Assembly (NCBI GenBank): GCA_026399835.1
Contig: JAPLQE010000083.1
Span: 1 to 64,000 of the forward strand
Reading direction: 5' to 3'
DNA length: 64,000 bases
DNA from: Burkholderiales bacterium
GTDB lineage: Bacteria; Pseudomonadota; Gammaproteobacteria; Burkholderiales; Burkholderiaceae_E
Under the pieces are notes generated by a model. That model had not been told where the DNA came from and did no database searches. It was given only the letters and a program-made list of their open reading frames with translations. Positions 1 through 64,000 of the stretch are shown here, one piece after another. The translations under genes were made by a program, and so were the position numbers. Within the stretch, counting starts at the first letter, position 1. Each line of letters begins with the position of its first letter.

Positions 1-1085
1 AGCTGCACGCCCTTGGCGCCCTCGCGCAGGTTCCACGGGAAGGGCGTGCCCTCGACGACATGGCGGATGAACAGCTCCCACTGCGCGCGGAACGCATTGT
101 CGAACAGCGCGTAGTCGGGCACCTCCTGCCAGCCCGCCATGAAGTCGATCGGCTGCGGCAGGTCGGGATTCCACACCGGCTTGGGCGTGGCCACGCGGGG
201 CTGCACCTTCACGCCGCGCAGGCCCGCGACCGCCGAGCCGTGGGTGCCGTCGACATGCAGCGTCAGCAGGTCGTCGCGGCGCACGCGCGTCGTCCACGAG
301 CTGTTGAAGTGCGCGACCACGCCGGTCTCGAGCTCGAAGGTGGCGTAGGCCGCGTCGTCGGCGGTGGCCGCGTAGGGCTGACCCTGCTCGTCGATGCGCG
401 TGGGGATGTGCGTGGCGCCGAGGCAGGAGACGCTCTTGACCGCGCCGAACAGGTTGTCGATCACGTAGCGCCAGTGGCAGAGCATGTCGAGGATGATGCC
501 GCCGCCGTCCTCCTTGCGGTAGTTCCAGCTCGGGCGCTGCGCGGGCTGCAGGTCGCCCTCGAAGACCCAGTAGCCGAACTCGCCGCGCACCGACAGGATC
601 CGGCCGAAGTAGCCCGAATCGATCAGCATCTTCAGCTTGAGCAGGCCGGGCAGCCAGAGCTTGTCCTGCACCACGCCGTGCCTGACGCCCTTCGCCTCGG
701 CGGCGCGCCAGATCTGCACCGCCTCGTCGAGGTTGGTGGCCGAGGGCTTCTCGCAGTAGACGTGCTTGCCCGCGGCGATCGCCTCGAGCACCAGCGCCGG
801 GCGCATCTGGGTGGTGGCGGCGTCGAAGAAGACCTCGTCCTTCGGGTCGGCGAGCGCGGCCTTCAGGTCGGTGCTCCAGCGCAGCCCGCCGTGCTGCGCG
901 GCCAGCGTCTGCATGCGCTCGACGCCGCGGCCGACGAGGATCGGGTCGGGCATCACGCGGGTGCCGTCGGACAAGCGCACGCCGCCCTGCTCGCGGATCG
1001 CCTTGATCGAGCGGATCAGGTGCTGGTTCAGGCCCATGCGGCCGGTGACGCCGTGCATCACGATGCCGAGTCGGCGGGTGCTCAT
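1..1085 (-). CDS. Gfo/Idh/MocA-family oxidoreductase (C-terminus cut by window edge)
   Basis: This is an NAD(P)-dependent sugar- or polyol-type dehydrogenase of the Gfo/Idh/MocA family. About 361 residues are visible and the gene runs off the left edge. The N-terminus carries a Rossmann nucleotide-binding stretch ([12 protein letters not shown], residues 7-18) and the family's EKP motif lies at residues 112-114. The start at 1085 has a good ribosome site (AAGGAGCG) about nine bases upstream. The gene is transcribed away from the MetE-like gene, and a palindromic operator sits between them, so it probably belongs to the TetR regulon described in the findings. The substrate is not evident. Confidence 0.9.
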
Positions 1086-1125
1086 CGGTGGGGCGCTCCT
1101 TGCATTCAGAGGATCATCGGATTTG

Positions 1126-1139
1126 TAACTCTTTGGTTA
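1126..1139. promoter_or_regulatory. Predicted TetR-family operator, site 1 (TAAC-N6-GTTA)
   Basis: The palindrome TAACTCTTTGGTTA lies 41 bases upstream of the oxidoreductase start. The same TAAC-N6-GTTA pattern occurs next to the TetR-family gene at 34332-34997 and before two other operons. Binding by that regulator is inferred. Confidence 0.6.
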
Positions 1140-1210
1140 ATAATTTTCCGTTCCGGGACCCGGATCGTCAACCCTTGCCGCTCTCTTTGGCCACCGATAC
1201 CATCGGCTCA

Positions 1211-1224
1211 TCACCAGATGGTTA
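1211..1224. promoter_or_regulatory. Weak copy of the TetR-family operator, site 2
   Basis: TCACCAGATGGTTA matches the TAAC-N6-GTTA pattern with one mismatch in the left arm. It lies 35 bases before the MetE-like gene, so the divergent intergenic region would have one site near each start. Confidence 0.35.
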
Positions 1225-1258
1225 ACTCGGCCACAGAGCCGCCCCCCGGAGACGCGCC

Positions 1259-2263
1259 ATGCCCCGCATCCAGACCACCGTCGTCGGCTCCTATCCCGTG
1301 CCCGAGTGGCTCGTCGCGCTGCCGTCCGAGCAGGCGCTCGCCGACGCCACCCGCGTCGTCATCGGCATCCAGGAGCAGGCCGGCATCGACCTGGTCTGCG
1401 ACGGCGAGCTCTACCGCTTCGACGTCAACCATCCCGAGACCAACGGGATGATCGAGTACTTCGTGCGTCCGATGGACGGGATCACGCAGCGCTTCTCGTT
1501 CGAGGACCTGATCGCCTACCGGGCGAGCTCCGGCATGAAGTTCCGCACGCGCCCGCCGGGCACGGTGATCGGGCCGATCGGCAGCGGCGCGCTCGACCTG
1601 CCGCTCGCCTGCGCGCGGGCGAAGGCGCTCGCCACGAAGCCGCTGAAGTTCACCGTCACCGGGCCGCACATGCTGGCCAAGACGCTGATCGACCGGCACT
1701 ACGGCAACCTGCCCGACCTCGCCGCCGCGATCGGCGACGCGCTCGCCGAGCAGGTGCGCCACTGCGAGGCCGCGGTGGTGCAGGTCGACGAGGCGAACCT
1801 GCCCGGGCATCCCGAGGAGTGGGAGTGGGCGGCCGCGGCGATCAACCGCGTGCTCGACGCGGTGCCGGGCAAGTCGGCGGTGCACCTGTGCTTCGGCAAC
1901 TACGGCGGGCAGTCGGTGCAGAAGGGCACCTGGGACCGGCTGATGCGCTACCTGAACGCGCTGCACGCCGACCACATCGTGATGGAGGTCGCGCACCGCC
2001 CGCCCGAGGAGCTGGCCGCGTTCCGCGAACTCGAGCCGAGGATCGGCTTCGGCCTGGGCGTGATCGACATCAAGGCCAACGAGGTCGAGACGCCCGAGCA
2101 GGTGGCCCGCGCGATCGAGCGCGCCGAGTCGCTACTGGGCGCGGGCCGCGTGGCCTACATCCATCCCGACTGCGGGTTCTGGATGCTCAAGCGGCCGATC
2201 GCGGACGCCAAGATCCGGGCGATGCCGGCGGGGCGGGACCTGTTCGAGCGGGCGGGGGCGTAA
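1259..2263 (+). CDS. MetE C-terminal-like (cobalamin-independent methionine synthase family) protein
   Basis: This 334-residue protein resembles the stand-alone catalytic half of cobalamin-independent methionine synthase (COG0620). The zinc/thiol-binding set is present: His209 and Cys211 (HLC), Glu243 (VMEV) and Cys305 (HPDC). It lacks the MetE N-terminal half, so it is unlikely to be the housekeeping enzyme. Relatives in catabolic clusters are thought to move methyl groups or act on small thiol or methylated substrates. A GGAG sequence lies upstream of the ATG. It is divergent from an oxidoreductase and preceded by the predicted TetR operators, so a catabolic methyl-transfer role is plausible but inferred. 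Confidence 0.85.
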   Translation: MPRIQTTVVGSYPVPEWLVALPSEQALADATRVVIGIQEQAGIDLVCDGELYRFDVNHPETNGMIEYFVRPMDGITQRFSFEDLIAYRASSGMKFRTRPPGTVIGPIGSGALDLPLACARAKALATKPLKFTVTGPHMLAKTLIDRHYGNLPDLAAAIGDALAEQVRHCEAAVVQVDEANLPGHPEEWEWAAAAINRVLDAVPGKSAVHLCFGNYGGQSVQKGTWDRLMRYLNALHADHIVMEVAHRPPEELAAFRELEPRIGFGLGVIDIKANEVETPEQVARAIERAESLLGAGRVAYIHPDCGFWMLKRPIADAKIRAMPAGRDLFERAGA

Positions 2264-2959
2264 CGGTGAAGCTTCAGTGAGCGCATTGTGAGGTCGATGC
2301 GAGTCACGTTGCCTGCCGTCATGCACATCGATGGCCGTCGAGTCCCGGCATCCGACGGTCAGAGGCTAAGTATCTCTTTACATCGAGTGCGCTGACGCTC
2401 GCATTCCCCATCGAATTCACCGAGCGGCCGCACGACGCGCCGCAGGCGGCGACTGCGCTCGCCCACCGGATCGACTCCGGCAGCGCCTACGACCAATCGC
2501 GCAGGGTTGGGGCGGCCTCGCTGCTGGACCACGTTGAGTCGATCGGCTAGGACTTCCGTTTACTCGACGGCGACGCAGGCCGAGTAGATCATCGCGACCG
2601 TGACACTCTTCGAAATCCTCATGCCCGCCACCAAGAGCGAAGCGTCCGCTCCTAATGCTCTTGAGGTATCGCAAAGGCGAAGAAGAGAGTCGATCCGCTT
2701 GCGATACCAGCGAGAGTTCTGCTTCGCGCTGAAAAGCTTGTCTGACCGCAGAAGAATCTCGCGAGTCTCAAGGAATACATCCCGCGTCGTCGCAGGTGCC
2801 TGACTGCGGGCGGATGGCTTGTTGGACTCCCGCTGACGGTTAAGCGTCAGGCAAATCTCTATGCAACTGCTGGCCATCGGCAGGAGAATGAATGCTTGGA
2901 TGGCCAGCTAGAATCCAGGCGACCGAGTAGACAGACAGCAGTTTGCGAGCGGATCAGCC
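2264..2959. other. Lower-GC intergenic stretch before the restriction-modification genes
   Basis: No confidently recognised gene lies here. Base composition drops compared with both sides. Around 2390-2550 the plus strand reads open with a plausible coding look that ends in SLLDHVESIG and a stop, but no start or family is recognisable, so it may be a gene remnant. One possible minus-strand reading frame is listed separately. The segment probably marks the left edge of an acquired restriction-modification island. Confidence 0.5.
2560..2877 (-). CDS. Hypothetical protein, doubtful
   Basis: This is a 105-residue open frame with an ATG at 2877. It has no recognised domain. The composition is mixed and rich in Arg, Ser and Leu, with one moderately hydrophobic stretch near the C-terminus. 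It lies in the low-GC flank of the restriction-modification genes and points away from them, so it could be a small island gene or chance. A shorter plus-strand frame overlaps it at 2600-2803 and is no more convincing. Confidence 0.25.
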   Translation of the reverse strand: MASSCIEICLTLNRQRESNKPSARSQAPATTRDVFLETREILLRSDKLFSAKQNSRWYRKRIDSLLRLCDTSRALGADASLLVAGMRISKSVTVAMIYSACVAVE

Positions 2960-4162
2960 ATGGCTATAGGCGAGGGGTTCCAGTACCAGCGGTGGAGCGT
3001 GAGCAGGTCGCACAAGGCGCCGTTGCTAGCGTTCGTGACCGACGGACTACGGGCCAGCGGCTGCACGATTCTCCATGCAAGCGACCCTGTTCACGCCCCA
3101 TTCTTCGTCAGCTACGAGACCGCATCGGGCGAGCGAGAAGGAATCCTCGTCTACGCCTTCTTCGCCAACAGCAAGGTGACTCGCAATCGCCCGGCGGACG
3201 AACACCGGTTCCAGATCAAGTACGGCGGCGAGACTAAGGCCGTCCTCACGGTCGAGCAAGATCCAGCCCGGCTGGTTACGACTCTGTTCGTAGGGATCGA
3301 TGTTGAACGAGGAGTCGCCGTGAGCGCCGACCCGGTCTTGTATGACGGGGTACCGATGTTCATCAGCGTGGAGTTCAAGCGCCGTTACGTCGAGGCTGTC
3401 TTCCGCGATGGCTGGCATGCCTGGGAACGTGGCAGCGGCCGCGATGATGGGCAAGGTGACGACGATCACGATGACGGAGGGGGGCGTTTCGGTGTCGAAA
3501 CGCTTGTAGGCGTGCGAAGGGATCGCTTCCTGGACCTCGTCCGGTTTGAGCGCGCGGCACGCGGCGTCGCGCCCGGTCACCGCCAACTGCGTGCGGAGCG
3601 AATTCTTGGGGCTGGGCCGGCCGCCAGTCAGCCCAATATCGTGCACGGCTTGATGAGGGAGCTGGGCCTTGGCGAAGCAGAGCTACTGGACATGATTCAA
3701 GGGAACCCACGCCTGAAGATGGCAGTCCGGGGAGGTGTGGCTGAACTGCACCTTGAGCGATTCATGCAGGACGTCCCCAACGTCACGGACTGCCGCTTGG
3801 TCAACGCTGAGGGTCGCCCCGACTTGGAGGTCCGGTACAAGCGCCGAGGACCCGTACTCATCGAGTGCAAAAACGTCCTCCGCGTACCGCTTGCTGATGG
3901 CAGCCCGAGGGTGGACTTCCAGCGGACCAGGGCGTCCAAGTCCGATCCGTGTTCACGGTACTATCGACCGGAAGAATTCTCGATCCTGGCGGCCTGTCTA
4001 CACGCGGTGACCGAGCGCTGGGAGTTCCGGTTCGTGCCCACCGCAGTCCTTCCCGGACACCAGAAGTGCATCGGCCGAATCAGCAGCAACATTCGAGTCG
4101 TTGAGCCCCAGTGGAAGGCGGACGCCGCCTTGGTACTCGAAGAGGTAACCCGAACCCCATGA
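2960..4162 (+). CDS. Type II restriction endonuclease, PD-(D/E)XK type
   Basis: This 400-residue protein ends on the start codon of a C5-cytosine methyltransferase (ATGA overlap), the classic arrangement of a type II restriction-modification pair. A PD-(D/E)XK nuclease core is visible: Asp288 in RPDLEV and Glu302-Cys-Lys304 in LIECKN. The rest shows no common domain, as expected for restriction enzymes. A Gly/Asp-rich stretch at about residues 154-172 could be a linker; the frame stays open and conserved-looking on both sides, so I do not call a frameshift. The recognition sequence cannot be predicted. The name rests on context plus the nuclease motif. Confidence 0.75.
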   Translation: MAIGEGFQYQRWSVSRSHKAPLLAFVTDGLRASGCTILHASDPVHAPFFVSYETASGEREGILVYAFFANSKVTRNRPADEHRFQIKYGGETKAVLTVEQDPARLVTTLFVGIDVERGVAVSADPVLYDGVPMFISVEFKRRYVEAVFRDGWHAWERGSGRDDGQGDDDHDDGGGRFGVETLVGVRRDRFLDLVRFERAARGVAPGHRQLRAERILGAGPAASQPNIVHGLMRELGLGEAELLDMIQGNPRLKMAVRGGVAELHLERFMQDVPNVTDCRLVNAEGRPDLEVRYKRRGPVLIECKNVLRVPLADGSPRVDFQRTRASKSDPCSRYYRPEEFSILAACLHAVTERWEFRFVPTAVLPGHQKCIGRISSNIRVVEPQWKADAALVLEEVTRTP

Positions 4163-5460
4163 GCGACGCTCTTGCAGCAATCAGCCTCTTCACCGGGGTG
4201 GGCGGGCTTGACTATGGATTCGAGGCGGCTGGATTCGATACTCGAGCCGCCTTGGAGATCGACGCCACCTGCTGCACGTCGCTGCGAGCGAGCCGCCAGT
4301 GGCCTGTGATCCAGGCCGACTTGATGGAAACGCCCACCGAGACTTTGCTCAAGGCTGGAGGGCTCAAGTCTGGCGAAGTCGATATTCTCATCGGTGGCCC
4401 CCCGTGCCAGCCGTTCTCGAAGTCTGGCTGGTGGGCGAAGGGCGACAGTCTTCGTCTCGGCGACTCGCGCGCGAACACGCTGACGGGCTATCTGCGGGTC
4501 GTACGTGAGGCACGTCCTAGAGCGTTCCTGCTCGAAAATGTCGAGGGCCTCAAATTCGAGGGTAAGGACGAGGGGATCAAGCTCCTCTTGTCCGCACTCG
4601 AGGAGATCAATCGCAGCGCCCGCGTCAAGTACCGACCGACCGTCATCACGCTCAACGCGGCCGACTTCGGAGTGCCCCAGACCCGCACCCGTGTGTTCGT
4701 AATCGCGTCTCGGGATGGCCGCGCATTCATTCCTCCGACGCCAACTCACCAAGACTCGAGTCAACCACAGCTATTGCCCGGCGAACCCTGGATGACTGCT
4801 TGGGACGCGCTCGGCGGACTGCCGCCGCCCAAGGAGGACGATCTCAGTTTGTCGGGAAAGTGGGCTGACTTGTTGCCCAGCATTCCAGAGGGGCAGAACT
4901 ACCTTTGGCACACCGACAGAATGGATGGGGTACCCCTGTTCGGCTGGCGGCGTCGGTACTGGAACTTCCTCCTAAAGCTGGCAAAGAACCGACCTGCATG
5001 GACGATTCAGGCGCAGCCAGGACCGGCGACTGGGCCTTTTCACTGGCACAACCGGCGGCTCAGCGGCGCAGAGTTGATGGCGCTGCAGACGTTTCCGAAG
5101 AACATCACCATAACGGGCGGGCGCAACGACGTGCAGCGACAGATCGGCAACGCTGTCCCGAGCCTTCTCGCCGAAGTGTTAGGGCGCGAGATCCGTCAGC
5201 AGTTTTTTGACCATCGGGCACCTCGGACGACGCCGACTTTGCTCCCCGAGCGACGCGACGACCGTCCGCTCGCTGAGCGGATCAGGAAGGTGCCCAAGAA
5301 GTACTTGTCTCTGATTGGAGAGCACACTGCGCACCCTGGCACCGGTCGGGGAAATCTGTACGGATCGAAGGGTGATGGTCTGACTGGGGTCGATGAAATC
5401 GCAGATGAACTGCCACTTTCTGCACAAGAGTCCACGCCGGAACGCGACTGCGTTGCTTGA
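4159..5460 (+). CDS. DNA (cytosine-5-)-methyltransferase
   Basis: This 433-residue enzyme would methylate C5 of cytosine in the site recognised by the upstream restriction enzyme. All key motifs are visible: motif I (SLFTGVGGLDYGF), motif IV with catalytic Cys83 (GGPPCQPFS), motif VI (ENVEG), motif VIII (QTRTRVF), motif IX (RLSGAELMALQTFP) and motif X (QIGNAVP). The ATG at 4159 was preferred over an in-frame upstream start at 4111 because the motif I region begins immediately after it and it overlaps the nuclease stop by ATGA. A tail of roughly 85 residues follows motif X. Base composition is less GC-rich than in the neighbours, suggesting acquisition with the nuclease. Confidence 0.95.
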   Translation: MSDALAAISLFTGVGGLDYGFEAAGFDTRAALEIDATCCTSLRASRQWPVIQADLMETPTETLLKAGGLKSGEVDILIGGPPCQPFSKSGWWAKGDSLRLGDSRANTLTGYLRVVREARPRAFLLENVEGLKFEGKDEGIKLLLSALEEINRSARVKYRPTVITLNAADFGVPQTRTRVFVIASRDGRAFIPPTPTHQDSSQPQLLPGEPWMTAWDALGGLPPPKEDDLSLSGKWADLLPSIPEGQNYLWHTDRMDGVPLFGWRRRYWNFLLKLAKNRPAWTIQAQPGPATGPFHWHNRRLSGAELMALQTFPKNITITGGRNDVQRQIGNAVPSLLAEVLGREIRQQFFDHRAPRTTPTLLPERRDDRPLAERIRKVPKKYLSLIGEHTAHPGTGRGNLYGSKGDGLTGVDEIADELPLSAQESTPERDCVA

Positions 5461-5597
5461 CGGTATCGGTGGCAGCACGTCGCCACCACATGCCAACAGA
5501 AGGCGGGCCGCCGTACACCTGGCCACCTCGTTCATTGAGAACGCCGGAGGCCGAGAAGTGCCTCAGCTGGCCTAGATTGTCTTCAAGACTAGCGTGC

Positions 5598-6050
5598 CTA
5601 GGCGGCGCCGAAGAGCGCGTGCACCGCCCGCCGGAGCCCCTCGTAGCCGCCGCAGCGGCAGATCTGCCCCGACAGCAGCTCGAGCACCGCGTCGGGGCCC
5701 GGGCGCGGCACGGTGCGCAGCGCGCCGGCGATCGCCACCGTCATGCCGGCGCTGCAGTAGCCGCACTGGATGGCGCCGGCGTCGGCCAGCGCGCGCAGGA
5801 TCGCACCGCCCTCGTCGCCGAGCCCGTCGACGGTGGTGACCGCGCTGCCGTCGATGCGTGCGGCGAGCACCAGGCACGAGGGCACCGGCGCGCCATCGAG
5901 CAGCACCAGGCAGGCGCCGCAGCGGCCGATGCCGCAGCCGGGCTTGGGGCCGGTGGCTTCGAGCGGGCCGCGCAGGGCCTCGAGCAGGCGCGTGTCGGCC
6001 GGCGCGTCGAACGCGACCTCGCGGCCGTCGAGCAGGAAGCGGCGCGTCAT
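5598..6050 (-). CDS. Molybdenum hydroxylase small subunit, [2Fe-2S] (XdhA/CoxS type)
   Basis: This 150-residue protein is the iron-sulfur subunit of a xanthine-dehydrogenase-family hydroxylase and passes electrons from the molybdenum centre towards FAD. The plant-type [2Fe-2S] cysteines are Cys39, Cys44, Cys47 and Cys59, and the second cluster uses Cys96, Cys99, Cys131 and Cys133 (QCGYC and ICRCGGY). Its ATG overlaps the stop of the large-subunit gene by four bases (6047-6050). It is the last gene of the long minus-strand operon. Length and motif order match the family. Confidence 0.95.
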   Translation of the reverse strand: MTRRFLLDGREVAFDAPADTRLLEALRGPLEATGPKPGCGIGRCGACLVLLDGAPVPSCLVLAARIDGSAVTTVDGLGDEGGAILRALADAGAIQCGYCSAGMTVAIAGALRTVPRPGPDAVLELLSGQICRCGGYEGLRRAVHALFGAA

Positions 6051-8263
6051 GCGTCGCCCCCGTCGCGGGCCGCGCGGGCGTCCAGCGCATCGCGCAGCCA
6101 CGCCGGGGACACCGGCAGCCGGTCGGGCATCGCGCCCGCCGCATCGGCCAGCGCGTTGGCGATCGCGGGCGCGATCGCGTTGAGCGCGCTCTCGCCGATG
6201 CCGCGGGGCAGCGCATCGTCGTCGGCGATCGGCGCGTCGATCGCACGCAGCGCGACGCGCGGCGCGTCGGCCAGCGTCGGCACGAGGTAGCCGTCGAGGT
6301 TCGTCGCGCGAAAGCGCCCGGCTTCGGCGGGCAGGTCCTCGAGCACCACGAAGCCCGCGGCCATCGGCACGCTGCCCTCGATCTGCGACAGGAAGCCGGC
6401 GGGCGACACCACCGGCCCCACGCTCGGCACGACGGTCACGCGATCGACGCGCACCCGACCGGTCCACCGGTCGACCGACACCTCGGCGAACGCACCGCAG
6501 GCGCCGAAGATCGCATGCGCCGGCCCGTGCGCGCTGAAGGACTCGGGCATCGCGACCTCCGCCTCGACCCAGAGTTCGCCGCTGGCGCCGGGCGCCGCGC
6601 ACGCGGCGGCGAGCTTCGGCACGAGCGCGGCGACCAGCTTCGCGAGGATGTGCGTGCCGCGCGACGCCGAGGTCGGACCGGCCGAGGGCGTGCGCTCGGT
6701 GAGCCCGACGCTCGTGCGCAGCGGCGCGCCTGCGAGCTCGGGCTGCGCGTCGAGCGCCGCGCGCAGCAGGTCGCGGGCGGCGCCCGACAGGCCCTGCCCC
6801 ATTTCCGAGAGCCCGACGCGCAGCTCGACCGTGCCGTCGGCGAGCCGGCCGAGCCGCCCGCCCGCGGCGTTCGGGCCGCCGACCGCGAAGCCCTCGCTCT
6901 TGGTCACCAGCGCGCAGCCGCGGCCAAGGGCCCAGCGGGCCGGCTCGGCGCGGGCCGCGGGCGAGGACTCGGTCCGTGCCGCCGGCAAGGGATCGGACCG
7001 TGCCGCGGGCGAGGACTCGGCGCGAATCGCCTCGAGCTGCACCATCACCGCGTGCAGGTCGGGCAGCGGCGCGATCGCCTGGCCGAGCGGCCCCGGGTCG
7101 TCGCGGCGCAGCAGATTGCGTGTGCGAAAGGCCATCGGGTCGATCCCCGCGCGACGTGCCAGCGCGTCGATCTGCAGCTCGAGCGCGGTCGAGGTCTGCA
7201 GCGCGCCGAAGCCGCGGAACGCGCCCGAGATGCCGTTGTTCGTGTAGGCGAGCCGGCCCTCGACCCGCAGCGCCTCCCAGCGGTACGCGCCGGGCGCATG
7301 CTCGTGCGCGGTGTCGAGCACCTCGGGCCCGTGCGAGGCGTAGGCGCCGGTGTCGAGCAGCAGCGACACGTCGTGGGCGAGCAGCCGGCCCTCGGCGTCG
7401 CAGCCGGTGCGCATGCGCACGACGAAGGGATGGCGCTTCATCCCGGCGGCCATCGACTCGGCGCGCGACCAGGCAAGCCGCACCGGGCGCCCGCAGCGCA
7501 CCGCGAGCAGCGCCGCGATCGCCTGCCCGTGCATGTCGTCCTTGCCGCCGTAGCTGCCGCCGAGCGGCGAGCCGGTCACCTCGATGCGCTCGACCGGCCA
7601 GCCGAGCAGCGCGGCCAGGTCCTGGCGGATCGCATGCGGCCCCTGACAGGGCGCGAGCACGTGCAGCGTGCCGTCCTCGCGCGGCACCGCGAGCGCCGAC
7701 TCGAGCTCGAGGTAGGCATGCACCTGTCGCGGCGTGGACACCACCGACTCCACGACGTGGGCCGCGCGCGCGAACGCCGCCTCGAGGTCGCCGCGCTCGA
7801 AGCGGGTGGCGTGCAGCAGGTTGCCGCCCTCGTGCAGCGCGGGCGCGTCCGCGGCGAGCGCGCGCTCGGGGTCGTCGAGCGTGGGCAGCGGCGCCCAGCG
7901 GACCTCGATCGCGGCGAGCGCGTCGCGTGCGATCTGCAGCGTCTCGGCGGCGACCGCGGCCACCGGCTCGCCGACATGGCGGACCCGCCCGACCGCGAGG
8001 GCCGGCCGGTCGCGCACCTGGATGCCCAGCCGGTGCGCGGTCGGCAGGTCCGCCCCCGAGATCACCGCATGCACCCCGGGCAGCCTGCGGGCCGCGTCGA
8101 GCGACACCGACACCAGGCGCGCATGCGGATGCGGGCCGCGCAGCACCGCCGCGTGCAGCAGGCCGGGGGCGCTCGCGTCGCCGAGGAAGCGGCGGGGCGG
8201 CAGCGCGACGGGCGCGCGCAGGGCGGCCGCCTCGCGCAGCGCCCGGGTGTCGCGCACGCTCAT
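6047..8263 (-). CDS. Molybdenum hydroxylase large subunit, molybdopterin-binding (XdhB/CoxL type)
   Basis: This 738-residue catalytic subunit of the xanthine-dehydrogenase family would bind the molybdenum cofactor and hydroxylate an N-heterocycle, purine or aldehyde. Recognisable stretches include LGGSYGGKDD, the AFRGFGALQT cofactor-binding region and the C-terminal GIGESALNAIAPAIANAL. It begins at 8263, overlapping the FAD-subunit stop by ATGA. It contains an in-frame 24-base triplication at 6951-7022 that encodes a Ser/Pro/Ala-rich insert. Substrate specificity cannot be read directly. The co-transcribed importer, hydrolase and 2-oxoglutarate oxygenase suggest catabolism of an imported heterocycle (inferred). 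Confidence 0.93.
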   Translation of the reverse strand: MSVRDTRALREAAALRAPVALPPRRFLGDASAPGLLHAAVLRGPHPHARLVSVSLDAARRLPGVHAVISGADLPTAHRLGIQVRDRPALAVGRVRHVGEPVAAVAAETLQIARDALAAIEVRWAPLPTLDDPERALAADAPALHEGGNLLHATRFERGDLEAAFARAAHVVESVVSTPRQVHAYLELESALAVPREDGTLHVLAPCQGPHAIRQDLAALLGWPVERIEVTGSPLGGSYGGKDDMHGQAIAALLAVRCGRPVRLAWSRAESMAAGMKRHPFVVRMRTGCDAEGRLLAHDVSLLLDTGAYASHGPEVLDTAHEHAPGAYRWEALRVEGRLAYTNNGISGAFRGFGALQTSTALELQIDALARRAGIDPMAFRTRNLLRRDDPGPLGQAIAPLPDLHAVMVQLEAIRAESSPAARSDPLPAARTESSPAARAEPARWALGRGCALVTKSEGFAVGGPNAAGGRLGRLADGTVELRVGLSEMGQGLSGAARDLLRAALDAQPELAGAPLRTSVGLTERTPSAGPTSASRGTHILAKLVAALVPKLAAACAAPGASGELWVEAEVAMPESFSAHGPAHAIFGACGAFAEVSVDRWTGRVRVDRVTVVPSVGPVVSPAGFLSQIEGSVPMAAGFVVLEDLPAEAGRFRATNLDGYLVPTLADAPRVALRAIDAPIADDDALPRGIGESALNAIAPAIANALADAAGAMPDRLPVSPAWLRDALDARAARDGGDA
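6951..7022. repeat. Tandem 24-bp repeat, three units, in frame
   Basis: There are three adjacent 24-base units (6951-6974, 6975-6998, 6999-7022) of the form CGTGCCGCGGGCGAGGACTC plus four bases. The first and third are nearly identical and the middle one has drifted. They add a repeated Ser-Pro/Leu-Pro-Ala-Ala-Arg segment to the large hydroxylase subunit without breaking the frame. Confidence 0.8.
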
Positions 8264-9180
8264 CGCGACGCCCCGCCGGCGAACGCGGCGGCGTGCCCGG
8301 CGATCATCCGCGCTGCCACCGCGACCCGCTCGGCGCCGCTCGCGAGCGTATCGTCGCAGGCCTGCATCCCGGCGACGACCGCGGCCCGCAGCGCGAGCTG
8401 CGATGCGGCCTGCGATGCCGCCTGCGATGCGGCCTGCGATGCGGCCTGCGATGCGGCCTGCGATGCCGCCTGCGACACGCCGTGCGGAGCCCCCTGCGCA
8501 GCGGCCGTCGCACCGGGTCCGAGCAGCGCCTCGACACCGGCCAGACGGTGCGCGGGCGTCGGACCACCGCCGACGGCCACGTGCACGCCCTGCCCCGAAT
8601 CGACCATCGCGACCGTGACGAGCGTCGGGCTGAACGCATGCCGCAGGCCGACCTTCTCGATCACCATGTGGCGCCCGGTCAGGGGCACCCGGACCTCGAA
8701 GAGCAGGTCGAGCCCGGGCATCGCGGCCGGCGCGATCGCGGGCCCGTCGCCCGCCGAGGCGAAACGGTAGCGGGCGCCCAGCGCCAGCATCGCCGGCACC
8801 AGGTCGCCCGAAGGCCAGCACAGGTTGCCGCCGAGCGTGCCCAGGCGACGCACCGGCGCCGAGCCGATCGCACCGATCAGCACGGCCAGGGCGGGCAGCG
8901 CGTCGCGCACGCGGGCGTCGAGGCGGATCGACTCGAGCGTGGCGAACGCCGACATCACCAGCGCGCCGGCCTCGAGCCGGACGGGCGTGCCGCGCGCGGC
9001 CGCGGTCAGCGCGCGCAGGTCGATCAGCGCCGTCGGCGCGCGCCCCTCGGGCCAGCCGAGCTGCGCGGCGGTGGCACCCGCGAGCGGCTGCGCGTGCGGA
9101 TGGGCGGCGCGCAGCGCACAGGCCTCGGCGGCCGTGCGCGGCAGGTGGACCTCGGGGCCCGCGGCAGGCTCGCTCGTCAT
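8260..9180 (-). CDS. Molybdenum hydroxylase FAD-binding subunit (XdhC/CoxM type)
   Basis: This 306-residue subunit belongs to the CO-dehydrogenase flavoprotein family and would carry FAD and transfer electrons from the iron-sulfur subunit to the acceptor. The N-terminal PLAGATAAQLG and the central RRLGTLGGNLCWPSGD stretch correspond to the family's FAD-contact regions. A run of six Ser-Gln-Ala-Ala units is inserted before the C-terminal CO_deh_flav_C-like part, encoded by a perfect-phase 12-base repeat. The start at 9180 overlaps the upstream permease stop by ATGA, and its stop overlaps the large-subunit start. Confidence 0.93.
   Translation of the reverse strand: MTSEPAAGPEVHLPRTAAEACALRAAHPHAQPLAGATAAQLGWPEGRAPTALIDLRALTAAARGTPVRLEAGALVMSAFATLESIRLDARVRDALPALAVLIGAIGSAPVRRLGTLGGNLCWPSGDLVPAMLALGARYRFASAGDGPAIAPAAMPGLDLLFEVRVPLTGRHMVIEKVGLRHAFSPTLVTVAMVDSGQGVHVAVGGGPTPAHRLAGVEALLGPGATAAAQGAPHGVSQAASQAASQAASQAASQAASQAASQLALRAAVVAGMQACDDTLASGAERVAVAARMIAGHAAAFAGGASR
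8401..8472. repeat. Tandem 12-bp repeat, six units, in frame
   Basis: The unit is CGATGCGGCCTG (plus strand), repeated six times with a single G/C variation in units two and six; degraded copies flank it. It encodes (Ser-Gln-Ala-Ala)6 in the FAD subunit. Copy number could vary by slippage without a frameshift because the unit is a multiple of three. Confidence 0.9.
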
Positions 9181-10079
9181 TCGGCCGGCAGGCTCCACGG
9201 CACCAGCCGCCGCTGCGCGATCGCGACGACGCGGAACAGCAGCAGACTGATCGCCACCAGCACGATCAGCGCGGCGAAGGCCTGGTGGATCTTGAAGAAC
9301 TGCGTGGAGAACAGGATCAGGAAGCCGAGCCCGCGCTCGGCGGCGACGAACTCGCCGACCACCGCGCCGATCACCGCGAGCGTCGTCGCGATCTTCAGCG
9401 CGCTGAACACATAGGGCATCGCGAAGGGCAGCCGCACGTGCAGCATCTGGCGCGATCGGGTCGCGCGCAGCGAGCGCGACAGCTCGACCAGCTCGGGCGG
9501 CGTCGCATGCAGCCCGGTGACCGTCGACACGACGATCGGAAAGAAGGTGATGAGGAAGGTGATCATCACGCGCGGCAGGTCGTCCGCGCCGAGCGTCACC
9601 ACGATGATCGGCGCGATCGCGACGATCGGCGTCGACTGCACGACGATCAGCATCGGCAGCAGCGTGCGGGTGAGCAGCCGCGAGTTGGCGAGCATCATCG
9701 CCAGCGGCACCGACACCACGATCGACAGCAGATAGCCCAACAGTGCCACGCGCAGCGTGGCCCACGCGTGGCCGATCCAGGACACGAGGCCGATCTCGGC
9801 GAAGCCGCGCGCGATCGCGCTCGGCGCGGGCAGCACGAAGGGCGGGATCGGCACCAGCCGGCAGGCGAGCTCCCAGGCGAGGATCACGCCGACGAAGGCC
9901 AGCACCGGCGCGCCGCGGTCGGCCAGGCGCAGCAGCGCGGCGAACGACCCGGCGGGCCCGGGGGCCGGCGCCGACGCGACCGGCGGCTCGGTGGCCGGTG
10001 CCACCACGGTCACGCCCCACGGAACGGGCGGCGCTTCGGCCCCGACACGCCCCTGCACCGGCAGCACCACCGCGCTCAT
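9177..10079 (-). CDS. ABC transporter permease, NitT/TauT (SsuC) type
   Basis: This is a 300-residue inner-membrane permease of the nitrate/sulfonate/taurine-type ABC importers. A Pro/Ala-rich cytoplasmic N-terminus of about 55 residues precedes roughly six hydrophobic segments. The cytoplasmic EAA-like loop is visible around ELVELSRSLRATRSRQMLHVRLPFAMPY. The gene overlaps the FAD-subunit start by ATGA and follows its cognate ATPase gene, also with an ATGA overlap. It should form the channel for the binding protein at 10927-11919. Confidence 0.9.
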   Translation of the reverse strand: MSAVVLPVQGRVGAEAPPVPWGVTVVAPATEPPVASAPAPGPAGSFAALLRLADRGAPVLAFVGVILAWELACRLVPIPPFVLPAPSAIARGFAEIGLVSWIGHAWATLRVALLGYLLSIVVSVPLAMMLANSRLLTRTLLPMLIVVQSTPIVAIAPIIVVTLGADDLPRVMITFLITFFPIVVSTVTGLHATPPELVELSRSLRATRSRQMLHVRLPFAMPYVFSALKIATTLAVIGAVVGEFVAAERGLGFLILFSTQFFKIHQAFAALIVLVAISLLLFRVVAIAQRRLVPWSLPAE

Positions 10080-10930
10080 GCGGGCACCGGCCGGCTGAAC
10101 AGCTGCCCGCGGATGTGCGCCGACAGCTCGTGGAAGCGCGGATGAGCGAGCGTGTCCATCGTGCGCGGCCGCGGCAGGCCGACCTCGATGATCTCGCGGA
10201 TGCGGCCCGGGCGCGGGGTCATCACCACGATCCGGTCGGCGAGCAGCAGCGCCTCGGCGATCGAGTGGGTGATGAACAGCACGGTCTTGGGCCGCTCGGT
10301 CCAGATGCGCAGCAGCTCGAAGCTCATCTCGTCGCGCGTGAGCGCATCGAGCGCCGAGAACGGCTCGTCCATCAGCAGGATGTCGGGGTCGAGCAGCAGG
10401 GCGCGTGCGATGCCCACCCGCTGCTGCATGCCGCCCGACAGCTCGTCGGGGCGCCGGTGCGCGAAGTCGGACAGCCCGACCAGCGCGAGCAGCTCGTGCG
10501 CCCGCGCGGTGTGCGCGGGCGTGACGCCACCGGTCTTGTGGCGGGCCGGGAAGGTGACGTTGCCGAGCACGTCGTGCCAGGGCAGCAGCGTCGGCCGCTG
10601 GAACACGATGCCGGTGTCGTCGCGCGGCTCGACCACCGGCATCGAATGCACCTCGATGCGGCCGGCGCTGGGCGACAGCAGCCCGGCGACCAGCCGCAGC
10701 AGCGTCGACTTCCCGCAGCCCGAGGGGCCGAGCACCGCGACGAACTCGTGGCGCGCGAGGTCGAGCGACAGGTCGTCGAGCGCCACCACGGGCGGCGTGC
10801 CCGGAGCGCCGGCGAAGCGCTGCGAGACGCGCTCGAAGCGGACGACCGGGCGGCTGGCGCCGCCCGGGGGGACGACCGGGCGGCTGGCGCCGCCAGGGAG
10901 GACGACCGGCCGGCGTGCGCCCTCGCTCAC
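10076..10930 (-). CDS. ABC transporter ATP-binding protein, NitT/TauT type
   Basis: This 284-residue ATPase powers the importer. Visible motifs are Walker A (GPSGCGKST), the signature (LSGGMQQR), Walker B (ILLMDEP) and the H-loop (THS). The start is taken as GTG at 10930, which overlaps the binding-protein stop by GTGA. An upstream reading to 11302 in the same frame would run through the binding-protein gene and is rejected. The N-terminus contains a repeated Arg-Pro-Val-Val...Pro-Gly-Gly-Ala-Ser segment caused by a 30-base tandem duplication. Confidence 0.92.
   Translation of the reverse strand: MSEGARRPVVLPGGASRPVVPPGGASRPVVRFERVSQRFAGAPGTPPVVALDDLSLDLARHEFVAVLGPSGCGKSTLLRLVAGLLSPSAGRIEVHSMPVVEPRDDTGIVFQRPTLLPWHDVLGNVTFPARHKTGGVTPAHTARAHELLALVGLSDFAHRRPDELSGGMQQRVGIARALLLDPDILLMDEPFSALDALTRDEMSFELLRIWTERPKTVLFITHSIAEALLLADRIVVMTPRPGRIREIIEVGLPRPRTMDTLAHPRFHELSAHIRGQLFSRPVPA
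10841..10930. repeat. Tandem 30-bp repeat, about two and a half units, in frame
   Basis: Units at 10841-10870 and 10871-10900 are nearly identical (GACGACCGGGCGGCTGGCGC plus ten bases), followed by a diverged copy that ends at the ATPase start codon. The array extends the ATPase N-terminus without changing its frame. Confidence 0.8.
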
Positions 10931-11919
10931 TTCGCCACGAAGCCGCTGTCGATCGCGGCCGCCGGGTCGATCTTGTCGAGCGGCAGGCTCATTGACTTCG
11001 ACACCCACTCCCAGGTCTTGGCCACGCGCGAGGGCTCGAAGCGACCGAAGCCGTCCTTCTGCGTCACCGCATTGACCATCAGCCCGCGCGAGGCCTCGAA
11101 CTGCGCGGTCGCGACCGCGACGTCGACCTCGGGCACCATCGACTTCAGCGCCTCGGCGGCGGCCTTCGGATTGGCCAGCGCGGCCTCGCTCGCCTTCTGA
11201 TAGGCGCGCACGAAGCGACGCACCACCTCGGGCCGCTCCTTGAGCATCTTCTCGGAGGCGAACATCGACAGCCCGTAGCCGTCGTAGCCGTACTTCGACC
11301 ACGGGATGATGACCAGCTCCTTGCCGGCCTCCTTGAGCGTCTTCTCGAAGCCCGGCGCGACCGTGGTCCAGTTGATCGTCGCCGCGACCTGCCCGCTGGC
11401 GAGCATCGGCGCGAGCGCGCCCGGGTCGACCCGCAGCAGGCTGACCGCCGCCGGATCGATCTTGTTCTGCTGCAGCACCAGCGGCCAGGTGACGTTCGAC
11501 GAGGACGCCGAGGCGGTCGCCACGCGCTTGCCGACGACGTCGCCGAGCGCCTCGATGCCGCTGCCCTTCGTGGTGAAGATCGCATCGGGCTGCTGCGTGT
11601 AGATGGGCAGCAGCGCCTTGACCGGCACCGCGCCGCTGGCGCGCGCCTGGAAGAGCGCCGCGATGCCGCCGGTGCCGAGGTCGGCCGCGCCGGTGGCCAG
11701 GCGCGTGACGACCTCGCTCGAGCCGCGCGCCGACTGCACGGTGACATCCAGGTTCTCGGCCGCGAAGAAGCCGCCCTTGACGCCGAGGTAGGGGACCGCC
11801 TTGTCGCCCGCGGGCAGCCAGTCGATCAGGAAGGTCAGCTTGTCCTGGGCGGACGCGGTGCTCACCAGCAGGCTGGCGAGCGACGCGGCGGCGAGTCGCA
11901 GGAAGGGAAGTCGGCGCAT
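10927..11919 (-). CDS. ABC transporter substrate-binding protein, NMT1/SsuA-like
   Basis: This 330-residue periplasmic binding protein starts with an Arg-containing N-terminus and a hydrophobic signal peptide, with likely cleavage after STASA (about residue 24). The mature protein begins QDKLTFLIDWLPAG, typical of NMT1/ThiY/SsuA-like binding proteins. It is the first of three importer genes in order binding protein, ATPase, permease, upstream of the molybdenum hydroxylase subunits. The ligand is probably the hydroxylase substrate or a precursor (inferred from the operon). Confidence 0.92.
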   Translation of the reverse strand: MRRLPFLRLAAASLASLLVSTASAQDKLTFLIDWLPAGDKAVPYLGVKGGFFAAENLDVTVQSARGSSEVVTRLATGAADLGTGGIAALFQARASGAVPVKALLPIYTQQPDAIFTTKGSGIEALGDVVGKRVATASASSSNVTWPLVLQQNKIDPAAVSLLRVDPGALAPMLASGQVAATINWTTVAPGFEKTLKEAGKELVIIPWSKYGYDGYGLSMFASEKMLKERPEVVRRFVRAYQKASEAALANPKAAAEALKSMVPEVDVAVATAQFEASRGLMVNAVTQKDGFGRFEPSRVAKTWEWVSKSMSLPLDKIDPAAAIDSGFVAK

Positions 11920-11986
11920 CGGTGGGATCCTCGGGAAAGGGGGCGGGCGCGCGGCGCGCACCGCACGGGCACGGGGAGCGTGCAAT

Positions 11987-12859
11987 TCATGTGCCATCGC
12001 CCGGAGGGGCATCGGCGCACCGGCGCGAGGCGTGCCCGCACCAACGCGAGGCCGCCTCGGCGAGCGCCGGGCCGAGCAGCGCGTCGAGCTCGCGCGGGCG
12101 CGACACCTGGGGTGCATGACCCGCATCGATCGACAGCACGGTCGCGCCCGGCGACAGCGCCTGCAGGCGCCGCTGCACGGCGGGCACGATCGAGCGGTCG
12201 CGCAGCGCCTCGACGTAGAGCCGCGGCACGCGCCCCCAGGCCGCTGCGGTGAGCACGGGCACGCCGGCCCGCGCGGCCTCCGACTGCGGCACCAGCCGCG
12301 CCGCCGCCACGCGGGCGAGGCCCGGCGGGCAGTCGTGCAGGAACACGTCGACGGCGGCCTGCGCGGGCACGCGCGAGACCCGTCCGTCGTCCGACCAGAG
12401 CAGGTGCGGCCGGATGCCGGCGAGCGCCTCGGGCGCATGGCCCTCCGCCACCATCGCGACGATCACCTCGGCGAGCGACGTGCCCGAGGGCAGCATGATG
12501 CCGGCGAGCATCGCGAGCAGCGCGATCCGCGGCGCGCGACGCTCGGCGGCCTGCGCGGCGACGACCGCGCCACCGGAATGCGCGAGCAGCAGCACCGGCA
12601 CGCCGGCGGGCACCGCGTCGATCCGCGCCACGAGCGCGTCGACCTGCTCGTCGAAGCCGACGTCGTCGCGCTCGCCGCGTGCGCCCGGCAGGTCGATCGG
12701 CTCGACCGTGATGCCGCGGTCGCGCAGGAGCGGCGCGAACGCGTCCCACGCCCACGCGCCCTGCCAGGCGCCGTGCACGAGGATCGCGTGCGGCGGCGGC
12801 ACCGCCTGCGCCGGCCCGCCCCCGTCGCCCGATCCGCCGCGGCCCCCGCCCTCACCCAT
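11987..12859 (-). CDS. Alpha/beta-fold hydrolase
   Basis: This 290-residue alpha/beta hydrolase has the oxyanion-side motif HGAWQG ([11 protein letters not shown]), a nucleophile elbow with Ser in AHSGGA and a C-terminal catalytic His in [12 protein letters not shown] Gly-rich leader precedes the first strand, so the real start may be slightly downstream. It overlaps the oxygenase gene end by eight bases and belongs to the same minus-strand operon. It probably cleaves an ester or amide in the pathway served by the hydroxylase; the substrate is unknown. Confidence 0.85.
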
Positions 12860-13805
12860 ACGTGCGCCGGTACATCTCCCGGATGTGCGCCTCGACCGTC
12901 ACCGGCGGATAGCGCGCCGGGTTCGACGCGTCCACGGTGCCGGGCAGCGCCTCGACGAGCTCGTCCGGGTTGCCGGTGAGGAAGAAGGGCACCGAGTAGC
13001 GCTCGCGCCCCGAGCGGTTGATCACCCGGTGCAGCGTCGAGCGGTACCGGTCGTTGGTCCAGCGCGCCATCATGTCGCCGAGGTTCACCACGAAGGTGTC
13101 CGGCACCGGCGGCGCATCGAACCAGGTGCCGGTGTCGCGGTCGAGGACCTGCAGGCCGCCGACCTCGCCCTGCATCAGCAGCGTGACGCCGCCGAAGTCG
13201 GTGTGGGCGCCGGCGCCGAGCTGCGCATCGGGCGCGGAGGGCGGCTGCGGCGGGTAGTGCAGCGGGCGCAGCAGCGCGATCGGCACTTCGCAGAACCGGT
13301 CGAAGCGATGCTCGTCCAGCGCCAGCGCCAGCGCCAGCCCGCGCATCGTCGTGCGCGCGAGCGCGAGCATCGCGTCGAAGTAGGCCTGCATCGTGTCGCG
13401 AAAGCCGGTCGGCGCGTCCGGCCACTGGTTCGGGCCGTGGTTGAAGCGGCCGGCGAGCACCGCAGGGTCGTCCGGCGGCAGGTCGCGACCGATGTAGAAG
13501 CCCTCCTTCAGGTCCGGCAGCGCACCGGCCTGCAGCGTCTGGCCACGCAGCGGCTCGTAGCCGCGGTTGCAGCTCGAGCGCGCCTTGGCGACGCGCAGCT
13601 TGTCCGCCTCGGGCAGCGCGAAGAAGTCGCGGGCGGCGGCGAAGACGGCCTCGCGCAGCGCGCGCGGCACGCCGTGACCGGCGGCATAGAAGAAGCCGTG
13701 CGCGATGCAGGCCTCGTGCAGCGCGGCGGCGACGCGCGCGCGCGCCGCCGGGTCGTCGGACCGCAGGCCCGACACGTCGATCACGGGAAGGTGGGCGTCG
13801 CTCAT
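12852..13805 (-). CDS. 2-oxoglutarate/Fe(II)-dependent oxygenase, isopenicillin N synthase-like
   Basis: This 317-residue protein has the DIOX_N-like start (LPVIDVSGL), the iron ligands His-X-Asp in GAHTDFGG, the distal His in TLHRVI and the 2-oxoglutarate-binding Arg in RERYSVPFF. It would hydroxylate or oxidise a small molecule using O2 and 2-oxoglutarate. The ATG at 13805 was chosen because the domain begins directly after it. It is the first gene of the operon that runs to 5598. Confidence 0.9.
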
Positions 13806-13904
13806 GGCGAGTGCGTACGCAAGCGGCGTGCCACCAGGACGCGCGCGGCCGTGACCGAGCGCCGCGGCGCACGGCGGAATGCGCCCGGCGCGCGGCGCCG
13901 CGGG

Positions 13905-13914
13905 CTGCGACAAT
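13905..13914 (+). promoter_or_regulatory. Possible extended -10 promoter element before the epimerase gene
   Basis: CTGCGACAAT contains an extended -10-like TGC plus GACAAT, 37 bases before the ATG at 13952. No good -35 is seen. The 146-base gap between divergent genes must hold promoters for both. Confidence 0.3.
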
Positions 13915-13951
13915 CGACCCGGAGCGCCGACCGCGCCCCACGGAGACCCGC

Positions 13952-14998
13952 ATGACGACCGACCGCCTGCCCGAGCGCTTCGAGGACCTCGATGCGCTCG
14001 AGGCGTTCATGACCACCCCCTCGCCCGCCCTCGTCGCCGACCTCGAGCGGGCTCCTGGCGACATCCTGGTGCTGGGCGTCGGCGGCAAGATGGGACCGAC
14101 GCTCGCGCGCATGGCCAAGCGGGCCGCGCCCGGGCGGCGGGTGATCGGCGTCGCCCGCTTCACCGACCCGGCGCTGCCCGCGGCGCTGCGCGCCCACGGC
14201 ATCGAGCCGATGGCCTGCGACCTGCTCGACCGCGCGGCACTCGAGGGGCTGCGCGACGCGACGCCCGATGCCACCAACGTCGTCTTCATGGCCGGCCACA
14301 AGTTCGGCGCCTCCGGCAACCCGTCGCTCACCTGGGCGATGAACGTCGGCGTGCCGGCGATGGTGGCCGAGGCCTTCCGGGACCGGCGCATCGTCGCGTT
14401 CTCCACCGCCTGCGTGTATCCGTTCGTCGACACCGCCGGCCCCGGCGCGCCCGAGTCGCTCGCGGCGCAGCCGCCGCCGGGCGACTACGCCTGGTCCTGC
14501 GTCGGCCGCGAGCGGATGTTCGAGCACGGCTCGCGGACCTGGGGCACGTCCGGGCGGCTGGTCCGCCTGTCGTACGCCATCGACCTGCGCTACGGCGTGC
14601 TGCGCGACGTCGCCGACGCGGTCTTCCACGGCCGGCCGCTCGACCTCGCGATGGGGTATGCGGACGTGATCTGGCAGGGCGACGCCAACGAGCAGGCGCT
14701 GCGCCTGCTCGCGCACTGCACGGCACCCGCCACGCCGATCAACGTGACCGGCCCCGTGCACACCTCGATCCGCAGGCTCGCCGCCGAATTCGGAGCCCGC
14801 TTCGGGCGCGCGCCGGTGCTCACCGGCAGCGAGGCGCCCACCGCATGGCTGATCGACACCGCCGAGGCGCAGCGCCTGTTCGGCGCGCCGCGCGTGCCGC
14901 TGGCCGCGATGATCGACTGGGTGGCGGACTGGGTCGCGCGCGGCGGTGCGAGCCTCGGCAAGCCGACGCACTTCGAGACCCGCGATGGCAGCTACTGA
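13952..14998 (+). CDS. NAD-dependent epimerase/dehydratase family protein
   Basis: This 348-residue short-chain-dehydrogenase-like protein has an N-terminal Rossmann fold starting [11 protein letters not shown] and a Phe-Ser-Thr-Ala stretch ([12 protein letters not shown]) of the extended-SDR type. The usual YxxxK is replaced by a YAWSCVGRE segment, so classical catalysis is uncertain. The C-terminus ([15 protein letters not shown]) looks like the nucleoside-sugar epimerase tail. It overlaps the following acetyltransferase gene by 14 bases, implying translational coupling. The substrate is unknown. Confidence 0.85.
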
Positions 14999-15899
14999 GG
15001 ACGGTCCCGCCGTCCTGGCCCATCCGCTGGACCCCGAGCGGCTCGACGGCCTGCTCGCGCTGTCGGGCGCGGCAGGCTGGAACCAGGACGCCGACGATTG
15101 GGCCCACATGCTGGCCGCGGGCCGCGGCTGGGGCCTGTCGCAGGCCGACGGCACGCTCGTCGCGTCCACCGTGGTCCTGCCCTACGGCCCGGCCGACGGG
15201 CTGGGCGGCGGCTTCGCATGGGTCAGCATGGTGCTGGTGCTGCCGCAGTGCCGCGGGCGCGGCCACGCGTCGCGGCTGCTGCGCGAGGCGCTGGGCTGGC
15301 TCTCGGCGCGCGGGCTGGTGCCGGTGCTGGACGCCACCCCGGCCGGGCATCCGGTCTACCGTCGGGAGGGCTTCGTCGACGCCTGGGCACTCGCCCGCCA
15401 CGCCCGCGAAGGCGGCGCGCCCGCGCCCCGCGCCGCGGTGCCCGAGGGCCTGCGCATCGAGCCGCTGCGGGAGGCGCACTGGGCGGCGCTGCAGGCGCTG
15501 GACGCACCGGCCTTCGGAGGCGACCGCAGCGCACTGCTGCGCGCGCTCGGGGCGCGCGCCCCGCGGCTGGCCCACGTGGCGCTGCGCGACGGCGCGGTCA
15601 CCGGCTATGTGCTCGGCCGGCCGGGACGCGGGGCGACCCAGCTCGGACCGCTCGTCGCGACGGACGCGGCCACCGGCGTCGCGCTGCTCGACGCGGCGCT
15701 CGCCGCCGCGCCGGGCCGTGTGCTGGCCGACGCGCCCGACAGGCAGGACGCGATGCACGCGGCGCTGCGCGCGCGCGGGTTCGCGGTGCAGCGGCCGTTC
15801 ACCCGGATGCTGCACGCCGGCGACGCACCGGCGGCGCAGGCCCGCGCCCCGGGCGATCCTTCGACGCTGCGGCTGATCGCAGGGCCCGAACTGGGCTGA
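14985..15899 (+). CDS. GNAT-family N-acetyltransferase, two-domain
   Basis: This 304-residue protein carries an N-terminal GNAT domain with the acetyl-CoA-binding stretch VLVLPQCRGRGHASRLLRE, and a C-terminal half resembling a second, degenerate GNAT-type fold. The ATG at 14985 is inside the end of the epimerase gene. A longer reading from 14946 is possible but adds only Arg/Ser-rich residues. The acetyl acceptor is unknown; coupling with the epimerase suggests a shared small-molecule substrate. Confidence 0.85.
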   Translation: MAATEDGPAVLAHPLDPERLDGLLALSGAAGWNQDADDWAHMLAAGRGWGLSQADGTLVASTVVLPYGPADGLGGGFAWVSMVLVLPQCRGRGHASRLLREALGWLSARGLVPVLDATPAGHPVYRREGFVDAWALARHAREGGAPAPRAAVPEGLRIEPLREAHWAALQALDAPAFGGDRSALLRALGARAPRLAHVALRDGAVTGYVLGRPGRGATQLGPLVATDAATGVALLDAALAAAPGRVLADAPDRQDAMHAALRARGFAVQRPFTRMLHAGDAPAAQARAPGDPSTLRLIAGPELG

Positions 15900-16218
15900 G
15901 CGCTCGGGTCGTGCGGCGAGGCGTGCCGTCCCGCCCGACAGCCAGACCGTGGTGCCGCAGCATCGTTCCTGCGCCGCGTACGTGGCCGGTGTTTCGCGAT
16001 CCGGTCCGCCCGCCCCCCTTCGCGCCACCGTCTCGACATGGTCCGGGCACAGACGCACCTGGGCGGTCGCTTCCCGCCCGTGAATGGAAGGCGCCCCCCG
16101 CGGCACGGAACAGCCGGGGCGGACTGCTGCTATTCGGATGATCAGCCCCTGCGGGCAGGCCGCATCTTGGGGTCATCCCGTAGGGGTTTTCCGACAACGA
16201 ACCGTTCGATAGACCACC
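15900..16218. other. Intergenic region before the diguanylate cyclase gene
   Basis: No gene is supported here. Open frames in this stretch are extensions of high-GC shadows. The last 60 bases are relatively AT-rich (around TAGGGGTTTTCCGACAACG) and probably hold the promoter of the downstream cyclase gene, but no clear -35/-10 pair was identified. Confidence 0.5.
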
Positions 16219-17331
16219 ATGGCCACTCCCGCTCCGACCCGCACGCCTCACGCCCGACCCACGGCCCCCCTCGCGTCCGGTGCCGGTGCGCCGGGAGCCG
16301 CCGCCGCGACGCCTCAGCCTGCCGCCCCCCTCGACGGCAGCGCGGAACTGCTGCGCCGAACGCTGCCTCTGATGTCGCGCCACGCGGCCGGTTACGCGCC
16401 GGACTCGTACGCACTCTGGTACGAGTACGTGCGCGGCGGCAATCCCGCGCTGCGGGCCGAGCTCGACCAGCTGGTCAACGCCTGCGAGCGACTGTCGCAC
16501 GAGCTGACCTTCGAGCTGCACCAGAAGCACGTGTCGGACCACGCCGAGGAGTCGGTGCGCAAGGCGGGCGCCGGGCTGCTCGAGCTGATGCACACGATGC
16601 GCAACTCGGTCGAGGTCGCGAGTTCCGAAGCCACCGAGTTCGACGCCCAGCTGGCCGCGTTCGGCGAGGGCATCTCATCGGCGGAATCGCCCGAGGACAT
16701 GCGCCAGCACGTGGACACGATGCGCAGCGACGTCGACCGGATGAACCGCTCGATGTCGGCGCTGACCAGCCGGCTCGAGACCAGCCACCAGGAGGTGACG
16801 CGCCTGCAGAGCGAACTCAAGCGCGCCCGCGAGGAGGCCTCGCTCGATCCGCTGTCCGGCATCCTGAACCGGCGCGGCTTCGATCTCGAGCTCAGCCGGC
16901 TGTGCCATGCCGCCTCCGAGCAGGGCATTGCGTTCTCGCTGGTGATGGTCGACATCGACTTCTTCAAGAAGATCAACGACACCTACGGGCATCCGTTCGG
17001 CGACCAGGTGATCCGGGCCGTCGGGCAGGCGCTGTCGCAGCTCACGCAGCGCAAGGACATCGCGGCCCGCTACGGCGGCGAGGAGTTCGCGCTGCTGCTG
17101 CCCGAGACGCTCGCGGCCGGTGCCCGCGAGGTCGCGGACCGGGTGCGTGCGGCGATCGCGCGCGGCACGATCAAGCGCGGCGGCAACGAGCCGGCGGGCA
17201 ACATCACGATCTCGGCCGGCGTCGCGCAGTACGTGCGCGGCGAAGACCCGCTGTCGCTGATCGCCCGCGCCGACCGGGCGCTGTACGCGTCCAAGCAGGG
17301 CGGCAGGAACCGCGTTACTTTGGACGGCTGA
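16219..17331 (+). CDS. Diguanylate cyclase, GGDEF (GGEEF) domain
   Basis: This 370-residue protein makes cyclic di-GMP. After a Pro/Ala-rich leader there is an alpha-helical sensory region (about residues 45-205) with long coiled-coil potential before the catalytic domain. The domain starts DPLSGILNRRGF, has the DIDFFKKINDTYGH metal-binding stretch and the active-site GGEEF at residues 286-290. The inhibitory RxxD motif expected five residues before it is not present (the sequence is RKDIAARY), so product inhibition through the I-site is unlikely. No membrane segments are seen, so it appears cytoplasmic. Confidence 0.95.
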   Translation: MATPAPTRTPHARPTAPLASGAGAPGAAAATPQPAAPLDGSAELLRRTLPLMSRHAAGYAPDSYALWYEYVRGGNPALRAELDQLVNACERLSHELTFELHQKHVSDHAEESVRKAGAGLLELMHTMRNSVEVASSEATEFDAQLAAFGEGISSAESPEDMRQHVDTMRSDVDRMNRSMSALTSRLETSHQEVTRLQSELKRAREEASLDPLSGILNRRGFDLELSRLCHAASEQGIAFSLVMVDIDFFKKINDTYGHPFGDQVIRAVGQALSQLTQRKDIAARYGGEEFALLLPETLAAGAREVADRVRAAIARGTIKRGGNEPAGNITISAGVAQYVRGEDPLSLIARADRALYASKQGGRNRVTLDG

Positions 17332-20013
17332 CTACTTCCGCCCCCCCGAAAACATCCCCTCCGCCCGCCTCACATCCTCGTCCGACAGCCGCGTGACCTG
17401 AGCGATCGCGAAGCGCACCTCGGGCGACAGCAGCCAGGGCGCGTCGGCCGCCGCCTCGACGAGCGCACCGTCGAACGCGAGCCGCCCGTCGACGGCCCGC
17501 ACCCAGCCGAGCTCGCCGAGCGTCGCGATGATCGCCCGGAATGCGGCGCGATCGAAGAACTCGGGCGAGCCCGGCTCATGCAGGAAGGCCATGCGCTGCG
17601 CGAGCAGGTAGCACAGGTCCTCCAGCGCCTTCGACGTGAGCGCGCCCGACCCCTGCCCGGTGAGCACGGCGAGCGTGATGAACCAGCGCTCCAGCGGCTG
17701 GCGCATCAGCTGCGCGAGCGTGTGCAGGGCCGCCGCCCCGTCGCCGCGCGCGGCGGGTCCCGCGCCGGTCAGCCCGAGCGCGGCGAACGCGTCGAGGCAG
17801 GCGTCGACCTTGCCACCGAGCTCGGCCGCGTCCCACGAGAGGAACAGCTCGGCGCGCAGCAGCGGGAACACGCGGTGCGAGACCGCCAGCAGCCGCTCGC
17901 GTTCGACGCCCGGATGCTGCGACATCAACGCCGCCAGCAGCGCGGGCAACGCCCAGGCGTGCAGCACGTTGTTGCGGAAGTAGGCGAGCAGCGCGACCTG
18001 CGAGCCGTGCACCTGGAGCACGTCGCCCAGCGGATGGGCGATCCGCCAGAGCACGCCGGTGCGCTCGGCCTGCTCGACGATCTCGACGCCCGACAGCGGC
18101 GTGACCACCAGGCGCGCCGAGTACGGCGCGCGCGCCAGCAGCTCGTGCAGCAGGTCGAGCTGGCGCACGAGCTGTGCGGCATCCATCGCGTGGCGCGGCG
18201 AGCCGAGCATCGCGACCGACACCAGGTTCACCGGGTTGACCACCACCGCGTCGTTGATCCGGGTGACGATCTCCAGCGCGAGCGCGTCCACCGCGGCGCG
18301 CCGCTCGAGATCGGCCTTCGTGCTCGCCGCCGCGCGCCGCGCCGCGCTGGGTCCCGGCGCGCCCTCGACCGCCGCCGGCGCCGGCGCCGGCATCGCGCCG
18401 TGCGCGGCCAGGAACGGCCCGAGCGGGATCGGCTCGCCGACGTTCACGTGGACGCGACCGAAATGCTCGCGCAGCACCCTCAGCGAGCGCAGCAGCCCGA
18501 GCAGCGACTCCTTCTGCTTCGGCCGACCCGACAGCTCGGCGATGTAGGTGTCGCCCTCGAGCACGCGCTCGTAGCCGATGTAGACCGGCACGAACACCAG
18601 CGGACGCTGCGGCGCGCGCAGCCAGCTGTCGACCGTCATCGCGAGCAGCCCGGCCTTGGGCGCGAGCGTGCGTCCGGTACGGCTGCGGCCGCCCTCGACG
18701 AAGTACTCCACCGGGAAGCCGCGCGTGATCATCGCGTGCAGGTACTCGGCGAACACCGCCGAATACAGCGCGTCGCCGCGGAAGCTGCGCCGCAAGAAGA
18801 ACGCGCCGCCGCGGCGCAGCAGCCCACCCACCACCGGCAGGTTCAGGTTCGCGCCGGCGGCCACGTGCGGCGGCGGCAAGCCCTGGTAGTAGATGAGGAA
18901 GGACAGGAGCAGGTAGTCGATGTGGCTGCGGTGGCAGGGCACGTAGACCACGGTGGCGTCCGAGGCGATGGTCCGCAGCTCGTCGAGGCGGTTCGCCGAG
19001 ATCCCGTCGTAGAGCCGGTTCCAGAGCAGCTGCAGCAGCAGGTCGTAGGCGCGGATGAAGGGATACGAGTAGTTCGACGCGATCTCCCACGCCGCGCGGC
19101 GCGCGGTGCGCTCGGCGCGCTCGCGCGTCTGCCCCTTGCCCCGCGCGGCCTCCTCGATCGCATGCTGCACCGGCTCGCCCGCGATCACCGCGTTGATCAG
19201 CACGTGACGGTGCGACAGGTCGGGGCCGACCACGCGTTCGCGCACGCGGCGGAACGCCGCGCGCAGCAGGCGGGCCGCGCGGCGCAACGCGAGCGCGTCG
19301 TCGTCCGCGCCCCCGGTCATCTCGCGCAGGGACATCGGCTCGCCGAACTCGAGCATCGTCTGGCGGCCGTGGATGATCACGCGGGCGAGCTGCCGCACCG
19401 GTCCGGGGATGCCCCAGCCCTCGGCGAGCAGCGCCTTGAGGATCGAGTCCTGGTTGCGCGGCGCGCGGCCCCAGAAGACGTGGACCGGCACGACGGTCAC
19501 GTCGGCCGCCGGGTCAGCGCGCACCGCGGCGGCCAGGCGCGCCAGGCGCGGCGCGTAGGCGTACGGCTGCGCGCGCAGCGGCGAGGGCTGCCCCGATCGC
19601 GTGAGATAGAAGAACGAGTGCGACTCGACCGCATGCGGCGCGCCATCGGCCCCGGCCGCCGCCAGGGGCGCGAGCGGCAGCGGCAGCCCGAGCGCGCGCG
19701 CCTGCTCGTCGAGGACGACCAGCGTCGACAGCGTGCGGAACTGCAGCGCGTAGCAGACCGGCTGGCCGCGATCGAGCTTGCCGGCGAGCGCCTCGGCGCC
19801 GACGACCTGCACGCTGACCATTCGCCGCAGCAGCGGGCGCATCGCGGCGATCACGGGGCGCCCGAGCCAGGAGCCCCGACTCCGGGCGCGCCGGGCGATC
19901 GGCACGGCAGGGACCGGCTCGACCGGCGGGGAGGGCGCGGCGGTCGTCGGGGTCGGCGCGTGCTCGGCGGGGTCCACCCCCGAAAGGTCGCACCGCGATC
20001 GACCGGCCGTCAA
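17332..20013 (-). CDS. plsB: Glycerol-3-phosphate 1-O-acyltransferase PlsB
   Basis: This 893-residue membrane-associated enzyme carries out the first acylation in phospholipid synthesis. The acyltransferase block HX4D is present in CHRSHIDYL, followed by the glycerol-phosphate-binding GGAFFLRRSFRG and the VEGGRSRTGR motif, with FVPVYIGYERV after it. Length is close to that of PlsB proteins. The frame opens at a TTG (20013) with no ribosome site; a GTG at 19977 is an equally possible start, so the first residues are uncertain. It is convergent with the diguanylate cyclase gene, with almost no gap. Confidence 0.95.
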   Translation of the reverse strand: MTAGRSRCDLSGVDPAEHAPTPTTAAPSPPVEPVPAVPIARRARSRGSWLGRPVIAAMRPLLRRMVSVQVVGAEALAGKLDRGQPVCYALQFRTLSTLVVLDEQARALGLPLPLAPLAAAGADGAPHAVESHSFFYLTRSGQPSPLRAQPYAYAPRLARLAAAVRADPAADVTVVPVHVFWGRAPRNQDSILKALLAEGWGIPGPVRQLARVIIHGRQTMLEFGEPMSLREMTGGADDDALALRRAARLLRAAFRRVRERVVGPDLSHRHVLINAVIAGEPVQHAIEEAARGKGQTRERAERTARRAAWEIASNYSYPFIRAYDLLLQLLWNRLYDGISANRLDELRTIASDATVVYVPCHRSHIDYLLLSFLIYYQGLPPPHVAAGANLNLPVVGGLLRRGGAFFLRRSFRGDALYSAVFAEYLHAMITRGFPVEYFVEGGRSRTGRTLAPKAGLLAMTVDSWLRAPQRPLVFVPVYIGYERVLEGDTYIAELSGRPKQKESLLGLLRSLRVLREHFGRVHVNVGEPIPLGPFLAAHGAMPAPAPAAVEGAPGPSAARRAAASTKADLERRAAVDALALEIVTRINDAVVVNPVNLVSVAMLGSPRHAMDAAQLVRQLDLLHELLARAPYSARLVVTPLSGVEIVEQAERTGVLWRIAHPLGDVLQVHGSQVALLAYFRNNVLHAWALPALLAALMSQHPGVERERLLAVSHRVFPLLRAELFLSWDAAELGGKVDACLDAFAALGLTGAGPAARGDGAAALHTLAQLMRQPLERWFITLAVLTGQGSGALTSKALEDLCYLLAQRMAFLHEPGSPEFFDRAAFRAIIATLGELGWVRAVDGRLAFDGALVEAAADAPWLLSPEVRFAIAQVTRLSDEDVRRAEGMFSGGRK

Positions 20014-20059
20014 ACCGACAGCCGCGGACGGGGTCGCGGCCGGACCGGCCGCGGGTGCC

Positions 20060-21244
20060 TCAGAGCGCCAGCACGTGCCCCTGGTCGGGCCGGCCGCGAC
20101 CGTCGACCATGTCGCGCCAGACGCGCGACACGTCGTCGGCCCCCTGCCCCTCGACCACCGTCATCCAGCCGCCCGCGCCGCGCACCTTCGCCGAGAAGCC
20201 GTCGCGCGCGGCAGCCAGCCGGCGCTCGACCTCGTGTGCGCCCCAGTCGGCGTCGCGCTTGCGCCAGCGACCGGGCGCGAAGAACATCACGGGCTTCGGG
20301 CCCGGCAGCGGCGCGGGCGGGGCCCCTTCGGAGCGCCGCGGCGCACCCTGCTCCCAGTGCGTGAGGCCAACCGCGCAGTCGTGGCGCAGCGCGTCGCCCA
20401 GGCGCCGGTGGATCGCCTCGCGCACGCGGGCATCGCCCGACATGTCGACGTAGACCGTCGGCACCTCGGCCTCGAGCGAGCCGGCCGCGTCGTAGGGCAG
20501 CACGCGGTCGTAGCAGCCCAGGGCCTCGACGAAGGCGACGTTGCCCGGCGAGGTCAGCCCGAGCACCTCGACCGCAGCGGCCGTGCCGCGGCGCTGCGCC
20601 AGCAGCCATGCGGTGGCATAGGCGGTCTTGCTCGAGGCGCTGCCCAGCACCACGCGCCGAGCGCCGAAGCAGCCCTCGTCGGCGAGGAAGTCGTCGATCA
20701 GGAAGGCAGTGGTGAACAGCGGACTGAGCAGCATCTGCTCGGCCTCGCGCGCGGCCCGTGCCGAGGCGTCCTCGTCCGCGCGCGCTCGCACGCGCAGGTA
20801 GATGTTGTAGACCGGCGAGAGACCGGCGCGGTGGGCCGCGCCGTCGGCGAAGCCGCGCGGACCGAGGGCCGTCGGCTCGACCTCGAGGTGGGTGGACATC
20901 GGCAGGTAGCCGTAGAAGCGATCGCCGACCGGCAGTTCGGGGTGCGAGGACGCGACCACTGTCGCGAAGCCCCACACCGGCACGCGCCCCCAGCCCTCGG
21001 GCGCCGGGAAGAAGCGCCAGTACTCGAGCCCGGGTGCCGCACCGCAGGCGCCGTAGGTGACGTTGTTCGCAGTCAGCGCGAAGCGCTCGACGCGCAGCAC
21101 CGCGCGGCCGGGCTCGAGGCCGGTCGCGCCGGGCACCGGGCCCTGCACCACGCGGGTGGTGCGCAGGTCGTCGCGGCGGACCTGGACGTCGACGAAGCCC
21201 GCAGAGTCATGCCGCCTATCGGCGGATTCACGTTCTGGTTGCAT
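20060..21244 (-). CDS. DUF2855 family protein
   Basis: This 394-residue protein resembles the DUF2855 family, which has a quinone-oxidoreductase-like fold. Characteristic stretches are RFALTANNVTYGACG, the central VVLGSASSKTAYATAWLL that resembles a nucleotide-binding region, and VYVDMSGDARVREA. The enzymatic role of the family is unknown. It lies just upstream of plsB on the same strand with a short gap, which may or may not mean cotranscription. Confidence 0.85.
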   Translation of the reverse strand: MQPERESADRRHDSAGFVDVQVRRDDLRTTRVVQGPVPGATGLEPGRAVLRVERFALTANNVTYGACGAAPGLEYWRFFPAPEGWGRVPVWGFATVVASSHPELPVGDRFYGYLPMSTHLEVEPTALGPRGFADGAAHRAGLSPVYNIYLRVRARADEDASARAAREAEQMLLSPLFTTAFLIDDFLADEGCFGARRVVLGSASSKTAYATAWLLAQRRGTAAAVEVLGLTSPGNVAFVEALGCYDRVLPYDAAGSLEAEVPTVYVDMSGDARVREAIHRRLGDALRHDCAVGLTHWEQGAPRRSEGAPPAPLPGPKPVMFFAPGRWRKRDADWGAHEVERRLAAARDGFSAKVRGAGGWMTVVEGQGADDVSRVWRDMVDGRGRPDQGHVLAL

Positions 21245-21306
21245 TGAGCCTCGCGCCTGCAGGCGCTCGTCGTTACGTAGGCGGCGGCCAGTGGCCGCCG
21301 AAACCC

Positions 21307-22317
21307 CTACTTCACCATTTTCACGGTGCGATCCAGGAACTCGTTCGTGTACGCGCTCTTCACGTCGAACGGCTTGTCCAGACCGATGTACTCGAGGACG
21401 AGGTCGTAGTCGGCCTTCATCCGCGCGTCGTCGTGGATGCCGAGCGCGACCTCGCGCGAGGTCCTGTCGCTCATCAGCGTCTCGACCAGCTTCCAGTTGG
21501 TGAGCTCGTTGTCGAACTTGAGCGCGCCGTTGGCCTCGATCAGCGCCTGCACGCACGGCTCGGGCTGCGCGACGCAGGCGGCGAACGCACGCTGCGTCAC
21601 CTTCACGAATCGGTCCACCAGCGGGCGGTTCTTGGCGAGGAACTCGGCGTTCACGATCACCGAGTTGCCGTACGGATTGAGGCCCGCGTCCTTCCACGCG
21701 AGGAAGCCCATGTCGTCGCCGAGCTCGCGCTGGAAGATGTGGTGGATGTTGTAGAACGAGGTGGTCGCGTCGATCGACTTGGCCTTGAGCGCCGACAGCT
21801 TGGCGTTCGCGTCGATGTTCACCCAGGTGACCGACTTCGGATCCATGCCGTTGGACTTGGCGAGCGCCGGCCACATCGTGCGCGCGCCGTCGCCGGCCGG
21901 ATTGCCGATCTTCTTGCCGACGAGATCCTTGACCGACCTGATGCCCGAGCTCTTGAGCCAGTACAGGCCCTGCGGCGAGTTCGCGTAGACGTTGAAGACC
22001 GCGACGAGGTCCGCGCCCTTGCCGCGCGCCACCAGCACGCCGCCCATGTCGGCCAGACCGATGGGGTTGGCGCCCGCGCCGACCTTCTGCGTGGCCAGCG
22101 CCGAGCCGCGGCCCGGCTCGAGGTTCAGGTCGATGCCTTCCTTGACGTACCAGCCCTGCTTCTTCGCGAAGTAGTAGGGCGCGTGGTCGCCGCCCGGCAC
22201 CCAGTTGAGGACGAAGTCGACCTTCGTCTGCGCACCCGCCGCGGCCGCGCCGAGCAGTGCGGCACAGGTGATCGCGACCTTCGCCGCGCGCGCGGTGAAC
22301 CCTTGCATCGATGCCAT
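21307..22317 (-). CDS. ABC transporter substrate-binding protein, NMT1/ThiY-like
   Basis: This 336-residue periplasmic binding protein has a signal peptide (hydrophobic ITCAALLGAAAAGA, cleavage near residue 29) and a mature start QTKVDFVLNWVPGGDHAPYY typical of ThiY/NMT1 proteins. The ATG at 22317 is preceded by AGGAG six bases upstream. It is transcribed divergently from the genes for its probable permease (23580) and ATPase (24344), sharing a control region with two palindromes. The ligand is unknown; the neighbouring lyase and enolase-type enzyme suggest a sugar-acid-like or other organic acid. Confidence 0.9.
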   Translation of the reverse strand: MASMQGFTARAAKVAITCAALLGAAAAGAQTKVDFVLNWVPGGDHAPYYFAKKQGWYVKEGIDLNLEPGRGSALATQKVGAGANPIGLADMGGVLVARGKGADLVAVFNVYANSPQGLYWLKSSGIRSVKDLVGKKIGNPAGDGARTMWPALAKSNGMDPKSVTWVNIDANAKLSALKAKSIDATTSFYNIHHIFQRELGDDMGFLAWKDAGLNPYGNSVIVNAEFLAKNRPLVDRFVKVTQRAFAACVAQPEPCVQALIEANGALKFDNELTNWKLVETLMSDRTSREVALGIHDDARMKADYDLVLEYIGLDKPFDVKSAYTNEFLDRTVKMVK

Positions 22318-22396
22318 CTCGTCTCCTCTCCTGTCGTCGTGATGCGGGCGGCCTCGGGCGGGCTCCGATCGATGGTATCGACCGGTTTCCGAGAGT

Positions 22397-22419
22397 GTCA
22401 ACGCCGCCCGGGCGTTGAC
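22397..22419. promoter_or_regulatory. Perfect inverted repeat in the divergent control region
   Basis: GTCAACGCC and GGCGTTGAC flank a five-base spacer (GCCCG). It lies 24 bases from the TAAC-N6-GTTA site, between the binding-protein gene and the lyase gene. It may be a second operator, or a hairpin. It has no match to the other operators. Confidence 0.4.
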
Positions 22420-22442
22420 GCTGCCGGACCCATCGGATAATT

Positions 22443-22456
22443 TAACCGGATGGTTA
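22443..22456. promoter_or_regulatory. Predicted TetR-family operator, site 3
   Basis: TAACCGGATGGTTA fits TAAC-N6-GTTA exactly and lies 37 bases before the lyase start. An in-frame ATG at 22415 lies upstream of this site, so the start was placed at 22493. Confidence 0.6.
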
Positions 22457-22492
22457 CATCCTACGGTGCACGGTAGCACGGCCCCCGACCCG

Positions 22493-23569
22493 ATGGCACT
22501 GCACCGCTCGGCGCTCCCGCAGGACGTGCTCTCGCTGCTGCGACGCGGCGCGGTCATCCCCGCGCATCCGCTCGCCCTCGACGCCTCGCGATCGCTGGAC
22601 GCGCGACACCAGCGCGCGCTGACCCGCTATTACCTCGACGCCGGCGCCGGCGGCCTCGCGGTCGGCGTGCACGCCACGCAGTTCGCGATCCGCGAGGTCG
22701 GCCTGTACGAGCCGGTGCTGCGCCTGGCGATGGAGACGGCGCGCGCCTGGACGCAGCGGCCGGTGGTGATGATCAGCGGGCTCGCCGGGCGCACGGCCCA
22801 GGCGGTGGCCGAGGCGCGCACCGCGGTCGCGCTCGGCTACCACTGCGGGATGCTGTCGCTGGCCGCGATGAAGGGCGAGTCGATCGACGCGCTGGTGGCG
22901 CACTGCGAGGCGGTGGCCGCCGAGATCCCGCTGATCGGCTTCTACCTGCAGACGGCGGTCGGCGGCATCGCGCTGCCCGCCGCGTTCTGGCAGCGCTTCG
23001 CCGCGATCGACAACGTGGTGGCGATCAAGATCGCGCCCTTCGACCGCTACGCGACGCTCGACGTCGCGCGCGGCGTGGTGGCCGCCGGCGCCGACGAGCG
23101 CGTCACCCTCTACACCGGCAACGACGACCACATCGTGCTCGACCTGCTGGCCCCGCTCGCCGTGCGCCGCGACACCGCCGATGGCGTCGAGGAGGTCCGG
23201 GTGCGCATCCGAGGCGGGCTGCTCGGCCACTGGAGCGTGTGGACGCGCGGCGCGGTCGAGCTGTTCGCGCGGATCGGCCGCGCGATCGAGGAGGACCGCC
23301 TCGACGACGACCTGCTCGCGCTGGACGCGCGGGTCACCGACTGCAACGCCGCGTTCTTCGACGTGGCCCACGGCTTCGCCGGCTGCATCCCGGGCTGCCA
23401 CGAGGTGCTGCGTCGCCAGGGCCTGCTGCAGGGCATCTGGTGTCTCGATCCGCACGAGACCCTGTCGCCCGGCCAGGCCGCCGAGATCGACCGCGTCTGC
23501 CGGCAGCACGCGGATCTGGCCGACGACGGCTTCGTGCGCGCGAACCTCGCCCGCTGGCTGGCGGACTGA
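22493..23569 (+). CDS. Dihydrodipicolinate synthase (DapA)/NAL-family protein
   Basis: This 358-residue TIM-barrel protein is related to the DapA/N-acetylneuraminate lyase family, which forms a Schiff base and performs aldol cleavage or condensation of pyruvate-like substrates. The candidate lysine is in VVAIKIAPFDRY (after residue 180), and the GGLAVGVHATQF stretch replaces the usual GTTGE-type phosphate or carboxylate loop. It is longer than DapA, with an extended C-terminus. It starts the plus-strand operon that continues with a permease, an ATPase and an enolase-superfamily enzyme, under a predicted TetR operator. Confidence 0.85.
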   Translation: MALHRSALPQDVLSLLRRGAVIPAHPLALDASRSLDARHQRALTRYYLDAGAGGLAVGVHATQFAIREVGLYEPVLRLAMETARAWTQRPVVMISGLAGRTAQAVAEARTAVALGYHCGMLSLAAMKGESIDALVAHCEAVAAEIPLIGFYLQTAVGGIALPAAFWQRFAAIDNVVAIKIAPFDRYATLDVARGVVAAGADERVTLYTGNDDHIVLDLLAPLAVRRDTADGVEEVRVRIRGGLLGHWSVWTRGAVELFARIGRAIEEDRLDDDLLALDARVTDCNAAFFDVAHGFAGCIPGCHEVLRRQGLLQGIWCLDPHETLSPGQAAEIDRVCRQHADLADDGFVRANLARWLAD

Positions 23570-23579
23570 GCCCGCGCCG

Positions 23580-24347
23580 ATGAACCGCCTGGACTCGCCC
23601 GCCTCGCGCTGGACCTTCGCCGTGCTCGCGCACGTCGGCCTGGTCGTCGCCTGGTACCTGTTCGTCGAGATCGGCAAGGTCCCGAAGTTCGTGATGCCCT
23701 CGCCGCAGGCCACGCTCGCGGCGCTCTTGAACCCCGACTACTCGTGGTGGCTGAACACCGCGGTCACCGCGACCGAGATCTTCGGCGGCTACTTCCTCGC
23801 GCTCGCGGTCGGCGTGATGCTGGCGCTCGCCTTCACCTGGTCGCGCCCGCTCGAGGCGATCTTCCTGCCGCTGCTGGTCACGCTGAACATGATCCCCAAG
23901 GTGGCGCTCGGGCCGCTGATCATCGTCTGGTTCAAGTACGGCGTGTTCCCGAACACGCTGATGGCGTTCTCGATCGCGGTATTCCCGATCCTGCTCACCA
24001 CCGCGCGCGGGCTGCGCGAGATCGAGCCGGAGCTGCTCGACCTGGTGCGCTCGCTGCGCGGCTCGCGCTGGCAGCTGTTCGTGAAGATCCAGCTGCCCGG
24101 CGCGTTGCCGTACATCTTCTCGGGCATGAAGGTCGCGTCGATCCTGGCGGTCGCCGGCGCCGTCGTCGGCGAGTTCCTGGGCTCCGACAAGGGGCTGGGC
24201 TACCTGATGCTGCAGGTGCAGGTCACGCTCGACACGCCGGCGATGTTCATGGCGGTGATCCTGATCACGCTGCTGGGCATGCTGCTGTACGGCTTCGTGC
24301 TGCTGCTCGAGCGCTGGCTGGTGGTGCGCGACGCGAGGGTCTCTTGA
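23580..24347 (+). CDS. ABC transporter permease, NitT/TauT type
   Basis: This is a 255-residue inner-membrane permease with about six hydrophobic segments and the EAA-like loop in [28 protein letters not shown]. It starts ten bases after the lyase gene. Its stop overlaps the TTG start of the ATPase gene. It should pair with the binding protein encoded divergently at 21307-22317. Confidence 0.92.
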
Positions 24348-25117
24348 GCGGGGCCGACGAGGCGTTCATCCACCTGCGCGGCGTGCGCAAGGTCTACCGG
24401 ACGGGCGGGCGCGAGCACCTCGCGATCTCGGACGCGAGCTTCGACGTGATGCCGGGCGAGCTGGTCTCGCTGGTCGGGCCCTCGGGCTGCGGCAAGTCGA
24501 CGCTGCTCAAGATCCTGTCGGGGCTGCATCCGCACGACGGCGGCGAGGTCCGGATCGGCTCGGCGGCCTACCCCTTCGACCCGGCGCGCGACATCGGCAT
24601 GGTGTTCCAGCAGCCGCTGCTGCTGAAGTGGCGCCGGATCATCGACAACGTGCTGCTCCCGGCCGAGATCCTGGGGCTGCCGATGGCCGCCGCACGGGAC
24701 CGCGCGCGCGCGCTGCTCGCGCTGGTCGGCCTGGCCGGCAGCGAGGACAAGTATCCGTACGAGCTGTCCGGCGGCATGCAGCAGCGCGCGGCGATCGCGC
24801 GATCGCTGGTGCACGACCCGAAGCTGGTGCTGATGGACGAGCCCTTCGGCGCGCTGGACGCGCTGACCCGCGAGAAGATGAACCTCGAGCTGCTGCGGAT
24901 CTGGCGCGAGTCGGGCAAGACGATCGTGTTCGTCACCCACGGCATCTCCGAGGCGGTGTTCCTCGGCACGCGCGTGGTGGTGCTGACCGCGGGTCCGGCC
25001 CGCATGGCCGACAACTTTCCGGTCGAGCTGCCCTATCCGCGCACGCTCGACATGAAGACGCACGAGGCCTTCGGCGTCTATACGCGGCGCATCTACGCGC
25101 TGCTCGGCATGGAGTGA
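24344..25117 (+). CDS. ABC transporter ATP-binding protein, NitT/TauT type
   Basis: This 257-residue ATPase shows Walker A (GPSGCGKST), the signature LSGGMQQR, Walker B (LVLMDEP) and the H-loop THG. No ATG precedes the domain sensibly; the TTG at 24344, overlapping the permease stop (TTGA), is the most consistent start, and the family sequence begins soon after. It drives the importer encoded by the flanking genes. Confidence 0.9.
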
Positions 25118-25119
25118 CG

Positions 25120-26559
25120 ATGCACGCCCCCCGCTTCACCGTCGTCTCGATCGAGGCCTTCGAGCGCGACGTGCGCCTGCGCATGCCGTTTCGCTTCGGC
25201 GTGGTGACACTCACCGCGGCGCCGCAGGCCTTCGTGCGCGCGACCATCCGCCTGGCCGACGGCACCGAGGCGAGCGGCGCCGCGGCCGAGCTGCTCGCGC
25301 CCAAGTGGTTCGACAAGGATCCGGCGCTGTCGAACGAGGACAACTTCGACCAGCTTCGGCGCGCCGTGCACCTGGCACGCATCGCGTACGCGGACGGCGA
25401 GGCGCGCAGCGCGGTCGGCCACTTCGCCGCGCACCATGCCGCGCATGCCGCGCGCTGCGCCGCGCAGGGCCTGAACGGACTGGTGGCGGGCTTCGGGCCG
25501 GCGCTGGTGGACCGCGCGCTGCTCGACGCGCTGTGCCGCGCGCTCGGCGTGCCGTTCTCCACCGCGGTCCGCGAGGACCGCATCGGGCTGGCCGCCCATG
25601 CGGCGGCGCTGGCCCCGGAGCTCGAGGGCTTCGACGTCGGCGCGTTCCTCGCCGCGCTGCGGCCCGCCGCGTCGATCGCCGCACGCCACACCGTGGGACT
25701 GGTCGACCGCATCGTCGCCTCCGATGCCGGCGCGCCGGTGGGCGACGGGCTGCCCGAGACGCTCGAGGAGGTGGTGGCGCGCTACGGCCACCGCTGGTTC
25801 AAGCTCAAGGTCGGCGGCGATGTCGCGGCCGACGTCGAGCGGCTGTCGGCGATCGCCTCGGTGCTCGACCGCATCCCCGAGCCCTACCGGGCCTCGCTCG
25901 ACGGCAACGAACAGTACGACGACGTCGACGGCGTGGTGGCGCTGTGGCGGGCGATGCAGGCCGAGCCGCGGCTGCGCCGCCTGGTCGACAGCGTGGTGTT
26001 CATCGAGCAGCCGATCCGGCGCTCGAGTGCGCTGTCGCGCGACATCGGCGCGCTCGCCGCCGAGCGGCCGGTCATCGTCGACGAGTCCGACGACACGCTC
26101 GACGCCTTCGCCCGGGCGCGTGCGCTCGGCTACGTCGGCGTGTCCTCGAAGACCTGCAAGGGCCTGTACAAGTCGATGCTCAACGCGGCCCGCTGCGCAC
26201 GCTGGAACGCCGAGGCCGGGTCGGCGCGCTGCTTCATGAGCGCCGAGGACCTGACCATCCAGGCGGGGCTCGCGCTGCAGCAGGACCTGGCGCTGGTGTC
26301 GCTGCTCGGGATCACCCACGTCGAGCGCAACGGCCACCACTATGTCGACGGCATGGCCGCGCTGCCCGCCGCCGAGCAGCAGGCCTTCCTCGACGCGCAT
26401 CCCGACCTCTATGAGCGCAGCCACGGCGCGGTGCGCGTGCGGATCCGCGACGGCAGCCTCGCGATCGGCTCGCTCGATGCGCCGGGCTTCGCGAGCGGCG
26501 CGATGCCGGCGTGGGATGCGATGCGCGCGCTGCCCGACGGCTGGCACCAGAAGCCGTGA
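25120..26559 (+). CDS. Enolase-superfamily (mandelate racemase-like) protein
   Basis: This 479-residue protein resembles enolase-superfamily enzymes, which abstract a proton next to a carboxylate with Mg2+ help, giving dehydration or racemisation of sugar acids and related compounds. The KxK-type base is in RWFKLKVGGD, likely metal ligands are Asp in SLDGNEQ, Glu in FIEQPI and Asp/Glu in IVDESDD, and the second-base region is SSKTCKGLYKS. It is longer than typical members. It lies two bases after the ATPase stop, completing the operon of lyase, importer and dehydratase-like enzyme. Confidence 0.85.
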   Translation: MHAPRFTVVSIEAFERDVRLRMPFRFGVVTLTAAPQAFVRATIRLADGTEASGAAAELLAPKWFDKDPALSNEDNFDQLRRAVHLARIAYADGEARSAVGHFAAHHAAHAARCAAQGLNGLVAGFGPALVDRALLDALCRALGVPFSTAVREDRIGLAAHAAALAPELEGFDVGAFLAALRPAASIAARHTVGLVDRIVASDAGAPVGDGLPETLEEVVARYGHRWFKLKVGGDVAADVERLSAIASVLDRIPEPYRASLDGNEQYDDVDGVVALWRAMQAEPRLRRLVDSVVFIEQPIRRSSALSRDIGALAAERPVIVDESDDTLDAFARARALGYVGVSSKTCKGLYKSMLNAARCARWNAEAGSARCFMSAEDLTIQAGLALQQDLALVSLLGITHVERNGHHYVDGMAALPAAEQQAFLDAHPDLYERSHGAVRVRIRDGSLAIGSLDAPGFASGAMPAWDAMRALPDGWHQKP

Positions 26560-26735
26560 ATAAACCTACTGCGCGTCTCGATCCGGCGCCTGCGGTGCTC
26601 GCCGTACATCACGAGAAGGTAGCTCGCCCGCCCCGTTCTAGAGCCCGGCCTCCACGCCCGCGCTTGCCAGGTCGCGACGCGCGGCGCACGGTGGGGCGTC
26701 TCCCACCCCGCGCGTCTCGCCCCGCGTCACCGACC

Positions 26736-28103
26736 TTGACCGATCCGACGCCCTCGCCGCTCGCCCCTCGCGCCGCCGGCCCCGTACTGCACGCGGCCGA
26801 CCTGCGCGGCCTCGCCCGACTCGGCATCGACGCCCTGAGCGGGGTCACCGATGTCGTCGAGGGGATGCATGCCGCGATCGCGCGGCCCTCGTGGCCGCTG
26901 GGGCCCGGCGGCCCGACGCGCACCCGCGGCCTGACCGGCTTCGTCTACCGCACCGTGCGCGGCACCACGCGCGCCGTCGGCACGGGGCTGGACGCGGTGC
27001 TGGGCCGCGTCGGCACGGTCGCCGCTCGCACGACGGCGGGGCGCGCGCCCTCGGCGCGCCGCGAGGCGCTGCTCGCCGCGCTCAACGGCGTCTGGGGCGA
27101 CCATCTCGTCGCCACCGGCAATCCGCTCGCGATCCCGATGACGCTGCGCGTCGACGGGCACGTGATCGACCCCGCGGCGGGCCCGTCGCAGGGCGACGGC
27201 CGCATCATCGACCCTGCGGCGGGCCCGTCGCAGGGCGACGGCCGCATCATCGACCCTGCGGCGGGCCCGTCGCAGGGCGACGGCCGCCGGGTGCTGGTGA
27301 TGGTCCACGGGCTGTGCATGAACGACCTGCAGTGGCGCCGCAACGGGCACGACCACGGCGCGATGCTCGCCGAGTCCGACGGCTGGACGACGCTGCACGT
27401 CCACTACAACACCGGGCTGCACGTGGCGGACAACGGGCGCTCGCTCGACGCGCTGCTCGAGGACCTGATCGCGCGCTGGCCGGTGCGCATCGAGGCGCTC
27501 GCGCTGCTCTGCCACAGCATGGGCGGCCTGGTCGCGCGCAGCGCCTGCCACGTGGCGGCCGAGGCCGGTCACAGCTGGCCGGCGTCGCTGTCGGCGATGG
27601 TGTTCCTCGGCACGCCGCACCACGGCGCACCGCTCGAGCGGCTCGGCCATGTCGTCGACCGCACGCTCGGCGCGAGCCCGTACGCCGCGCCGCTCGCACG
27701 CCTCGGACGGGGCCGCAGCGCCGGCATCACCGACCTGCGCCACGGCCTGCTGCGCGACGAGGACCATGCGGGCGACGACCGCTTCGCCCATGCGCACGAC
27801 ACCCGCGTGCCCACGCCGCTGCCGGCGGGCGTGCCGGTCTACCTGGTCGCCGCCACCACCGCGGATCGCGTCGGCGGACGCCGCGACGCCTGGGTCGGCG
27901 ACGGCATGGTGCCGCTGGCGAGCGCGCTCGGCGAGCATTCCGATCCGGCCTTCGCGCTCGGCGTGCCGCGCGCACGCCGCCTGGTGGTCGCCTCGACCAG
28001 CCACTGGGACCTGCTCGAGCACCCCGAGGTCGCGGCGCGTCTGCGCCGCTGGCTCGGCGGCCCGGCCCGCGTCACTGCACCGGCACCGGCCGCAGTGCGT
28101 TGA
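26736..28103 (+). CDS. Lipase-like alpha/beta hydrolase with internal repeat
   Basis: This 455-residue alpha/beta hydrolase has the oxyanion motif MVHGLCMND, the nucleophile Ser in CHSMGGLVARS, the loop FLGTPHHGAPLERLG typical of PGAP1/lipase-like enzymes and a late His in STSHWDLL. The start is placed at TTG 26736 because the sequence upstream is low-complexity and overlaps the previous gene. A threefold 14-residue repeat (Ile-Asp-Pro-Ala-Ala-Gly-Pro-Ser-Gln-Gly-Asp-Gly-Arg) sits just before the first hydrolase strand. The last 32 bases overlap the convergent cytochrome gene. Confidence 0.82.
   Translation: MTDPTPSPLAPRAAGPVLHAADLRGLARLGIDALSGVTDVVEGMHAAIARPSWPLGPGGPTRTRGLTGFVYRTVRGTTRAVGTGLDAVLGRVGTVAARTTAGRAPSARREALLAALNGVWGDHLVATGNPLAIPMTLRVDGHVIDPAAGPSQGDGRIIDPAAGPSQGDGRIIDPAAGPSQGDGRRVLVMVHGLCMNDLQWRRNGHDHGAMLAESDGWTTLHVHYNTGLHVADNGRSLDALLEDLIARWPVRIEALALLCHSMGGLVARSACHVAAEAGHSWPASLSAMVFLGTPHHGAPLERLGHVVDRTLGASPYAAPLARLGRGRSAGITDLRHGLLRDEDHAGDDRFAHAHDTRVPTPLPAGVPVYLVAATTADRVGGRRDAWVGDGMVPLASALGEHSDPAFALGVPRARRLVVASTSHWDLLEHPEVAARLRRWLGGPARVTAPAPAAVR
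27162..27287. repeat. Tandem 42-bp repeat, three units, in frame
   Basis: Units at 27162-27203, 27204-27245 and 27246-27287 are almost identical and encode 14 residues each within the hydrolase gene. Near-identity of the units suggests recent expansion. The unit is a multiple of three, so gain or loss keeps the frame. Confidence 0.92.
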
Positions 28104-29424
28104 TCCGGCGCTGCTCGACGGCCGGGGCGGCATGGCCCCAGCTGTTGCGCAGCCAGTTCACCAGCGCGGCCGCCTCGCGGTCGTCGAGGCCGGGGCCGGC
28201 CGGCGGCATGCCGTACGGCCGCGGATTCGCGCGGGTGGCCGGCGGGAAGCCGCCGTGAAGCACCGCGCTGATCGTGTTGGTCGGCGAGGCCATCGTCAGC
28301 GTCCGGTTGCCGGCGAGCGCCGGCCAGTGCGGCGGCGCGCCCTCGCCCTGCTCGCCGTGGCAGTCGGCGCAGCGCTCGCGGTAGAGCCGCTCGCCGAGCT
28401 CCAGCGACGCGCTGCCCGGCGCGAGGTCCGCGCGGCGCGGTGCCGCCGGCGGCTCGTCGCGCGGCAGCGCGCGCAGGTAGGTCGCCATCGCGTCGAGGTC
28501 CGCCGGCACCAGGTGCTGCAGGCTGTTGGCCACCACCTGTGCCATCGGGCCGCTCGCGACCGCACGCGCGTTCAGCCCCGTACCCAGCCATTCGAGCGTC
28601 TCGGCCTGCGTCCACGCCGCGACGCTGCCGTCGCGCCCGTCGAGCAGCGACGGCACGTGCCAGCCCTGCAGCGGCGTCGCCGCCCCACCCAGCGGCGTGC
28701 CGCGCGGGGCGCCGAGCGCGTTGCGCGCGGTGTGGCAGGCACCGCAGTGACCGAGCCCCTGCACGAGGTAGGCGCCGCGGTTCCAGGACGCGTCGCGCGC
28801 CGGATCGGGCTCGAAGCGCGCCGGGCGGAAGTACAGCAGCCGCCAGCCGTCGAGCAGCCAGGGCAGGTTCCACGGGAAGCGCAGCGCGTGCGGCCGGTTC
28901 GGCGCGCGCACCGCCGCCAGGCTGCGCAGGTAGGCGTGCAGCGCGTCGGCATCGGCGTCCGACACCCGCGTGTAGTCGGTGTACGGGAACGCCGGATAGA
29001 GCGCGTGGCCGTCGCGCGAGCGGCCCTCGCGCAGCGCGCGCCGGAAGTCGTCCGCGCTCCAGGCACCGAGCCCGGTCTCGGCGTCGGGCGTGAGGTTCGA
29101 CGCATGGATCGTGCCGAACGGCGTCGCGATGCCGCGGCCGCCCGCGTACGGCGCGCCGCCGCGCGCGGTGTGGCAGCCGGCGCAGTTGCCGGCGAGCGCC
29201 AGGTAGGCGCCGCGGGCGATCGGGTCGGCCGAGGTCGGGTCGGGTACGACCTCGGGGGTCGACAGGGTGGAGACGGAATTTGTCACGTTCGTGACGATCT
29301 CGGCCGACGCCTCGCCCGGCGCCTCGCCTGCCGGCGGCACCCGACGCTCGATCAGTGCCGCGAGCACGAGCCCGGTGACCGCCAGCAGCAGCAGGCCCGC
29401 GTTGCGGCGTGCACGCGGGCTCAT
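28072..29424 (-). CDS. Triheme cytochrome c, alcohol-dehydrogenase-subunit-like
   Basis: This 450-residue membrane-anchored, periplasmic cytochrome has an N-terminal transmembrane segment (GLLLLAVTGLVLAALIE) and three heme-binding CXXCH motifs: CAGCH, CGACH and CADCH. Domain order and spacing resemble the cytochrome c subunit of membrane alcohol/aldehyde/gluconate dehydrogenases, which passes electrons to ubiquinone. No dehydrogenase partner lies nearby, so the donor is unknown; the periplasmic part could also serve a molybdenum hydroxylase. The ATG overlaps the stop of the upstream diheme cytochrome gene (ATGA). Confidence 0.92.
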   Translation of the reverse strand: MSPRARRNAGLLLLAVTGLVLAALIERRVPPAGEAPGEASAEIVTNVTNSVSTLSTPEVVPDPTSADPIARGAYLALAGNCAGCHTARGGAPYAGGRGIATPFGTIHASNLTPDAETGLGAWSADDFRRALREGRSRDGHALYPAFPYTDYTRVSDADADALHAYLRSLAAVRAPNRPHALRFPWNLPWLLDGWRLLYFRPARFEPDPARDASWNRGAYLVQGLGHCGACHTARNALGAPRGTPLGGAATPLQGWHVPSLLDGRDGSVAAWTQAETLEWLGTGLNARAVASGPMAQVVANSLQHLVPADLDAMATYLRALPRDEPPAAPRRADLAPGSASLELGERLYRERCADCHGEQGEGAPPHWPALAGNRTLTMASPTNTISAVLHGGFPPATRANPRPYGMPPAGPGLDDREAAALVNWLRNSWGHAAPAVEQRRINALRPVPVQ

Positions 29425-30134
29425 CGTCCGAGCCCGCCGCAGTCGAGCGGCAGCCGCGCCGGCAGCGCCGCGGCGGGGCGGGCCGCCGGCGGCACCGGCT
29501 GCGCGGCGAGCCAGGCGGTGACCGCGGCGATGTCGGCGGGCGGGAGCCGCTTCGCGATCGTCGCCATGCAGTCGGGCGCCATCGCGCGGCGCGTGCCGTT
29601 CAGCCAGCCGCCGAACTGCGCGTTCAGGTAGTCGCGCGGCAGCCCGAGCAGCCCGGGCACCGCCGGCTGCGCGCCGAGCAGCGCCTCGCCGTGGCAGGCG
29701 GTGCAGGCGGGCAGCTCGCGCGACGGATCGCCCGCGACGACCAGCCGGCGGCCGCGCTCGAGCACCTCGGGCGACACCGCCGGCGGGGGCGGCGCGGGAT
29801 ACGGCGGATGACGCGACGCGAAGTGCGCGGCGATCTCGCGCAGGTAGTCGTCCGACAGGTGCTCGACCATCCAGGTCATCGCGGGCACCGCGCGCCGCCC
29901 GTCGCGGAAGTTGACGAGCTGGTTGGCGAGGTAGCCGGCCGGCTTGCCGGCGATCCGCGGGTAGTAGCCGTCGGCGGTGGCGCGGCCCTGGTCGCCGTGG
30001 CAGCCGGTGCAGGCGAGCAGGCGCGCGTCGAGCGTGTCGGGAGGCGGGGCCGCCGCGGCCGACAGGTGGGACAGGGCGAGGGCCAGTGCGAGCGCGAGCG
30101 CGGGCGCGGGCGCGGCGAGGATCCGGTACGGCAT
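29421..30134 (-). CDS. Diheme cytochrome c (c4-like)
   Basis: This 237-residue secreted cytochrome has a signal peptide (Ala/Leu-rich, cleavage around SAAAA) and two CXXCH motifs, CTGCH and CTACH, in repeated domains of the c4 type. It is translationally coupled with the triheme cytochrome gene downstream, so the two probably form an electron-transfer pair in the periplasm. The start at 30134 is the ATG just before the signal peptide. Confidence 0.92.
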   Translation of the reverse strand: MPYRILAAPAPALALALALALSHLSAAAAPPPDTLDARLLACTGCHGDQGRATADGYYPRIAGKPAGYLANQLVNFRDGRRAVPAMTWMVEHLSDDYLREIAAHFASRHPPYPAPPPPAVSPEVLERGRRLVVAGDPSRELPACTACHGEALLGAQPAVPGLLGLPRDYLNAQFGGWLNGTRRAMAPDCMATIAKRLPPADIAAVTAWLAAQPVPPAARPAAALPARLPLDCGGLGR

Positions 30135-30223
30135 GGAGGGGGCGGGGACGGGCGCCCGAGTATAGCGAGCCGGCCCGTGGCACTCCGGGGCGCACCGTGC
30201 CAGCGGGTACGGGCCCTGCGGAG

Positions 30224-31087
30224 TCAGTGCCCGCCGGCCTCGATCAGCCCGCGCAGGTAGCCCGCGGCGAACGCCGCGCAGCCCGGCCCGTCGGGCCGGT
30301 AGTCGAAGGGCTCGACCGCGATCCAGCCGCGGTGGCCGGCGCGCTCGAGCGCGGCGAGGATCGGTGCGAAGGCATCGCCGCCCTGCCCCGGCGCACGCCG
30401 GTTGCGGTCGTTGAGCTGCACGTGGGCCAGCAGCCCCGTCGGCCACCAGCGCTCGATCAGCGCGGGCAGCGGCTCGGACTCGGCGAGCGCGCCCGACGAG
30501 GTGTCGAGCATCGTGCGCAGCGCCGGCACGGCCGCCGCGCGCACGATGGCCACCGCCTCGGCGACGGTGTTGACGATCGGCGTCTGGTCGCGCGACAGCG
30601 GCTCGATGCAGTAGACGACGCCCGCCTCGCCCGCGGCCTCGCCCGCGCGCGCCCAGCAGTCGGCGGCGCGCGCGAGCGCATCGGCCTGCGACTGGCCGGG
30701 CGCGGGCGCGCGCTGCGCGGGCGAGCCGTGGACGAGGTAGTCGCCGCCGAGCTCGGCGCACAGCGCGACCAGCCGCCGCATGACCTCGACCGTGCGCGTG
30801 CGCAGCGCGTCGTCGGGTGTGGTGATCGACAGCCCCTTGGGCGCGACCAGCAGCCAGTGCAGCCCGCAGATCGCGAGGCCGTGGTCGGCGGCGATGCGCC
30901 GCAGCTCGGCGGCGCGCGCATCGTCGATCGACAGCGGATCGTCGGCGAGCGTGAACGGCGCGACCTCGAGCGCGGTATAGCCGAGTTCGGCCGCGAGCGC
31001 GCACTGCGCGGCGAAGGGCATCGGCGCGAGCACCTCGTTGCACAGCGCCAGGCGCGCGCCCATCGGCGCGTGGGGAAGGTCGTTCAT
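30224..31087 (-). CDS. Sugar phosphate isomerase/epimerase-like TIM-barrel protein
   Basis: This 287-residue protein is of the xylose-isomerase-like TIM-barrel family (AP endonuclease 2 superfamily). Typical metal-ligand regions are visible: Glu in CIEPLSR, Asp in TMLDTSSG, His in AHVQLND and Glu in IAVEPFDYRP. It would isomerise or epimerise a keto-sugar or a related compound. It lies 19 bases after the tctA stop on the same strand, so it is probably the last gene of the TetR-controlled Tct operon. Confidence 0.87.
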   Translation of the reverse strand: MNDLPHAPMGARLALCNEVLAPMPFAAQCALAAELGYTALEVAPFTLADDPLSIDDARAAELRRIAADHGLAICGLHWLLVAPKGLSITTPDDALRTRTVEVMRRLVALCAELGGDYLVHGSPAQRAPAPGQSQADALARAADCWARAGEAAGEAGVVYCIEPLSRDQTPIVNTVAEAVAIVRAAAVPALRTMLDTSSGALAESEPLPALIERWWPTGLLAHVQLNDRNRRAPGQGGDAFAPILAALERAGHRGWIAVEPFDYRPDGPGCAAFAAGYLRGLIEAGGH

Positions 31088-31106
31088 CGCAGGCTCCGTG
31101 CGGCGC

Positions 31107-32609
31107 TCAGGCCGCTGCAGCGCGGGCGCGTCGCGCGATGAGGCGACGCACGGCCGGCACCTGCGACAGCAGCATCGCCAGCACCACCAGCGCCAGCAGC
31201 GCGCTGATCGGCCGCGTGAAGAAGGGCAGCAGGCTGCCGTCGGAGAGCACCAGGCCGCGGCGCAGCGTCTTGTCGACGATGTCGCCCAGCACCAGCCCGA
31301 GCACGAAGGGCGCGACCGGATAGTCGCGGCGCCTGAGGAAGAAGCAGATCACGCCGATCACGCCCATCACGTAGACGTCGAACAGCCGCGAGGCGATCGA
31401 GTACGAGCCGAGCACGCACAGCACGAAGACGATCGGCATGATCACCTCGCGCGGCACGCGCAGCACCCACAGGATCGGCCGCACCATCACGAGACCGAAC
31501 AGCAGGATCGCCAGCGTCGCGATCAGCGTGATCGCGACCACGTCGAAGACGAACTGCGGCTGCGTCGTCATCAGCATCGGGCCCGGCTGCACGCCGTGGA
31601 TGATCATCGCGGCCATCAGCACCGCCGCCGGGGCCGAGCCGGGCACGCCGAGGGCGAGCGCGGGGATCATCGCGCCAGGCACCGCGGCGTTGTCGCCGGT
31701 CTCCGCCGCCATCAGGCCCTCGACCGAGCCCTTGCCGAACAGCTCGCGCTCCTTGCTCGCGCGGCGCGCCGCGGCGTACGAGCTCCAGGCCGCCATGTCC
31801 TCGCCGACGCCCGGCAGGATGCCGACGAACACGCCGATCACGCCCGAGCGCAGCACCGTGCGCCAGTACCTCAGCACGTCGCGGATGCGCGGCAGCACCG
31901 AGTCGAGGGTCTCGACCACGGGGCGCGCGCGCGGCTCGGCCATCACCACCAGCACCTCGGCGAAGCCGAAGGCGCCGACCAGCGCCGGAATCAGGTTGAT
32001 GCCGCCGGTCAGCTCGCCCCAGCCGAAGGTGAAGCGCTCGTAGGCGTGCACCGGGTCCAGGCCGATGCCCGCGACGAACAGGCCGAGCAGGCCCATCAGC
32101 CAGCCCTTGACCGGGTCGGAGCCGGTGAGCGTCCCCGACATCAGCACGCCGAGCATGCCGAGCCAGAAGAACTCGAAGGCGCCGAACTGCAGCGCGAACT
32201 CGGCCAGCATCGGCGTGAAGGCCGCCAGGCACAGCACGCCGAACAGCGAGCCCGCCACCGAGCCGGTGGTGGCGATGCCCATCGCCCGCCCGGCCTTGCC
32301 CTGGCGCGCGAGCGCGTTGCCGTCGAGGCAGGCGGCGGCGTTGGCGGCCGTGCCCGGGATGTTCAGCAGGATCGAGGTGCGGCTGCCGCCGTAGATCGCG
32401 CCGACGTACACGCAGACCAGCACGAGGATCGCCTCGGTCGGCTGCATGCGCACGGTGAGCGTGGTGAACAGCGCGATGCCGAGCGTCGCCGACAGGCCGG
32501 GCAGCAGCCCGATCACGATGCCGGCGAGGGTCGCGCCCAGCGCGTAGAGGATCTGCATCGGGCCGGCCAGCTTCGCGAGCGAGCCGGCCAGCATCAGGAG
32601 GCCATCCAT
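31107..32609 (-). CDS. tctA: Tripartite tricarboxylate transporter large permease TctA
   Basis: This 500-residue protein with about 11-12 membrane segments is the large permease of a TTT-family importer. The family signature is visible as GLLPGLSATLGIALF near the start and again as VGILPGVGEDMAAW in the second half, with GGSRTSILLNIPGTAANAA between them. The gene starts three bases after the small-permease stop. The cargo is probably a carboxylate; which one is not evident. Confidence 0.95.
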   Translation of the reverse strand: MDGLLMLAGSLAKLAGPMQILYALGATLAGIVIGLLPGLSATLGIALFTTLTVRMQPTEAILVLVCVYVGAIYGGSRTSILLNIPGTAANAAACLDGNALARQGKAGRAMGIATTGSVAGSLFGVLCLAAFTPMLAEFALQFGAFEFFWLGMLGVLMSGTLTGSDPVKGWLMGLLGLFVAGIGLDPVHAYERFTFGWGELTGGINLIPALVGAFGFAEVLVVMAEPRARPVVETLDSVLPRIRDVLRYWRTVLRSGVIGVFVGILPGVGEDMAAWSSYAAARRASKERELFGKGSVEGLMAAETGDNAAVPGAMIPALALGVPGSAPAAVLMAAMIIHGVQPGPMLMTTQPQFVFDVVAITLIATLAILLFGLVMVRPILWVLRVPREVIMPIVFVLCVLGSYSIASRLFDVYVMGVIGVICFFLRRRDYPVAPFVLGLVLGDIVDKTLRRGLVLSDGSLLPFFTRPISALLALVVLAMLLSQVPAVRRLIARRARAAAA

Positions 32610-32612
32610 GGG

Positions 32613-33131
32613 TCAGGGCAGCCGCACGAGGAACAGGTCCTGGAAGAGGTGGGCGATGGTGAAGCAGGCCCCGAGCGCGATCGCGGCGGCGCCCGCGAGA
32701 CCCCGCGCAACGGTGCCCGCGGCCCGCCATTCGGGCAGGCGCAGCATCGCGATCCAGGCGAACACCAGCGCCGACGCGGTGGCGACGAAGGGCAGGCCGC
32801 GCCCGAGCAGCCCGAACACGAAGACCGCGCAGAGCACGAGGACCGCGCCGATGCGCAGCGCAACGGCGCGCGGCGAGGGCGTGTCGGGGTCGTCGGGCAC
32901 CGCCGGTCCGGCGGCCGCGCCGGACTCGGGCGCCGCCGCGGCAGCCGCCGCGCCGCCCCGCTCGCGCCACGCCAGCACCGCACCGAACACCGCGATCAGC
33001 ACCCCGAGCAGCCCGGGCACCAGGCCCGGCGCCGACCACGGCTCGATGTTCATCTGCGCGAGCCGGTCCATCCGGAACGCGCCGATCGCGATCGCCACGC
33101 CGAGCACGATCCAGCCGAGGGCGACCGTCAT
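32613..33131 (-). CDS. tctB: Tripartite tricarboxylate transporter small subunit TctB
   Basis: This 172-residue membrane protein has four hydrophobic segments, including ALGWIVLGVAIAIGAF at the N-terminus, matching TctB size and topology. It sits between tctC and tctA in the canonical order. An Ala-rich loop (residues 60-75) separates segments two and three. Confidence 0.9.
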   Translation of the reverse strand: MTVALGWIVLGVAIAIGAFRMDRLAQMNIEPWSAPGLVPGLLGVLIAVFGAVLAWRERGGAAAAAAAPESGAAAGPAVPDDPDTPSPRAVALRIGAVLVLCAVFVFGLLGRGLPFVATASALVFAWIAMLRLPEWRAAGTVARGLAGAAAIALGACFTIAHLFQDLFLVRLP

Positions 33132-33156
33132 CGCGCGGACCGCTGCGGCGCGCCGC

Positions 33157-34161
33157 TCAGCGCCGGATGCCGATCGACTCGGGCGTGACCTTCGCCATGC
33201 CGGCGTCCTGCAGCAGGAAGGCGTCGGACACCACCGTCGGCCAGACCGCGTCGTATGCGGCCTTGCCGGTCAGGGGCGTGAACAGCGCGCCGCGCTGCGT
33301 CGCGTACGTCTTGAGCTTGTCGGAGGTGGCGATGCGCTCGGCCCAGAGCTTCTCGACCGTCGCCACCACCTCGGGCGGCACGCCCTTGGGGATGAAGATG
33401 CCGAAGCCGGTGGTGACCTTCGGGAAGTCGCGCACGAAATCGGTGATCGGCGGGATCGTGCCGAAGCCCTCGATGGTGAGCGGCGTGTCGGCCACCACCG
33501 CGAGCGGGCGCAGCCGCTTGGCCTTGAGCATCTCGGCCATCTCGACCGCGAGCTGCGTGGTGACCTCGGCCTCGCCCGCGACCGTGGCGATCACCGCCGG
33601 GTTGCCGCCGTCGTAGGTCACGTGCCGGTACTTCGCGCCGGTCGCGCGGGCGATCGTCTCCATCGCGAAATGGCCCGACGAGCTGTTGCCGGCGGTGGCC
33701 ACGGGGACTGGCTTGGCCTTCATCGCATCGATCAGCTGCGGCAGCGTCTGGTAGGGCGTCGACGGGTTCACCGCGACGATCGACACGTTGGTCACCGACA
33801 GGAACAGGTGGAAGTCGTCGACCTTGCTGTTGAGCATGCCGAGCAGCGGGTAGGTGCCGAGCTGCTTGGCCGCGCCGGCCGTCCAGGTGTAGCCGTCCTT
33901 GGGCGCGTCCATCGCGCTCTTGGTGCCGATCGATCCGGCGCCGCCCGGCTGGTTGACCACCACGATCTTCTGGCCGAGCGCCGGCTCGAGCTCGGCCGCG
34001 GCCAGGCGGGTGACCTGGTCGGTGGCGCCGCCCGCGGCCCACGGCACGATGATCGTGATCGGCTTGGTCGGCTTCCACTGCGCCTGGGCGGCGAGCGGGA
34101 CGGACAGCGCGAGCGCTGCGGCGAAGGGCGCGATCAGCGCCAGCCTGCGGGACGGGTGCAT
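33157..34161 (-). CDS. tctC: Tripartite tricarboxylate transporter receptor, Bug/TctC family
   Basis: This 334-residue periplasmic solute receptor has a signal peptide (hydrophobic IAPFAAALALSVPLAAQA) and the family hallmarks KPITIIVPWAAGGATDQVTR at the mature N-terminus and VVVNQPGGAGSIG soon after. It delivers a small carboxylate to TctAB. It is the first gene of the operon, and a predicted TetR operator lies about 50 bases upstream. Confidence 0.95.
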   Translation of the reverse strand: MHPSRRLALIAPFAAALALSVPLAAQAQWKPTKPITIIVPWAAGGATDQVTRLAAAELEPALGQKIVVVNQPGGAGSIGTKSAMDAPKDGYTWTAGAAKQLGTYPLLGMLNSKVDDFHLFLSVTNVSIVAVNPSTPYQTLPQLIDAMKAKPVPVATAGNSSSGHFAMETIARATGAKYRHVTYDGGNPAVIATVAGEAEVTTQLAVEMAEMLKAKRLRPLAVVADTPLTIEGFGTIPPITDFVRDFPKVTTGFGIFIPKGVPPEVVATVEKLWAERIATSDKLKTYATQRGALFTPLTGKAAYDAVWPTVVSDAFLLQDAGMAKVTPESIGIRR

Positions 34162-34213
34162 GAGGGTCTCCTGTGCGAGTCCGGCCGCGTCGGGGCGGCG
34201 CCGTGATCGGTGG

Positions 34214-34227
34214 TAACTCGTTGGTTA
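34214..34227. promoter_or_regulatory. Predicted TetR-family operator, site 4
   Basis: TAACTCGTTGGTTA fits TAAC-N6-GTTA and lies 52 bases before the tctC start. The surrounding bases (GG before, AT after) also match site 1. It lies between tctC and the end of the regulator gene. Confidence 0.6.
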
Positions 34228-34331
34228 ATTGTAGGCAGACAAGCCGGCCGGCCGCAACCCTGCAGCGACGCCGGCTCGCCTGTACCTGATCGGCGACCGG
34301 CCCGCCCGCGCGGCCCCGCGACGCCCCGCGC

Positions 34332-34997
34332 TCAGTTGCGGATCAGGTAGCCCAGGACCAGGTCGGTCATGTGCCCGAGCCGCTCGGCCTGCTCGCGCGG
34401 CGCGAGCAGCTCGCGGCCGAAGATGGTCGACAGCGTGTAGCGGTTCGACAGGTAGAAGTACGACAGCGAGGCGATGGAGATGTAGAGCTGCACCGGGTCC
34501 ACGCCCGCCCGGAACACGCCCGAGCGGCGTCCGCGCTCGAGCAGGTCGTCGATCATCGCCACGAACGGCGAGTGCATCGCGCGGATCTCGTGGCTGCGCT
34601 TCAGGTGCTCGGCGCGATGCAGGTTCTCGCTGTTGAGCAGGCGCAGGAACTCCGGATGCTCGAGGTAGTAGTTCCAGGTGAAGGCCACCAGGCTGCGGAT
34701 GCCCTCGACCGGATCCGTCTCCGACAGGTTCAGCGCCTGCTCCGCATCGCGGATGTCGCGGTACGACTGCTCCAGCACCGCGAGGAACAGGTCCTCCTTG
34801 TTGCCGAAGTAGTAGTACAGCATCCGCTTGTTGATGTCGGCCTTCTCGGCGATTCGGTCGACGCGCGCACCGCCCAGCCCGTGCTGCGAGAACTCGTCGG
34901 TGGCGGCCCGCAGGATCGCGGCGCGCGTGGCGCTCGGGTCGCGCGTCTGCGGGACCGCGGACTTCGCGCGGGGACGGGGGGCAGCCTTGGCGTGCAT
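34332..34997 (-). CDS. TetR-family transcriptional regulator
   Basis: This 221-residue regulator has an N-terminal helix-turn-helix (about residues 25-70: AILRAATDEFSQHG ... NKRMLYYYFGNKEDLF) typical of TetR repressors, and a C-terminal ligand/dimer domain similar to TetR_C proteins with the LYISIASLSYFYLSN stretch. It lies downstream of the tctC control region, on the same strand. Its own start is preceded by a perfect TAAC-N6-GTTA palindrome, the expected pattern for autorepression. The same palindrome occurs at three other control regions, so it is the likely master of that set (inferred). Confidence 0.93.
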   Translation of the reverse strand: MHAKAAPRPRAKSAVPQTRDPSATRAAILRAATDEFSQHGLGGARVDRIAEKADINKRMLYYYFGNKEDLFLAVLEQSYRDIRDAEQALNLSETDPVEGIRSLVAFTWNYYLEHPEFLRLLNSENLHRAEHLKRSHEIRAMHSPFVAMIDDLLERGRRSGVFRAGVDPVQLYISIASLSYFYLSNRYTLSTIFGRELLAPREQAERLGHMTDLVLGYLIRN

Positions 34998-35008
34998 GCC
35001 GCCTATGG

Positions 35009-35022
35009 TAACGAAGCGGTTA
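35009..35022. promoter_or_regulatory. Predicted TetR-family operator, site 5 (autoregulatory)
   Basis: TAACGAAGCGGTTA lies only 11 bases upstream of the TetR-family start and is extended by GG on the left and ACC on the right (GGTAAC...GTTAACC). Binding there would block the gene's own expression. Confidence 0.65.
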
Positions 35023-35073
35023 ACCGGCGGGGGGATCGGGCCCGGGCGTCGGATCCGGGCGCGCGATGCGTCT

Positions 35074-35304
35074 TCAGGCCCCGCAGTCCACGACCGCCAG
35101 ACCCTCCCCGCCCAGCGACACCTGCTCGAGGCGTCCGAGCAGCCGCTTCGCCTCGTTGAAGCCCGTGTCGTCCCTGAACCCGCGAAGGACTTCCGCGAGG
35201 ATCAGGTCCCCGACGAGCAGGTTCTGCTCGCCGAGGTTCCGGTCCAGCCAGTCGGCTTGAGGCGTGGGCTGGTTGCGGAAGAAATCGATCCAGACACTGG
35301 ACAC
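35074..35304 (-). pseudogene. VapC-like PIN toxin fragment
   Basis: About 76 residues match the N-terminal half of a PIN-domain toxin: SSVWIDFF carries the first conserved Asp region, followed by DLILAEVLRGFRDD with the conserved Glu. The C-terminal half with the remaining acidic residues is missing, as is the very first strand residue set (usually hydrophobic residues then DTSVWID). A GTG at 35304 gives the longest sensible reading. No antitoxin gene is adjacent. It abuts an AraC-family fragment on the other strand. Confidence 0.7.
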
Positions 35305-35306
35305 GA

Positions 35307-35477
35307 TTCGATGCGGAGGTGGGCCTGCCCTTTCGGCGTTACCGCTTGTGGCGGCGCATGGCGCTGGTGATGCATGCGATCGCCGAGGGCAAGAGCCTGA
35401 CCGCGGCGGCACTGGATGCAGGATTCTCGAGTTCCGCGCAGGCGGACCGTGAGGGTCGGCACGCGCTTGCTCGGTGA
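35307..35477 (+). pseudogene. AraC-family regulator fragment
   Basis: The plus-strand frame reads GLPFRRYRLWRRMALVMHAI and then EGKSLTAAALDAGFSSSA, which matches the first helix-turn-helix of an AraC-family DNA-binding domain. The expected continuation (HFSRTFRR-like) is absent after about 35435 and the frame ends at 35475-35477. Everything upstream of the domain is missing. It begins directly next to the vapC fragment, consistent with rearrangement. Confidence 0.65.
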
Positions 35478-35507
35478 CCATGGCGCCACCGAGCCGACAT
35501 GCAACGG

Positions 35508-35918
35508 TCAATCCGCCGCGTAAGGCGCGCCGTAGAACGTGTGAACGCCGCGCGCCCATGTCCGGTCCGACATCGTCGGCCAACGATCCTTGTCGAAGCC
35601 CGGCGCGTCCTTCAGGGCACCCTTCAGGACGTTGAGCGTGAAGCGCTTGTTCGTCGTATCCAGTGAGAGTGCAGCCCAGGGCACCGCGAAGAGCTTGTCG
35701 CCCATGCCGAGCAGGCCACCGAAGGACAGGACCGCATAGGCGACCTTGCCGGAGGCCATGTCGATCATGAATTCCTTGATGTCACCCAGGTCCTCGCCGT
35801 CCTTGTTGTAGACGTCGTTGCCCAGGAGCGTGTTGGCACCCATCAGCGCGGGGCCTGGCCCGGAAGCGCTGTTGGCATACATGCCGAAGTTGTCACGAGT
35901 GACGTAGTTGGTGTCCAT
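35508..35918 (-). CDS. PRC-barrel domain protein
   Basis: This 136-residue protein has one PRC-barrel domain (about residues 26-85): LLGNDVYNKDGEDLGDIKEF and then VAYAVLSFGGLLGMGDKLFAVPW. PRC barrels are small beta-barrel modules seen in photosynthetic reaction centres, RimM and many stress-related soluble proteins. There is no signal peptide. It is divergent from corA. The C-terminus ends RTWARGVHTFYGAPY, common in proteobacterial stress-associated PRC proteins (my recollection of the family). Confidence 0.88.
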   Translation of the reverse strand: MDTNYVTRDNFGMYANSASGPGPALMGANTLLGNDVYNKDGEDLGDIKEFMIDMASGKVAYAVLSFGGLLGMGDKLFAVPWAALSLDTTNKRFTLNVLKGALKDAPGFDKDRWPTMSDRTWARGVHTFYGAPYAAD

Positions 35919-35920
35919 GT

Positions 35921-35943
35921 TCGTTCCTTGTGTGAGGGAACGA
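35921..35943. promoter_or_regulatory. Inverted repeat between PRC-barrel and corA genes
   Basis: TCGTTCC and GGAACGA are separated by nine bases, just upstream of the PRC-barrel start. The sequence overlaps the region expected for its ribosome site (AAGGAACG on the minus strand), so it may influence translation or be an operator. Confidence 0.3.
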
Positions 35944-36087
35944 GAATTCTGGGCGCCGACCGGCTTGCGGTCTGTGCGCGAGCGAACCCAGCGCCTGGGT
36001 GCGGCAACGCACCGACCGGGTCGGAGCCTCGTGCCCCAATTGCCGAAGCAGACGGTCGGGGCAGAGGGTCACGAGAGGGCCGCGGCG

Positions 36088-37059
36088 ATGACATCCCTCG
36101 TGGACAGCAGGTTCTACCGAGACGGCAAGCGGATCGGCGACATCCCCATCGCCGACATCGGCGAGGCCATCAAGCAGGCCGGCACGTTCGTGTGGCTCGG
36201 ACTGCACGAGCCGGACGATGCCACGTTGCGAAGCATCCAGCGGACCTTCGGTCTGCATGAACTGGCCATCGAGGACGCTCATCACGCCCACCAGCGCCCG
36301 AAGATCGAGGCCTACAGCGACTCGCTGTTCATCGTGCTGAAGACGGCCCAGCTGCAGGCCAGCCACGTGGCCTACGGAGAGACGCATCTCTTTGTCGGAT
36401 CGAACTTCCTGGTATCGGTGCGCCACGGCGCGTCATCGAGCTTCGCGCAGGTGCTGCAGCACTGCGAAGACGGCACCCGGGACCTGCCCAAGGGACCGGG
36501 CTTCGCCCTCTACGCGATCCTGGACTTCGTGGCCGACAACTACCAGCCGGTCGTCGCCCAGTTCGAACAGGACTTCGATGCGATCGAGACCGACATCTTC
36601 AAGGACCAGTTCGACAGGCTCGTGATCGAGCGCCTGTACGCGCTGAAGCGCGATCTCCTCGAGCTGCGCAACGCCGCGCTGCCCCTGGCGGAGATCAGCG
36701 CCGAGCTGATGCGCCTGCACGAGGACCTGATCCCCAAGGAGCTGCGAGCCTACTTCCGGGACATCCAGGATCACGTCTCGCGCCTGGTGGGCCTGATCGA
36801 TGGCATGCGAGACATGCTGACCACTGCGATGCAGGTGAACCTGGCGCTGGTGGCCAACAACCAGAACGAGGTGGTCAAGCGCCTGGCGGGCTGGGGCGCG
36901 ATCCTTGCCATCCCCACCGTCATCTTCAGCCTGTACGGCATGAACTTCGAGTGGATGCCGGAGCTGAAGTGGAAGGCCGGCTATCCGATGGCCGTTGCCG
37001 TGACCGCGCTGGGATGCGTCCTCGTCTATCGTCGATTGCGCCGGGCCGGATGGGTCTAG
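36088..37059 (+). CDS. corA: CorA-family magnesium/cobalt transporter
   Basis: This 323-residue channel-type divalent cation transporter has a large cytoplasmic N-terminal domain and two C-terminal transmembrane segments. The signature Gly-Met-Asn is present in LYGMNFEWMPEL between the two segments, followed by GYPMAVAVTALGCVLVYRRLRR. The start at 36088 places the protein at normal CorA length. It is followed after 46 bases by a damaged cation efflux gene. Confidence 0.93.
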   Translation: MTSLVDSRFYRDGKRIGDIPIADIGEAIKQAGTFVWLGLHEPDDATLRSIQRTFGLHELAIEDAHHAHQRPKIEAYSDSLFIVLKTAQLQASHVAYGETHLFVGSNFLVSVRHGASSSFAQVLQHCEDGTRDLPKGPGFALYAILDFVADNYQPVVAQFEQDFDAIETDIFKDQFDRLVIERLYALKRDLLELRNAALPLAEISAELMRLHEDLIPKELRAYFRDIQDHVSRLVGLIDGMRDMLTTAMQVNLALVANNQNEVVKRLAGWGAILAIPTVIFSLYGMNFEWMPELKWKAGYPMAVAVTALGCVLVYRRLRRAGWV

Positions 37060-37105
37060 GGCTTCTTGGAGACCTCCCTACCCACGGCGCGACGGCTTCT
37101 GTCTC

Positions 37106-38056
37106 ATGACGAACTCGAAGCTCGCCATCCAGGGTGCGATCGCCGCCAACGTCGCCATCGCCGTGACGAAGCTCCTGCTCGTTGGCATCCGTCTCAGCCA
37201 CCGCATCGACAGGCCGGTTCTGGATGGCGCAGCGTCGCTGCTGATCAGCGTGGTGCTGGCGGCAGTGGCGCCCCTCCTCAGGTGGCAGTCACGGGATCTG
37301 CTCATCGGAGAAGCCATCCGTCCGGAGACGGCGCGCGCCCTACGCGACATGGCCCTGGCTGTCCCCGGGGTGAGGAACGTCGGACGCATCCTGTCGATGT
37401 ACATGGGGCCCGACGATGCGCTGGTCACCATGGACCTCGACTTCGATGAAGGCACGGCTGCCGCCGATTCGGCGCCGGCCATCGCCGAGATCGAGCAGCA
37501 GGTGCGCACGCGCTTTCCCATGATCAGGCGGCTGTTCATCGAATCCGGCTCTGCGCCCCTTCAGCAGCGCTGGTCCAGACCGGATGCGATCCGTCCCCCG
37601 GTCGAACAGGCCACCCCGCCCGAGACGCCGACGGCGCACGACCTCTACGCTGGCGAACAGTCACCACCGCGTTTCGCGAACGCGGTGGTGACGTGGGGCG
37701 GGTCGCAACGGCTTGTCGGCGTGCCTTGTGACAAACCTTTGGGCGATTGCGGGTTAGCCCCGACCGCGCAGCATGTCACCGCAGGGCCGGTCAGGCTTCT
37801 CACGGCCTTCGACGGCGGTCAGCCGCAGCAGGGGCCGCTGGGAGGCGGGTTCCGGCCATCTGCTGACGGTGGCGACGGGCAGCTCTCTGGCGCTTTGGCG
37901 AGTGTTCGTCGCTTCGTAGGTGGCTGCAAGAACAGCTGCTTCAATACGACCCGACCAAGTTGGGAACCCGCAGGTAGGCGCCCCACAGGGAGCCAGAGAA
38001 ACGCTGAAGACCGATCCAGTACGCGATTCGTGAAAGATGCCGGCCAGGGCCTCTGA
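37106..38056 (+). pseudogene. Cation diffusion facilitator (CDF) gene with internal in-frame deletion
   Basis: The frame starts like an intact CDF transporter (SKLAIQGAIAANVAIAVTKL, first membrane segment) and then jumps at about residue 31, near 37195, to the end of the membrane domain (RIDRPVLDGAASLLISVVLA) and the cytoplasmic C-terminal domain (SMYMGPDDALVTMDLDF). Roughly 150 residues that should hold segments two to five with the metal-binding HxxxD sites are missing without a frameshift. Homology ends near 37550; the rest of the frame to 38056 has no recognisable relation. It cannot be a working transporter. Confidence 0.75.
37661..37691. repeat. Perfect 13-bp inverted repeat (hairpin)
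   Basis: TCACCACCGCGTT and AACGCGGTGGTGA flank a five-base loop, after the CDF homology ends. No U-rich tract follows on either strand, so a classic intrinsic terminator is unlikely; a rho-independent-like hairpin, an attenuator or a mobile-element end is possible. Confidence 0.5.
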
Positions 38057-38171
38057 CGGGTGTCTTGGCAGCCCGGGTGTAGGTCGAGCCGCCAGCTTGC
38101 CGCCGCTTGCCTTGGTGGTGGCGCGGAACATGGCGTCATCGCCTTGCCTCCAGCGAGAAGGCCGTGATAAT

Positions 38172-38188
38172 CTAGTCAGTATGACTAG
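38172..38188. promoter_or_regulatory. Operator-like palindrome over the antitoxin start, with nearby -10
   Basis: CTAGTCA-GTA-TGACTAG is a perfect 7-bp inverted repeat that overlaps the antitoxin ATG. Directly upstream is TGATAATC with a -10-like GATAAT. Toxin-antitoxin operons usually autoregulate through such sites. Confidence 0.55.
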
Positions 38189-38483
38189 AAAAGCATCCGC
38201 CTTGCCCACACCGACCGAGCAGCCACCGCGCAGTCGCTGGCGCCTCCAAGACGCGAAGGCGCGCTTCAGCGAACTCGTGCGCATGGCGCACAGCGATGGA
38301 CCGCAGCACGTCACGTTGCACGGCCGCGATGCGGTAGTGGTTGTCGATGCAGACGAGTTCAACCGCCTGAAGGGCGCGAGAACTGGCGAGTTGCTGATCG
38401 ATGCGCTGCAAACCTCACCCCATCGCCAGGTCGATATCGAGCCACGCCGATCTGCGATGCCCGTGCGGGCGGTCAAGCTGTGA
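38181..38483 (+). CDS. Phd/YefM-family antitoxin
   Basis: This 100-residue antitoxin has the Phd/YefM DNA-binding N-terminal domain: WRLQDAKARFSELVRMAH, then HVTLHGRDAVVVVDADEFNRL. The C-terminal part should bind and neutralise the toxin. Its stop overlaps the toxin start by GTGA. A 7-bp palindrome covers its start codon, consistent with autoregulation by the complex. Confidence 0.9.
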   Translation: MTRKASALPTPTEQPPRSRWRLQDAKARFSELVRMAHSDGPQHVTLHGRDAVVVVDADEFNRLKGARTGELLIDALQTSPHRQVDIEPRRSAMPVRAVKL

Positions 38484-38914
38484 GTGGCTGGCTGCTGGAT
38501 ACCAATGTGATTTCGGAACTGCGTCGACCGCGCCCAAGCGCGCGGGTGCGAAGCTTCATTGCGAGCCAACGGCTTGACGACTTGTTCGTCAGCACTGTGA
38601 CTTTTGCCGAGATCCGATTCGGTATCGAGGCAGTCGGAGATCCGATTCGCCGCTCCGAACTGAACGACTGGCTGCTGCACAGAGTGCGGCCCATGTTCGA
38701 TCAACGCGTCCTTGAGGTTTCCGAGGATGTCATGTTCAAGTGGCGCCTTCTCGTGGAAGACGGCCGCAAGGTCGGCCACACGTTCTCGCAGCCCGACCTG
38801 ATCATTGCGGCAACAGCCCTGCAACACGGGCTGACGGTTGTGACCCGTGATACCGGTGACTACAAACTCGCACGTGTCCCACTATTGAATCCTTGGGTCG
38901 ACGAGCCGTCGTGA
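38480..38914 (+). CDS. VapC-family PIN-domain ribonuclease toxin
   Basis: This 144-residue PIN-domain toxin retains all four acidic residues expected in the active site: Asp7 (LLDTNV), Glu44 (FAEIRFG), Asp106 (QPDLIIAATA) and Asp124 (TRDTGDY). It would cleave RNA unless neutralised by the upstream antitoxin. It starts at GTG 38480, overlapping the antitoxin stop. The pair appears intact, unlike the vapC fragment at 35074-35304. Confidence 0.92.
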   Translation: MSGWLLDTNVISELRRPRPSARVRSFIASQRLDDLFVSTVTFAEIRFGIEAVGDPIRRSELNDWLLHRVRPMFDQRVLEVSEDVMFKWRLLVEDGRKVGHTFSQPDLIIAATALQHGLTVVTRDTGDYKLARVPLLNPWVDEPS

Positions 38915-39303
38915 CTTCGTTCCCTGCAAGTCCAGTGGCGAAGTCGGATACCCGTCGGACTGGACCGTCAGCTTTCGAGACGTCAACCTGCAGGGCTGAC
39001 TGACCGGAACGGGTCGATTCCAGCCTGTCGAACCACGAGGGCGCTGCAGCCGACACCGCGTGTGCGCACCGCGCGGCCGGCGGCCGGCGGCACGGTCCGC
39101 GGCTCACCCGTCGGAGCAGCCCGATCGGTGAAATCAGGCCGCCAGGGGCCGCCCGGCTCGGGCGAGCCGTTCCGAAGCGAAGGATCGAGGTCGGCGGGGG
39201 TCGGACACGGGCGTCGCTCGCTCGTAAGGCGATCCCGCGGAGACGCTTCTAGTGCGATCCTCGCTCGTCGTCCCTCGCTCGCGTCATCGAAGCCGCCCGT
39301 TCG
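38915..39303. other. Intergenic, probably eroded sequence
   Basis: No start, domain or repeat is recognised. The reading frame of the next gene extends upstream only to a TAG near 39251, so the N-terminal part of that DUF3291 gene is not present here in frame. The stretch lies inside the region of fragments from 35 to 40.7 kb. Confidence 0.45.
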
Positions 39304-39783
39304 ATGCGGGATCCGGTCACGCTCGAGCACAGCTGGGGCAAGATGGTTCGTCCCCGGTTCTTCGACCCGGCATCGCATGACGGCACGGTCGCCACGCTGT
39401 CGCTGTGGCGTTCGATCGAATCGGTCTACGCCTTCGCCTACTCCGGCGTGCACGGCGAGGCACTGCGTCATCGGCTCGAATGGTTCGTCAGACCCGAGTG
39501 GCCCAGCTATGCCGCCTGGTGGGTCGCCGACGACCACGTCCCGGACTGGCACGAAGCCAGCGAGCGTCTCGAGCATCTCCACGACCACGGGCCCAGTCCG
39601 CAGGCCTTCGACCTCCGGCACGCATTCGGGCCGGACGCCGGATCGATCGAGGTCCGGCGCGACGTGGTGCGCGACCTCGTGGCCCGCACCGCCATCGCTC
39701 CGCAGATCGACGACGAGCGCCGGCTCGAGCGCGACGCGATCCTCGCGGTGATGAAGGCCGGCATCGATCAGGGGCCGACGTAG
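39304..39783 (+). CDS. DUF3291-domain protein, N-terminally short
   Basis: This 159-residue protein matches the C-terminal two-thirds of the DUF3291 family: TLSLWRSIESVYAFAYSG, then the WWV segment with DDHVPDWHEASERLEHLHDH. Family members normally have roughly 60-70 more N-terminal residues. The first 30 residues here are only weakly similar. It could be a shortened but translated gene or a remnant. Function of the family is unknown; its fold relates to small monooxygenases of the ABM type. Confidence 0.6.
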   Translation: MRDPVTLEHSWGKMVRPRFFDPASHDGTVATLSLWRSIESVYAFAYSGVHGEALRHRLEWFVRPEWPSYAAWWVADDHVPDWHEASERLEHLHDHGPSPQAFDLRHAFGPDAGSIEVRRDVVRDLVARTAIAPQIDDERRLERDAILAVMKAGIDQGPT

Positions 39784-39867
39784 CGCGTCGGGCAGTTCCC
39801 ACGATGGCAGTCGCGCCTGCATGGCGCGACGTCTTCGAGACTCCATCCAGGGAAAGGAGCGCTTCGC

Positions 39868-40332
39868 ATGAACGGCCAGAAGATCTACGAATACGATCTC
39901 GACATCACCGGTGCGACGGATTTCGGCGTGAGTCTGCAAGCCATCCTCTCGGGCCAGGAACCGGTGCCGCCCCAGGGCACACGGATCTATGTCGCATTCG
40001 CCGGGGAGGCCAAGGGCCGCCTGGCGGGACGCGTGCACGGCGTCGACTACCTTCTGGTCCGCGCCGACGGACGCATCGGGCTCGATAGGAGCCGGGCTCA
40101 TCGGCGCCCGCGTTCGCTGGGTATCCTGGAGCCCCTCGCGGGCGCCGCCGACAGCAGCGTGCAGTTGGGCGAGATCGGTGCCCCCGGGGGGCCGACCAGC
40201 ATGCCGGCCAGCGCGAGCACGGCTCGGTCCAGCGAGGCACCCGACAGGATGGCGATCGGCGTCCGGTCGGTCAGGTCCGCGTCCAGCAGCGCCTGCGCGA
40301 CGGCCTGCACCTGCCGCCAGGCCTCGGCTTAG
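39868..40332 (+). pseudogene. DUF3237-family gene truncated by rearrangement
   Basis: The first 73 residues (starting MNGQKIYEYDLDITGATDFG and running to VRADGRIGLD) look like the N-terminal half of a DUF3237-type beta-barrel protein. After about 40085 the frame continues as Arg/Ser/Ala-rich sequence that is only the antisense shadow of the acyl-CoA synthetase fragment. The C-terminal half of the domain is absent. A GGAAAGGAG sequence before the ATG shows it was once translated efficiently. Confidence 0.65.
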
Positions 40333-40412
40333 TTCAGCGTCTGCCATCCGGCACCGGCGCGCTGCGCGAGGAGCCCCCGCTCCGGCGCCTCGGCCGCCCA
40401 CGCCTCGACGTA
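40140..40412 (-). pseudogene. Feruloyl-CoA synthase-like (AMP-dependent ligase) fragment with nonsense codon
   Basis: The minus strand reads EAWAAEAPERGLLAQRAGAG, then WQTLN, a TAA stop (40331-40329), then AEAWRQVQAVAQALL and TPIAILSGASLDRAVLALAG and GAPISP. This matches a region near the N-terminus of acyl-CoA synthetases of the feruloyl-CoA synthase type, with a stop replacing the usual Tyr. Both ends are missing. It abuts an HxlR fragment on the opposite strand and the truncated DUF3237 gene. Confidence 0.65.
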
Positions 40413-40700
40413 GCCGACCGGCTGCAGAAGCTGGTCGACAGCTTCGTGCTCACCCGGGTGGCCTTTCAGGACAACCCGCTCCGCCATGAATACCGGCTGA
40501 CGCAGAAGGGCCAGGGCCTGCATCCGGTGATCATGGCCATCGTGCACTGGGGCGACGTGCACATGGCCGGGAAGACGGGGCGCCCGATCCTGCATCGCCA
40601 CACCGTGTGCGGCCACCGCTTCGATCCGGTGCCGACCTGCTCGCACTGCGCGGGCGAACTGCTGCCCCGCGAAGTGGGCATCGAGCCCGCACCGGGCGGG
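40404..40700 (+). pseudogene. HxlR-family regulator fragment
   Basis: The plus frame reads VADRLQKLVDSFVLTRVAFQ, then HEYRLTQKGQGLHPVIMAIV and CGHRFDPVPTCSHCAGELLP, matching the wing of the winged helix and the C-terminal cysteine-containing part of HxlR regulators. The N-terminal helices are missing and there is no plausible start. The frame has no stop before phoX, which suggests the original end is lost. The Pho box of phoX follows directly. Confidence 0.7.
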
Positions 40701-40735
40701 CTGTCATTGGCGTGTCATCAACTTGCGGCTACAAC
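40701..40735 (+). promoter_or_regulatory. Pho box and -10 element of phoX
   Basis: CTGTCAT-TGGC-GTGTCAT (40701-40718) matches the 18-base PhoB-binding consensus of two 7-mers spaced by four bases. Eleven bases later TACAAC (40730-40735) can serve as the -10, the canonical spacing in PhoB-activated promoters. The ATG follows at 40769. Confidence 0.8.
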
Positions 40736-40768
40736 GTCCGGTTGCATCGGTCACCCAGGATCCGCCCC

Positions 40769-42679
40769 ATGCCCAAGGATTTCACCACGATGGAGGACAG
40801 CAACCGGTCCTCCAACCCCAGCATCCACGAGATCAGCGACCCCGCGCGGCGCATCGTGCTCCGGGGCGGCGTGGTCGCGGCGATGCTGCCGTTCCTGTCG
40901 TCGCTGGCGGGCTGCGCCGGCCTGCCCGGCCTGCCCGCGGGCGGCGCGCGGCCGGGCTTCCGGAGCGTGCCGGTCACCCGCGCGGACGGCTTCTTCGTCG
41001 CCGAGGGCTACTCCGCCGTGCCCGCCTTCATGTGGGGCGAGCCGGTCGGCGTTCCGGGCAACATGCCGGCCTTCAGGCCCGACGGCTCCAACACCGCCGC
41101 CGAGCAGGGCACGCAGATCGGCATGCATCACGACGGCATGCACTACTTCCCGCTCGACGGCAGCCGGCGCGGGCTGCTGGTCATCAACCACGAGTACACC
41201 GACGACGGCCTGCTGCACACCGACGGCATGGCGACGTGGTCGGCCGAGAAGGTCGCCAAGAGCATCGCGGCCCACGGCGTGAGCGTTCTCGAGGTCGAGC
41301 AGCGCGACGGCACCTGGCAGGCGGTGCGCCCGTCGAAGTACGCGCGCCGCATCACCGCCGGCACCCCGATGGCGATCGGCGGTCCGGCCGCCGGCCACGG
41401 CCTGATGCGCACCGCCGCCGACCCCGAGGGCCGGCGGGCACTGGGCACGCTGAACAACTGCGCCCACGGCTACACGCCCTGGGGCACCTACCTCACCTGC
41501 GAAGAGAACTTCATCTTCTACTTCAACGGGCCCGAGACGCCCGACGCGCACGGCGCGCGCTGGGGCCTGCGCCGCAACGGACGCGGCTACCGCTGGCACG
41601 AGCACGAGGCGCGCTTCGACGCCGTGCGCCATCCGAACGAGCCCAACCGGTTCGGCTGGGTGGTCGAGATCGACCCCGCCGACCCGACGATGACGCCGAT
41701 CAAGCGCACCGCGCTCGGTCGTGCCGCGCACGAGGGCGCGACGGTGGCCACGACGAAGGACGGGCGCGCGGTCGTGTACATGGGCGAGGACGCCCAGTTC
41801 GAGTACATCTACAAGTTCGTGAGCCGCGACCGCATCCAGCCGGGCGGCTTCGCGGCCAACCGCGAGCTGCTCGACCATGGCACGCTGTACGTCGCCCGCT
41901 TCGACGGCGGCGGTACCGGGCAGTGGATGGAGGTCCGTCATGGCACCCGGGGATTGACCACCGCCAACGGCTTCGCGGATCAGGGCGAGGTGATGGTGAA
42001 GTCCCGGCAGGCGAGCGACCTGCTCGGCGCGACGAAGATGGACCGCCCCGAGTGGATCACGATCGACCCGGCCAGCGGCGAGGTCTACTGCACGCTCACC
42101 AACAACACGCGCCGCGGCGCGAGCGGCCAGCCCGCCGTGGACGGCGCCAACCCGCGCGCCAACAACAGCATGGGCCACATCATCAGCTGGAAGGAGCGCG
42201 GTGACTTCGATGCTGACACCTTCACCTGGACCCACTTCGTGATGGCGGGCGACCCGGCGAACACGCGCGCCGAGGCGCGCGGCGACGTCAAGGGCGACGC
42301 CTACGGCAGTCCCGACGGCCTGTGGTTCGACAGCCGGGGCCTGCTGTGGATCCAGATCGACGCCCACGCCACGAACATGTACCAGGGCGACTACGCCGGC
42401 GTCGGCAGCAACATGATGCTGGCCGCCGATCCGAAGACCGGCGAGACCCGGCGCTTCCTGGTCGGGCCGGTCAACTGCGAGATCACCGGGGTCGTCTGCA
42501 CACCGGACATGAGGACGATGTTCGTCAACGTCCAGCATCCCGGCGAGAGCCCCAGCGACCGCAGCGACCCGGCCGATCCGACGAAGTTCTCGACCTGGCC
42601 CTCGGGCGTGAAGGGTCAGCGGCCCCGCAGCGCGACGGTGGTGATCCGGAAGAACGACGGCGGGATCGTCGGGACGTGA
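40769..42679 (+). CDS. phoX: PhoX-family alkaline phosphatase
   Basis: This 636-residue secreted phosphatase belongs to the PhoX (DUF839) family, which releases phosphate from organic phosphomonoesters using Fe and Ca. The N-terminus has a twin-arginine-like signal (RRIVLRGGVVAAML) followed by a possible lipobox (LAGC). Family blocks include LLVINHEYTDDGLLH, NNCAHGYTPWGTYLTCEENF and SPDGLWFDSRGLLWIQIDAH. A Pho box with a well-placed -10 lies directly upstream, so it is expected to be induced under phosphate limitation. The fecR-cyclase-SulP genes begin 123 bases downstream. Confidence 0.95.
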   Translation: MPKDFTTMEDSNRSSNPSIHEISDPARRIVLRGGVVAAMLPFLSSLAGCAGLPGLPAGGARPGFRSVPVTRADGFFVAEGYSAVPAFMWGEPVGVPGNMPAFRPDGSNTAAEQGTQIGMHHDGMHYFPLDGSRRGLLVINHEYTDDGLLHTDGMATWSAEKVAKSIAAHGVSVLEVEQRDGTWQAVRPSKYARRITAGTPMAIGGPAAGHGLMRTAADPEGRRALGTLNNCAHGYTPWGTYLTCEENFIFYFNGPETPDAHGARWGLRRNGRGYRWHEHEARFDAVRHPNEPNRFGWVVEIDPADPTMTPIKRTALGRAAHEGATVATTKDGRAVVYMGEDAQFEYIYKFVSRDRIQPGGFAANRELLDHGTLYVARFDGGGTGQWMEVRHGTRGLTTANGFADQGEVMVKSRQASDLLGATKMDRPEWITIDPASGEVYCTLTNNTRRGASGQPAVDGANPRANNSMGHIISWKERGDFDADTFTWTHFVMAGDPANTRAEARGDVKGDAYGSPDGLWFDSRGLLWIQIDAHATNMYQGDYAGVGSNMMLAADPKTGETRRFLVGPVNCEITGVVCTPDMRTMFVNVQHPGESPSDRSDPADPTKFSTWPSGVKGQRPRSATVVIRKNDGGIVGT

Positions 42680-42802
42680 GTTCGCGAGCGAGTCCTGCGC
42701 TCGACAGCACGCGAGCGTGCACTGATGATCGGGCCTGACGTCCACACGCCCCCGCGCCGGCGGTTCCCACGGCCCTGCGCGTCATTCCATGAAGGCTGCA
42801 CG

Positions 42803-43417
42803 ATGATCCAAGCACGTCGCCAGGTCGGCATCGCGGTGGCGGCGTTGCTCACGCTCGTCGCCCCGGCCCCCGGCTCGGCCCAGCCCGCCGGTACCTGCCT
42901 GATCCAGCGGATCGAAGGCACGGTGACGGTCTCGGCGGGCGGTGCCGGGCCACTCGCCGCGCAGACCGGCCAGACGCTCGCCGCCAGCGACACGGTGCGG
43001 ACCCTGCCGGCGTCGCGCGTCAGCCTGGGCTGTGCCGGCGGCCTCAAGGTGGTCGTCGGCCCCGACAGCGCCATCACGGTCGAGGGCGTGCTGGCCGCCG
43101 GCTCGCAGCCGTTCGGGCTGCGGCTGCTCGAGGGCATCGTGGGATTCGTCTTCAGGGGCAGCGGTGGCGTGCAGGTCCGAACGCCCTCGGCCGTGGCCGC
43201 GGTCCGGTCCACGGAGTGGGCGATGCGCTGGGCCAACGGCGTCAGCGAGGTGTTCACCCGGGAGGGGACCGTCACCGTGTCGGCCGACGGCGGCACGGCG
43301 ACCCTCGGCCCCGGTGATGGCGTCGATGTGTCGGACACGGGCGGACTCAGGCCGGTGGTCCAGTGGAGACCTCCGCGCATCGCCCGTTTCGCCGAACTGC
43401 TCGGCGCCGACTGGTGA
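42803..43417 (+). CDS. FecR-domain periplasmic protein
   Basis: This 204-residue protein has a signal peptide (VGIAVAALLTLVAPAPGSA) and a FecR-type beta-domain: IQRIEGTVTV, VRTLPASRVSLGC, then VRTPSAVAAVRSTEWAM. There is no transmembrane anchor, so it is probably free in the periplasm. In this architecture FecR domains are thought to sense or scaffold outside the membrane. Its stop overlaps the cyclase GTG start (GTGA), so production of the two is coupled. It could present a signal to the cyclase's periplasmic CHASE2 domain (inferred). Confidence 0.88.
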   Translation: MIQARRQVGIAVAALLTLVAPAPGSAQPAGTCLIQRIEGTVTVSAGGAGPLAAQTGQTLAASDTVRTLPASRVSLGCAGGLKVVVGPDSAITVEGVLAAGSQPFGLRLLEGIVGFVFRGSGGVQVRTPSAVAAVRSTEWAMRWANGVSEVFTREGTVTVSADGGTATLGPGDGVDVSDTGGLRPVVQWRPPRIARFAELLGADW

Positions 43418-45270
43418 CGCCGGGGCGGCGTGTCCGACTGGAACGGCTGGGGGTGATGGCCGGGGTCGTGCTGGGCGCGCTGGTGCTGGGCCTGTGGCAT
43501 CCCGGCGAGCGCGGCGCCTTCTGGCAGGGCATCGAGGGCCGCCTCCTGGACGCGCGATTCCGCGTGCGCGGGCCGCTGCCCGCGCCGCAGCAGGTCGCGA
43601 TCGTCGCGTTCGACGACGCCGCGATCGAGCGCCCGGCCACCTTCCCGCCCTCCCGCACGGCGCTGGGCGAGGTCGTGTCCGACGCGTGGCAGTCGGGCGC
43701 GCGGGTGGTGACGCTGGATGTCCTGCTGGTCGACCCACGACCCGATGATCCGGTCCTGGCCGCCGCGCTGGCCCGGGGCACGGCCATCCTCGGTGTCGCC
43801 GAGGCCGCGTCGGGTGCACCCCTCGTGACGCTGCGCCAGCGCGGGGGACCGAGCGTGGTCATGGGGCCCGAGCCTCACTCACCGCTCCCCGCGCTGGGGC
43901 CGGGCCCGGTGCTGCAGGAGGCGGCCGACCTGGCGCATGTGACGGTGGAACACGGGCCGGACGGGGTGCTGCGCCGGCTGCGCCCGGTCCTGTCGGTGGC
44001 GACCGCGCACGGCCTCGTGACCCTGCCCGGGCTGGCGGTGGCCGCGGTGTCGGCCCAGGCCGGACCGACCCGGGTGTCGACCCCCCGCAGCGGCGTGGGC
44101 GGCCGTCTCGAGATCGGGCCGGTCTCGGTCCCGCTGGACCTGCGCGGCACGGTTCCCCTGGACTACTACGGCCCGGCGGGGTCGATCCGGACCTATTCCG
44201 CGGCGTCCGTGTCGCAGGCGGACCTGCGCGGGAAGATCGTCTTCGTGGGCGCGACGGCCACCGGCTTCGGCGACCGTCACGCGACGCCGTTCGACCCGAC
44301 GATGCCGGGTGTCGAGGTGCATGCCACCTTCGCCGCCAATCTGCTGACGGGGCGTCCGCTGCGCCGTGACGGGGTGGCATGGGGCGCCAGTGTCCTGCTG
44401 GGCCTGCTCGCCGCCGTCGCGGGGTGTGCGGCCGCCGGACTGAACGGCCCCCTCGCCGCCACGGCGGCCACCGCCGGCGCGGCCCTGGCGATGGCGGCGG
44501 CGCTGCAGGCCGCGTTCTCGGCGGGCTGGTGGCTCGACGCGACGACGGTGTCGATGTGCCTGGTGCTCGGCGCGGGGGCGAGTGCAGCCGCCCAGCGCTT
44601 CCAGCAGCGGCGCCGCGCCACCAACCTCGCCCGGTACCAGTCGCCGGCGCTGGTCGAGACCCTCGCCACCGACGCCAACCCCCTGCGGGACCGGCCGCCT
44701 CAGCCTGCGGTCGTGGTGTTCGTCGATGTCGTGGGGTTCACGCCCCATGCCGAGCGCTCGGGCCCGGAGCGCACCTACGCGTTGCTGGGCGCGTTCACGC
44801 GACAGGTGGAGCAGGCCGCCGACCGCTGCGACGGCATGATCGCGGACTTCGCGGGCGACGGTGCGCTCGTCGTCTTCGGCGTGCCCGAGCCCGGCGGGGA
44901 CGATGTCGAACGGGCCCTGCGGTTCATCGAGCAGCTCGACGCGGCGGTGCTCGCGTCTGCGGACTGGCCGGGGCTCGGCCTGCGGTTCAGTGCCCATGCG
45001 GGCCCGGTGCAGCTGGGAGTGCTGGGTGGAGATCGGCATCGCCGCGTAGCCGTCAGCGGTGACGTGGTGAACACCGCCAGCCGCCTGCAGGACAGCGCGC
45101 GCGCCCGCGACGCCTCGCTGGCGCTGTCGGGCGCCTTCGTCGCGGCCTCACCGCATGCCCGTCGCTGGGCCGGGCAGCGGGGCCTCGTGAAGCTGGCGCC
45201 GCAGCAGCTGCGCGGCCGCGCTGCGCTCGAAGAAGTCTGGGTCGGCGCGCTCCGGCAGTCGGCTCCATGA
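43414..45270 (+). CDS. CHASE2-domain class III nucleotide cyclase
   Basis: This is a 618-residue membrane protein. A first membrane segment (about residues 11-27) leads to a periplasmic CHASE2 domain (LDARFRVRG, IVAFDDAAIER ... FVGATATGFGDRHATPFD), then three segments (about 310-390), then a class III cyclase domain. Metal-binding Asp are in FVDVVGFT and AGDGALVVFG; the transition-state Asn and Arg are in VNTASRL. The Lys and Asp/Thr that select adenine are replaced (IADFAGDG; RVAVSGD), so the base specificity is uncertain. GTG 43414 overlaps the fecR stop; the ATG of the SulP gene overlaps its stop. Confidence 0.92.
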   Translation: MTPGRRVRLERLGVMAGVVLGALVLGLWHPGERGAFWQGIEGRLLDARFRVRGPLPAPQQVAIVAFDDAAIERPATFPPSRTALGEVVSDAWQSGARVVTLDVLLVDPRPDDPVLAAALARGTAILGVAEAASGAPLVTLRQRGGPSVVMGPEPHSPLPALGPGPVLQEAADLAHVTVEHGPDGVLRRLRPVLSVATAHGLVTLPGLAVAAVSAQAGPTRVSTPRSGVGGRLEIGPVSVPLDLRGTVPLDYYGPAGSIRTYSAASVSQADLRGKIVFVGATATGFGDRHATPFDPTMPGVEVHATFAANLLTGRPLRRDGVAWGASVLLGLLAAVAGCAAAGLNGPLAATAATAGAALAMAAALQAAFSAGWWLDATTVSMCLVLGAGASAAAQRFQQRRRATNLARYQSPALVETLATDANPLRDRPPQPAVVVFVDVVGFTPHAERSGPERTYALLGAFTRQVEQAADRCDGMIADFAGDGALVVFGVPEPGGDDVERALRFIEQLDAAVLASADWPGLGLRFSAHAGPVQLGVLGGDRHRRVAVSGDVVNTASRLQDSARARDASLALSGAFVAASPHARRWAGQRGLVKLAPQQLRGRAALEEVWVGALRQSAP

Positions 45271-47591
45271 GCGGATCGGTCGACGTGCCGGCTCGGCTGC
45301 CCCGCCTGGATCAGGCTCGCGGCTGGGCGTCCCGCGCGGCCGTGACCGTGTCGGCCGCCCTGGCCCATGTTCCCGAGAACGCGGCCTACGGCCTGATGGC
45401 CATGGCGCCGCTGGGTCTGGCGTTCGGGCCCACGGCGATGGCGCTGGCCATCCTGGGCGCGGTGGTGGCCAACACGGTGGCCCATGTGCTGGGCGGCGGG
45501 CGACTCGCCAGCGGGCCGCGCTCGTCGCTGGCACTCCTGACGGCGGGCCTGGTGGCGAATCTCGTCGCCAGCCCGGTCGCCGAGGGCGACCTGGGCGTCC
45601 TGCAGGTCCTGGTCAGCGTCGCGCTGGCCCTGGTGGGCGCCGGCCTGCTGCAGTGCCTGTTCGGGTGGCTGGGTCTGGGGAACCTGGTCAAGTTCACCCC
45701 GTACCCGGTTCGGCTCGGCCTGACCGGCGGCATCGGCCTGCTGCTGCTCATCACCGCCCTGCCGGTGATGCTCGGCCACCGCTTCGGCACCTCGCTGCTG
45801 GCCGGCGGCATAGTCCCCGACTGGGGGGCCGCGGCCGTGGGCGTGTGCGCCCTCGCCACCTGCTGGCTGGTGGCCCGCCACGTGCCGCGGGTGCCTCCGG
45901 TGCTGCTGGGCATGATCGCCGCCACCGCGCTGCACGAGGTGCTCCTGAACCACGGCGGCGTCGCGGTCTGGGGCCGTACCCTGGGGGTGCCGCAGCTGCC
46001 GACGTTCGAGGCGGGCCTGCTGGTCCAGGCGGTCAGCGGCGTCGTCGAGCAGGTGGACTTCAAGACCGGCACCCTGCTGGCGGTGTATGCGGTCACGCTG
46101 GCCTTGCTGTGCAGCATGGACACGCTGATCACCACGTCCATCATCGACGGCCGCCTGAGGCTGCGGCGAAGCGCCGACCGGGAGCTCGTGGCTCAGGGGG
46201 TGGCGAACATCGCGACGGCGCTGTGCGGCGGGCATGCCGCGTCGCCCTCGGCCGCACGCACCCTCGCCCTGGTTCCACCGCAGCCGGAGGTCCGGCACGT
46301 GGCGCTGTTCTATGCGCTGGCGATGCTGCTGGTGCTGGTGTCGGGGCAGCAGTGGCTGGCGGTCCTTCCGGAAAGCGCCCTCGGAGGCCTGCTGGTCCTG
46401 CAGGGCGCCCAGATGGTGGCGCCCGCCCTGTTGCGCGCCCCCAAGGGCCTGCTGCGCCTGAGGCAGGGTCACGCCGACCCGTCCCGAGGCGAGGCCCGCG
46501 CGCTGGTGGGCAACTGGGCCGTCACGGTGGCCGTGGCGCTGAGCGCGCTGATCTGGGGCCTGGGCGCGGCGGTCCTGATCGGCGCCTCCTGCGCGGTGCT
46601 GCTGTTCGTGCGCGCCAACATGCGGGACGTGGTGCGCCACCTGTCGACGGGCGAGACCCGAGGGTCCCTGAAGGTGCGCCCGGCCCAGGTGCGCGACGCA
46701 CTGCGCCGAGAAGGCCGACAGATCGCGCTGTTCGAGCTCGAAGGCTCGCTGTTCTTCGGCACGGCCGATGCCCTGCAGAGCCGGCTGCAGCAGCTTCCGG
46801 ACACGGTCGGCACCGCCATCCTCGACCTGCGCCAGGTTCAGGACATCGACGTCACGGCCGCCCGGATCCTGAACGAGGTGGCCGACGACTGGGGACGACG
46901 CGGACGGCGGCTGGTGTTCGCGGAATGGCCCGTGGACGACAGTCGGCGACAGCTGCTGGAAGCGATGACAGACGCCGGCAGCGCCGACCCGCTGCATTTC
47001 TCCGACGATGTCGACCGGGCCCTCGAGCACGCGGAAGACCGCCTGATCGAGCGACTGGGACTCCAGATCCATTCGGACGAGGCGATCCCGCTCGCGGAGA
47101 CCTCGCTCATGCGCGGCCTGACGCCGCAGACGCGCGCCGTGGTGGAAGCCGCGATGCAGGTGCTGCACTTCCCGCGCGATACGGTGATCTTCCGATTGGG
47201 TGACCCCGGCGACGGCCTGTACGTCGTGACGCGGGGCGAGGTGGGCCTGCGGCTTCCCGGAAGCTCGCGGCGTCTCGCCTCGTTCGCGGCCGGCGTGACG
47301 ATCGGCGAGATCGCCGTGCTGAGTCACGAGACCCGGTCCGCGGAAGCGGTCGCGGAATCCGATGTCACCGCCTGCTTCCTGCCGACGACCGCGTTCGACC
47401 GGTTGCTGCGGGATCACCCCGAGGTGGCCGCGCTGCTGCTGAAGAACATGGCGCTGCACCTGTCGGACCGCGTGCGCGGACTGACCGGTGACCTGACGCA
47501 CTGGGTCTCTCGTGCCGCCGCCAAGCGCCCCCTGACGGACCAGCCGAGCGCCGCGTCCTATTCGACCGACGTCGGCATGACCGGGGAGTGA
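45267..47591 (+). CDS. SulP-family transporter with STAS and cyclic-nucleotide-binding domains
   Basis: This 774-residue protein joins three modules. Residues about 20-455 form a SulP (SLC26-like) anion-transporter membrane domain; about 465-570 a STAS domain (LFELEGSLFFGTADALQ, TAILDLRQVQDIDVTAARIL); about 620-745 a cyclic-nucleotide-binding domain (RDTVIFRLGDPGDGLYVVTRG). The CNBD phosphate-binding cassette keeps Gly-Glu and Arg (TIGEIAVLSHETRSAEAVA), so it looks able to bind cNMP. It is translationally coupled to the cyclase, implying direct gating by the cyclase product. The transported anion is unknown. Confidence 0.93.
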   Translation: MSGSVDVPARLPRLDQARGWASRAAVTVSAALAHVPENAAYGLMAMAPLGLAFGPTAMALAILGAVVANTVAHVLGGGRLASGPRSSLALLTAGLVANLVASPVAEGDLGVLQVLVSVALALVGAGLLQCLFGWLGLGNLVKFTPYPVRLGLTGGIGLLLLITALPVMLGHRFGTSLLAGGIVPDWGAAAVGVCALATCWLVARHVPRVPPVLLGMIAATALHEVLLNHGGVAVWGRTLGVPQLPTFEAGLLVQAVSGVVEQVDFKTGTLLAVYAVTLALLCSMDTLITTSIIDGRLRLRRSADRELVAQGVANIATALCGGHAASPSAARTLALVPPQPEVRHVALFYALAMLLVLVSGQQWLAVLPESALGGLLVLQGAQMVAPALLRAPKGLLRLRQGHADPSRGEARALVGNWAVTVAVALSALIWGLGAAVLIGASCAVLLFVRANMRDVVRHLSTGETRGSLKVRPAQVRDALRREGRQIALFELEGSLFFGTADALQSRLQQLPDTVGTAILDLRQVQDIDVTAARILNEVADDWGRRGRRLVFAEWPVDDSRRQLLEAMTDAGSADPLHFSDDVDRALEHAEDRLIERLGLQIHSDEAIPLAETSLMRGLTPQTRAVVEAAMQVLHFPRDTVIFRLGDPGDGLYVVTRGEVGLRLPGSSRRLASFAAGVTIGEIAVLSHETRSAEAVAESDVTACFLPTTAFDRLLRDHPEVAALLLKNMALHLSDRVRGLTGDLTHWVSRAAAKRPLTDQPSAASYSTDVGMTGE

Positions 47592-47814
47592 CACGCTGCA
47601 TCGACCTGCGGGTCGAGAGCCTGCGCCAGCGCGGCGACGTGCGCGCGCTGCTGCTCGGGCCGCACCGGCTCGATCGCCGAGGCGACCGGACGCTGCAGCC
47701 GCCCGTTCCCGCGGGAACGCCTTCGCTGCGTATCCTGGAGCCTGTCGCGGCCGCGGCCGCCGTCGACCCCGGCCACAGTGCGCCGCCCACCCGACACGAC
47801 CCGCAGGCCGCCCC
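47592..47814. other. Intergenic region with possible promoter of the dehalogenase-like gene
   Basis: A short open frame overlapping the SulP stop (GTG 47588 to 47818) lacks any domain and is not accepted. A -10-like TATCCT occurs around 47731 (GCGTATCCTGG). The 21-base stretch TTCGCTGxGTATCCTGGAGCC recurs with one change at about 40113-40133. Confidence 0.35.
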
Positions 47815-48717
47815 ATGACCGACACCCCGCACCTGCGCACCCCCGACGATCGCTTCGCCGACCTGCCCGGCCATCCCTGGGCACCGCGCTACACGACCGA
47901 GCTGCACGAGCTCGGCGGCCTGCGGCTGCACTACCTGGACGAAGGCCCGCGCGATGCGCCGGTCACCTGGCTGTGCCTGCACGGCAACCCGGCCTGGAGC
48001 TACCTGTACCGGCTGATGATCCCCGAATTCCTCGCGGCCGGGCATCGCGTGGTGGCGCCCGACATGCCGGGCTTCGGCCGCAGCGACAAGCCGCTCGACG
48101 TGGCGTGGCACACCTTCGATCGCCATCGCCGCGTGCTGCTGGCCTTCGTCGAGTCGCTGGCGCTGGAACGCGTGAACCTGGTGGTGCAGGACTGGGGCGG
48201 GCTGATCGGGCTCACGCTGCCGATGGCGGCGCCGGCACGCTACCGTGGGCTGCTGGTGATGAACACCTACTTCGCCACCGCCGAGACGCCGCTGCCCGAG
48301 GGCTTCCTGCAGTGGCGCGCGATGTGCCGCGGCAAGCCCGACTTCGCGATCTCGCGGCTCCTCTCGCGCGGCAATCCGCAGATGAGCGAGGCGGCGTGCG
48401 CGGCCTACGACGCGCCGTTCCCGGGGCCGGACTTCCGCGCGGCGACGCGCGCCTTCCCGGACCTCGTGCCGGAGCGACCGCAGGACGACGGCGCAGCAGT
48501 CTCGCGCGAGGCGGCGGCGTTCTGGGCCGAGGCCTGGACGGGCCGCTCGATGATGGCGATCGGCATGCAGGACCCGGTGTTCACGCCGGCGCTGATGGAG
48601 CGGCTGCGGGCGGGCATCCGCGGCTGTCCGGCGCCGATGCAGGTGGCCGAGGGCGGGCACTTCGTGCAGGAGCACGGCCGGGCCATCGCGATCGAGGCGG
48701 TGCGGCGGCTGGGCTGA
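47815..48717 (+). CDS. Haloalkane dehalogenase-like alpha/beta hydrolase
   Basis: This 300-residue alpha/beta hydrolase has a nucleophile Asp126 in VVQDWGGL instead of Ser, and HGNPAWSYLYR with the halide-binding Asn at position 58, followed by Trp127 after the nucleophile. These features match haloalkane dehalogenases of subfamily I, which hydrolyse carbon-halogen bonds. A catalytic His is in GGHFVQEH and a candidate Asp in MQDPVFTP. The start at 47815 suits the family. Some relatives act on other substrates, so activity is probable but not certain. Confidence 0.88.
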   Translation: MTDTPHLRTPDDRFADLPGHPWAPRYTTELHELGGLRLHYLDEGPRDAPVTWLCLHGNPAWSYLYRLMIPEFLAAGHRVVAPDMPGFGRSDKPLDVAWHTFDRHRRVLLAFVESLALERVNLVVQDWGGLIGLTLPMAAPARYRGLLVMNTYFATAETPLPEGFLQWRAMCRGKPDFAISRLLSRGNPQMSEAACAAYDAPFPGPDFRAATRAFPDLVPERPQDDGAAVSREAAAFWAEAWTGRSMMAIGMQDPVFTPALMERLRAGIRGCPAPMQVAEGGHFVQEHGRAIAIEAVRRLG

Positions 48718-48768
48718 TGTACCCCTGGCCCCTCGCGGCGGCGGCGGCGGGGCGTTTATGCAAACCTT

Positions 48769-48799
48769 AGCGACCTTATCGTTCCAGGATAAGGTCGCT
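48769..48799. repeat. Perfect 12-bp inverted repeat upstream of an orphan short frame
   Basis: AGCGACCTTATC and GATAAGGTCGCT flank a seven-base spacer (GTTCCAG). A second short repeat CTCGC-AATAA-GCGAG follows at 48803-48817. This AT-richer patch looks like an operator/promoter, but the gene it would control is missing. No T-tract follows. Confidence 0.55.
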
Positions 48800-48824
48800 C
48801 GACTCGCAATAAGCGAGACGCGCG

Positions 48825-48917
48825 ATGGCTGAACCTGACGCCACGCGTGCCGACTCGAAGGGGCCGCCCTCCTCGGCCTGCAGCCCCGAGCCGACGTCCG
48901 ATCACGTCAGGTCGTGA
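48825..48917 (+). CDS. Orphan 30-residue reading frame
   Basis: An ATG just after the two inverted repeats opens a 30-codon frame (starting MAEPDATRADSKG). It has no recognised domain. It may be the surviving N-terminus of a lost regulator whose operator is the upstream palindrome, or simply chance. Confidence 0.2.
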   Translation: MAEPDATRADSKGPPSSACSPEPTSDHVRS

Positions 48918-48935
48918 CGAGGCAGCCACGGCGCG

Positions 48936-50540
48936 TCACAGCGCCCCCGCCGCTCCATCGCTGCGCGGATCGCTCCCCACGTCCATCGCGCCGTCGACGC
49001 CGATCCGGATCACGCCCGCATGCCCCATGTAGTCGGACCACTCGTCGAACCACTCGACGTCGTGGCCGAGCGCACGCAGGCCCGCGGCGGTGGCTTCGGG
49101 GAAGCGGCGCTCGAGCTTGAGCGTGGTGAGCGACTGGTCGCCCCAGGCGCGGCCGAGCACCCAGCGGGGTGCTGCGAGCGCATCGGCCAGCGGCATGCCG
49201 AGGTCCATCGCGCGGGTGAGCACGGCGGCGGAGATCTGCGGCTGGGCCTCGCCGCCCATGGTGCCGAACACGATGCGCGAGCCGTCGTCGCCGAACCAGG
49301 TGGGCGCGTTCAGCGTGTGCGACGGCCGCTTGCCGGGGGCCAGCGTGTTCGCGCGGCCAGGCTCGAAGGTGTAGCCGTGGCCGCGGTTGTGCCAGACGAT
49401 GCCGGTGTCGCCGGCCATCACGCCGCTGCCGTACTCCCAGCACAGGCTCTGGATGGCGCTGACCGAGCGGCCCTGGGCGTCGGCGACGCCGAACCACACG
49501 GTGTCGCCGGGCAGCGGGCCGTCGTCGAAGGGCGCGGCGCGCGTGCGGTCGATGCGCGCGGCGAGCGCATCGAGCGTGGCGGGCGCGAGCATGCGGTGCA
49601 CGGGGACATCGACGAAGTCGGGGTCGCCCAGGTGCCGGTCGCGCAGCGCGTGCGCGAGCTTGGCGGCCTCGGCATGCAGGTGCACGAACTCGGCGGACAT
49701 CGGCTCGAGGCCCGACAGGTCGAAGCGGTCGAGGATGCCGAGCAGCGTGAGCGAGGTGATCCCGACGGTGGGCGGCGGCAGGTTGCGCAGCATGCCGGCG
49801 CGGTAGCGCACCGAAGGCTGCGCGACGCGGCGGCACTCGAAGCGGGCGAGGTCGCCGGCGTCGAGCGGGCTGCCTTCGCGCTGCAGGCCGGCGGCGATGC
49901 GCCGGCCGAGCTCGCCGCGGTAGAAGCCGTTGGCGCCCTCGTGCGCGAGCAGCGCGAGGCTCTCGGCGAGCGCGGCCTGGCGCAGCGTGTCGCCCTTCGC
50001 GGGAATCCGGCCGCCGGGCGCGAAGTTGTTCACGAACGCCTCGGTCTGCGACAGCTGCGCCCAGTGGCCGCGCATCGCGGCGCCCTGCCCCTCGTTGGCG
50101 GCGAAGCCGTCGCCGGCGAGCTTCGTGGCGGGCGCGAGCAGCTCGGCCCACGACAGCGTGCCGCCCCAGCGCGAACGCGAGTGCTCGTAGGCGGCGCCCC
50201 AGACGGACACCATGCCGGCGACGGTGTTGGCCGCCCACGGGCCGCGCTTGGGGATGGCCTGCAAGCCGCGCGCGCGATAGGCGTCGGGGGTGCAGACCGC
50301 GGCGGCGGGGCCGGCGCCGTCGAGGCCGAAGCAGGCGCCCGAGGCCTCGGCGACGGTGAAGAACGCATCGCCCCCGATGGCGTTCATGTGCGGGTAGACG
50401 ACGGCGAGCACGGCGCCGGCGGCGATGGTCGCCTCGATGGCGTTGCCACCGCGCGCGAGGATGTCGAGACCGGCCTCGGTGGCCAGGTGATGGGGCGCTG
50501 TGATCGCGCCGCCGCGGCCGCTGGCCGAGGGGGAAGTCAT
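48936..50540 (-). CDS. Gamma-glutamyltransferase-family protein
   Basis: This 534-residue Ntn-hydrolase of the gamma-glutamyltranspeptidase family would autocleave before the catalytic Thr, here in PGDTVWFGVADAQG (about residue 350), to give two subunits. Other family blocks are GGNAIEATIAAGAVLAVVYP near the N-terminus and FGTMGGEAQPQISAAVLTR near the end. No signal peptide is visible, unlike the periplasmic enzyme, so it may act in the cytoplasm. It lies beside a peptide-type ABC importer on the same strand, suggesting use of imported gamma-glutamyl or peptide-like compounds. Confidence 0.9.
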   Translation of the reverse strand: MTSPSASGRGGAITAPHHLATEAGLDILARGGNAIEATIAAGAVLAVVYPHMNAIGGDAFFTVAEASGACFGLDGAGPAAAVCTPDAYRARGLQAIPKRGPWAANTVAGMVSVWGAAYEHSRSRWGGTLSWAELLAPATKLAGDGFAANEGQGAAMRGHWAQLSQTEAFVNNFAPGGRIPAKGDTLRQAALAESLALLAHEGANGFYRGELGRRIAAGLQREGSPLDAGDLARFECRRVAQPSVRYRAGMLRNLPPPTVGITSLTLLGILDRFDLSGLEPMSAEFVHLHAEAAKLAHALRDRHLGDPDFVDVPVHRMLAPATLDALAARIDRTRAAPFDDGPLPGDTVWFGVADAQGRSVSAIQSLCWEYGSGVMAGDTGIVWHNRGHGYTFEPGRANTLAPGKRPSHTLNAPTWFGDDGSRIVFGTMGGEAQPQISAAVLTRAMDLGMPLADALAAPRWVLGRAWGDQSLTTLKLERRFPEATAAGLRALGHDVEWFDEWSDYMGHAGVIRIGVDGAMDVGSDPRSDGAAGAL

Positions 50541-50593
50541 CGAAGGTGCTCCGGAAGACGTCGGGACGGCGGGGCCGTCGGGACGTCGGACTG

Positions 50594-51601
50594 TCAGGAC
50601 GAGAGGGGGAAGGCGCAGGCTACACGACGCCCCGGCCCGTCGGCCACCAGCACCGGTTCGGTTTCCCGGCAGGCGTCACGGGCCTGCGGGCAGCGCGACG
50701 CGAAACGGCATCCGCGCGGCAGGTCGATGGGGCTGGGGATCTCGCCGCGCAGCGGCGCGCCCAGCGGCCGCCCGAAGCTCGGGAACGCGTCCATCAGCGC
50801 ACGCGTGTACGGATGGCGCGGCCGGTTGAGCACCTCTCCGGTCGGCCCCTCCTCGACCACGCGCCCCAGGTACATGACCGCGATGCGGTCGCAGAGGTAG
50901 CTCGCGACACCGAGGTCGTGCGTGATGAAGACGAGGGTCAGGCCCATCTCGCGGCGCAGGCTGCGCAGCAGGTTCAGCAGCTGCGCCTGCACCGAGACGT
51001 CGAGGCCCGCGACCGACTCGTCGGCGAACACGATCCTCGGCTCCGAGGCGAGCGCGCGCGCCACCGCGACGCGCCGCACCTGGCCGCCCGACAGCTCGCT
51101 CGGGAAGCGGTCGCGCATCGTCGCCGACAGGCCGACGCGCTCGAGCAGCGCGCCGACCCGCGCGGGCACCTCGGCATCGGCGCACAGCGCATGCAGGCGC
51201 ATCGGCTCGGCGAGGATGTCGCCGATGCGCATCCGCGGGTTCATCGAGCCGCGCGCGTCCTGGTAGATGTACGCGACCTCGCGCGAGAACGCGCGGCGCG
51301 CCTCGCCCGACAGCGTGCCGAGGTCCGCGCCGCGATAGAGCAGCCGGCCTTCGGTGGCGGCCTCGAGGCCCAGCATCAGCCGCACCAGCGTCGACTTGCC
51401 CGAGCCGCTCTCGCCGACCAGCGCGACCGCGTCGCCGTCGCCCACGTCGAGCCGCACGCCGTCGAGCGCATGCAGCAGGCGCGGCTCGCCGCGCGCGAAG
51501 CGGCGTGCCGGCGGCGCACGGCCGACCTCGTACGCCTTCTCGACGTCGAGCACCGAGAACAGGGGCTGGCCGCTCATGGCGCCACCCATGCCGCCGCTCA
51601 C
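50594..51601 (-). CDS. Oligopeptide/dipeptide ABC transporter ATPase (OppF/DppF-like)
   Basis: This 335-residue ATPase has Walker A (GESGSGKST), the signature LSGGQVRR, Walker B (IVFADES, with Glu followed by Ser) and the oligo_HPY-type C-terminus with RHPYTRALMDAFP and CRFASRCP. The Cys residues near the end match the family's iron-sulfur-like motif. The start is taken as GTG 51601, overlapping the upstream ATPase stop; ATG 51589 or 51577 are alternatives. It is the last gene of the importer operon. Confidence 0.9.
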   Translation of the reverse strand: MSGGMGGAMSGQPLFSVLDVEKAYEVGRAPPARRFARGEPRLLHALDGVRLDVGDGDAVALVGESGSGKSTLVRLMLGLEAATEGRLLYRGADLGTLSGEARRAFSREVAYIYQDARGSMNPRMRIGDILAEPMRLHALCADAEVPARVGALLERVGLSATMRDRFPSELSGGQVRRVAVARALASEPRIVFADESVAGLDVSVQAQLLNLLRSLRREMGLTLVFITHDLGVASYLCDRIAVMYLGRVVEEGPTGEVLNRPRHPYTRALMDAFPSFGRPLGAPLRGEIPSPIDLPRGCRFASRCPQARDACRETEPVLVADGPGRRVACAFPLSS

Positions 51602-52566
51602 GACACCGCTCCGACCGGCTGGCCCTGCGCGACCCAGCAGGCGACGCGCCGGCCCTCGAGCTCGACGAGCGGCGGACGCACCTGGGTGCAGCGCGGCCCG
51701 GCCTTCGGGCAGCGGGTGGCGAAGCGGCAGCCCGGCGGCATGTCGGCCGCATCGGGCACGTTGCCGGCGAGCGGCTCGAGCTCGTGCGAATCGAGCTCGA
51801 CCACGCAGGCTCGCAGGCCCTGGGTGTACGGATGCAGCGGCGCGTCGAGCAGCAGCCCGGCCGGGCCGGTCTCGACGATCTGGCCGCCGTACATCACCGC
51901 CACCTCGTCGCAGACCTGGGCGGCGAGCGCGAGGTCGTGCAGCACGAACACGGCGCTCGAGCCGAGCGCGCGCACGCGGTCCATCACCAGCGTCATGATC
52001 TGCGCCTGGATGGTGACGTCGAGCGCGCTGGTGGGCTCGTCGGCGATCAGCAGCTCGGGGTCGCAGGCGAGCGCGATCGCGATCATCACGCGCTGCTGCA
52101 TGCCGCCGGAGAGCTGGTGTGGATAGGCGGACAGGCGCGCGCGCGCGTCCGGGATGCCGACGCTGTCGAGGAGCTGGGCGGCGCGCTCGAGCGCGGCCCG
52201 CTTGTCCAGCTTCAGGTGCCGGCGCAGCGGCTCGCAGATCTGGCTGCCGACGGTGAAGCACGGATCGAGCGAACCCATCGCATCCTGGAAGATCAGGCCG
52301 ATGCGCCGGCCGCGCAGCGTCTGGAAGCGCGACTCGGTGAGCGCGGTGAGCTCGGTCCCGTCGAAGCGCAGGCTGCCCGACAGGCCCACCTCGGGCTCGC
52401 GCAGCAGCCCGATGATCGCCATCGCGAGCGTGGACTTGCCCGCGCCGGACTCGCCGAGCAGCCCCAGCGAGCGGCCGCGCTCCAGCGACAGCGAGACCTC
52501 GTCGAGCACGGTGTTGCGGCCGCGCCTGAGCGACAGGCGATCGATCTCGAGCAGGGGCGCCGTCAT
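51598..52566 (-). CDS. Oligopeptide/dipeptide ABC transporter ATPase (OppD/DppD-like)
   Basis: This 322-residue ATPase has Walker A (GESGAGKST), the signature LSGGMQQR, Walker B (LLIADEP) and the family C-terminus LHPYTQGLRACV with CRFATRCP. It starts one base after the permease stop. Together with the partner ATPase it powers the importer. Confidence 0.93.
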   Translation of the reverse strand: MTAPLLEIDRLSLRRGRNTVLDEVSLSLERGRSLGLLGESGAGKSTLAMAIIGLLREPEVGLSGSLRFDGTELTALTESRFQTLRGRRIGLIFQDAMGSLDPCFTVGSQICEPLRRHLKLDKRAALERAAQLLDSVGIPDARARLSAYPHQLSGGMQQRVMIAIALACDPELLIADEPTSALDVTIQAQIMTLVMDRVRALGSSAVFVLHDLALAAQVCDEVAVMYGGQIVETGPAGLLLDAPLHPYTQGLRACVVELDSHELEPLAGNVPDAADMPPGCRFATRCPKAGPRCTQVRPPLVELEGRRVACWVAQGQPVGAVS

Positions 52567-52567
52567 C

Positions 52568-53536
52568 TCAGCGCCCCTCCGAGCGCGGCGAGAACGCGTC
52601 GCGCAGCCCGTCGCCCAGCAGCGTCAGCCCCACCAGCAGCACCGCGAGCGCGACGCCGGGCACGCCCGAGATCCACGGCGCCATGGTGATGAAGGCGCGG
52701 CCCTCGGCGATCATCAGCCCCCAGTCGGGCGTGGGCGGCACCACGCCGATGCCGAAGAACGACAGCCCCGACTCCAGCAGGATCGCGGTGCTGATCCGGA
52801 TGCCGGCCTGCACCAGCAGCGAGGGCATCACGTTGGGCAGCAGGTGGCGCAGGATCAGCGCGGTGCGCGGCACGCCCATGAGGCCCGCGGCCTCGACGAA
52901 GGGGCGCGACTTCACCTGCAGCACGTCGGAGCGCACGATCCGCGCGAACGGCCCGACGAAGGAGATGGCGAGCGCGTAGATCACCTTGTCGATGCCCAGG
53001 CCGAGCACCGCGACGAAGGCGATCGCCAGGATGATCTCGGGGAAGGCGAGGATGGCGTCCACCAGCCGCATCAGCGCCCACTCCACCCAGCCGCCGACGA
53101 GGCCGGCGACCAGGCCGATCACCATGCCGCCGGCCAGGCCGAGCGCGACCGACGCGAAGCCGATGCCGAGCGCCAGCCGCGCGCCGTAGAGCAGGCGCGA
53201 GTACATGTCCTGGCCGAAGGAGTCGGTGCCCAGCCAGTGCTCGGCGCCCGGCGCCATCAGCGCATGCTCGAGGTTCTGCTCGGTGGGATCGTGGGTCGCG
53301 ATGAGCGGCGCCAGCAGCGCCAGCAGCACGAAAAGCCCGACCACCCACAGGCCCGCGACCGCCGCGCGCTCGCGCCGGATGCGGCGCCAGGTGCGCGCGA
53401 TCGCACCGGACGGCGAGGGCGCGCCCGGGCCGGGGGCGGCGAGCAGCGACGCCGCGTCGTGCACCGAGGCCTCGGCGTCGGGGGGCAGGACGGGGCGCGC
53501 CGGCACGGCCGGCAGCGAGGACGGAGAGGCGCTCAT
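52568..53536 (-). CDS. Oligopeptide/dipeptide ABC transporter permease (DppC-like)
   Basis: This 322-residue inner-membrane permease has a Pro/Ala-rich N-terminal tail of about 55 residues, six predicted membrane segments and the DppC hallmark APLIATHDPTEQNLEHALM with HWLGTDSFGQDMYSRLLYGAR. The EAA loop is FVEAAGLMGVPRTALILRHLLP. It overlaps the DppB-like gene by ATGA. Confidence 0.93.
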   Translation of the reverse strand: MSASPSSLPAVPARPVLPPDAEASVHDAASLLAAPGPGAPSPSGAIARTWRRIRRERAAVAGLWVVGLFVLLALLAPLIATHDPTEQNLEHALMAPGAEHWLGTDSFGQDMYSRLLYGARLALGIGFASVALGLAGGMVIGLVAGLVGGWVEWALMRLVDAILAFPEIILAIAFVAVLGLGIDKVIYALAISFVGPFARIVRSDVLQVKSRPFVEAAGLMGVPRTALILRHLLPNVMPSLLVQAGIRISTAILLESGLSFFGIGVVPPTPDWGLMIAEGRAFITMAPWISGVPGVALAVLLVGLTLLGDGLRDAFSPRSEGR

Positions 53537-54483
53537 CGGCGTCGCAGCCTCGGGTCGAGCAGCGTGTAGAGCTGGTCGACCAGCAGGTTGACCAGCACGA
53601 AGAAGAGCGCGGTGAGCATGATGCCGGCCTGCACGACCCCGTACTCGCGGTTGAGCACGGCGGTGGTGATCATCGAGCCCAGCCCGGGCACCGCGAACAC
53701 CACCTCGGTCATCACCGCGCCGCGCAGCAGGCCGCCCAGCTGCAGGCCGATGACGGTGACCAGCGGCATCAGCACGTTGCGCATCGCATGCACGCCGACC
53801 ACGCGCGACATCGGCTCGCCGCGGGCGCGCACCGCCTTGATGAAGGGCTGGTTCATCACCTCGATGAGGCTGGCCCGCGTGGTGATCGCGATCAGCCCGG
53901 TGTAGTAGCAGGCGAGCGTGATCGCCGGCAGCGCCAGATGGTGCAGCCCGCCCCAGAAGTCCTCCCACGGCCGCACGAAGCCCAGCGTCGGGAACCAGCC
54001 GAGCGCCACGCCGAACACCCAGATCAGCACGATGCCGAGGTAGAAGCTCGGGAAGGCCGAGCCCAGCACCGACAGCGAGGACACCAGGTAGTCGGGCCAG
54101 CGGCCCTTGCGCAGCGCCGCGAGCACGCCGGCCGGCACGCCCACCAGGAGTGCCAGCGCCAGCGACAGCGCCGCGAGCGACAGCGTCACCGGCAGCGCCT
54201 GGAACACCGCCTGGCTGAAGATGTCGTCGCGGGTGATGAACGACTTGCCCCAGTCGCCCTGCACGAAACGAGACAGCCACAGGCCGTACTGCGTCCACAC
54301 CGGCTGGTCGAGCCCGAGCTCGCGCGTCAGGCGCGCATGCGCCTGCGGCGAGTACTCTGAGCCGAGCAGCAGCGTGACCGGATCGCCCGGCGCGAGCTTC
54401 AGGAACCAGAAGCTCGCGACCGAGACGATCAGCAGCACCAGCAGCGTCTGCAGGCCCTTGCCCGCGAACGAACGGAACATCAT
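53533..54483 (-). CDS. Oligopeptide/dipeptide ABC transporter permease (DppB-like)
   Basis: This 316-residue permease has the DppB start (LLVLLIVSVASFWFLKLAPGDPV) and six membrane segments, with the EAA loop FIKAVRARGEPMSRVVGVHAMRN. It is the second gene of the importer operon, 21 bases after the binding-protein gene, and overlaps dppC. Confidence 0.94.
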   Translation of the reverse strand: MMFRSFAGKGLQTLLVLLIVSVASFWFLKLAPGDPVTLLLGSEYSPQAHARLTRELGLDQPVWTQYGLWLSRFVQGDWGKSFITRDDIFSQAVFQALPVTLSLAALSLALALLVGVPAGVLAALRKGRWPDYLVSSLSVLGSAFPSFYLGIVLIWVFGVALGWFPTLGFVRPWEDFWGGLHHLALPAITLACYYTGLIAITTRASLIEVMNQPFIKAVRARGEPMSRVVGVHAMRNVLMPLVTVIGLQLGGLLRGAVMTEVVFAVPGLGSMITTAVLNREYGVVQAGIMLTALFFVLVNLLVDQLYTLLDPRLRRR

Positions 54484-54504
54484 GCGGGACGGGTCGTCAG
54501 CGGC

Positions 54505-56139
54505 TCACTTCAGGCTGACGCTGTGCATGTTCATCAGGTCCACCGGCACGTACTTGAAGCCCTCGACCTTCTTGCTGAAGATCTTGTAGACCTTGGTGTG
54601 CGCGAGGATCGCGATCGGCGCGTCCTTCTGCATCATCAGGTCCTCGGCGGCGTAGTAGAGCTTCTTGCGCTTGTCGCGGTCGACGATCTCGGCCGCCTGG
54701 TTGATCAGGGTGTCGAACTCGGGGTTCGAGTAGCCGACGTAGTTCCACGGCTTGCCGGTGACCCACTCGGGGCGGATCGTCTCGTCCGGATCGAGGTCGG
54801 CCTGCCAGGCCTCGTCGTACAGGTCGAACTCGCCGGCATTGCGCCGCTTGGTGAGGATCGCGCGGTCCATCAGCTCGAGCTTCACCTTGATGCCGATCTT
54901 CGCGAGCATCGGGATGATGAGCTGCGCGTTGCGGCTGCCGCTGCCGCCGTTCGAGGTGAACGACTCGGTGGCGATGTAGGTGACCTCGATCTCGCCCTTC
55001 GTCTTGGCCTTGGCGCGGTACTCCTGCGCCCGCTTCAGGTCGAAGAACTGACCGCGCCCGCTCTTGGCGATGTTCGGATCGTAGTAGCCGGTCATCGGCG
55101 GCGAGATCGGCGTGTACGCCGCGATCGCGTCGCCGAAGTAGCCCTGCTTGACGATGGTGGCGCGGTCGATGGCGAAGGCCACCGCCAGCCGCAGGTTCGG
55201 GTCGTCGGCGAACGGCCCGCGCTTGTTGTTCATGCCGAGGAACGCGTAGTTGCCCTCGACGTCGCCGTAGATGTTGAGGTTCTTGTTCGCGCGCAGCTGC
55301 GACATGAACTGGAACGGGCAGGCGTCCATGCCGTCGACCTGGCCGGACAGCACCGCGGCCACGGCCGAGGTCGGCTCCTTGATCAGCACGATCTGGATCT
55401 TGTCGAGGTAGGGCAGGCCACGCTCGAAGTAGTCCGGATTGCGCTCGAGCTCGATGAGCTCGTTCTCCTTCCACTGCACGAACCTGAAGGGGCCGGTGCC
55501 GACCGGGTTGCGGCCGAAGTCCTTGCCGAACTTCTCGACCGCACTCTTGCTGACGATCGTGCCCGCGCGACCGGTCGCGCCGGTCATGGCCACCGGGAAG
55601 AACGCGAAGGGCTTGGCGTAGCGGATGCGTACCGTCAGCGGATCGACGATGTCGATGCCCGCGAGGTCGGCCACCATCCACGAGTGCGGCGAGGCGACCG
55701 CCGGATCCTTGACCCGCTCGATGCTCCACTTGACCGCGGCCGCGTCGCAGGCATCGCCGTTGTGGAACTTCACGTTCGGACGCAGCGTGAAGACGTGCGT
55801 CTTGTCGTCGACCATCTGCCACTTCTCGGCGAGGTCGGGCACGAAGGCGACCTTGCCGCCTTCGTAGGTGACCTTCAGCAGCCCGTTGTAGATGTTGTTG
55901 TGGATCTTGATCGCGCCGAGTGACCCGGTGAAGTGCGGGTCGAGCGTGTCGGGGGCGACGATGTGCGCCCACTTGATCGTGCCGCCGCGCTTGGGTTCGG
56001 CGGCGAGCGCCTCGCCGGTGAACGCGCCGCCGGCGAGTGCCGCCGCGCCCATCGCGGCGCCGCCGCGCAGGAAGTCCCGCCGTCCGAGGTCGAGCGCGAG
56101 CCGTTCGGCGAGCTGCTGCTTCAGTTCGAGGTCGTGCAT
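54505..56139 (-). CDS. Peptide-type ABC transporter substrate-binding protein (DppA/OppA family 5)
   Basis: This 544-residue periplasmic binding protein has a twin-arginine signal (RRDFLRGGAAMGAAALAGGA) and family 5 features such as TIKWAHIVAPDTLDPHFTGS near the start and DGDACDAAAVKWSIERVKDP-like sequence for ligand-site framing. The ATG at 56139 fits the signal; a far longer upstream reading is an antisense shadow of eutB. The gene heads the operon with two permeases and two ATPases. It is divergent from eutBC, so the ligand might be an ethanolamine-containing or glutamyl compound (inferred). Confidence 0.92.
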   Translation of the reverse strand: MHDLELKQQLAERLALDLGRRDFLRGGAAMGAAALAGGAFTGEALAAEPKRGGTIKWAHIVAPDTLDPHFTGSLGAIKIHNNIYNGLLKVTYEGGKVAFVPDLAEKWQMVDDKTHVFTLRPNVKFHNGDACDAAAVKWSIERVKDPAVASPHSWMVADLAGIDIVDPLTVRIRYAKPFAFFPVAMTGATGRAGTIVSKSAVEKFGKDFGRNPVGTGPFRFVQWKENELIELERNPDYFERGLPYLDKIQIVLIKEPTSAVAAVLSGQVDGMDACPFQFMSQLRANKNLNIYGDVEGNYAFLGMNNKRGPFADDPNLRLAVAFAIDRATIVKQGYFGDAIAAYTPISPPMTGYYDPNIAKSGRGQFFDLKRAQEYRAKAKTKGEIEVTYIATESFTSNGGSGSRNAQLIIPMLAKIGIKVKLELMDRAILTKRRNAGEFDLYDEAWQADLDPDETIRPEWVTGKPWNYVGYSNPEFDTLINQAAEIVDRDKRKKLYYAAEDLMMQKDAPIAILAHTKVYKIFSKKVEGFKYVPVDLMNMHSVSLK

Positions 56140-56381
56140 GGTCTGTTGGGGGCCGATCGTGGAGTGGAGAGGAAAGGCGCGCACGGGTCGTGCCGCGACG
56201 CTGCATGCCTGACAACGCAAGGACCGTGCCGTGCCCCGGCCCCGCCGTGGCTGCGGGCCTCGCGGCGCCAGCGCTGTGCGGATGACCCTTCGTCTGTCGG
56301 CGTCTTCGGGTGCGAAGCAGGGCGCGCGGCACCCGCGCGGTGCGCCCGCAGGGCATGGAACCCGTGTCGACGTTCGCCGCA

Positions 56382-56387
56382 TAGAAT
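56382..56387 (+). promoter_or_regulatory. Possible -10 element before eutB
   Basis: TAGAAT lies 44 bases before the preferred eutB ATG at 56431. It overlaps an upstream in-frame ATG at 56386, which argues against that start being used. No strong -35 was found. Confidence 0.35.
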
Positions 56388-56430
56388 GGACCGCGTCTTC
56401 TTCGAGCTCCGGCCCACCGGACAGGCGCGC

Positions 56431-57828
56431 ATGGCCTACCACCAGACGATCGGCGCGCGTCGCCACCGCTTCGACGACCTGCGCACGCTGCTGGCGCGCG
56501 CCAGTCCGCTGCGCTCGGGCGACCTGCTCGCGGGCGTCGCCGCTGTCGACGAGGAGGAGCGCGTCGCCGCGCGCATGGCGCTCGCCGACGTGCCGCTGCG
56601 CAGCTTCCTGTCCGAGCCGGCGGTGCCCGCCGACGACGACGAGGTGTCGCGGCTGATCCTCTCGCAGCACGACGCCGCGGCCTTCGCGCCCATCGCGCAC
56701 CTGACCGTCGGCGGGTTCCGCGACTGGCTGCTGTCGGAGACCACCGACGGCCCGTCGCTCGAGCGCCTCGCCTGGGGCCTGACGCCCGAGATGGTGGCCG
56801 CGGTCAGCAAGCTGATGCGCAACCAGGACCTGGTGCTGGCCGCGAGGAAGCGCCGCGTGGTCAGCGCGTTCCGCACCACCATCGGCCTGCCCGGACGGCT
56901 GTCGGTGCGGCTGCAGCCCAACCACGGCACCGACGATCCGCGCGGCATCGTGGCCTCGACCATCGACGGGCTGATGTACGGCTGCGGCGATGCGGTCATC
57001 GGCATCAATCCGGCGGGCGACAACCTCGCGAACATCGTCGAGCTGCTCCGCGTGCTCGACGCGATCCGCGAGCGCTTCGCGATCCCGACGCAGTCGTGCG
57101 TGCTGACCCATGTCACGCAGTCGATCCGTGCGATCGAGGCCGGCGCGCCGCTGGATCTCGTGTTCCAGTCGATCGGCGGCACCCAGAAGACCAACGAGTC
57201 CTTCGGCATCTCGCTGGCGCTGCTCGACGAGGCGGCGGCGGCCGTCGCGTCCCTGAAGCGCGGCACGGTGGGCACGAACGCGATGTACTTCGAGACCGGC
57301 CAGGGCAGCGCGCTGTCCGCGAACGCCCACCATGGCGTCGACCAGCAGACCATCGAGGCGCGCACCTATGCGGTCGCGCGCCGCTACGCGCCGCTGCTGG
57401 TCAACACCGTGGTCGGCTTCATCGGACCGGAGTACCTGTACGACGGCAAGCAGATCGTGCGCGCGGGGCTCGAGGACCACTTCTGCGGCAAGCTGCTCGG
57501 CGTGCCGATGGGCTGCGACGTCTGCTACACCAACCATGCCGAGGCTGACCAGGACGACATGGACACGCTGCTGACGATGCTCGGCGTGGCCGGGGTGAAC
57601 TTCATCATGGGCGTGCCCGGCGCCGACGACGTGATGCTCAACTACCAGAGCACCTCCTTCCATGACGCGCTGTACCTGCGCGAGGCGCTGGGGTTGAGGC
57701 GCGCCCCGGAGTTCGAGGCGTGGCTGGAGCGCATGGGCATCGCGGGCGCGGACGGACGGCTGCTCGGCGGCGCGGGGCGCGGGCAGGCGCTGCTGGGGAT
57801 GGCCGAGGCGGTGGGGGTGGGGTCGTGA
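56431..57828 (+). CDS. eutB: Ethanolamine ammonia-lyase large subunit EutB
   Basis: This 465-residue catalytic subunit of the adenosylcobalamin-dependent lyase converts ethanolamine to acetaldehyde and ammonia. The start is set at [15 protein letters not shown], which matches the usual EutB N-terminus. Conserved blocks are [45 protein letters not shown] and [14 protein letters not shown]. The stop overlaps the eutC start. No eutA reactivase or microcompartment genes lie in the window. Confidence 0.95.
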
Positions 57829-58670
57829 GCGGGTCGGACGCTTCGCGCGACGCCAGCGAGCCCGGCGCCGAGGGCACGGCGCACGCGCGGGAGCTGCTCG
57901 TGCCGGACGCCGCGCGCCCGCTCGTCGAGCCCGACGCCTGGACCGCGCTGCGCGCGTTCACGCCGGCGCGCATCGCACTCGGGCGCACCGGCGCCAGCCA
58001 GCCGACCTCGGCGCAGCTCGCCTTCGGTCTGGCGCACGCTCAGGCGCGCGACGCGGTGCATGCGCCGCTCGAGGTCGCCGCGCTGGACGCCGCCCTGCGC
58101 GCCGAGGGCTTCGACACGCTCGTCGCGCACAGCCGCGCGGCCGACCGGCCGACCTACCTGCGGCGGCCGGATCTCGGACGAAGGCTCGACGATGCGAGCC
58201 TCGCCAGGCTGCGCGCCGCGGCGCCCGCCCAGGCCCCCGATCTCGTGTTCGTGGTGGCCGACGGGCTGTCCGCGACCGCGATTGTCCGGCACGCCCTGCC
58301 CCTGCTCCTGGCCGCGCGCGAGCGGCTCGCCGGCTGGTCGATCGGACCGGTGGTGATCGCCGCGCAGGCGCGCGTGGCGCTGGGCGACGAGGCGGGCGAA
58401 GCGCTCGGCGCCCGCGCGGTGGCGCTGCTGGTCGGCGAGCGGCCGGGGCTGTCGTCGCCGGACTCGCTGGGCATCTACCTCACCTGGGCACCCCGCGTCG
58501 GGCGCACGGACGCCGAGCGCAACTGCATCTCGAACGTGAGGCCGGAGGGGCTCGCGTACGGGCGCGCGGCGGCGACGCTGGCGGGACTGCTGGAGGGGGC
58601 GAGGCGGCTGGGAGCGACCGGGGTCTCGCTGAAGGACGAGGCCGAGGCGCCGAGGCTCGACGGCGGCTGA
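57825..58670 (+). CDS. eutC: Ethanolamine ammonia-lyase small subunit EutC
   Basis: This 281-residue small subunit helps bind adenosylcobalamin with EutB. Conserved blocks are [26 protein letters not shown] and the C-terminal [15 protein letters not shown]. Start GTG 57825 overlaps the eutB stop (GTGA). An N-terminal Ala/Glu-rich leader of about 25 residues precedes the domain. Confidence 0.95.
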
Positions 58671-58752
58671 GCCCCGCTCCGAGGTCGGCCAGGACCGACA
58701 CGACACCGTCATGCAGCGCGCATAGCGTGGCTGACCGTCCCGAGTCATCCCC

Positions 58753-59877
58753 ATGCCGACGCTCACCGCACGGACCGTCCTCGCCTCGCTGTCGCTCGTG
58801 TCCGCCGCGGCGTTCGCCCAGCCGGCCGACCCGCTGCGGGGGCAGTCGCTGTGGGCTCGGACGAACGACGCCCCGCTGAGCTGCGGCCAGGACGGGTCCT
58901 GCCATGGGCCGGATCCGTCGCTGAACCAGTACCGGGCGCTGCGCGGCGCCGACAACGCCGCGCTGATCCTCAATGCGATCGGCGCCGTGCGGACCGGCAT
59001 GGCCTTCCTCGCGCCCCACGTGAGCGAGCGCGACGCGGTCGACATCGCGGCCTTCCTCGGCGAGGTGTCGCGCAGGCGCGCGGCCGGCACGCCTCCCGCG
59101 GCGGATGTCGGCGTCACCAGCGGCACCGGCGTCGACGGGGGCGCGGGCGGCGGTGATGCCGCCGCGGGCGCACCCGCGGCCGATGCCGGGCTGCAGGCCG
59201 CGATCGTCCCGCCGTTCAACGCGGGCTACGGCGGCTGCTCGCTCGGCCTGCCCGGCGCCGGCGACCCGACGCTGCCCGCGCTCTTCGCCGCGGCCTCGCT
59301 CGCACTGGCGCTGCGGGCGCGACGACGGCGCCGGCCGGTCGCCCGGTCGGCGGCCGCGGGCGCGACCGCACTGCTGATCACCGCGCTGCTCGCGCTGCCC
59401 GTCACCGCCCGCGCCGTCACGCCGGGCGAGGCCGCGCCCGCGTTCGTGCTGCCTGCGCTCGACGGCGGCGCGGTGAGTCTCGAGTCCGTGCGCGGTCATG
59501 TGGTCTGGCTCGACTTCTGGGCCTCCTGGTGCGCGCCCTGTCGGCAGTCGTTTCCGTGGATGGCCGACCTGCAGCGGCGGCACGGCGCGCGCGGCCTGCG
59601 GGTGCTCGCCGTGAACGTCGATGCGCGATCGGAGGACGCGCGCCGCTTCGTGGCCCGCGACCCGCCGCCCTTCGCGATCGCCCTCGATCCGTCGGGCGAC
59701 CTCGCGAGGCGCTATGCGATCCGCGCGATGCCGACCTCGGTGCTGATCGACGCGAGCGGCCGCGTGCTCGCGGTGCACAACGGCTTCCGGACGGCGGACG
59801 CGGCTGAGCTCGAGCGCCGGATCGAACGCGCACTCGATGCCTCGGCGGGCATCGAAGACGGCGCAACCCGGCGATGA
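58753..59877 (+). CDS. Cytochrome-like / CTERM-anchor / TlpA thioredoxin fusion protein
   Basis: This 374-residue fusion begins with a signal peptide (cleavage after AAFAQ), then a small cytochrome-c-like domain with an unusual heme motif CGQDGSCH (five residues between the Cys instead of two). Next come a Gly/Ala linker, a tail resembling JDVT/GlyGly-type CTERM sorting signals (GGCSLGLPGAGDPTLP, hydrophobic stretch, RARRRRR), a second signal-like hydrophobic segment ending ALPVTARA, and a TlpA-like thioredoxin with WCAPC. Two secreted proteins appear joined in frame. Downstream are DUF4266 and DUF3570 genes, the usual partners of this thioredoxin type. Confidence 0.82.
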   Translation: MPTLTARTVLASLSLVSAAAFAQPADPLRGQSLWARTNDAPLSCGQDGSCHGPDPSLNQYRALRGADNAALILNAIGAVRTGMAFLAPHVSERDAVDIAAFLGEVSRRRAAGTPPAADVGVTSGTGVDGGAGGGDAAAGAPAADAGLQAAIVPPFNAGYGGCSLGLPGAGDPTLPALFAAASLALALRARRRRRPVARSAAAGATALLITALLALPVTARAVTPGEAAPAFVLPALDGGAVSLESVRGHVVWLDFWASWCAPCRQSFPWMADLQRRHGARGLRVLAVNVDARSEDARRFVARDPPPFAIALDPSGDLARRYAIRAMPTSVLIDASGRVLAVHNGFRTADAAELERRIERALDASAGIEDGATRR

Positions 59878-60095
59878 ACGCAGCCCTCGGCGTCGCGATC
59901 CTGGTCGGGGCCGTCATGCTCGCCGGGTGCGTGGCGTCCGGGCCGGTGCAGCCCTGGGAGAAGGGCGAGCTGGCGCGGCCCGAGATGCGGATGGACGACG
60001 CGTCCGATGCACGCATCGCCGCCAAGGCGTATGCGAGCCGGGAGGCTGCAGCCGGGGGCGGGCGCATCGGCGGGGGCGGCTGCGGATGCAACTGA
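59874..60095 (+). CDS. DUF4266 small lipoprotein
   Basis: This 73-residue predicted lipoprotein has a lipobox (LAGC, Cys at about residue 19) and the family core PWEKGELARPEM, ending in the conserved Gly/Cys-rich tail GGGGCGCN. It is too small for an enzyme and is probably an outer-membrane or periplasmic peptide partner of the DUF3570 protein. It overlaps the fusion gene by ATGA and the next gene by ten bases. The function is unknown; the Cys-rich tail could bind metal or be modified. Confidence 0.85.
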   Translation: MNAALGVAILVGAVMLAGCVASGPVQPWEKGELARPEMRMDDASDARIAAKAYASREAAAGGGRIGGGGCGCN

Positions 60096-61231
60096 GCGAG
60101 GGCCGCGCGCTGCTCGCCGCGGCGCTCGCGCTGCCCGGGGTCGCGCCGCCGGCGGCCGCATTCGATGCGCCCGATGCGCACACCGTCGGCGTGCGCCACC
60201 TCGATTACCAGGACAGCCAGCCCGGCCTGCGCCGCGTCCGCGTGAGCTCGCCCTCCGTCTGGTACACCGGCCCGATCGGTGCGGACTGGTCGATCGCGGC
60301 GAGCGGCGGTGCGGATGCCGTCTCGGGCGCGTCGCCGCGCTGGCACAGCGCGGTGTCCAGCGCATCGTCGTTCCGCGACCGCCGCCTCACCGGCGAGGTC
60401 CGGCTCACGCGCCACCTCGAGCGCTCGGCGTGGACCGCCGGCATCGCGCTGTCCGACGAGCACGACTACCGGTCGCGCGCGGTCTCGGCCGGTGTGCGCC
60501 TGCGCTCGGACGACGGCAACACCGAATGGTCGGCGGGCGCCGCCGTCACCCGCGACCGGATCGACGGCGCGGACCCCTCGCCGGTCGTCGGCGACCGGCG
60601 CACCACCGAGCTGATCGCGGGCATCACCCGCATCACCTCGCCGCACGACGTCGTGCAGGTGCAGGCAAGCGTCGCCCGCGCCGACGGCGTGCTGAGCGAC
60701 CCGTACAAGTTTCCCGACCGCCGCCCGGACCGCCGCGACCAGGCCACGCTGCTGCTGCGCTGGAACCACCATGTGGCCGAGGGGCCGGCCGTGCTCGCCG
60801 GCAGCACGGTGCGCACGCAGTACCGCTACCACCGCGACGACTGGGGCGTGCGGGCCCACACGCTCGGCGCCGAATGGGTGCGCCCGATCGGCGGCGGCTG
60901 GACGGTGACGCCGCTCGCGCGACTGCACTCGCAGAGCGCCGCGCGCTTCTACTACGACCCGGTGTACGACCCGGTGCTCGGTGCGCCGTTCCCGCCGGGC
61001 TTCGGCGCGACGCCGGGCCGGCTGCTGTCGCCGGACCAGCGCCTGTCGGCGTTCGGCGCCCTCGCGGCCGGCGTGCGCCTCGCATGGCGGATCGACGACG
61101 CCTGGACCGTCGATGTGCGCGCGGAGTGGTATCGGCAGCAGGGCACGTGGCGGATCGGCGGCGAGGGCAGCCCCGGTCTCGCGAGACGCGATGCGCGGAT
61201 CGTGCAGTTCGGCGCGAGCCGCCGCTTCTGA
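60086..61231 (+). CDS. DUF3570 family outer-membrane-like protein
   Basis: This 381-residue protein has an N-terminal signal and alternating amphipathic strands typical of an outer-membrane beta-barrel, ending in an aromatic C-terminal residue (GASRRF), the usual barrel-assembly signal. It matches DUF3570, which occurs beside DUF4266 and thioredoxin genes. Its start lies within the DUF4266 gene. It may be a pore or assembly factor for the module; the role is unknown. Confidence 0.85.
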   Translation: MQLSEGRALLAAALALPGVAPPAAAFDAPDAHTVGVRHLDYQDSQPGLRRVRVSSPSVWYTGPIGADWSIAASGGADAVSGASPRWHSAVSSASSFRDRRLTGEVRLTRHLERSAWTAGIALSDEHDYRSRAVSAGVRLRSDDGNTEWSAGAAVTRDRIDGADPSPVVGDRRTTELIAGITRITSPHDVVQVQASVARADGVLSDPYKFPDRRPDRRDQATLLLRWNHHVAEGPAVLAGSTVRTQYRYHRDDWGVRAHTLGAEWVRPIGGGWTVTPLARLHSQSAARFYYDPVYDPVLGAPFPPGFGATPGRLLSPDQRLSAFGALAAGVRLAWRIDDAWTVDVRAEWYRQQGTWRIGGEGSPGLARRDARIVQFGASRRF

Positions 61232-61258
61232 AAGCGGGGCATCGCGGCGCGACGCGTC

Positions 61259-61292
61259 GTGTCATCCGGCTGTCACCACGCCCGTCTAGCCT
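61259..61292 (+). promoter_or_regulatory. Pho box and -10 element of the ABC importer
   Basis: GTGTCAT-CCGG-CTGTCAC (61259-61276) fits the 18-base PhoB-binding pattern. Ten bases later TAGCCT (61287-61292) can be the -10, again the canonical spacing. The binding-protein ATG is at 61331. This suggests phosphate-starvation control of the importer. Confidence 0.7.
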
Positions 61293-61330
61293 GCCGCTTC
61301 CTTCACGAGACCCCGCGTACGGACGCCCCC

Positions 61331-62347
61331 ATGAACCGTCGCCGCCTGCTCCAGGCCACCGCCGCACTCGGCACCGCCGCATCCGTTCCCGGGCTCGCGT
61401 TCGCGCAGTCGCAGCGGGCGATCTGCTACAACTGCCCGCCGGAATGGGCCGACTGGGGCGGCATGCTCAAGCTGATCGGCCAGCGCACCGGCGTGATGGT
61501 CCCGCCGGACAACAAGAACTCGGGCCAGTCGCTCGCCGCGCTGATCGCGGAGAAGGCGAACCCGGTCGCCGACGTGACCTACCTCGGTGGCCAGGTCGGG
61601 CCGCAGGCCCGCGCCGCCGAGGTGCTCACGCCGTACCGGCCCGCCCGCTGGAACGACGTTCCGGCCGGCCTGAAGGATCCCGAGGGCTACTGGACGACGA
61701 TCCACTCGGGCACGCTCGGCCTCTTCGTCAACACCGCGGCCCTGCGCGGCAAGGCGGTGCCGCGCTCGTGGAAGGACCTGCTCAAGCCCGAGTACAAGGG
61801 CCTGGTCGGCTACCTGAACCCGGCCAGCGCCGCCGTCGGCCAGGTCGGCGTGATCGCGGTGAACATCGCGCTCGGCGGCAGCTACGAGCAGCTCGACCCG
61901 GGCATCGCGTTCTTCAGGCAGCTCCAGGCCAACCAGCCGGTGGTGCCGACCCAGACCGCCTACGCGCGCGTGCTGTCCGGCGAGATCCCGATCCTGCTCG
62001 ACTACGACTTCAACGCGTACCGCGCGAAGTACACCGACCGCGCGCCGGTCGAGTTCGTGATCCCGCAGGAAGGCACGCAGCAGCTGCCCTACGTGATGGG
62101 GCTGGTCGCGCGCGGCCCGAACCCCGAGCAGGGCCGCCGCGTTCTCGACTTCGTGATGAGCGACGAAGGCCAGCGTCACTGGGCGAACGCGTTCCTGCGG
62201 CCGGTGTTCCCGGCCGCGATGAGCGACGAGGTCCGTGCCCGCTTCCTGCCCGATGCGGAGTACGCACGCGCCAAGCCGCTCGATGTGTTCAAGCTGTCGG
62301 CCGCGGCGAAGGTGATCGGCGAGCGCTACCAGAAGGACGTGGGCTGA
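61331..62347 (+). CDS. ABC transporter substrate-binding protein (family 1; phosphonate- or Fe-type)
   Basis: This 338-residue periplasmic binding protein has a twin-arginine-like or Sec signal (NRRRLLQATAALGTAASV, cleavage near AFAQ). The mature sequence ICYNCPPEWADWGGML and the KSWKDLL-type stretch (SWKDLLKPEYKGLVGY) place it with family 1 proteins of the Fe(III)/putrescine/2-aminoethylphosphonate group. A Pho box lies upstream, so an organophosphorus ligand such as a phosphonate or phosphodiester is plausible; iron is not excluded. Two permease genes follow. Confidence 0.88.
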   Translation: MNRRRLLQATAALGTAASVPGLAFAQSQRAICYNCPPEWADWGGMLKLIGQRTGVMVPPDNKNSGQSLAALIAEKANPVADVTYLGGQVGPQARAAEVLTPYRPARWNDVPAGLKDPEGYWTTIHSGTLGLFVNTAALRGKAVPRSWKDLLKPEYKGLVGYLNPASAAVGQVGVIAVNIALGGSYEQLDPGIAFFRQLQANQPVVPTQTAYARVLSGEIPILLDYDFNAYRAKYTDRAPVEFVIPQEGTQQLPYVMGLVARGPNPEQGRRVLDFVMSDEGQRHWANAFLRPVFPAAMSDEVRARFLPDAEYARAKPLDVFKLSAAAKVIGERYQKDVG

Positions 62348-63186
62348 GCGCGCCGGAACGCGGGACCCTCGGCGACGAGCGGGTCCTGCTCGTCGCCCTG
62401 CTGCTGCCGGCCGCCGTCGTCTTCATCGCGTTCTTCCTGGTGCCGCTCGCACGCCTGGCGCTGATCGGCGGCAGCGGCCCGCGCGGCTGGTCGGCGTACA
62501 CGGCGGTGCTCGTGGAGCCGCGCTACCTGTCGAGCCTGGTCGCCACGGTGCTGCTGTCGGCGGCGACCACCGCGGCGACCCTCGTCGTGTCGGGCATCAG
62601 CGGCGTCTTCCTGGTCCGCAACCGATTCCCGGGCCGCGAGCTGCTGGTGGCGATGCTCACGCTGCCGCTGGCCTTCCCCGGCGTGGTGATCGGCTTCATG
62701 GTGATCATGCTGGGCGGACGCCAAGGCCTGGTGCCCGAGCTCACCGACGCGCTGTTCGGCGAACGCTGGGTGTTCGCCTATTCGATGACCGGCCTCTTCG
62801 TCGGCTACCTGTACTTCTCCATCCCGCGCACGATCCTCACGGTGATGGCCGCGGCCGAGAAGCTCGACCCGCGCATCGAGGAGGCGGCCCGCTCGCTCGG
62901 CGCGGGGCCCCTGCGCGTCGTGCGCGACGTGCTGGTGCCCGCGCTGCGCCCCGCGCTGTTCGCGGCCGGGGCGATCTGCTTCGCCACCGCGATGGGCGCC
63001 TTCGGCACGGCATTCACGCTGGCCACGAAGATCAACGTGCTGCCGATGGTGGTCTACACCGAGTTCACGCTGCAGGCCAACGTGGCGATGGCCGCGGCGC
63101 TGTCCTTCGTGCTCGGCGCGATCACCTGGGCGGCGCTGGCGCTGGCCCGCTCGGTGGCCGGCACCTCGGTCGCGGCGGCGGGCTGA
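62344..63186 (+). CDS. ABC transporter permease, first of a pair
   Basis: This is a roughly 280-residue inner-membrane permease with six hydrophobic segments and the EAA loop RIEEAARSLGAGPLRVVRDVLVPALRP. No ATG, GTG or TTG is suitably placed; the frame can start at CTG 62344, overlapping the binding-protein stop (CTGA), so the exact start is uncertain. It pairs with the next permease. Family: putrescine/phosphonate/iron-type importers. Confidence 0.87.
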   Translation: MSAPERGTLGDERVLLVALLLPAAVVFIAFFLVPLARLALIGGSGPRGWSAYTAVLVEPRYLSSLVATVLLSAATTAATLVVSGISGVFLVRNRFPGRELLVAMLTLPLAFPGVVIGFMVIMLGGRQGLVPELTDALFGERWVFAYSMTGLFVGYLYFSIPRTILTVMAAAEKLDPRIEEAARSLGAGPLRVVRDVLVPALRPALFAAGAICFATAMGAFGTAFTLATKINVLPMVVYTEFTLQANVAMAAALSFVLGAITWAALALARSVAGTSVAAAG

Positions 63187-63189
63187 GCG

Positions 63190-64000
63190 ATGCGCCGACG
63201 CACGCCGGTCTTCTGGGCGCTGCTCGCCTTCACGCTGGCGGTCTGCACCTTCCTCGTGCTGCCGGTCGCGATGTCGATGCTGGCGGGCGTGACCCGCAAC
63301 TACTTCGAAGGCTGGCGCAGCGGCCTGACGCTGGACTGGGTGATCAAGGTCTGGACTGACTACCGGCACACGGTCTTCCGTTCGATCCGGATCGCGCTCG
63401 CCTGCTTGGTCTGCACGCTGCTGCTGGGCGTGCCGGCGGCCTACGTGCTCGCGAAGCGCTCGAACGCACTGACCCGCGCGATCGAGGAACTGATGGTGAT
63501 GCCGATCGCGGTGCCGGGGCTGGCCACCGCGCTCGCGCTGATCGTCACCTTCGGCGGCGTGGGCGGGCTGCGCACCAGCGAGGCCTTCATCCTGATCGGC
63601 CACGTGCTCTTCACCTTGCCGTTCATGGTGCGCAGCGTGCTCGCGGTGATGAGCTCGATCGACCTGAACACGCTCGAGGAAGGCGCGCGCAGCCTGGGGG
63701 CGAGCTTTCTGCAGCGTTTCTTCGGCATCGTGCTGCCCTGCTGCCGATCGGGCATCGTGGCCGGCTCGCTGATGGTCGTCACCCTGTCGCTGGGCGAGTT
63801 CAACATGACGCTGCTGCTGCACACCCCGCTCACGCCGACGCTGCCCGTGGGCCTGGCCGACGCCTACGCGTCGCTGCGCATCGAGGTGGGCTCGGCCTAC
63901 ACGCTGGTGTTCTTCGTGATCATCGTGCCGCTGCTGGTGGCGCTGCAGTGGGCCTCGCGCCCGCGCGGGCGCACGGCGGCGCGACCGGGTACCGCAGCAT
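63190..64000 (+). CDS. ABC transporter permease, second of a pair (cut by window end)
   Basis: About 270 residues are visible before the window ends. It has a first segment VFWALLAFTLAVCTFLVLPV, six segments in all, and an EAA loop in LEEGARSLGASFLQRFFGIVLP. The ATG at 63190 follows the first permease stop by three bases. No stop codon is reached inside the window, though the last residues (Arg/Ala/Gly-rich) look like a C-terminal tail. An ATPase gene is expected beyond the edge. Confidence 0.88.
   Translation, partial: MRRRTPVFWALLAFTLAVCTFLVLPVAMSMLAGVTRNYFEGWRSGLTLDWVIKVWTDYRHTVFRSIRIALACLVCTLLLGVPAAYVLAKRSNALTRAIEELMVMPIAVPGLATALALIVTFGGVGGLRTSEAFILIGHVLFTLPFMVRSVLAVMSSIDLNTLEEGARSLGASFLQRFFGIVLPCCRSGIVAGSLMVVTLSLGEFNMTLLLHTPLTPTLPVGLADAYASLRIEVGSAYTLVFFVIIVPLLVALQWASRPRGRTAARPGTAA

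Follow-up and report, generated by a model that had tools for sequence, protein, structure and literature searches.

A TetR-family protein probably controls dispersed catabolic and uptake units through one operator in a Burkholderiales bacterium

The stretch of DNA analysed here, called the window, spans 64,000 nucleotides and carries genes for oxidation, lyase and isomerase-like enzymes, two importers and a TetR-family regulator. The genes are as follows, identified by domain search where marked (d).

1..1085, − strand, Gfo/Idh/MocA oxidoreductase, running off the window start (d)
1259..2263, + strand, MetE-like zinc enzyme, 334 aa, single Meth_synt_2 domain (d)
13952..14998, + strand, NAD-dependent epimerase/dehydratase; contiguous with MetE in G005 (L178)
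14985..15899, + strand, GNAT-family protein
20060..21244, − strand, DUF2855 protein, behind the binding-protein gene on the same strand; also adjacent in G005, G008 and G011
21307..22317, − strand, NMT1-type ABC substrate-binding protein (d)
22493..23569, + strand, DapA-like lyase, 358 aa (Pfam DHDPS 22.1 bits, matching its cut-off at the printed precision)
23580..24347, + strand, ABC permease (d)
24344..25117, + strand, ABC ATPase (d)
25120..26559, + strand, enolase-superfamily enzyme, 479 aa (Pfam MR_MLE_C 48.9 bits, cut-off 29.4)
30224..31087, − strand, xylose-isomerase-like TIM-barrel protein (d)
31107..32609, − strand, TctA of a tripartite tricarboxylate transporter (TTT) (d)
32613..33131, − strand, TctB (d)
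33157..34161, − strand, TctC, binding protein (d)
34332..34997, − strand, TetR-family regulator, 221 aa (TetR_N helix-turn-helix 56.9 bits, cut-off 24; TetR_C_29 162.6 bits)

The gene units were those that the first-pass annotation had described, with the oxidoreductase start moved to 1085, the enolase-type gene set to 25120-26559 and the list of members extended. The MocA gene probably continues on contig C83, which holds a MocA C-terminus, a DUF993 gene and a second isomerase-like gene. By comparison with relatives, the regulon is predicted to take in this DUF993 gene and second isomerase-like gene, both outside the window, as well as the epimerase and the GNAT protein, the last two probably being ancestral members of the MetE operon. 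A TRAP importer outside the window is probably a further member, and the DUF2855 protein is included tentatively.

Several of the enzymes appear to retain residues expected of their families. The zinc motif HXCXnC of the MetE-like protein (H209, C211, C305) is invariant in 9 sequences; the protein matched 10 NCBIfam methionine synthase models, each time short of the cut-off (best 145.3 versus 406 bits). Members of the muconate-lactonizing subgroup of the enolase superfamily carry a KxK motif, an opposite lysine and acidic metal ligands. In the enolase-type protein KxK and a downstream lysine are conserved, and K228, K230, D261, E296, D321/E322, K344 and K347 are invariant in 21 sequences, with roles assigned by eye; Pfam gave no match with a longer frame of this gene or with the G024 homologue. 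K179 of the DapA-like protein, the candidate Schiff-base lysine within AIKIAPF, is invariant in 12 sequences. A comparison of the DUF993 and DapA-like profiles gave an hhalign probability of 0.6% from shallow alignments, lending no support to DUF993 as a DapA-like aldolase.

The palindrome TAAC-N6-GTTA had been reported as four exact copies plus a one-mismatch variant at 1211, and a window scan found every one where it had been placed. Allowing 0-1 mismatch, the scan returned just these five sites, listed with the rank given by the operator matrix described below.

1126..1139, operator 1, TAACTCTTTGGTTA, MocA promoter, rank 1, conserved in 8 of 8 aligned regions including the window
1211..1224, operator 2, TCACCAGATGGTTA, MetE promoter, rank 4
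22443..22456, operator 3, TAACCGGATGGTTA, DapA-like/ABC/enolase promoter with the binding-protein gene divergent, rank 2
34214..34227, operator 4, TAACTCGTTGGTTA, tctC promoter, rank 3
35009..35022, operator 5, TAACGAAGCGGTTA, about 12 bp ahead of the TetR start codon, rank 6

The chance expectation for sites with 0-1 mismatch in the window was 0.55, with a maximum of 3 in 100 dinucleotide shuffles, and none of 60 first-order Markov simulations of the window contained an exact copy. The genome-wide scan that the first-pass annotation had proposed (4,954,742 bases, 93 contigs) yielded 6 exact copies, above the 2 found for a backwards-read control pattern; four of the six lie in the window and a fifth lies upstream of the TRAP importer gene on a different contig. 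The same scan with one mismatch was uninformative because the control pattern gave 84 sites and the palindrome fewer, 39. Only conservation makes the variant at 1211 credible: it and the site at 1126 are both kept in all eight aligned MocA/MetE intergenic regions, of which the window supplies one. Forms of the kind TCACC-N4-GGTTA, comparable with operator 2, and near variants occur upstream of the regulator gene in Variovorax, and three loci (L066, L067, L076) hold the exact motif at the same distance from the TetR start as operator 5.

Alignments of relatives contain conserved blocks of promoter plus operator. In the window, operator 1 lies 3 bp downstream of a promoter-like pair on the − strand (TTGACG-17-GAAAAT, 1171-1143). 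Upstream of operator 3 are TTGACG (22415-22420) and GATAAT (22436-22441) with 15-bp spacing, recognized by eye and absent from the promoter scan output, and operator 4 is abutted by TACAAT (34233-34228, − strand), also recognized by eye at a place where the promoter scan reports no promoter. Operators 1, 3 and 4 thus sit 0-3 bp downstream of −10-like hexamers, two of the three being by-eye assignments, and because of this position a repressor bound there would be expected to block RNA polymerase.

An operator matrix was trained on upstream regions of the regulator gene from 55 relatives, starting from a palindrome-shaped seed chosen by the analyst. The training loci were picked by hand from the 67 loci L079-L145; of the 12 excluded, eight were dropped for containing the exact motif and four (L082, L092, L136, L141) for want of a clear upstream site. 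The consensus in relatives is ATTCACCAATTGGTGAAT, and the window sites are TAACC-N4-GGTTA-like. The seeded matrix ranked the five window sites 1, 2, 3, 4 and 6, with operator 5, the regulator's own site, scoring 4.1, below a non-regulon match at 38018 (7.4). Across 25 non-training loci the matrix gave 32 matches elsewhere than at the regulator, and 31 of them lie ahead of genes sharing at least 40% identity with those of the window. Within the 55 training loci, 59 of 66 non-TetR matches precede same-family members, 55 of these 59 genes, mostly TctC, being less than 40% identical to the window's.

Occurrence of the motif also follows that of the regulator. In four congeners with a regulator orthologue the exact motif occurs 17 times, and 16 of these copies are at regulon promoters (a pair of them, before dctP in G000 and G008, classed as regulon by the motif alone), versus 3 copies in all, a near-absence, in eight congeners without it. 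The operator is present at four of five MetE loci found through protein search alone, the remote locus L196 having none, and in G024 it is kept before a tctC gene about 0.77 Mb from the other units. Beyond the genus the motif by itself has lower specificity: among 11 fetched loci, seven have no adjacent regulon homologue, three have a distant ABC or TctC relative only (30-34%) and one has regulon genes. Among 150 genomes of the order, counting the window's own, six carry a regulator of at least 63% identity; DUF993 accompanies it in all six and the enolase-type protein in five. The matrix ranks, non-training matches, congener counts and MetE loci each support the regulon, and comparative genomics supports the proposal that the palindrome is the operator of the TetR-family protein. 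Autoregulation is not general, and less so than control of the other units, with a matrix match of at least 11 at the regulator's own gene in only 5 of the 25 non-training loci and the exact motif there in only 8 of 80 loci. In the window the regulator probably does act on itself.

That the repeats reflect chance or a non-regulatory palindrome family is barely credible. One-mismatch copies are indeed fewer genome-wide than those of the control, but the matrix ranks, simulations, congener counts, MetE loci and non-training loci all speak against this reading, and conservation at orthologous promoters contradicts it. It is also improbable that another regulator binds the palindrome, the neighbouring TetR gene being just one of its targets. 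A 49%-identical TetR paralogue on contig C31 could play this part, similar sites accompanied by other genes occur close to regulators sharing 56-59% identity with the window's in Paracoccus (L147) and Ensifer (L149), and strong matches at the regulator's own gene are as sparse as noted above. However, the surroundings of the C31 gene (L062) hold no site above 5.2, and G010, which has a paralogue-like gene (50%) only, contains zero copies of the motif; lacking a strong site nearby, the C31 paralogue was rejected as the true binder. Activation in place of repression is comparably improbable. Some TetR-family proteins activate, and operator 3 lies upstream of the promoter-like pair of the binding-protein gene (22401-22372, about 40 bp away), whereas the position of operators 1, 3 and 4 just behind −10-like hexamers (two by eye) and that of operator 5 close to the start codon argue for a repressor.

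A shared regulator could also serve separate pathways for co-occurring compounds, such as those of plant exudates, and the exchangeable parts would fit, as the importers and MetE differ between lineages. We consider this unlikely, though appreciably less so than the preceding alternatives, as MocA and DUF993 are repeatedly neighbours in both beta- and alphaproteobacteria, and enolase-type or isomerase-like genes often accompany them. In Variovorax L144 consecutive genes encode TetR, TctC, MocA, DUF993, an epimerase, a DapA-like protein, TctCBA, an isomerase-like and an enolase-type protein, and L145 has the same set by tblastn. Because relatives hold these genes close together, the dispersed units appear to form one regulon and probably one pathway, as first proposed.

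The first-pass annotation had further suggested a carboxylic, possibly methylated, substrate. Methylation is unsupported because the MetE-like gene is optional: of 10 relative genomes searched at E <= 1e-60, six lack it, and these six all have the enolase-type gene along with MocA, DUF993 and the regulator. The carboxylic part is supported in part, as it fits the TTT, TRAP and NMT1-type ABC importers here and fits less well with the sugar ABC transporter flanking the cluster on pSymB of Sinorhizobium meliloti Ak57. Hints from context make sugar acids or cyclitol derivatives, methylated or otherwise, the most likely class. A pyrimidine pathway, raised by the likeness of the regulator to RutR (TIGR03613, its best NCBIfam match), was set aside on scores (81.1 versus a cut-off of 368 bits).

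Taken together, we think it likely that the TetR-family protein uses one operator of 14-18 bp to repress several units for catabolism and uptake and, probably, its own gene. Binding and repression are what we infer from the comparisons, as are the inducer and the order of reactions. Release would be triggered by a pathway intermediate or by the substrate itself, and up to three importers (NMT1-type ABC, TctCBA and the TRAP system elsewhere in the genome) would bring in the compound. The Gfo/Idh/MocA enzyme would oxidize a hydroxyl, the isomerase-like TIM barrels would carry out elimination, hydration or epimerisation, the enolase-type enzyme would remove a proton next to a carboxylate, and a keto acid would be cleaved by the DapA-like and DUF993 proteins.

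The regulon is new but of a known kind, that of TetR-family catabolic regulons. The RutR consensus, which we take to be TTGACCANNTGGTCAA, has the same register as TTnACC-N4-GGTnAA; the consensus string was not found in open-licence literature, a weak negative. The window regulator shares the TetR family with RutR but scores far below the RutR cut-off and has a TetR_C_29 effector domain, and no rut-type genes were noticed among the annotated units, which were not searched by name. RutR reportedly recognizes a palindromic site about 16 bp long (PMC10891134), and RutR, PsrA and FadP regulons of Proteobacteria were likewise reconstructed by comparative genomics as TetR-family control of catabolic genes; the window operator and gene set are not among the regulons in the portions of that study examined (PMC5343134). 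Levoglucosan catabolism by LgdA/LgdB1/LgdB2/LgdC uses a dehydrogenase, two annotated sugar phosphate isomerases, which perform beta-elimination and hydration, and a Gfo/Idh/MocA-family reductase (PMC7676230). The window MocA (query without its last residues) matches levoglucosan dehydrogenase best in NCBIfam (NF052479, 68.9 bits) but far below the cut-off of 650, and its regulon further contains enolase-type, DapA-like and DUF993 proteins together with the TTT, TRAP and NMT1-type importers. Core-MetE methionine synthase has a single domain of about 340 aa and the zinc motif HXCXnC (PMC7005905), as does the single-domain MetE-like protein, which by contrast is encoded in a catabolic regulon beside MocA and scores below the methionine synthase cut-offs. 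Open-licence searches found no paper naming DUF993 and, judged from listings and abstract starts, no related account of the gene set, both weak negatives given the licence scope.

More speculatively, and with slightly less than even confidence, the units may encode a previously undescribed pathway of Proteobacteria for a compound resembling a sugar acid or cyclitol, with a MocA-type oxidation preceding enolase-type and DUF993-type steps. In that case DUF993 would represent a new lyase family, and the MetE-like protein a zinc-dependent alkyl transferase on a side branch of substrates, with importers swapped freely around a constant core of regulator, operator and enzymes. For genes that carry just a fold or family annotation (DUF993, 'mandelate racemase', 'dihydrodipicolinate synthase family'), the analysis supplies a regulator, an operator and a defined set of enzymes. 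Named strains of Variovorax and Sinorhizobium carry much of the gene set, so growth screens with the operator as reporter could reveal the substrate.

All five putative operators proposed in the first-pass annotation were found in place, with exact copies of the palindrome TAAC-N6-GTTA at 1126, 22443, 34214 and 35009 and a one-mismatch variant at 1211. Allowing up to one mismatch, the 64 kb yielded no further match, and shuffled sequences (n = 100) gave 0.55 motif matches expected by chance (maximum 3). Gene identities in the window were assigned using Pfam and NCBIfam:

1-1085, − strand, MocA oxidoreductase
1259-2263, + strand, MetE-like protein
21307-22317, − strand, NMT1-type binding protein
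22493-23569, DapA-like protein, followed by a permease and an ATPase
25120-26559, enolase-type protein
30224-31087, − strand, isomerase-like protein
TctA, TctB and TctC
34332-34997, − strand, TetR-family regulator

Operators 1 and 2 lie between MocA and MetE, operator 3 between the DapA-like and binding-protein genes, operator 4 before tctC and operator 5 before the TetR gene. The enolase-type protein retains a KxK motif and acidic residues (21 sequences), the DapA-like protein one lysine (12 sequences) and the MetE-like protein a zinc motif (9 sequences), all of which would fit catalysis. Behind the NMT1 binding protein, 17332-21244 on the − strand holds genes for a GPAT-like acyltransferase and a DUF2855 protein, an arrangement also seen in the congeneric genomes G005, G011 and G008 (the G008 GPAT gene being only partly covered); both genes may share a transcript with the binding protein.

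The window corresponds to C19:1-64000 of a 4.95 Mb genome in 93 contigs, across which six exact copies of the motif were detected, four of them inside the window. Another (C68:92004) lies ~100 bp upstream of a DctP (TRAP) gene, and for the sixth, TAACGTTTATGTTA on contig C71, no regulon homologue was found within the 3 kb examined. One-mismatch copies were not enriched genome-wide.

Dependence of the motif on the regulator was examined in 12 congeneric genomes, including the window's own (G000). A regulator orthologue is present in four, at 91% identity or more (for G008, across residues 1-153), and exact copies number 6 in G000, 4 in G005, 4 in G008 and 3 in G011; 5, 4, 4 and 3 of these, respectively, are at regulon promoters, where the dctP sites in G000 and G008 were scored as regulon from the motif alone. 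The eight congeners without an orthologue hold 1, 0, 1, 0, 0, 1, 0 and 0 exact copies, and the sole one inspected of these three, in G001, has no regulon gene nearby. The backwards-read control ATTG-N6-CAAT occurs 20-23 times in G001, G002, G003, G006 and G009 and 1-6 times in the four regulator-bearing genomes, a difference that base composition may explain. In a genome of another genus (G024), TAACC-N5-GTTA copies are at regulon promoters in four of four cases, one before tctCBA ~0.77 Mb away. Beyond the genus, the motif by itself discriminates less well: among 11 loci inspected, part of a longer list, seven lack a regulon homologue; the others comprise the tctC site of G024, one locus with a TctC relative (30%) and two with an ABC ATPase relative (32-34%).

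A profile built from nine regulator orthologues retrieved 465 confirmed relatives, the best 80 of which were taken as named loci (up to 10 kb either side of the regulator). Upstream of the regulator, TCACCAATTGGTTA, TAACCATATAGTGA and related variants recur in one register in Variovorax, Pseudacidovorax and Xenophilus. A symmetric 18 bp matrix, started from a seed that we supplied, was trained on 55 regulator upstream regions, the window's genus not being among them. Scanning the window with this matrix ranked the five operators 1, 2, 3, 4 and 6 of ~64,000 positions, with rank 5 (38018) falling outside the regulon. At a score of at least 11, the 80 loci contain 60 matches at the regulator; of a further 98 in other positions, 90 fall no more than 300 bp upstream of a member of the regulon gene families, in zones that make up 9.9% of bases. 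In the 25 non-training loci, 32 matches lie at positions other than the regulator, and 31 of them stand before genes that share at least 40% identity with those of the window. The corresponding figure for the 55 training loci is 59 of 66 preceding regulon gene families, 55 of these 59 preceding distant members only (< 40%), mostly TctC. Matches at the regulator gene itself were found in 54 of 55 training loci, a circular result, versus 5 of 25 others. Split by training in this way, the matches support well the proposed control of the units by the regulator, and autoregulation less so.

Strong sites were also detected in distant loci: one (23.3) before an ABC-Eno-MocA-DUF993 run in Azospirillum lipoferum, two around the Sinorhizobium meliloti pSymB cluster (18.9 and 17.4), where a third site (12.4) precedes an additional ABC gene, and one (12.5) before MocA in Pseudoroseomonas. 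No score above 6.4 was obtained in the Chelatococcus and Rhizobium lentis loci. Plasmid loci of Paracoccus (L147) and Ensifer (L149) encode regulators 56-59% identical to that of the window; because their similar palindromes (top scores 11-19) adjoin other genes, in Paracoccus a sugar ABC transporter, an aldehyde dehydrogenase and a DapA-family gene, this operator type may be common to several regulons. The window's genome also encodes a TetR-family paralogue that shares 49% identity with the regulator (contig C31, 25604-26185), near which the matrix scan found no strong operator of this type.

All eight aligned MocA-MetE intergenic regions (window counted) preserve both operators, and upstream of the DapA-like gene nine of 10 aligned sequences retain TTGAC and all 10 the operator arms TAAC and GTTAC. 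A −10-like hexamer precedes each of operators 1, 3 and 4 at a distance of 0-3 bp; the promoter-like pair at operator 1 was reported by a scan, while the hexamers at operators 3 and 4 were read by eye and were not reported by promoter scans of those stretches. A repressor bound at such operators would be predicted to block transcription. The binding-protein gene has its own promoter-like pair ~40 bp from operator 3.

Where the closest relatives have named records, these are Burkholderiales MAGs, and in the loci inspected the same gene families surround the regulator in shuffled order. In Variovorax sp. CF079 a single run comprises TetR, TctC, MocA, DUF993, epimerase, DapA-like, TctCBA, isomerase-like and enolase-type genes. 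DUF993 homologues occur in 60 of the 80 named loci (the best 80 of 465), and in G005 and G008 the DUF993 gene directly adjoins MocA. For the window's genome, contig C83 (5.1 kb) carries DUF993 together with a second isomerase-like gene, and its end matches bases 1-566 of the window at 97.9% identity; because the overlap is not identical, adjacency to the window start is likely rather than certain. A record titled Bordetella parapertussis MAG (possibly a mislabel) carries regulon genes for the binding protein, the permease and the DapA-like and isomerase-like proteins.

In a blind test, the MetE-like protein served as query against ten relative genomes. It was found in four, at five loci, none within those previously collected; four of the five have matrix matches (12 to 26) just upstream, two of these with the double operator of the window, and the fifth (L196) has none upstream. 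The protein was not found in the other six genomes (E ≤ 1e-60), and because of this absence MetE is considered an optional part of the regulon; the earlier suggestion of a methylated substrate is thus not supported. In G005, MetE forms an uninterrupted run with an epimerase and a GNAT gene. In the window the epimerase and GNAT genes (13952-15899) lie ~11.7 kb downstream of MetE, and are probably its former partners. The interval (2264-13951) holds an MTaX1 and C5 cytosine methylase pair, then a xanthine-dehydrogenase-type set (Fer2, MoCoBD, FAD_binding_5), accompanied by a further ABC importer of the NMT1 type, an alpha/beta hydrolase and a 2OG-Fe(II) oxygenase. Xanthine-dehydrogenase-type genes abut MetE in G008.

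In a set of 150 genomes from the order that includes the window's own, the regulator (at least 63% identity) is present in six, with DUF993 in all six and the enolase-type protein in five; across all 150, they occur in 14 and six, respectively. In alphaproteobacteria, genes found next to the core set include a sugar ABC transporter and additional MocA-type genes or, in another context, an aldose epimerase and a GMC oxidoreductase, and the enolase-type gene alone adjoins a glycosyl hydrolase, L-arabinonate dehydratase and 5-deoxy-glucuronate isomerase. These neighbours suggest that the substrate is sugar-acid or cyclitol-like. Levoglucosan degradation is the nearest described chemistry that we found; there, oxidation, elimination and hydration are carried out by a dehydrogenase and two isomerase-like proteins (PMC7676230). 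Literature searches of open-licence papers turned up nothing that describes this regulon or pathway. A local TetR regulon is a known kind of system, and the central proposal of the first-pass annotation, that one regulator would govern one regulon, is well supported by comparative genomics.
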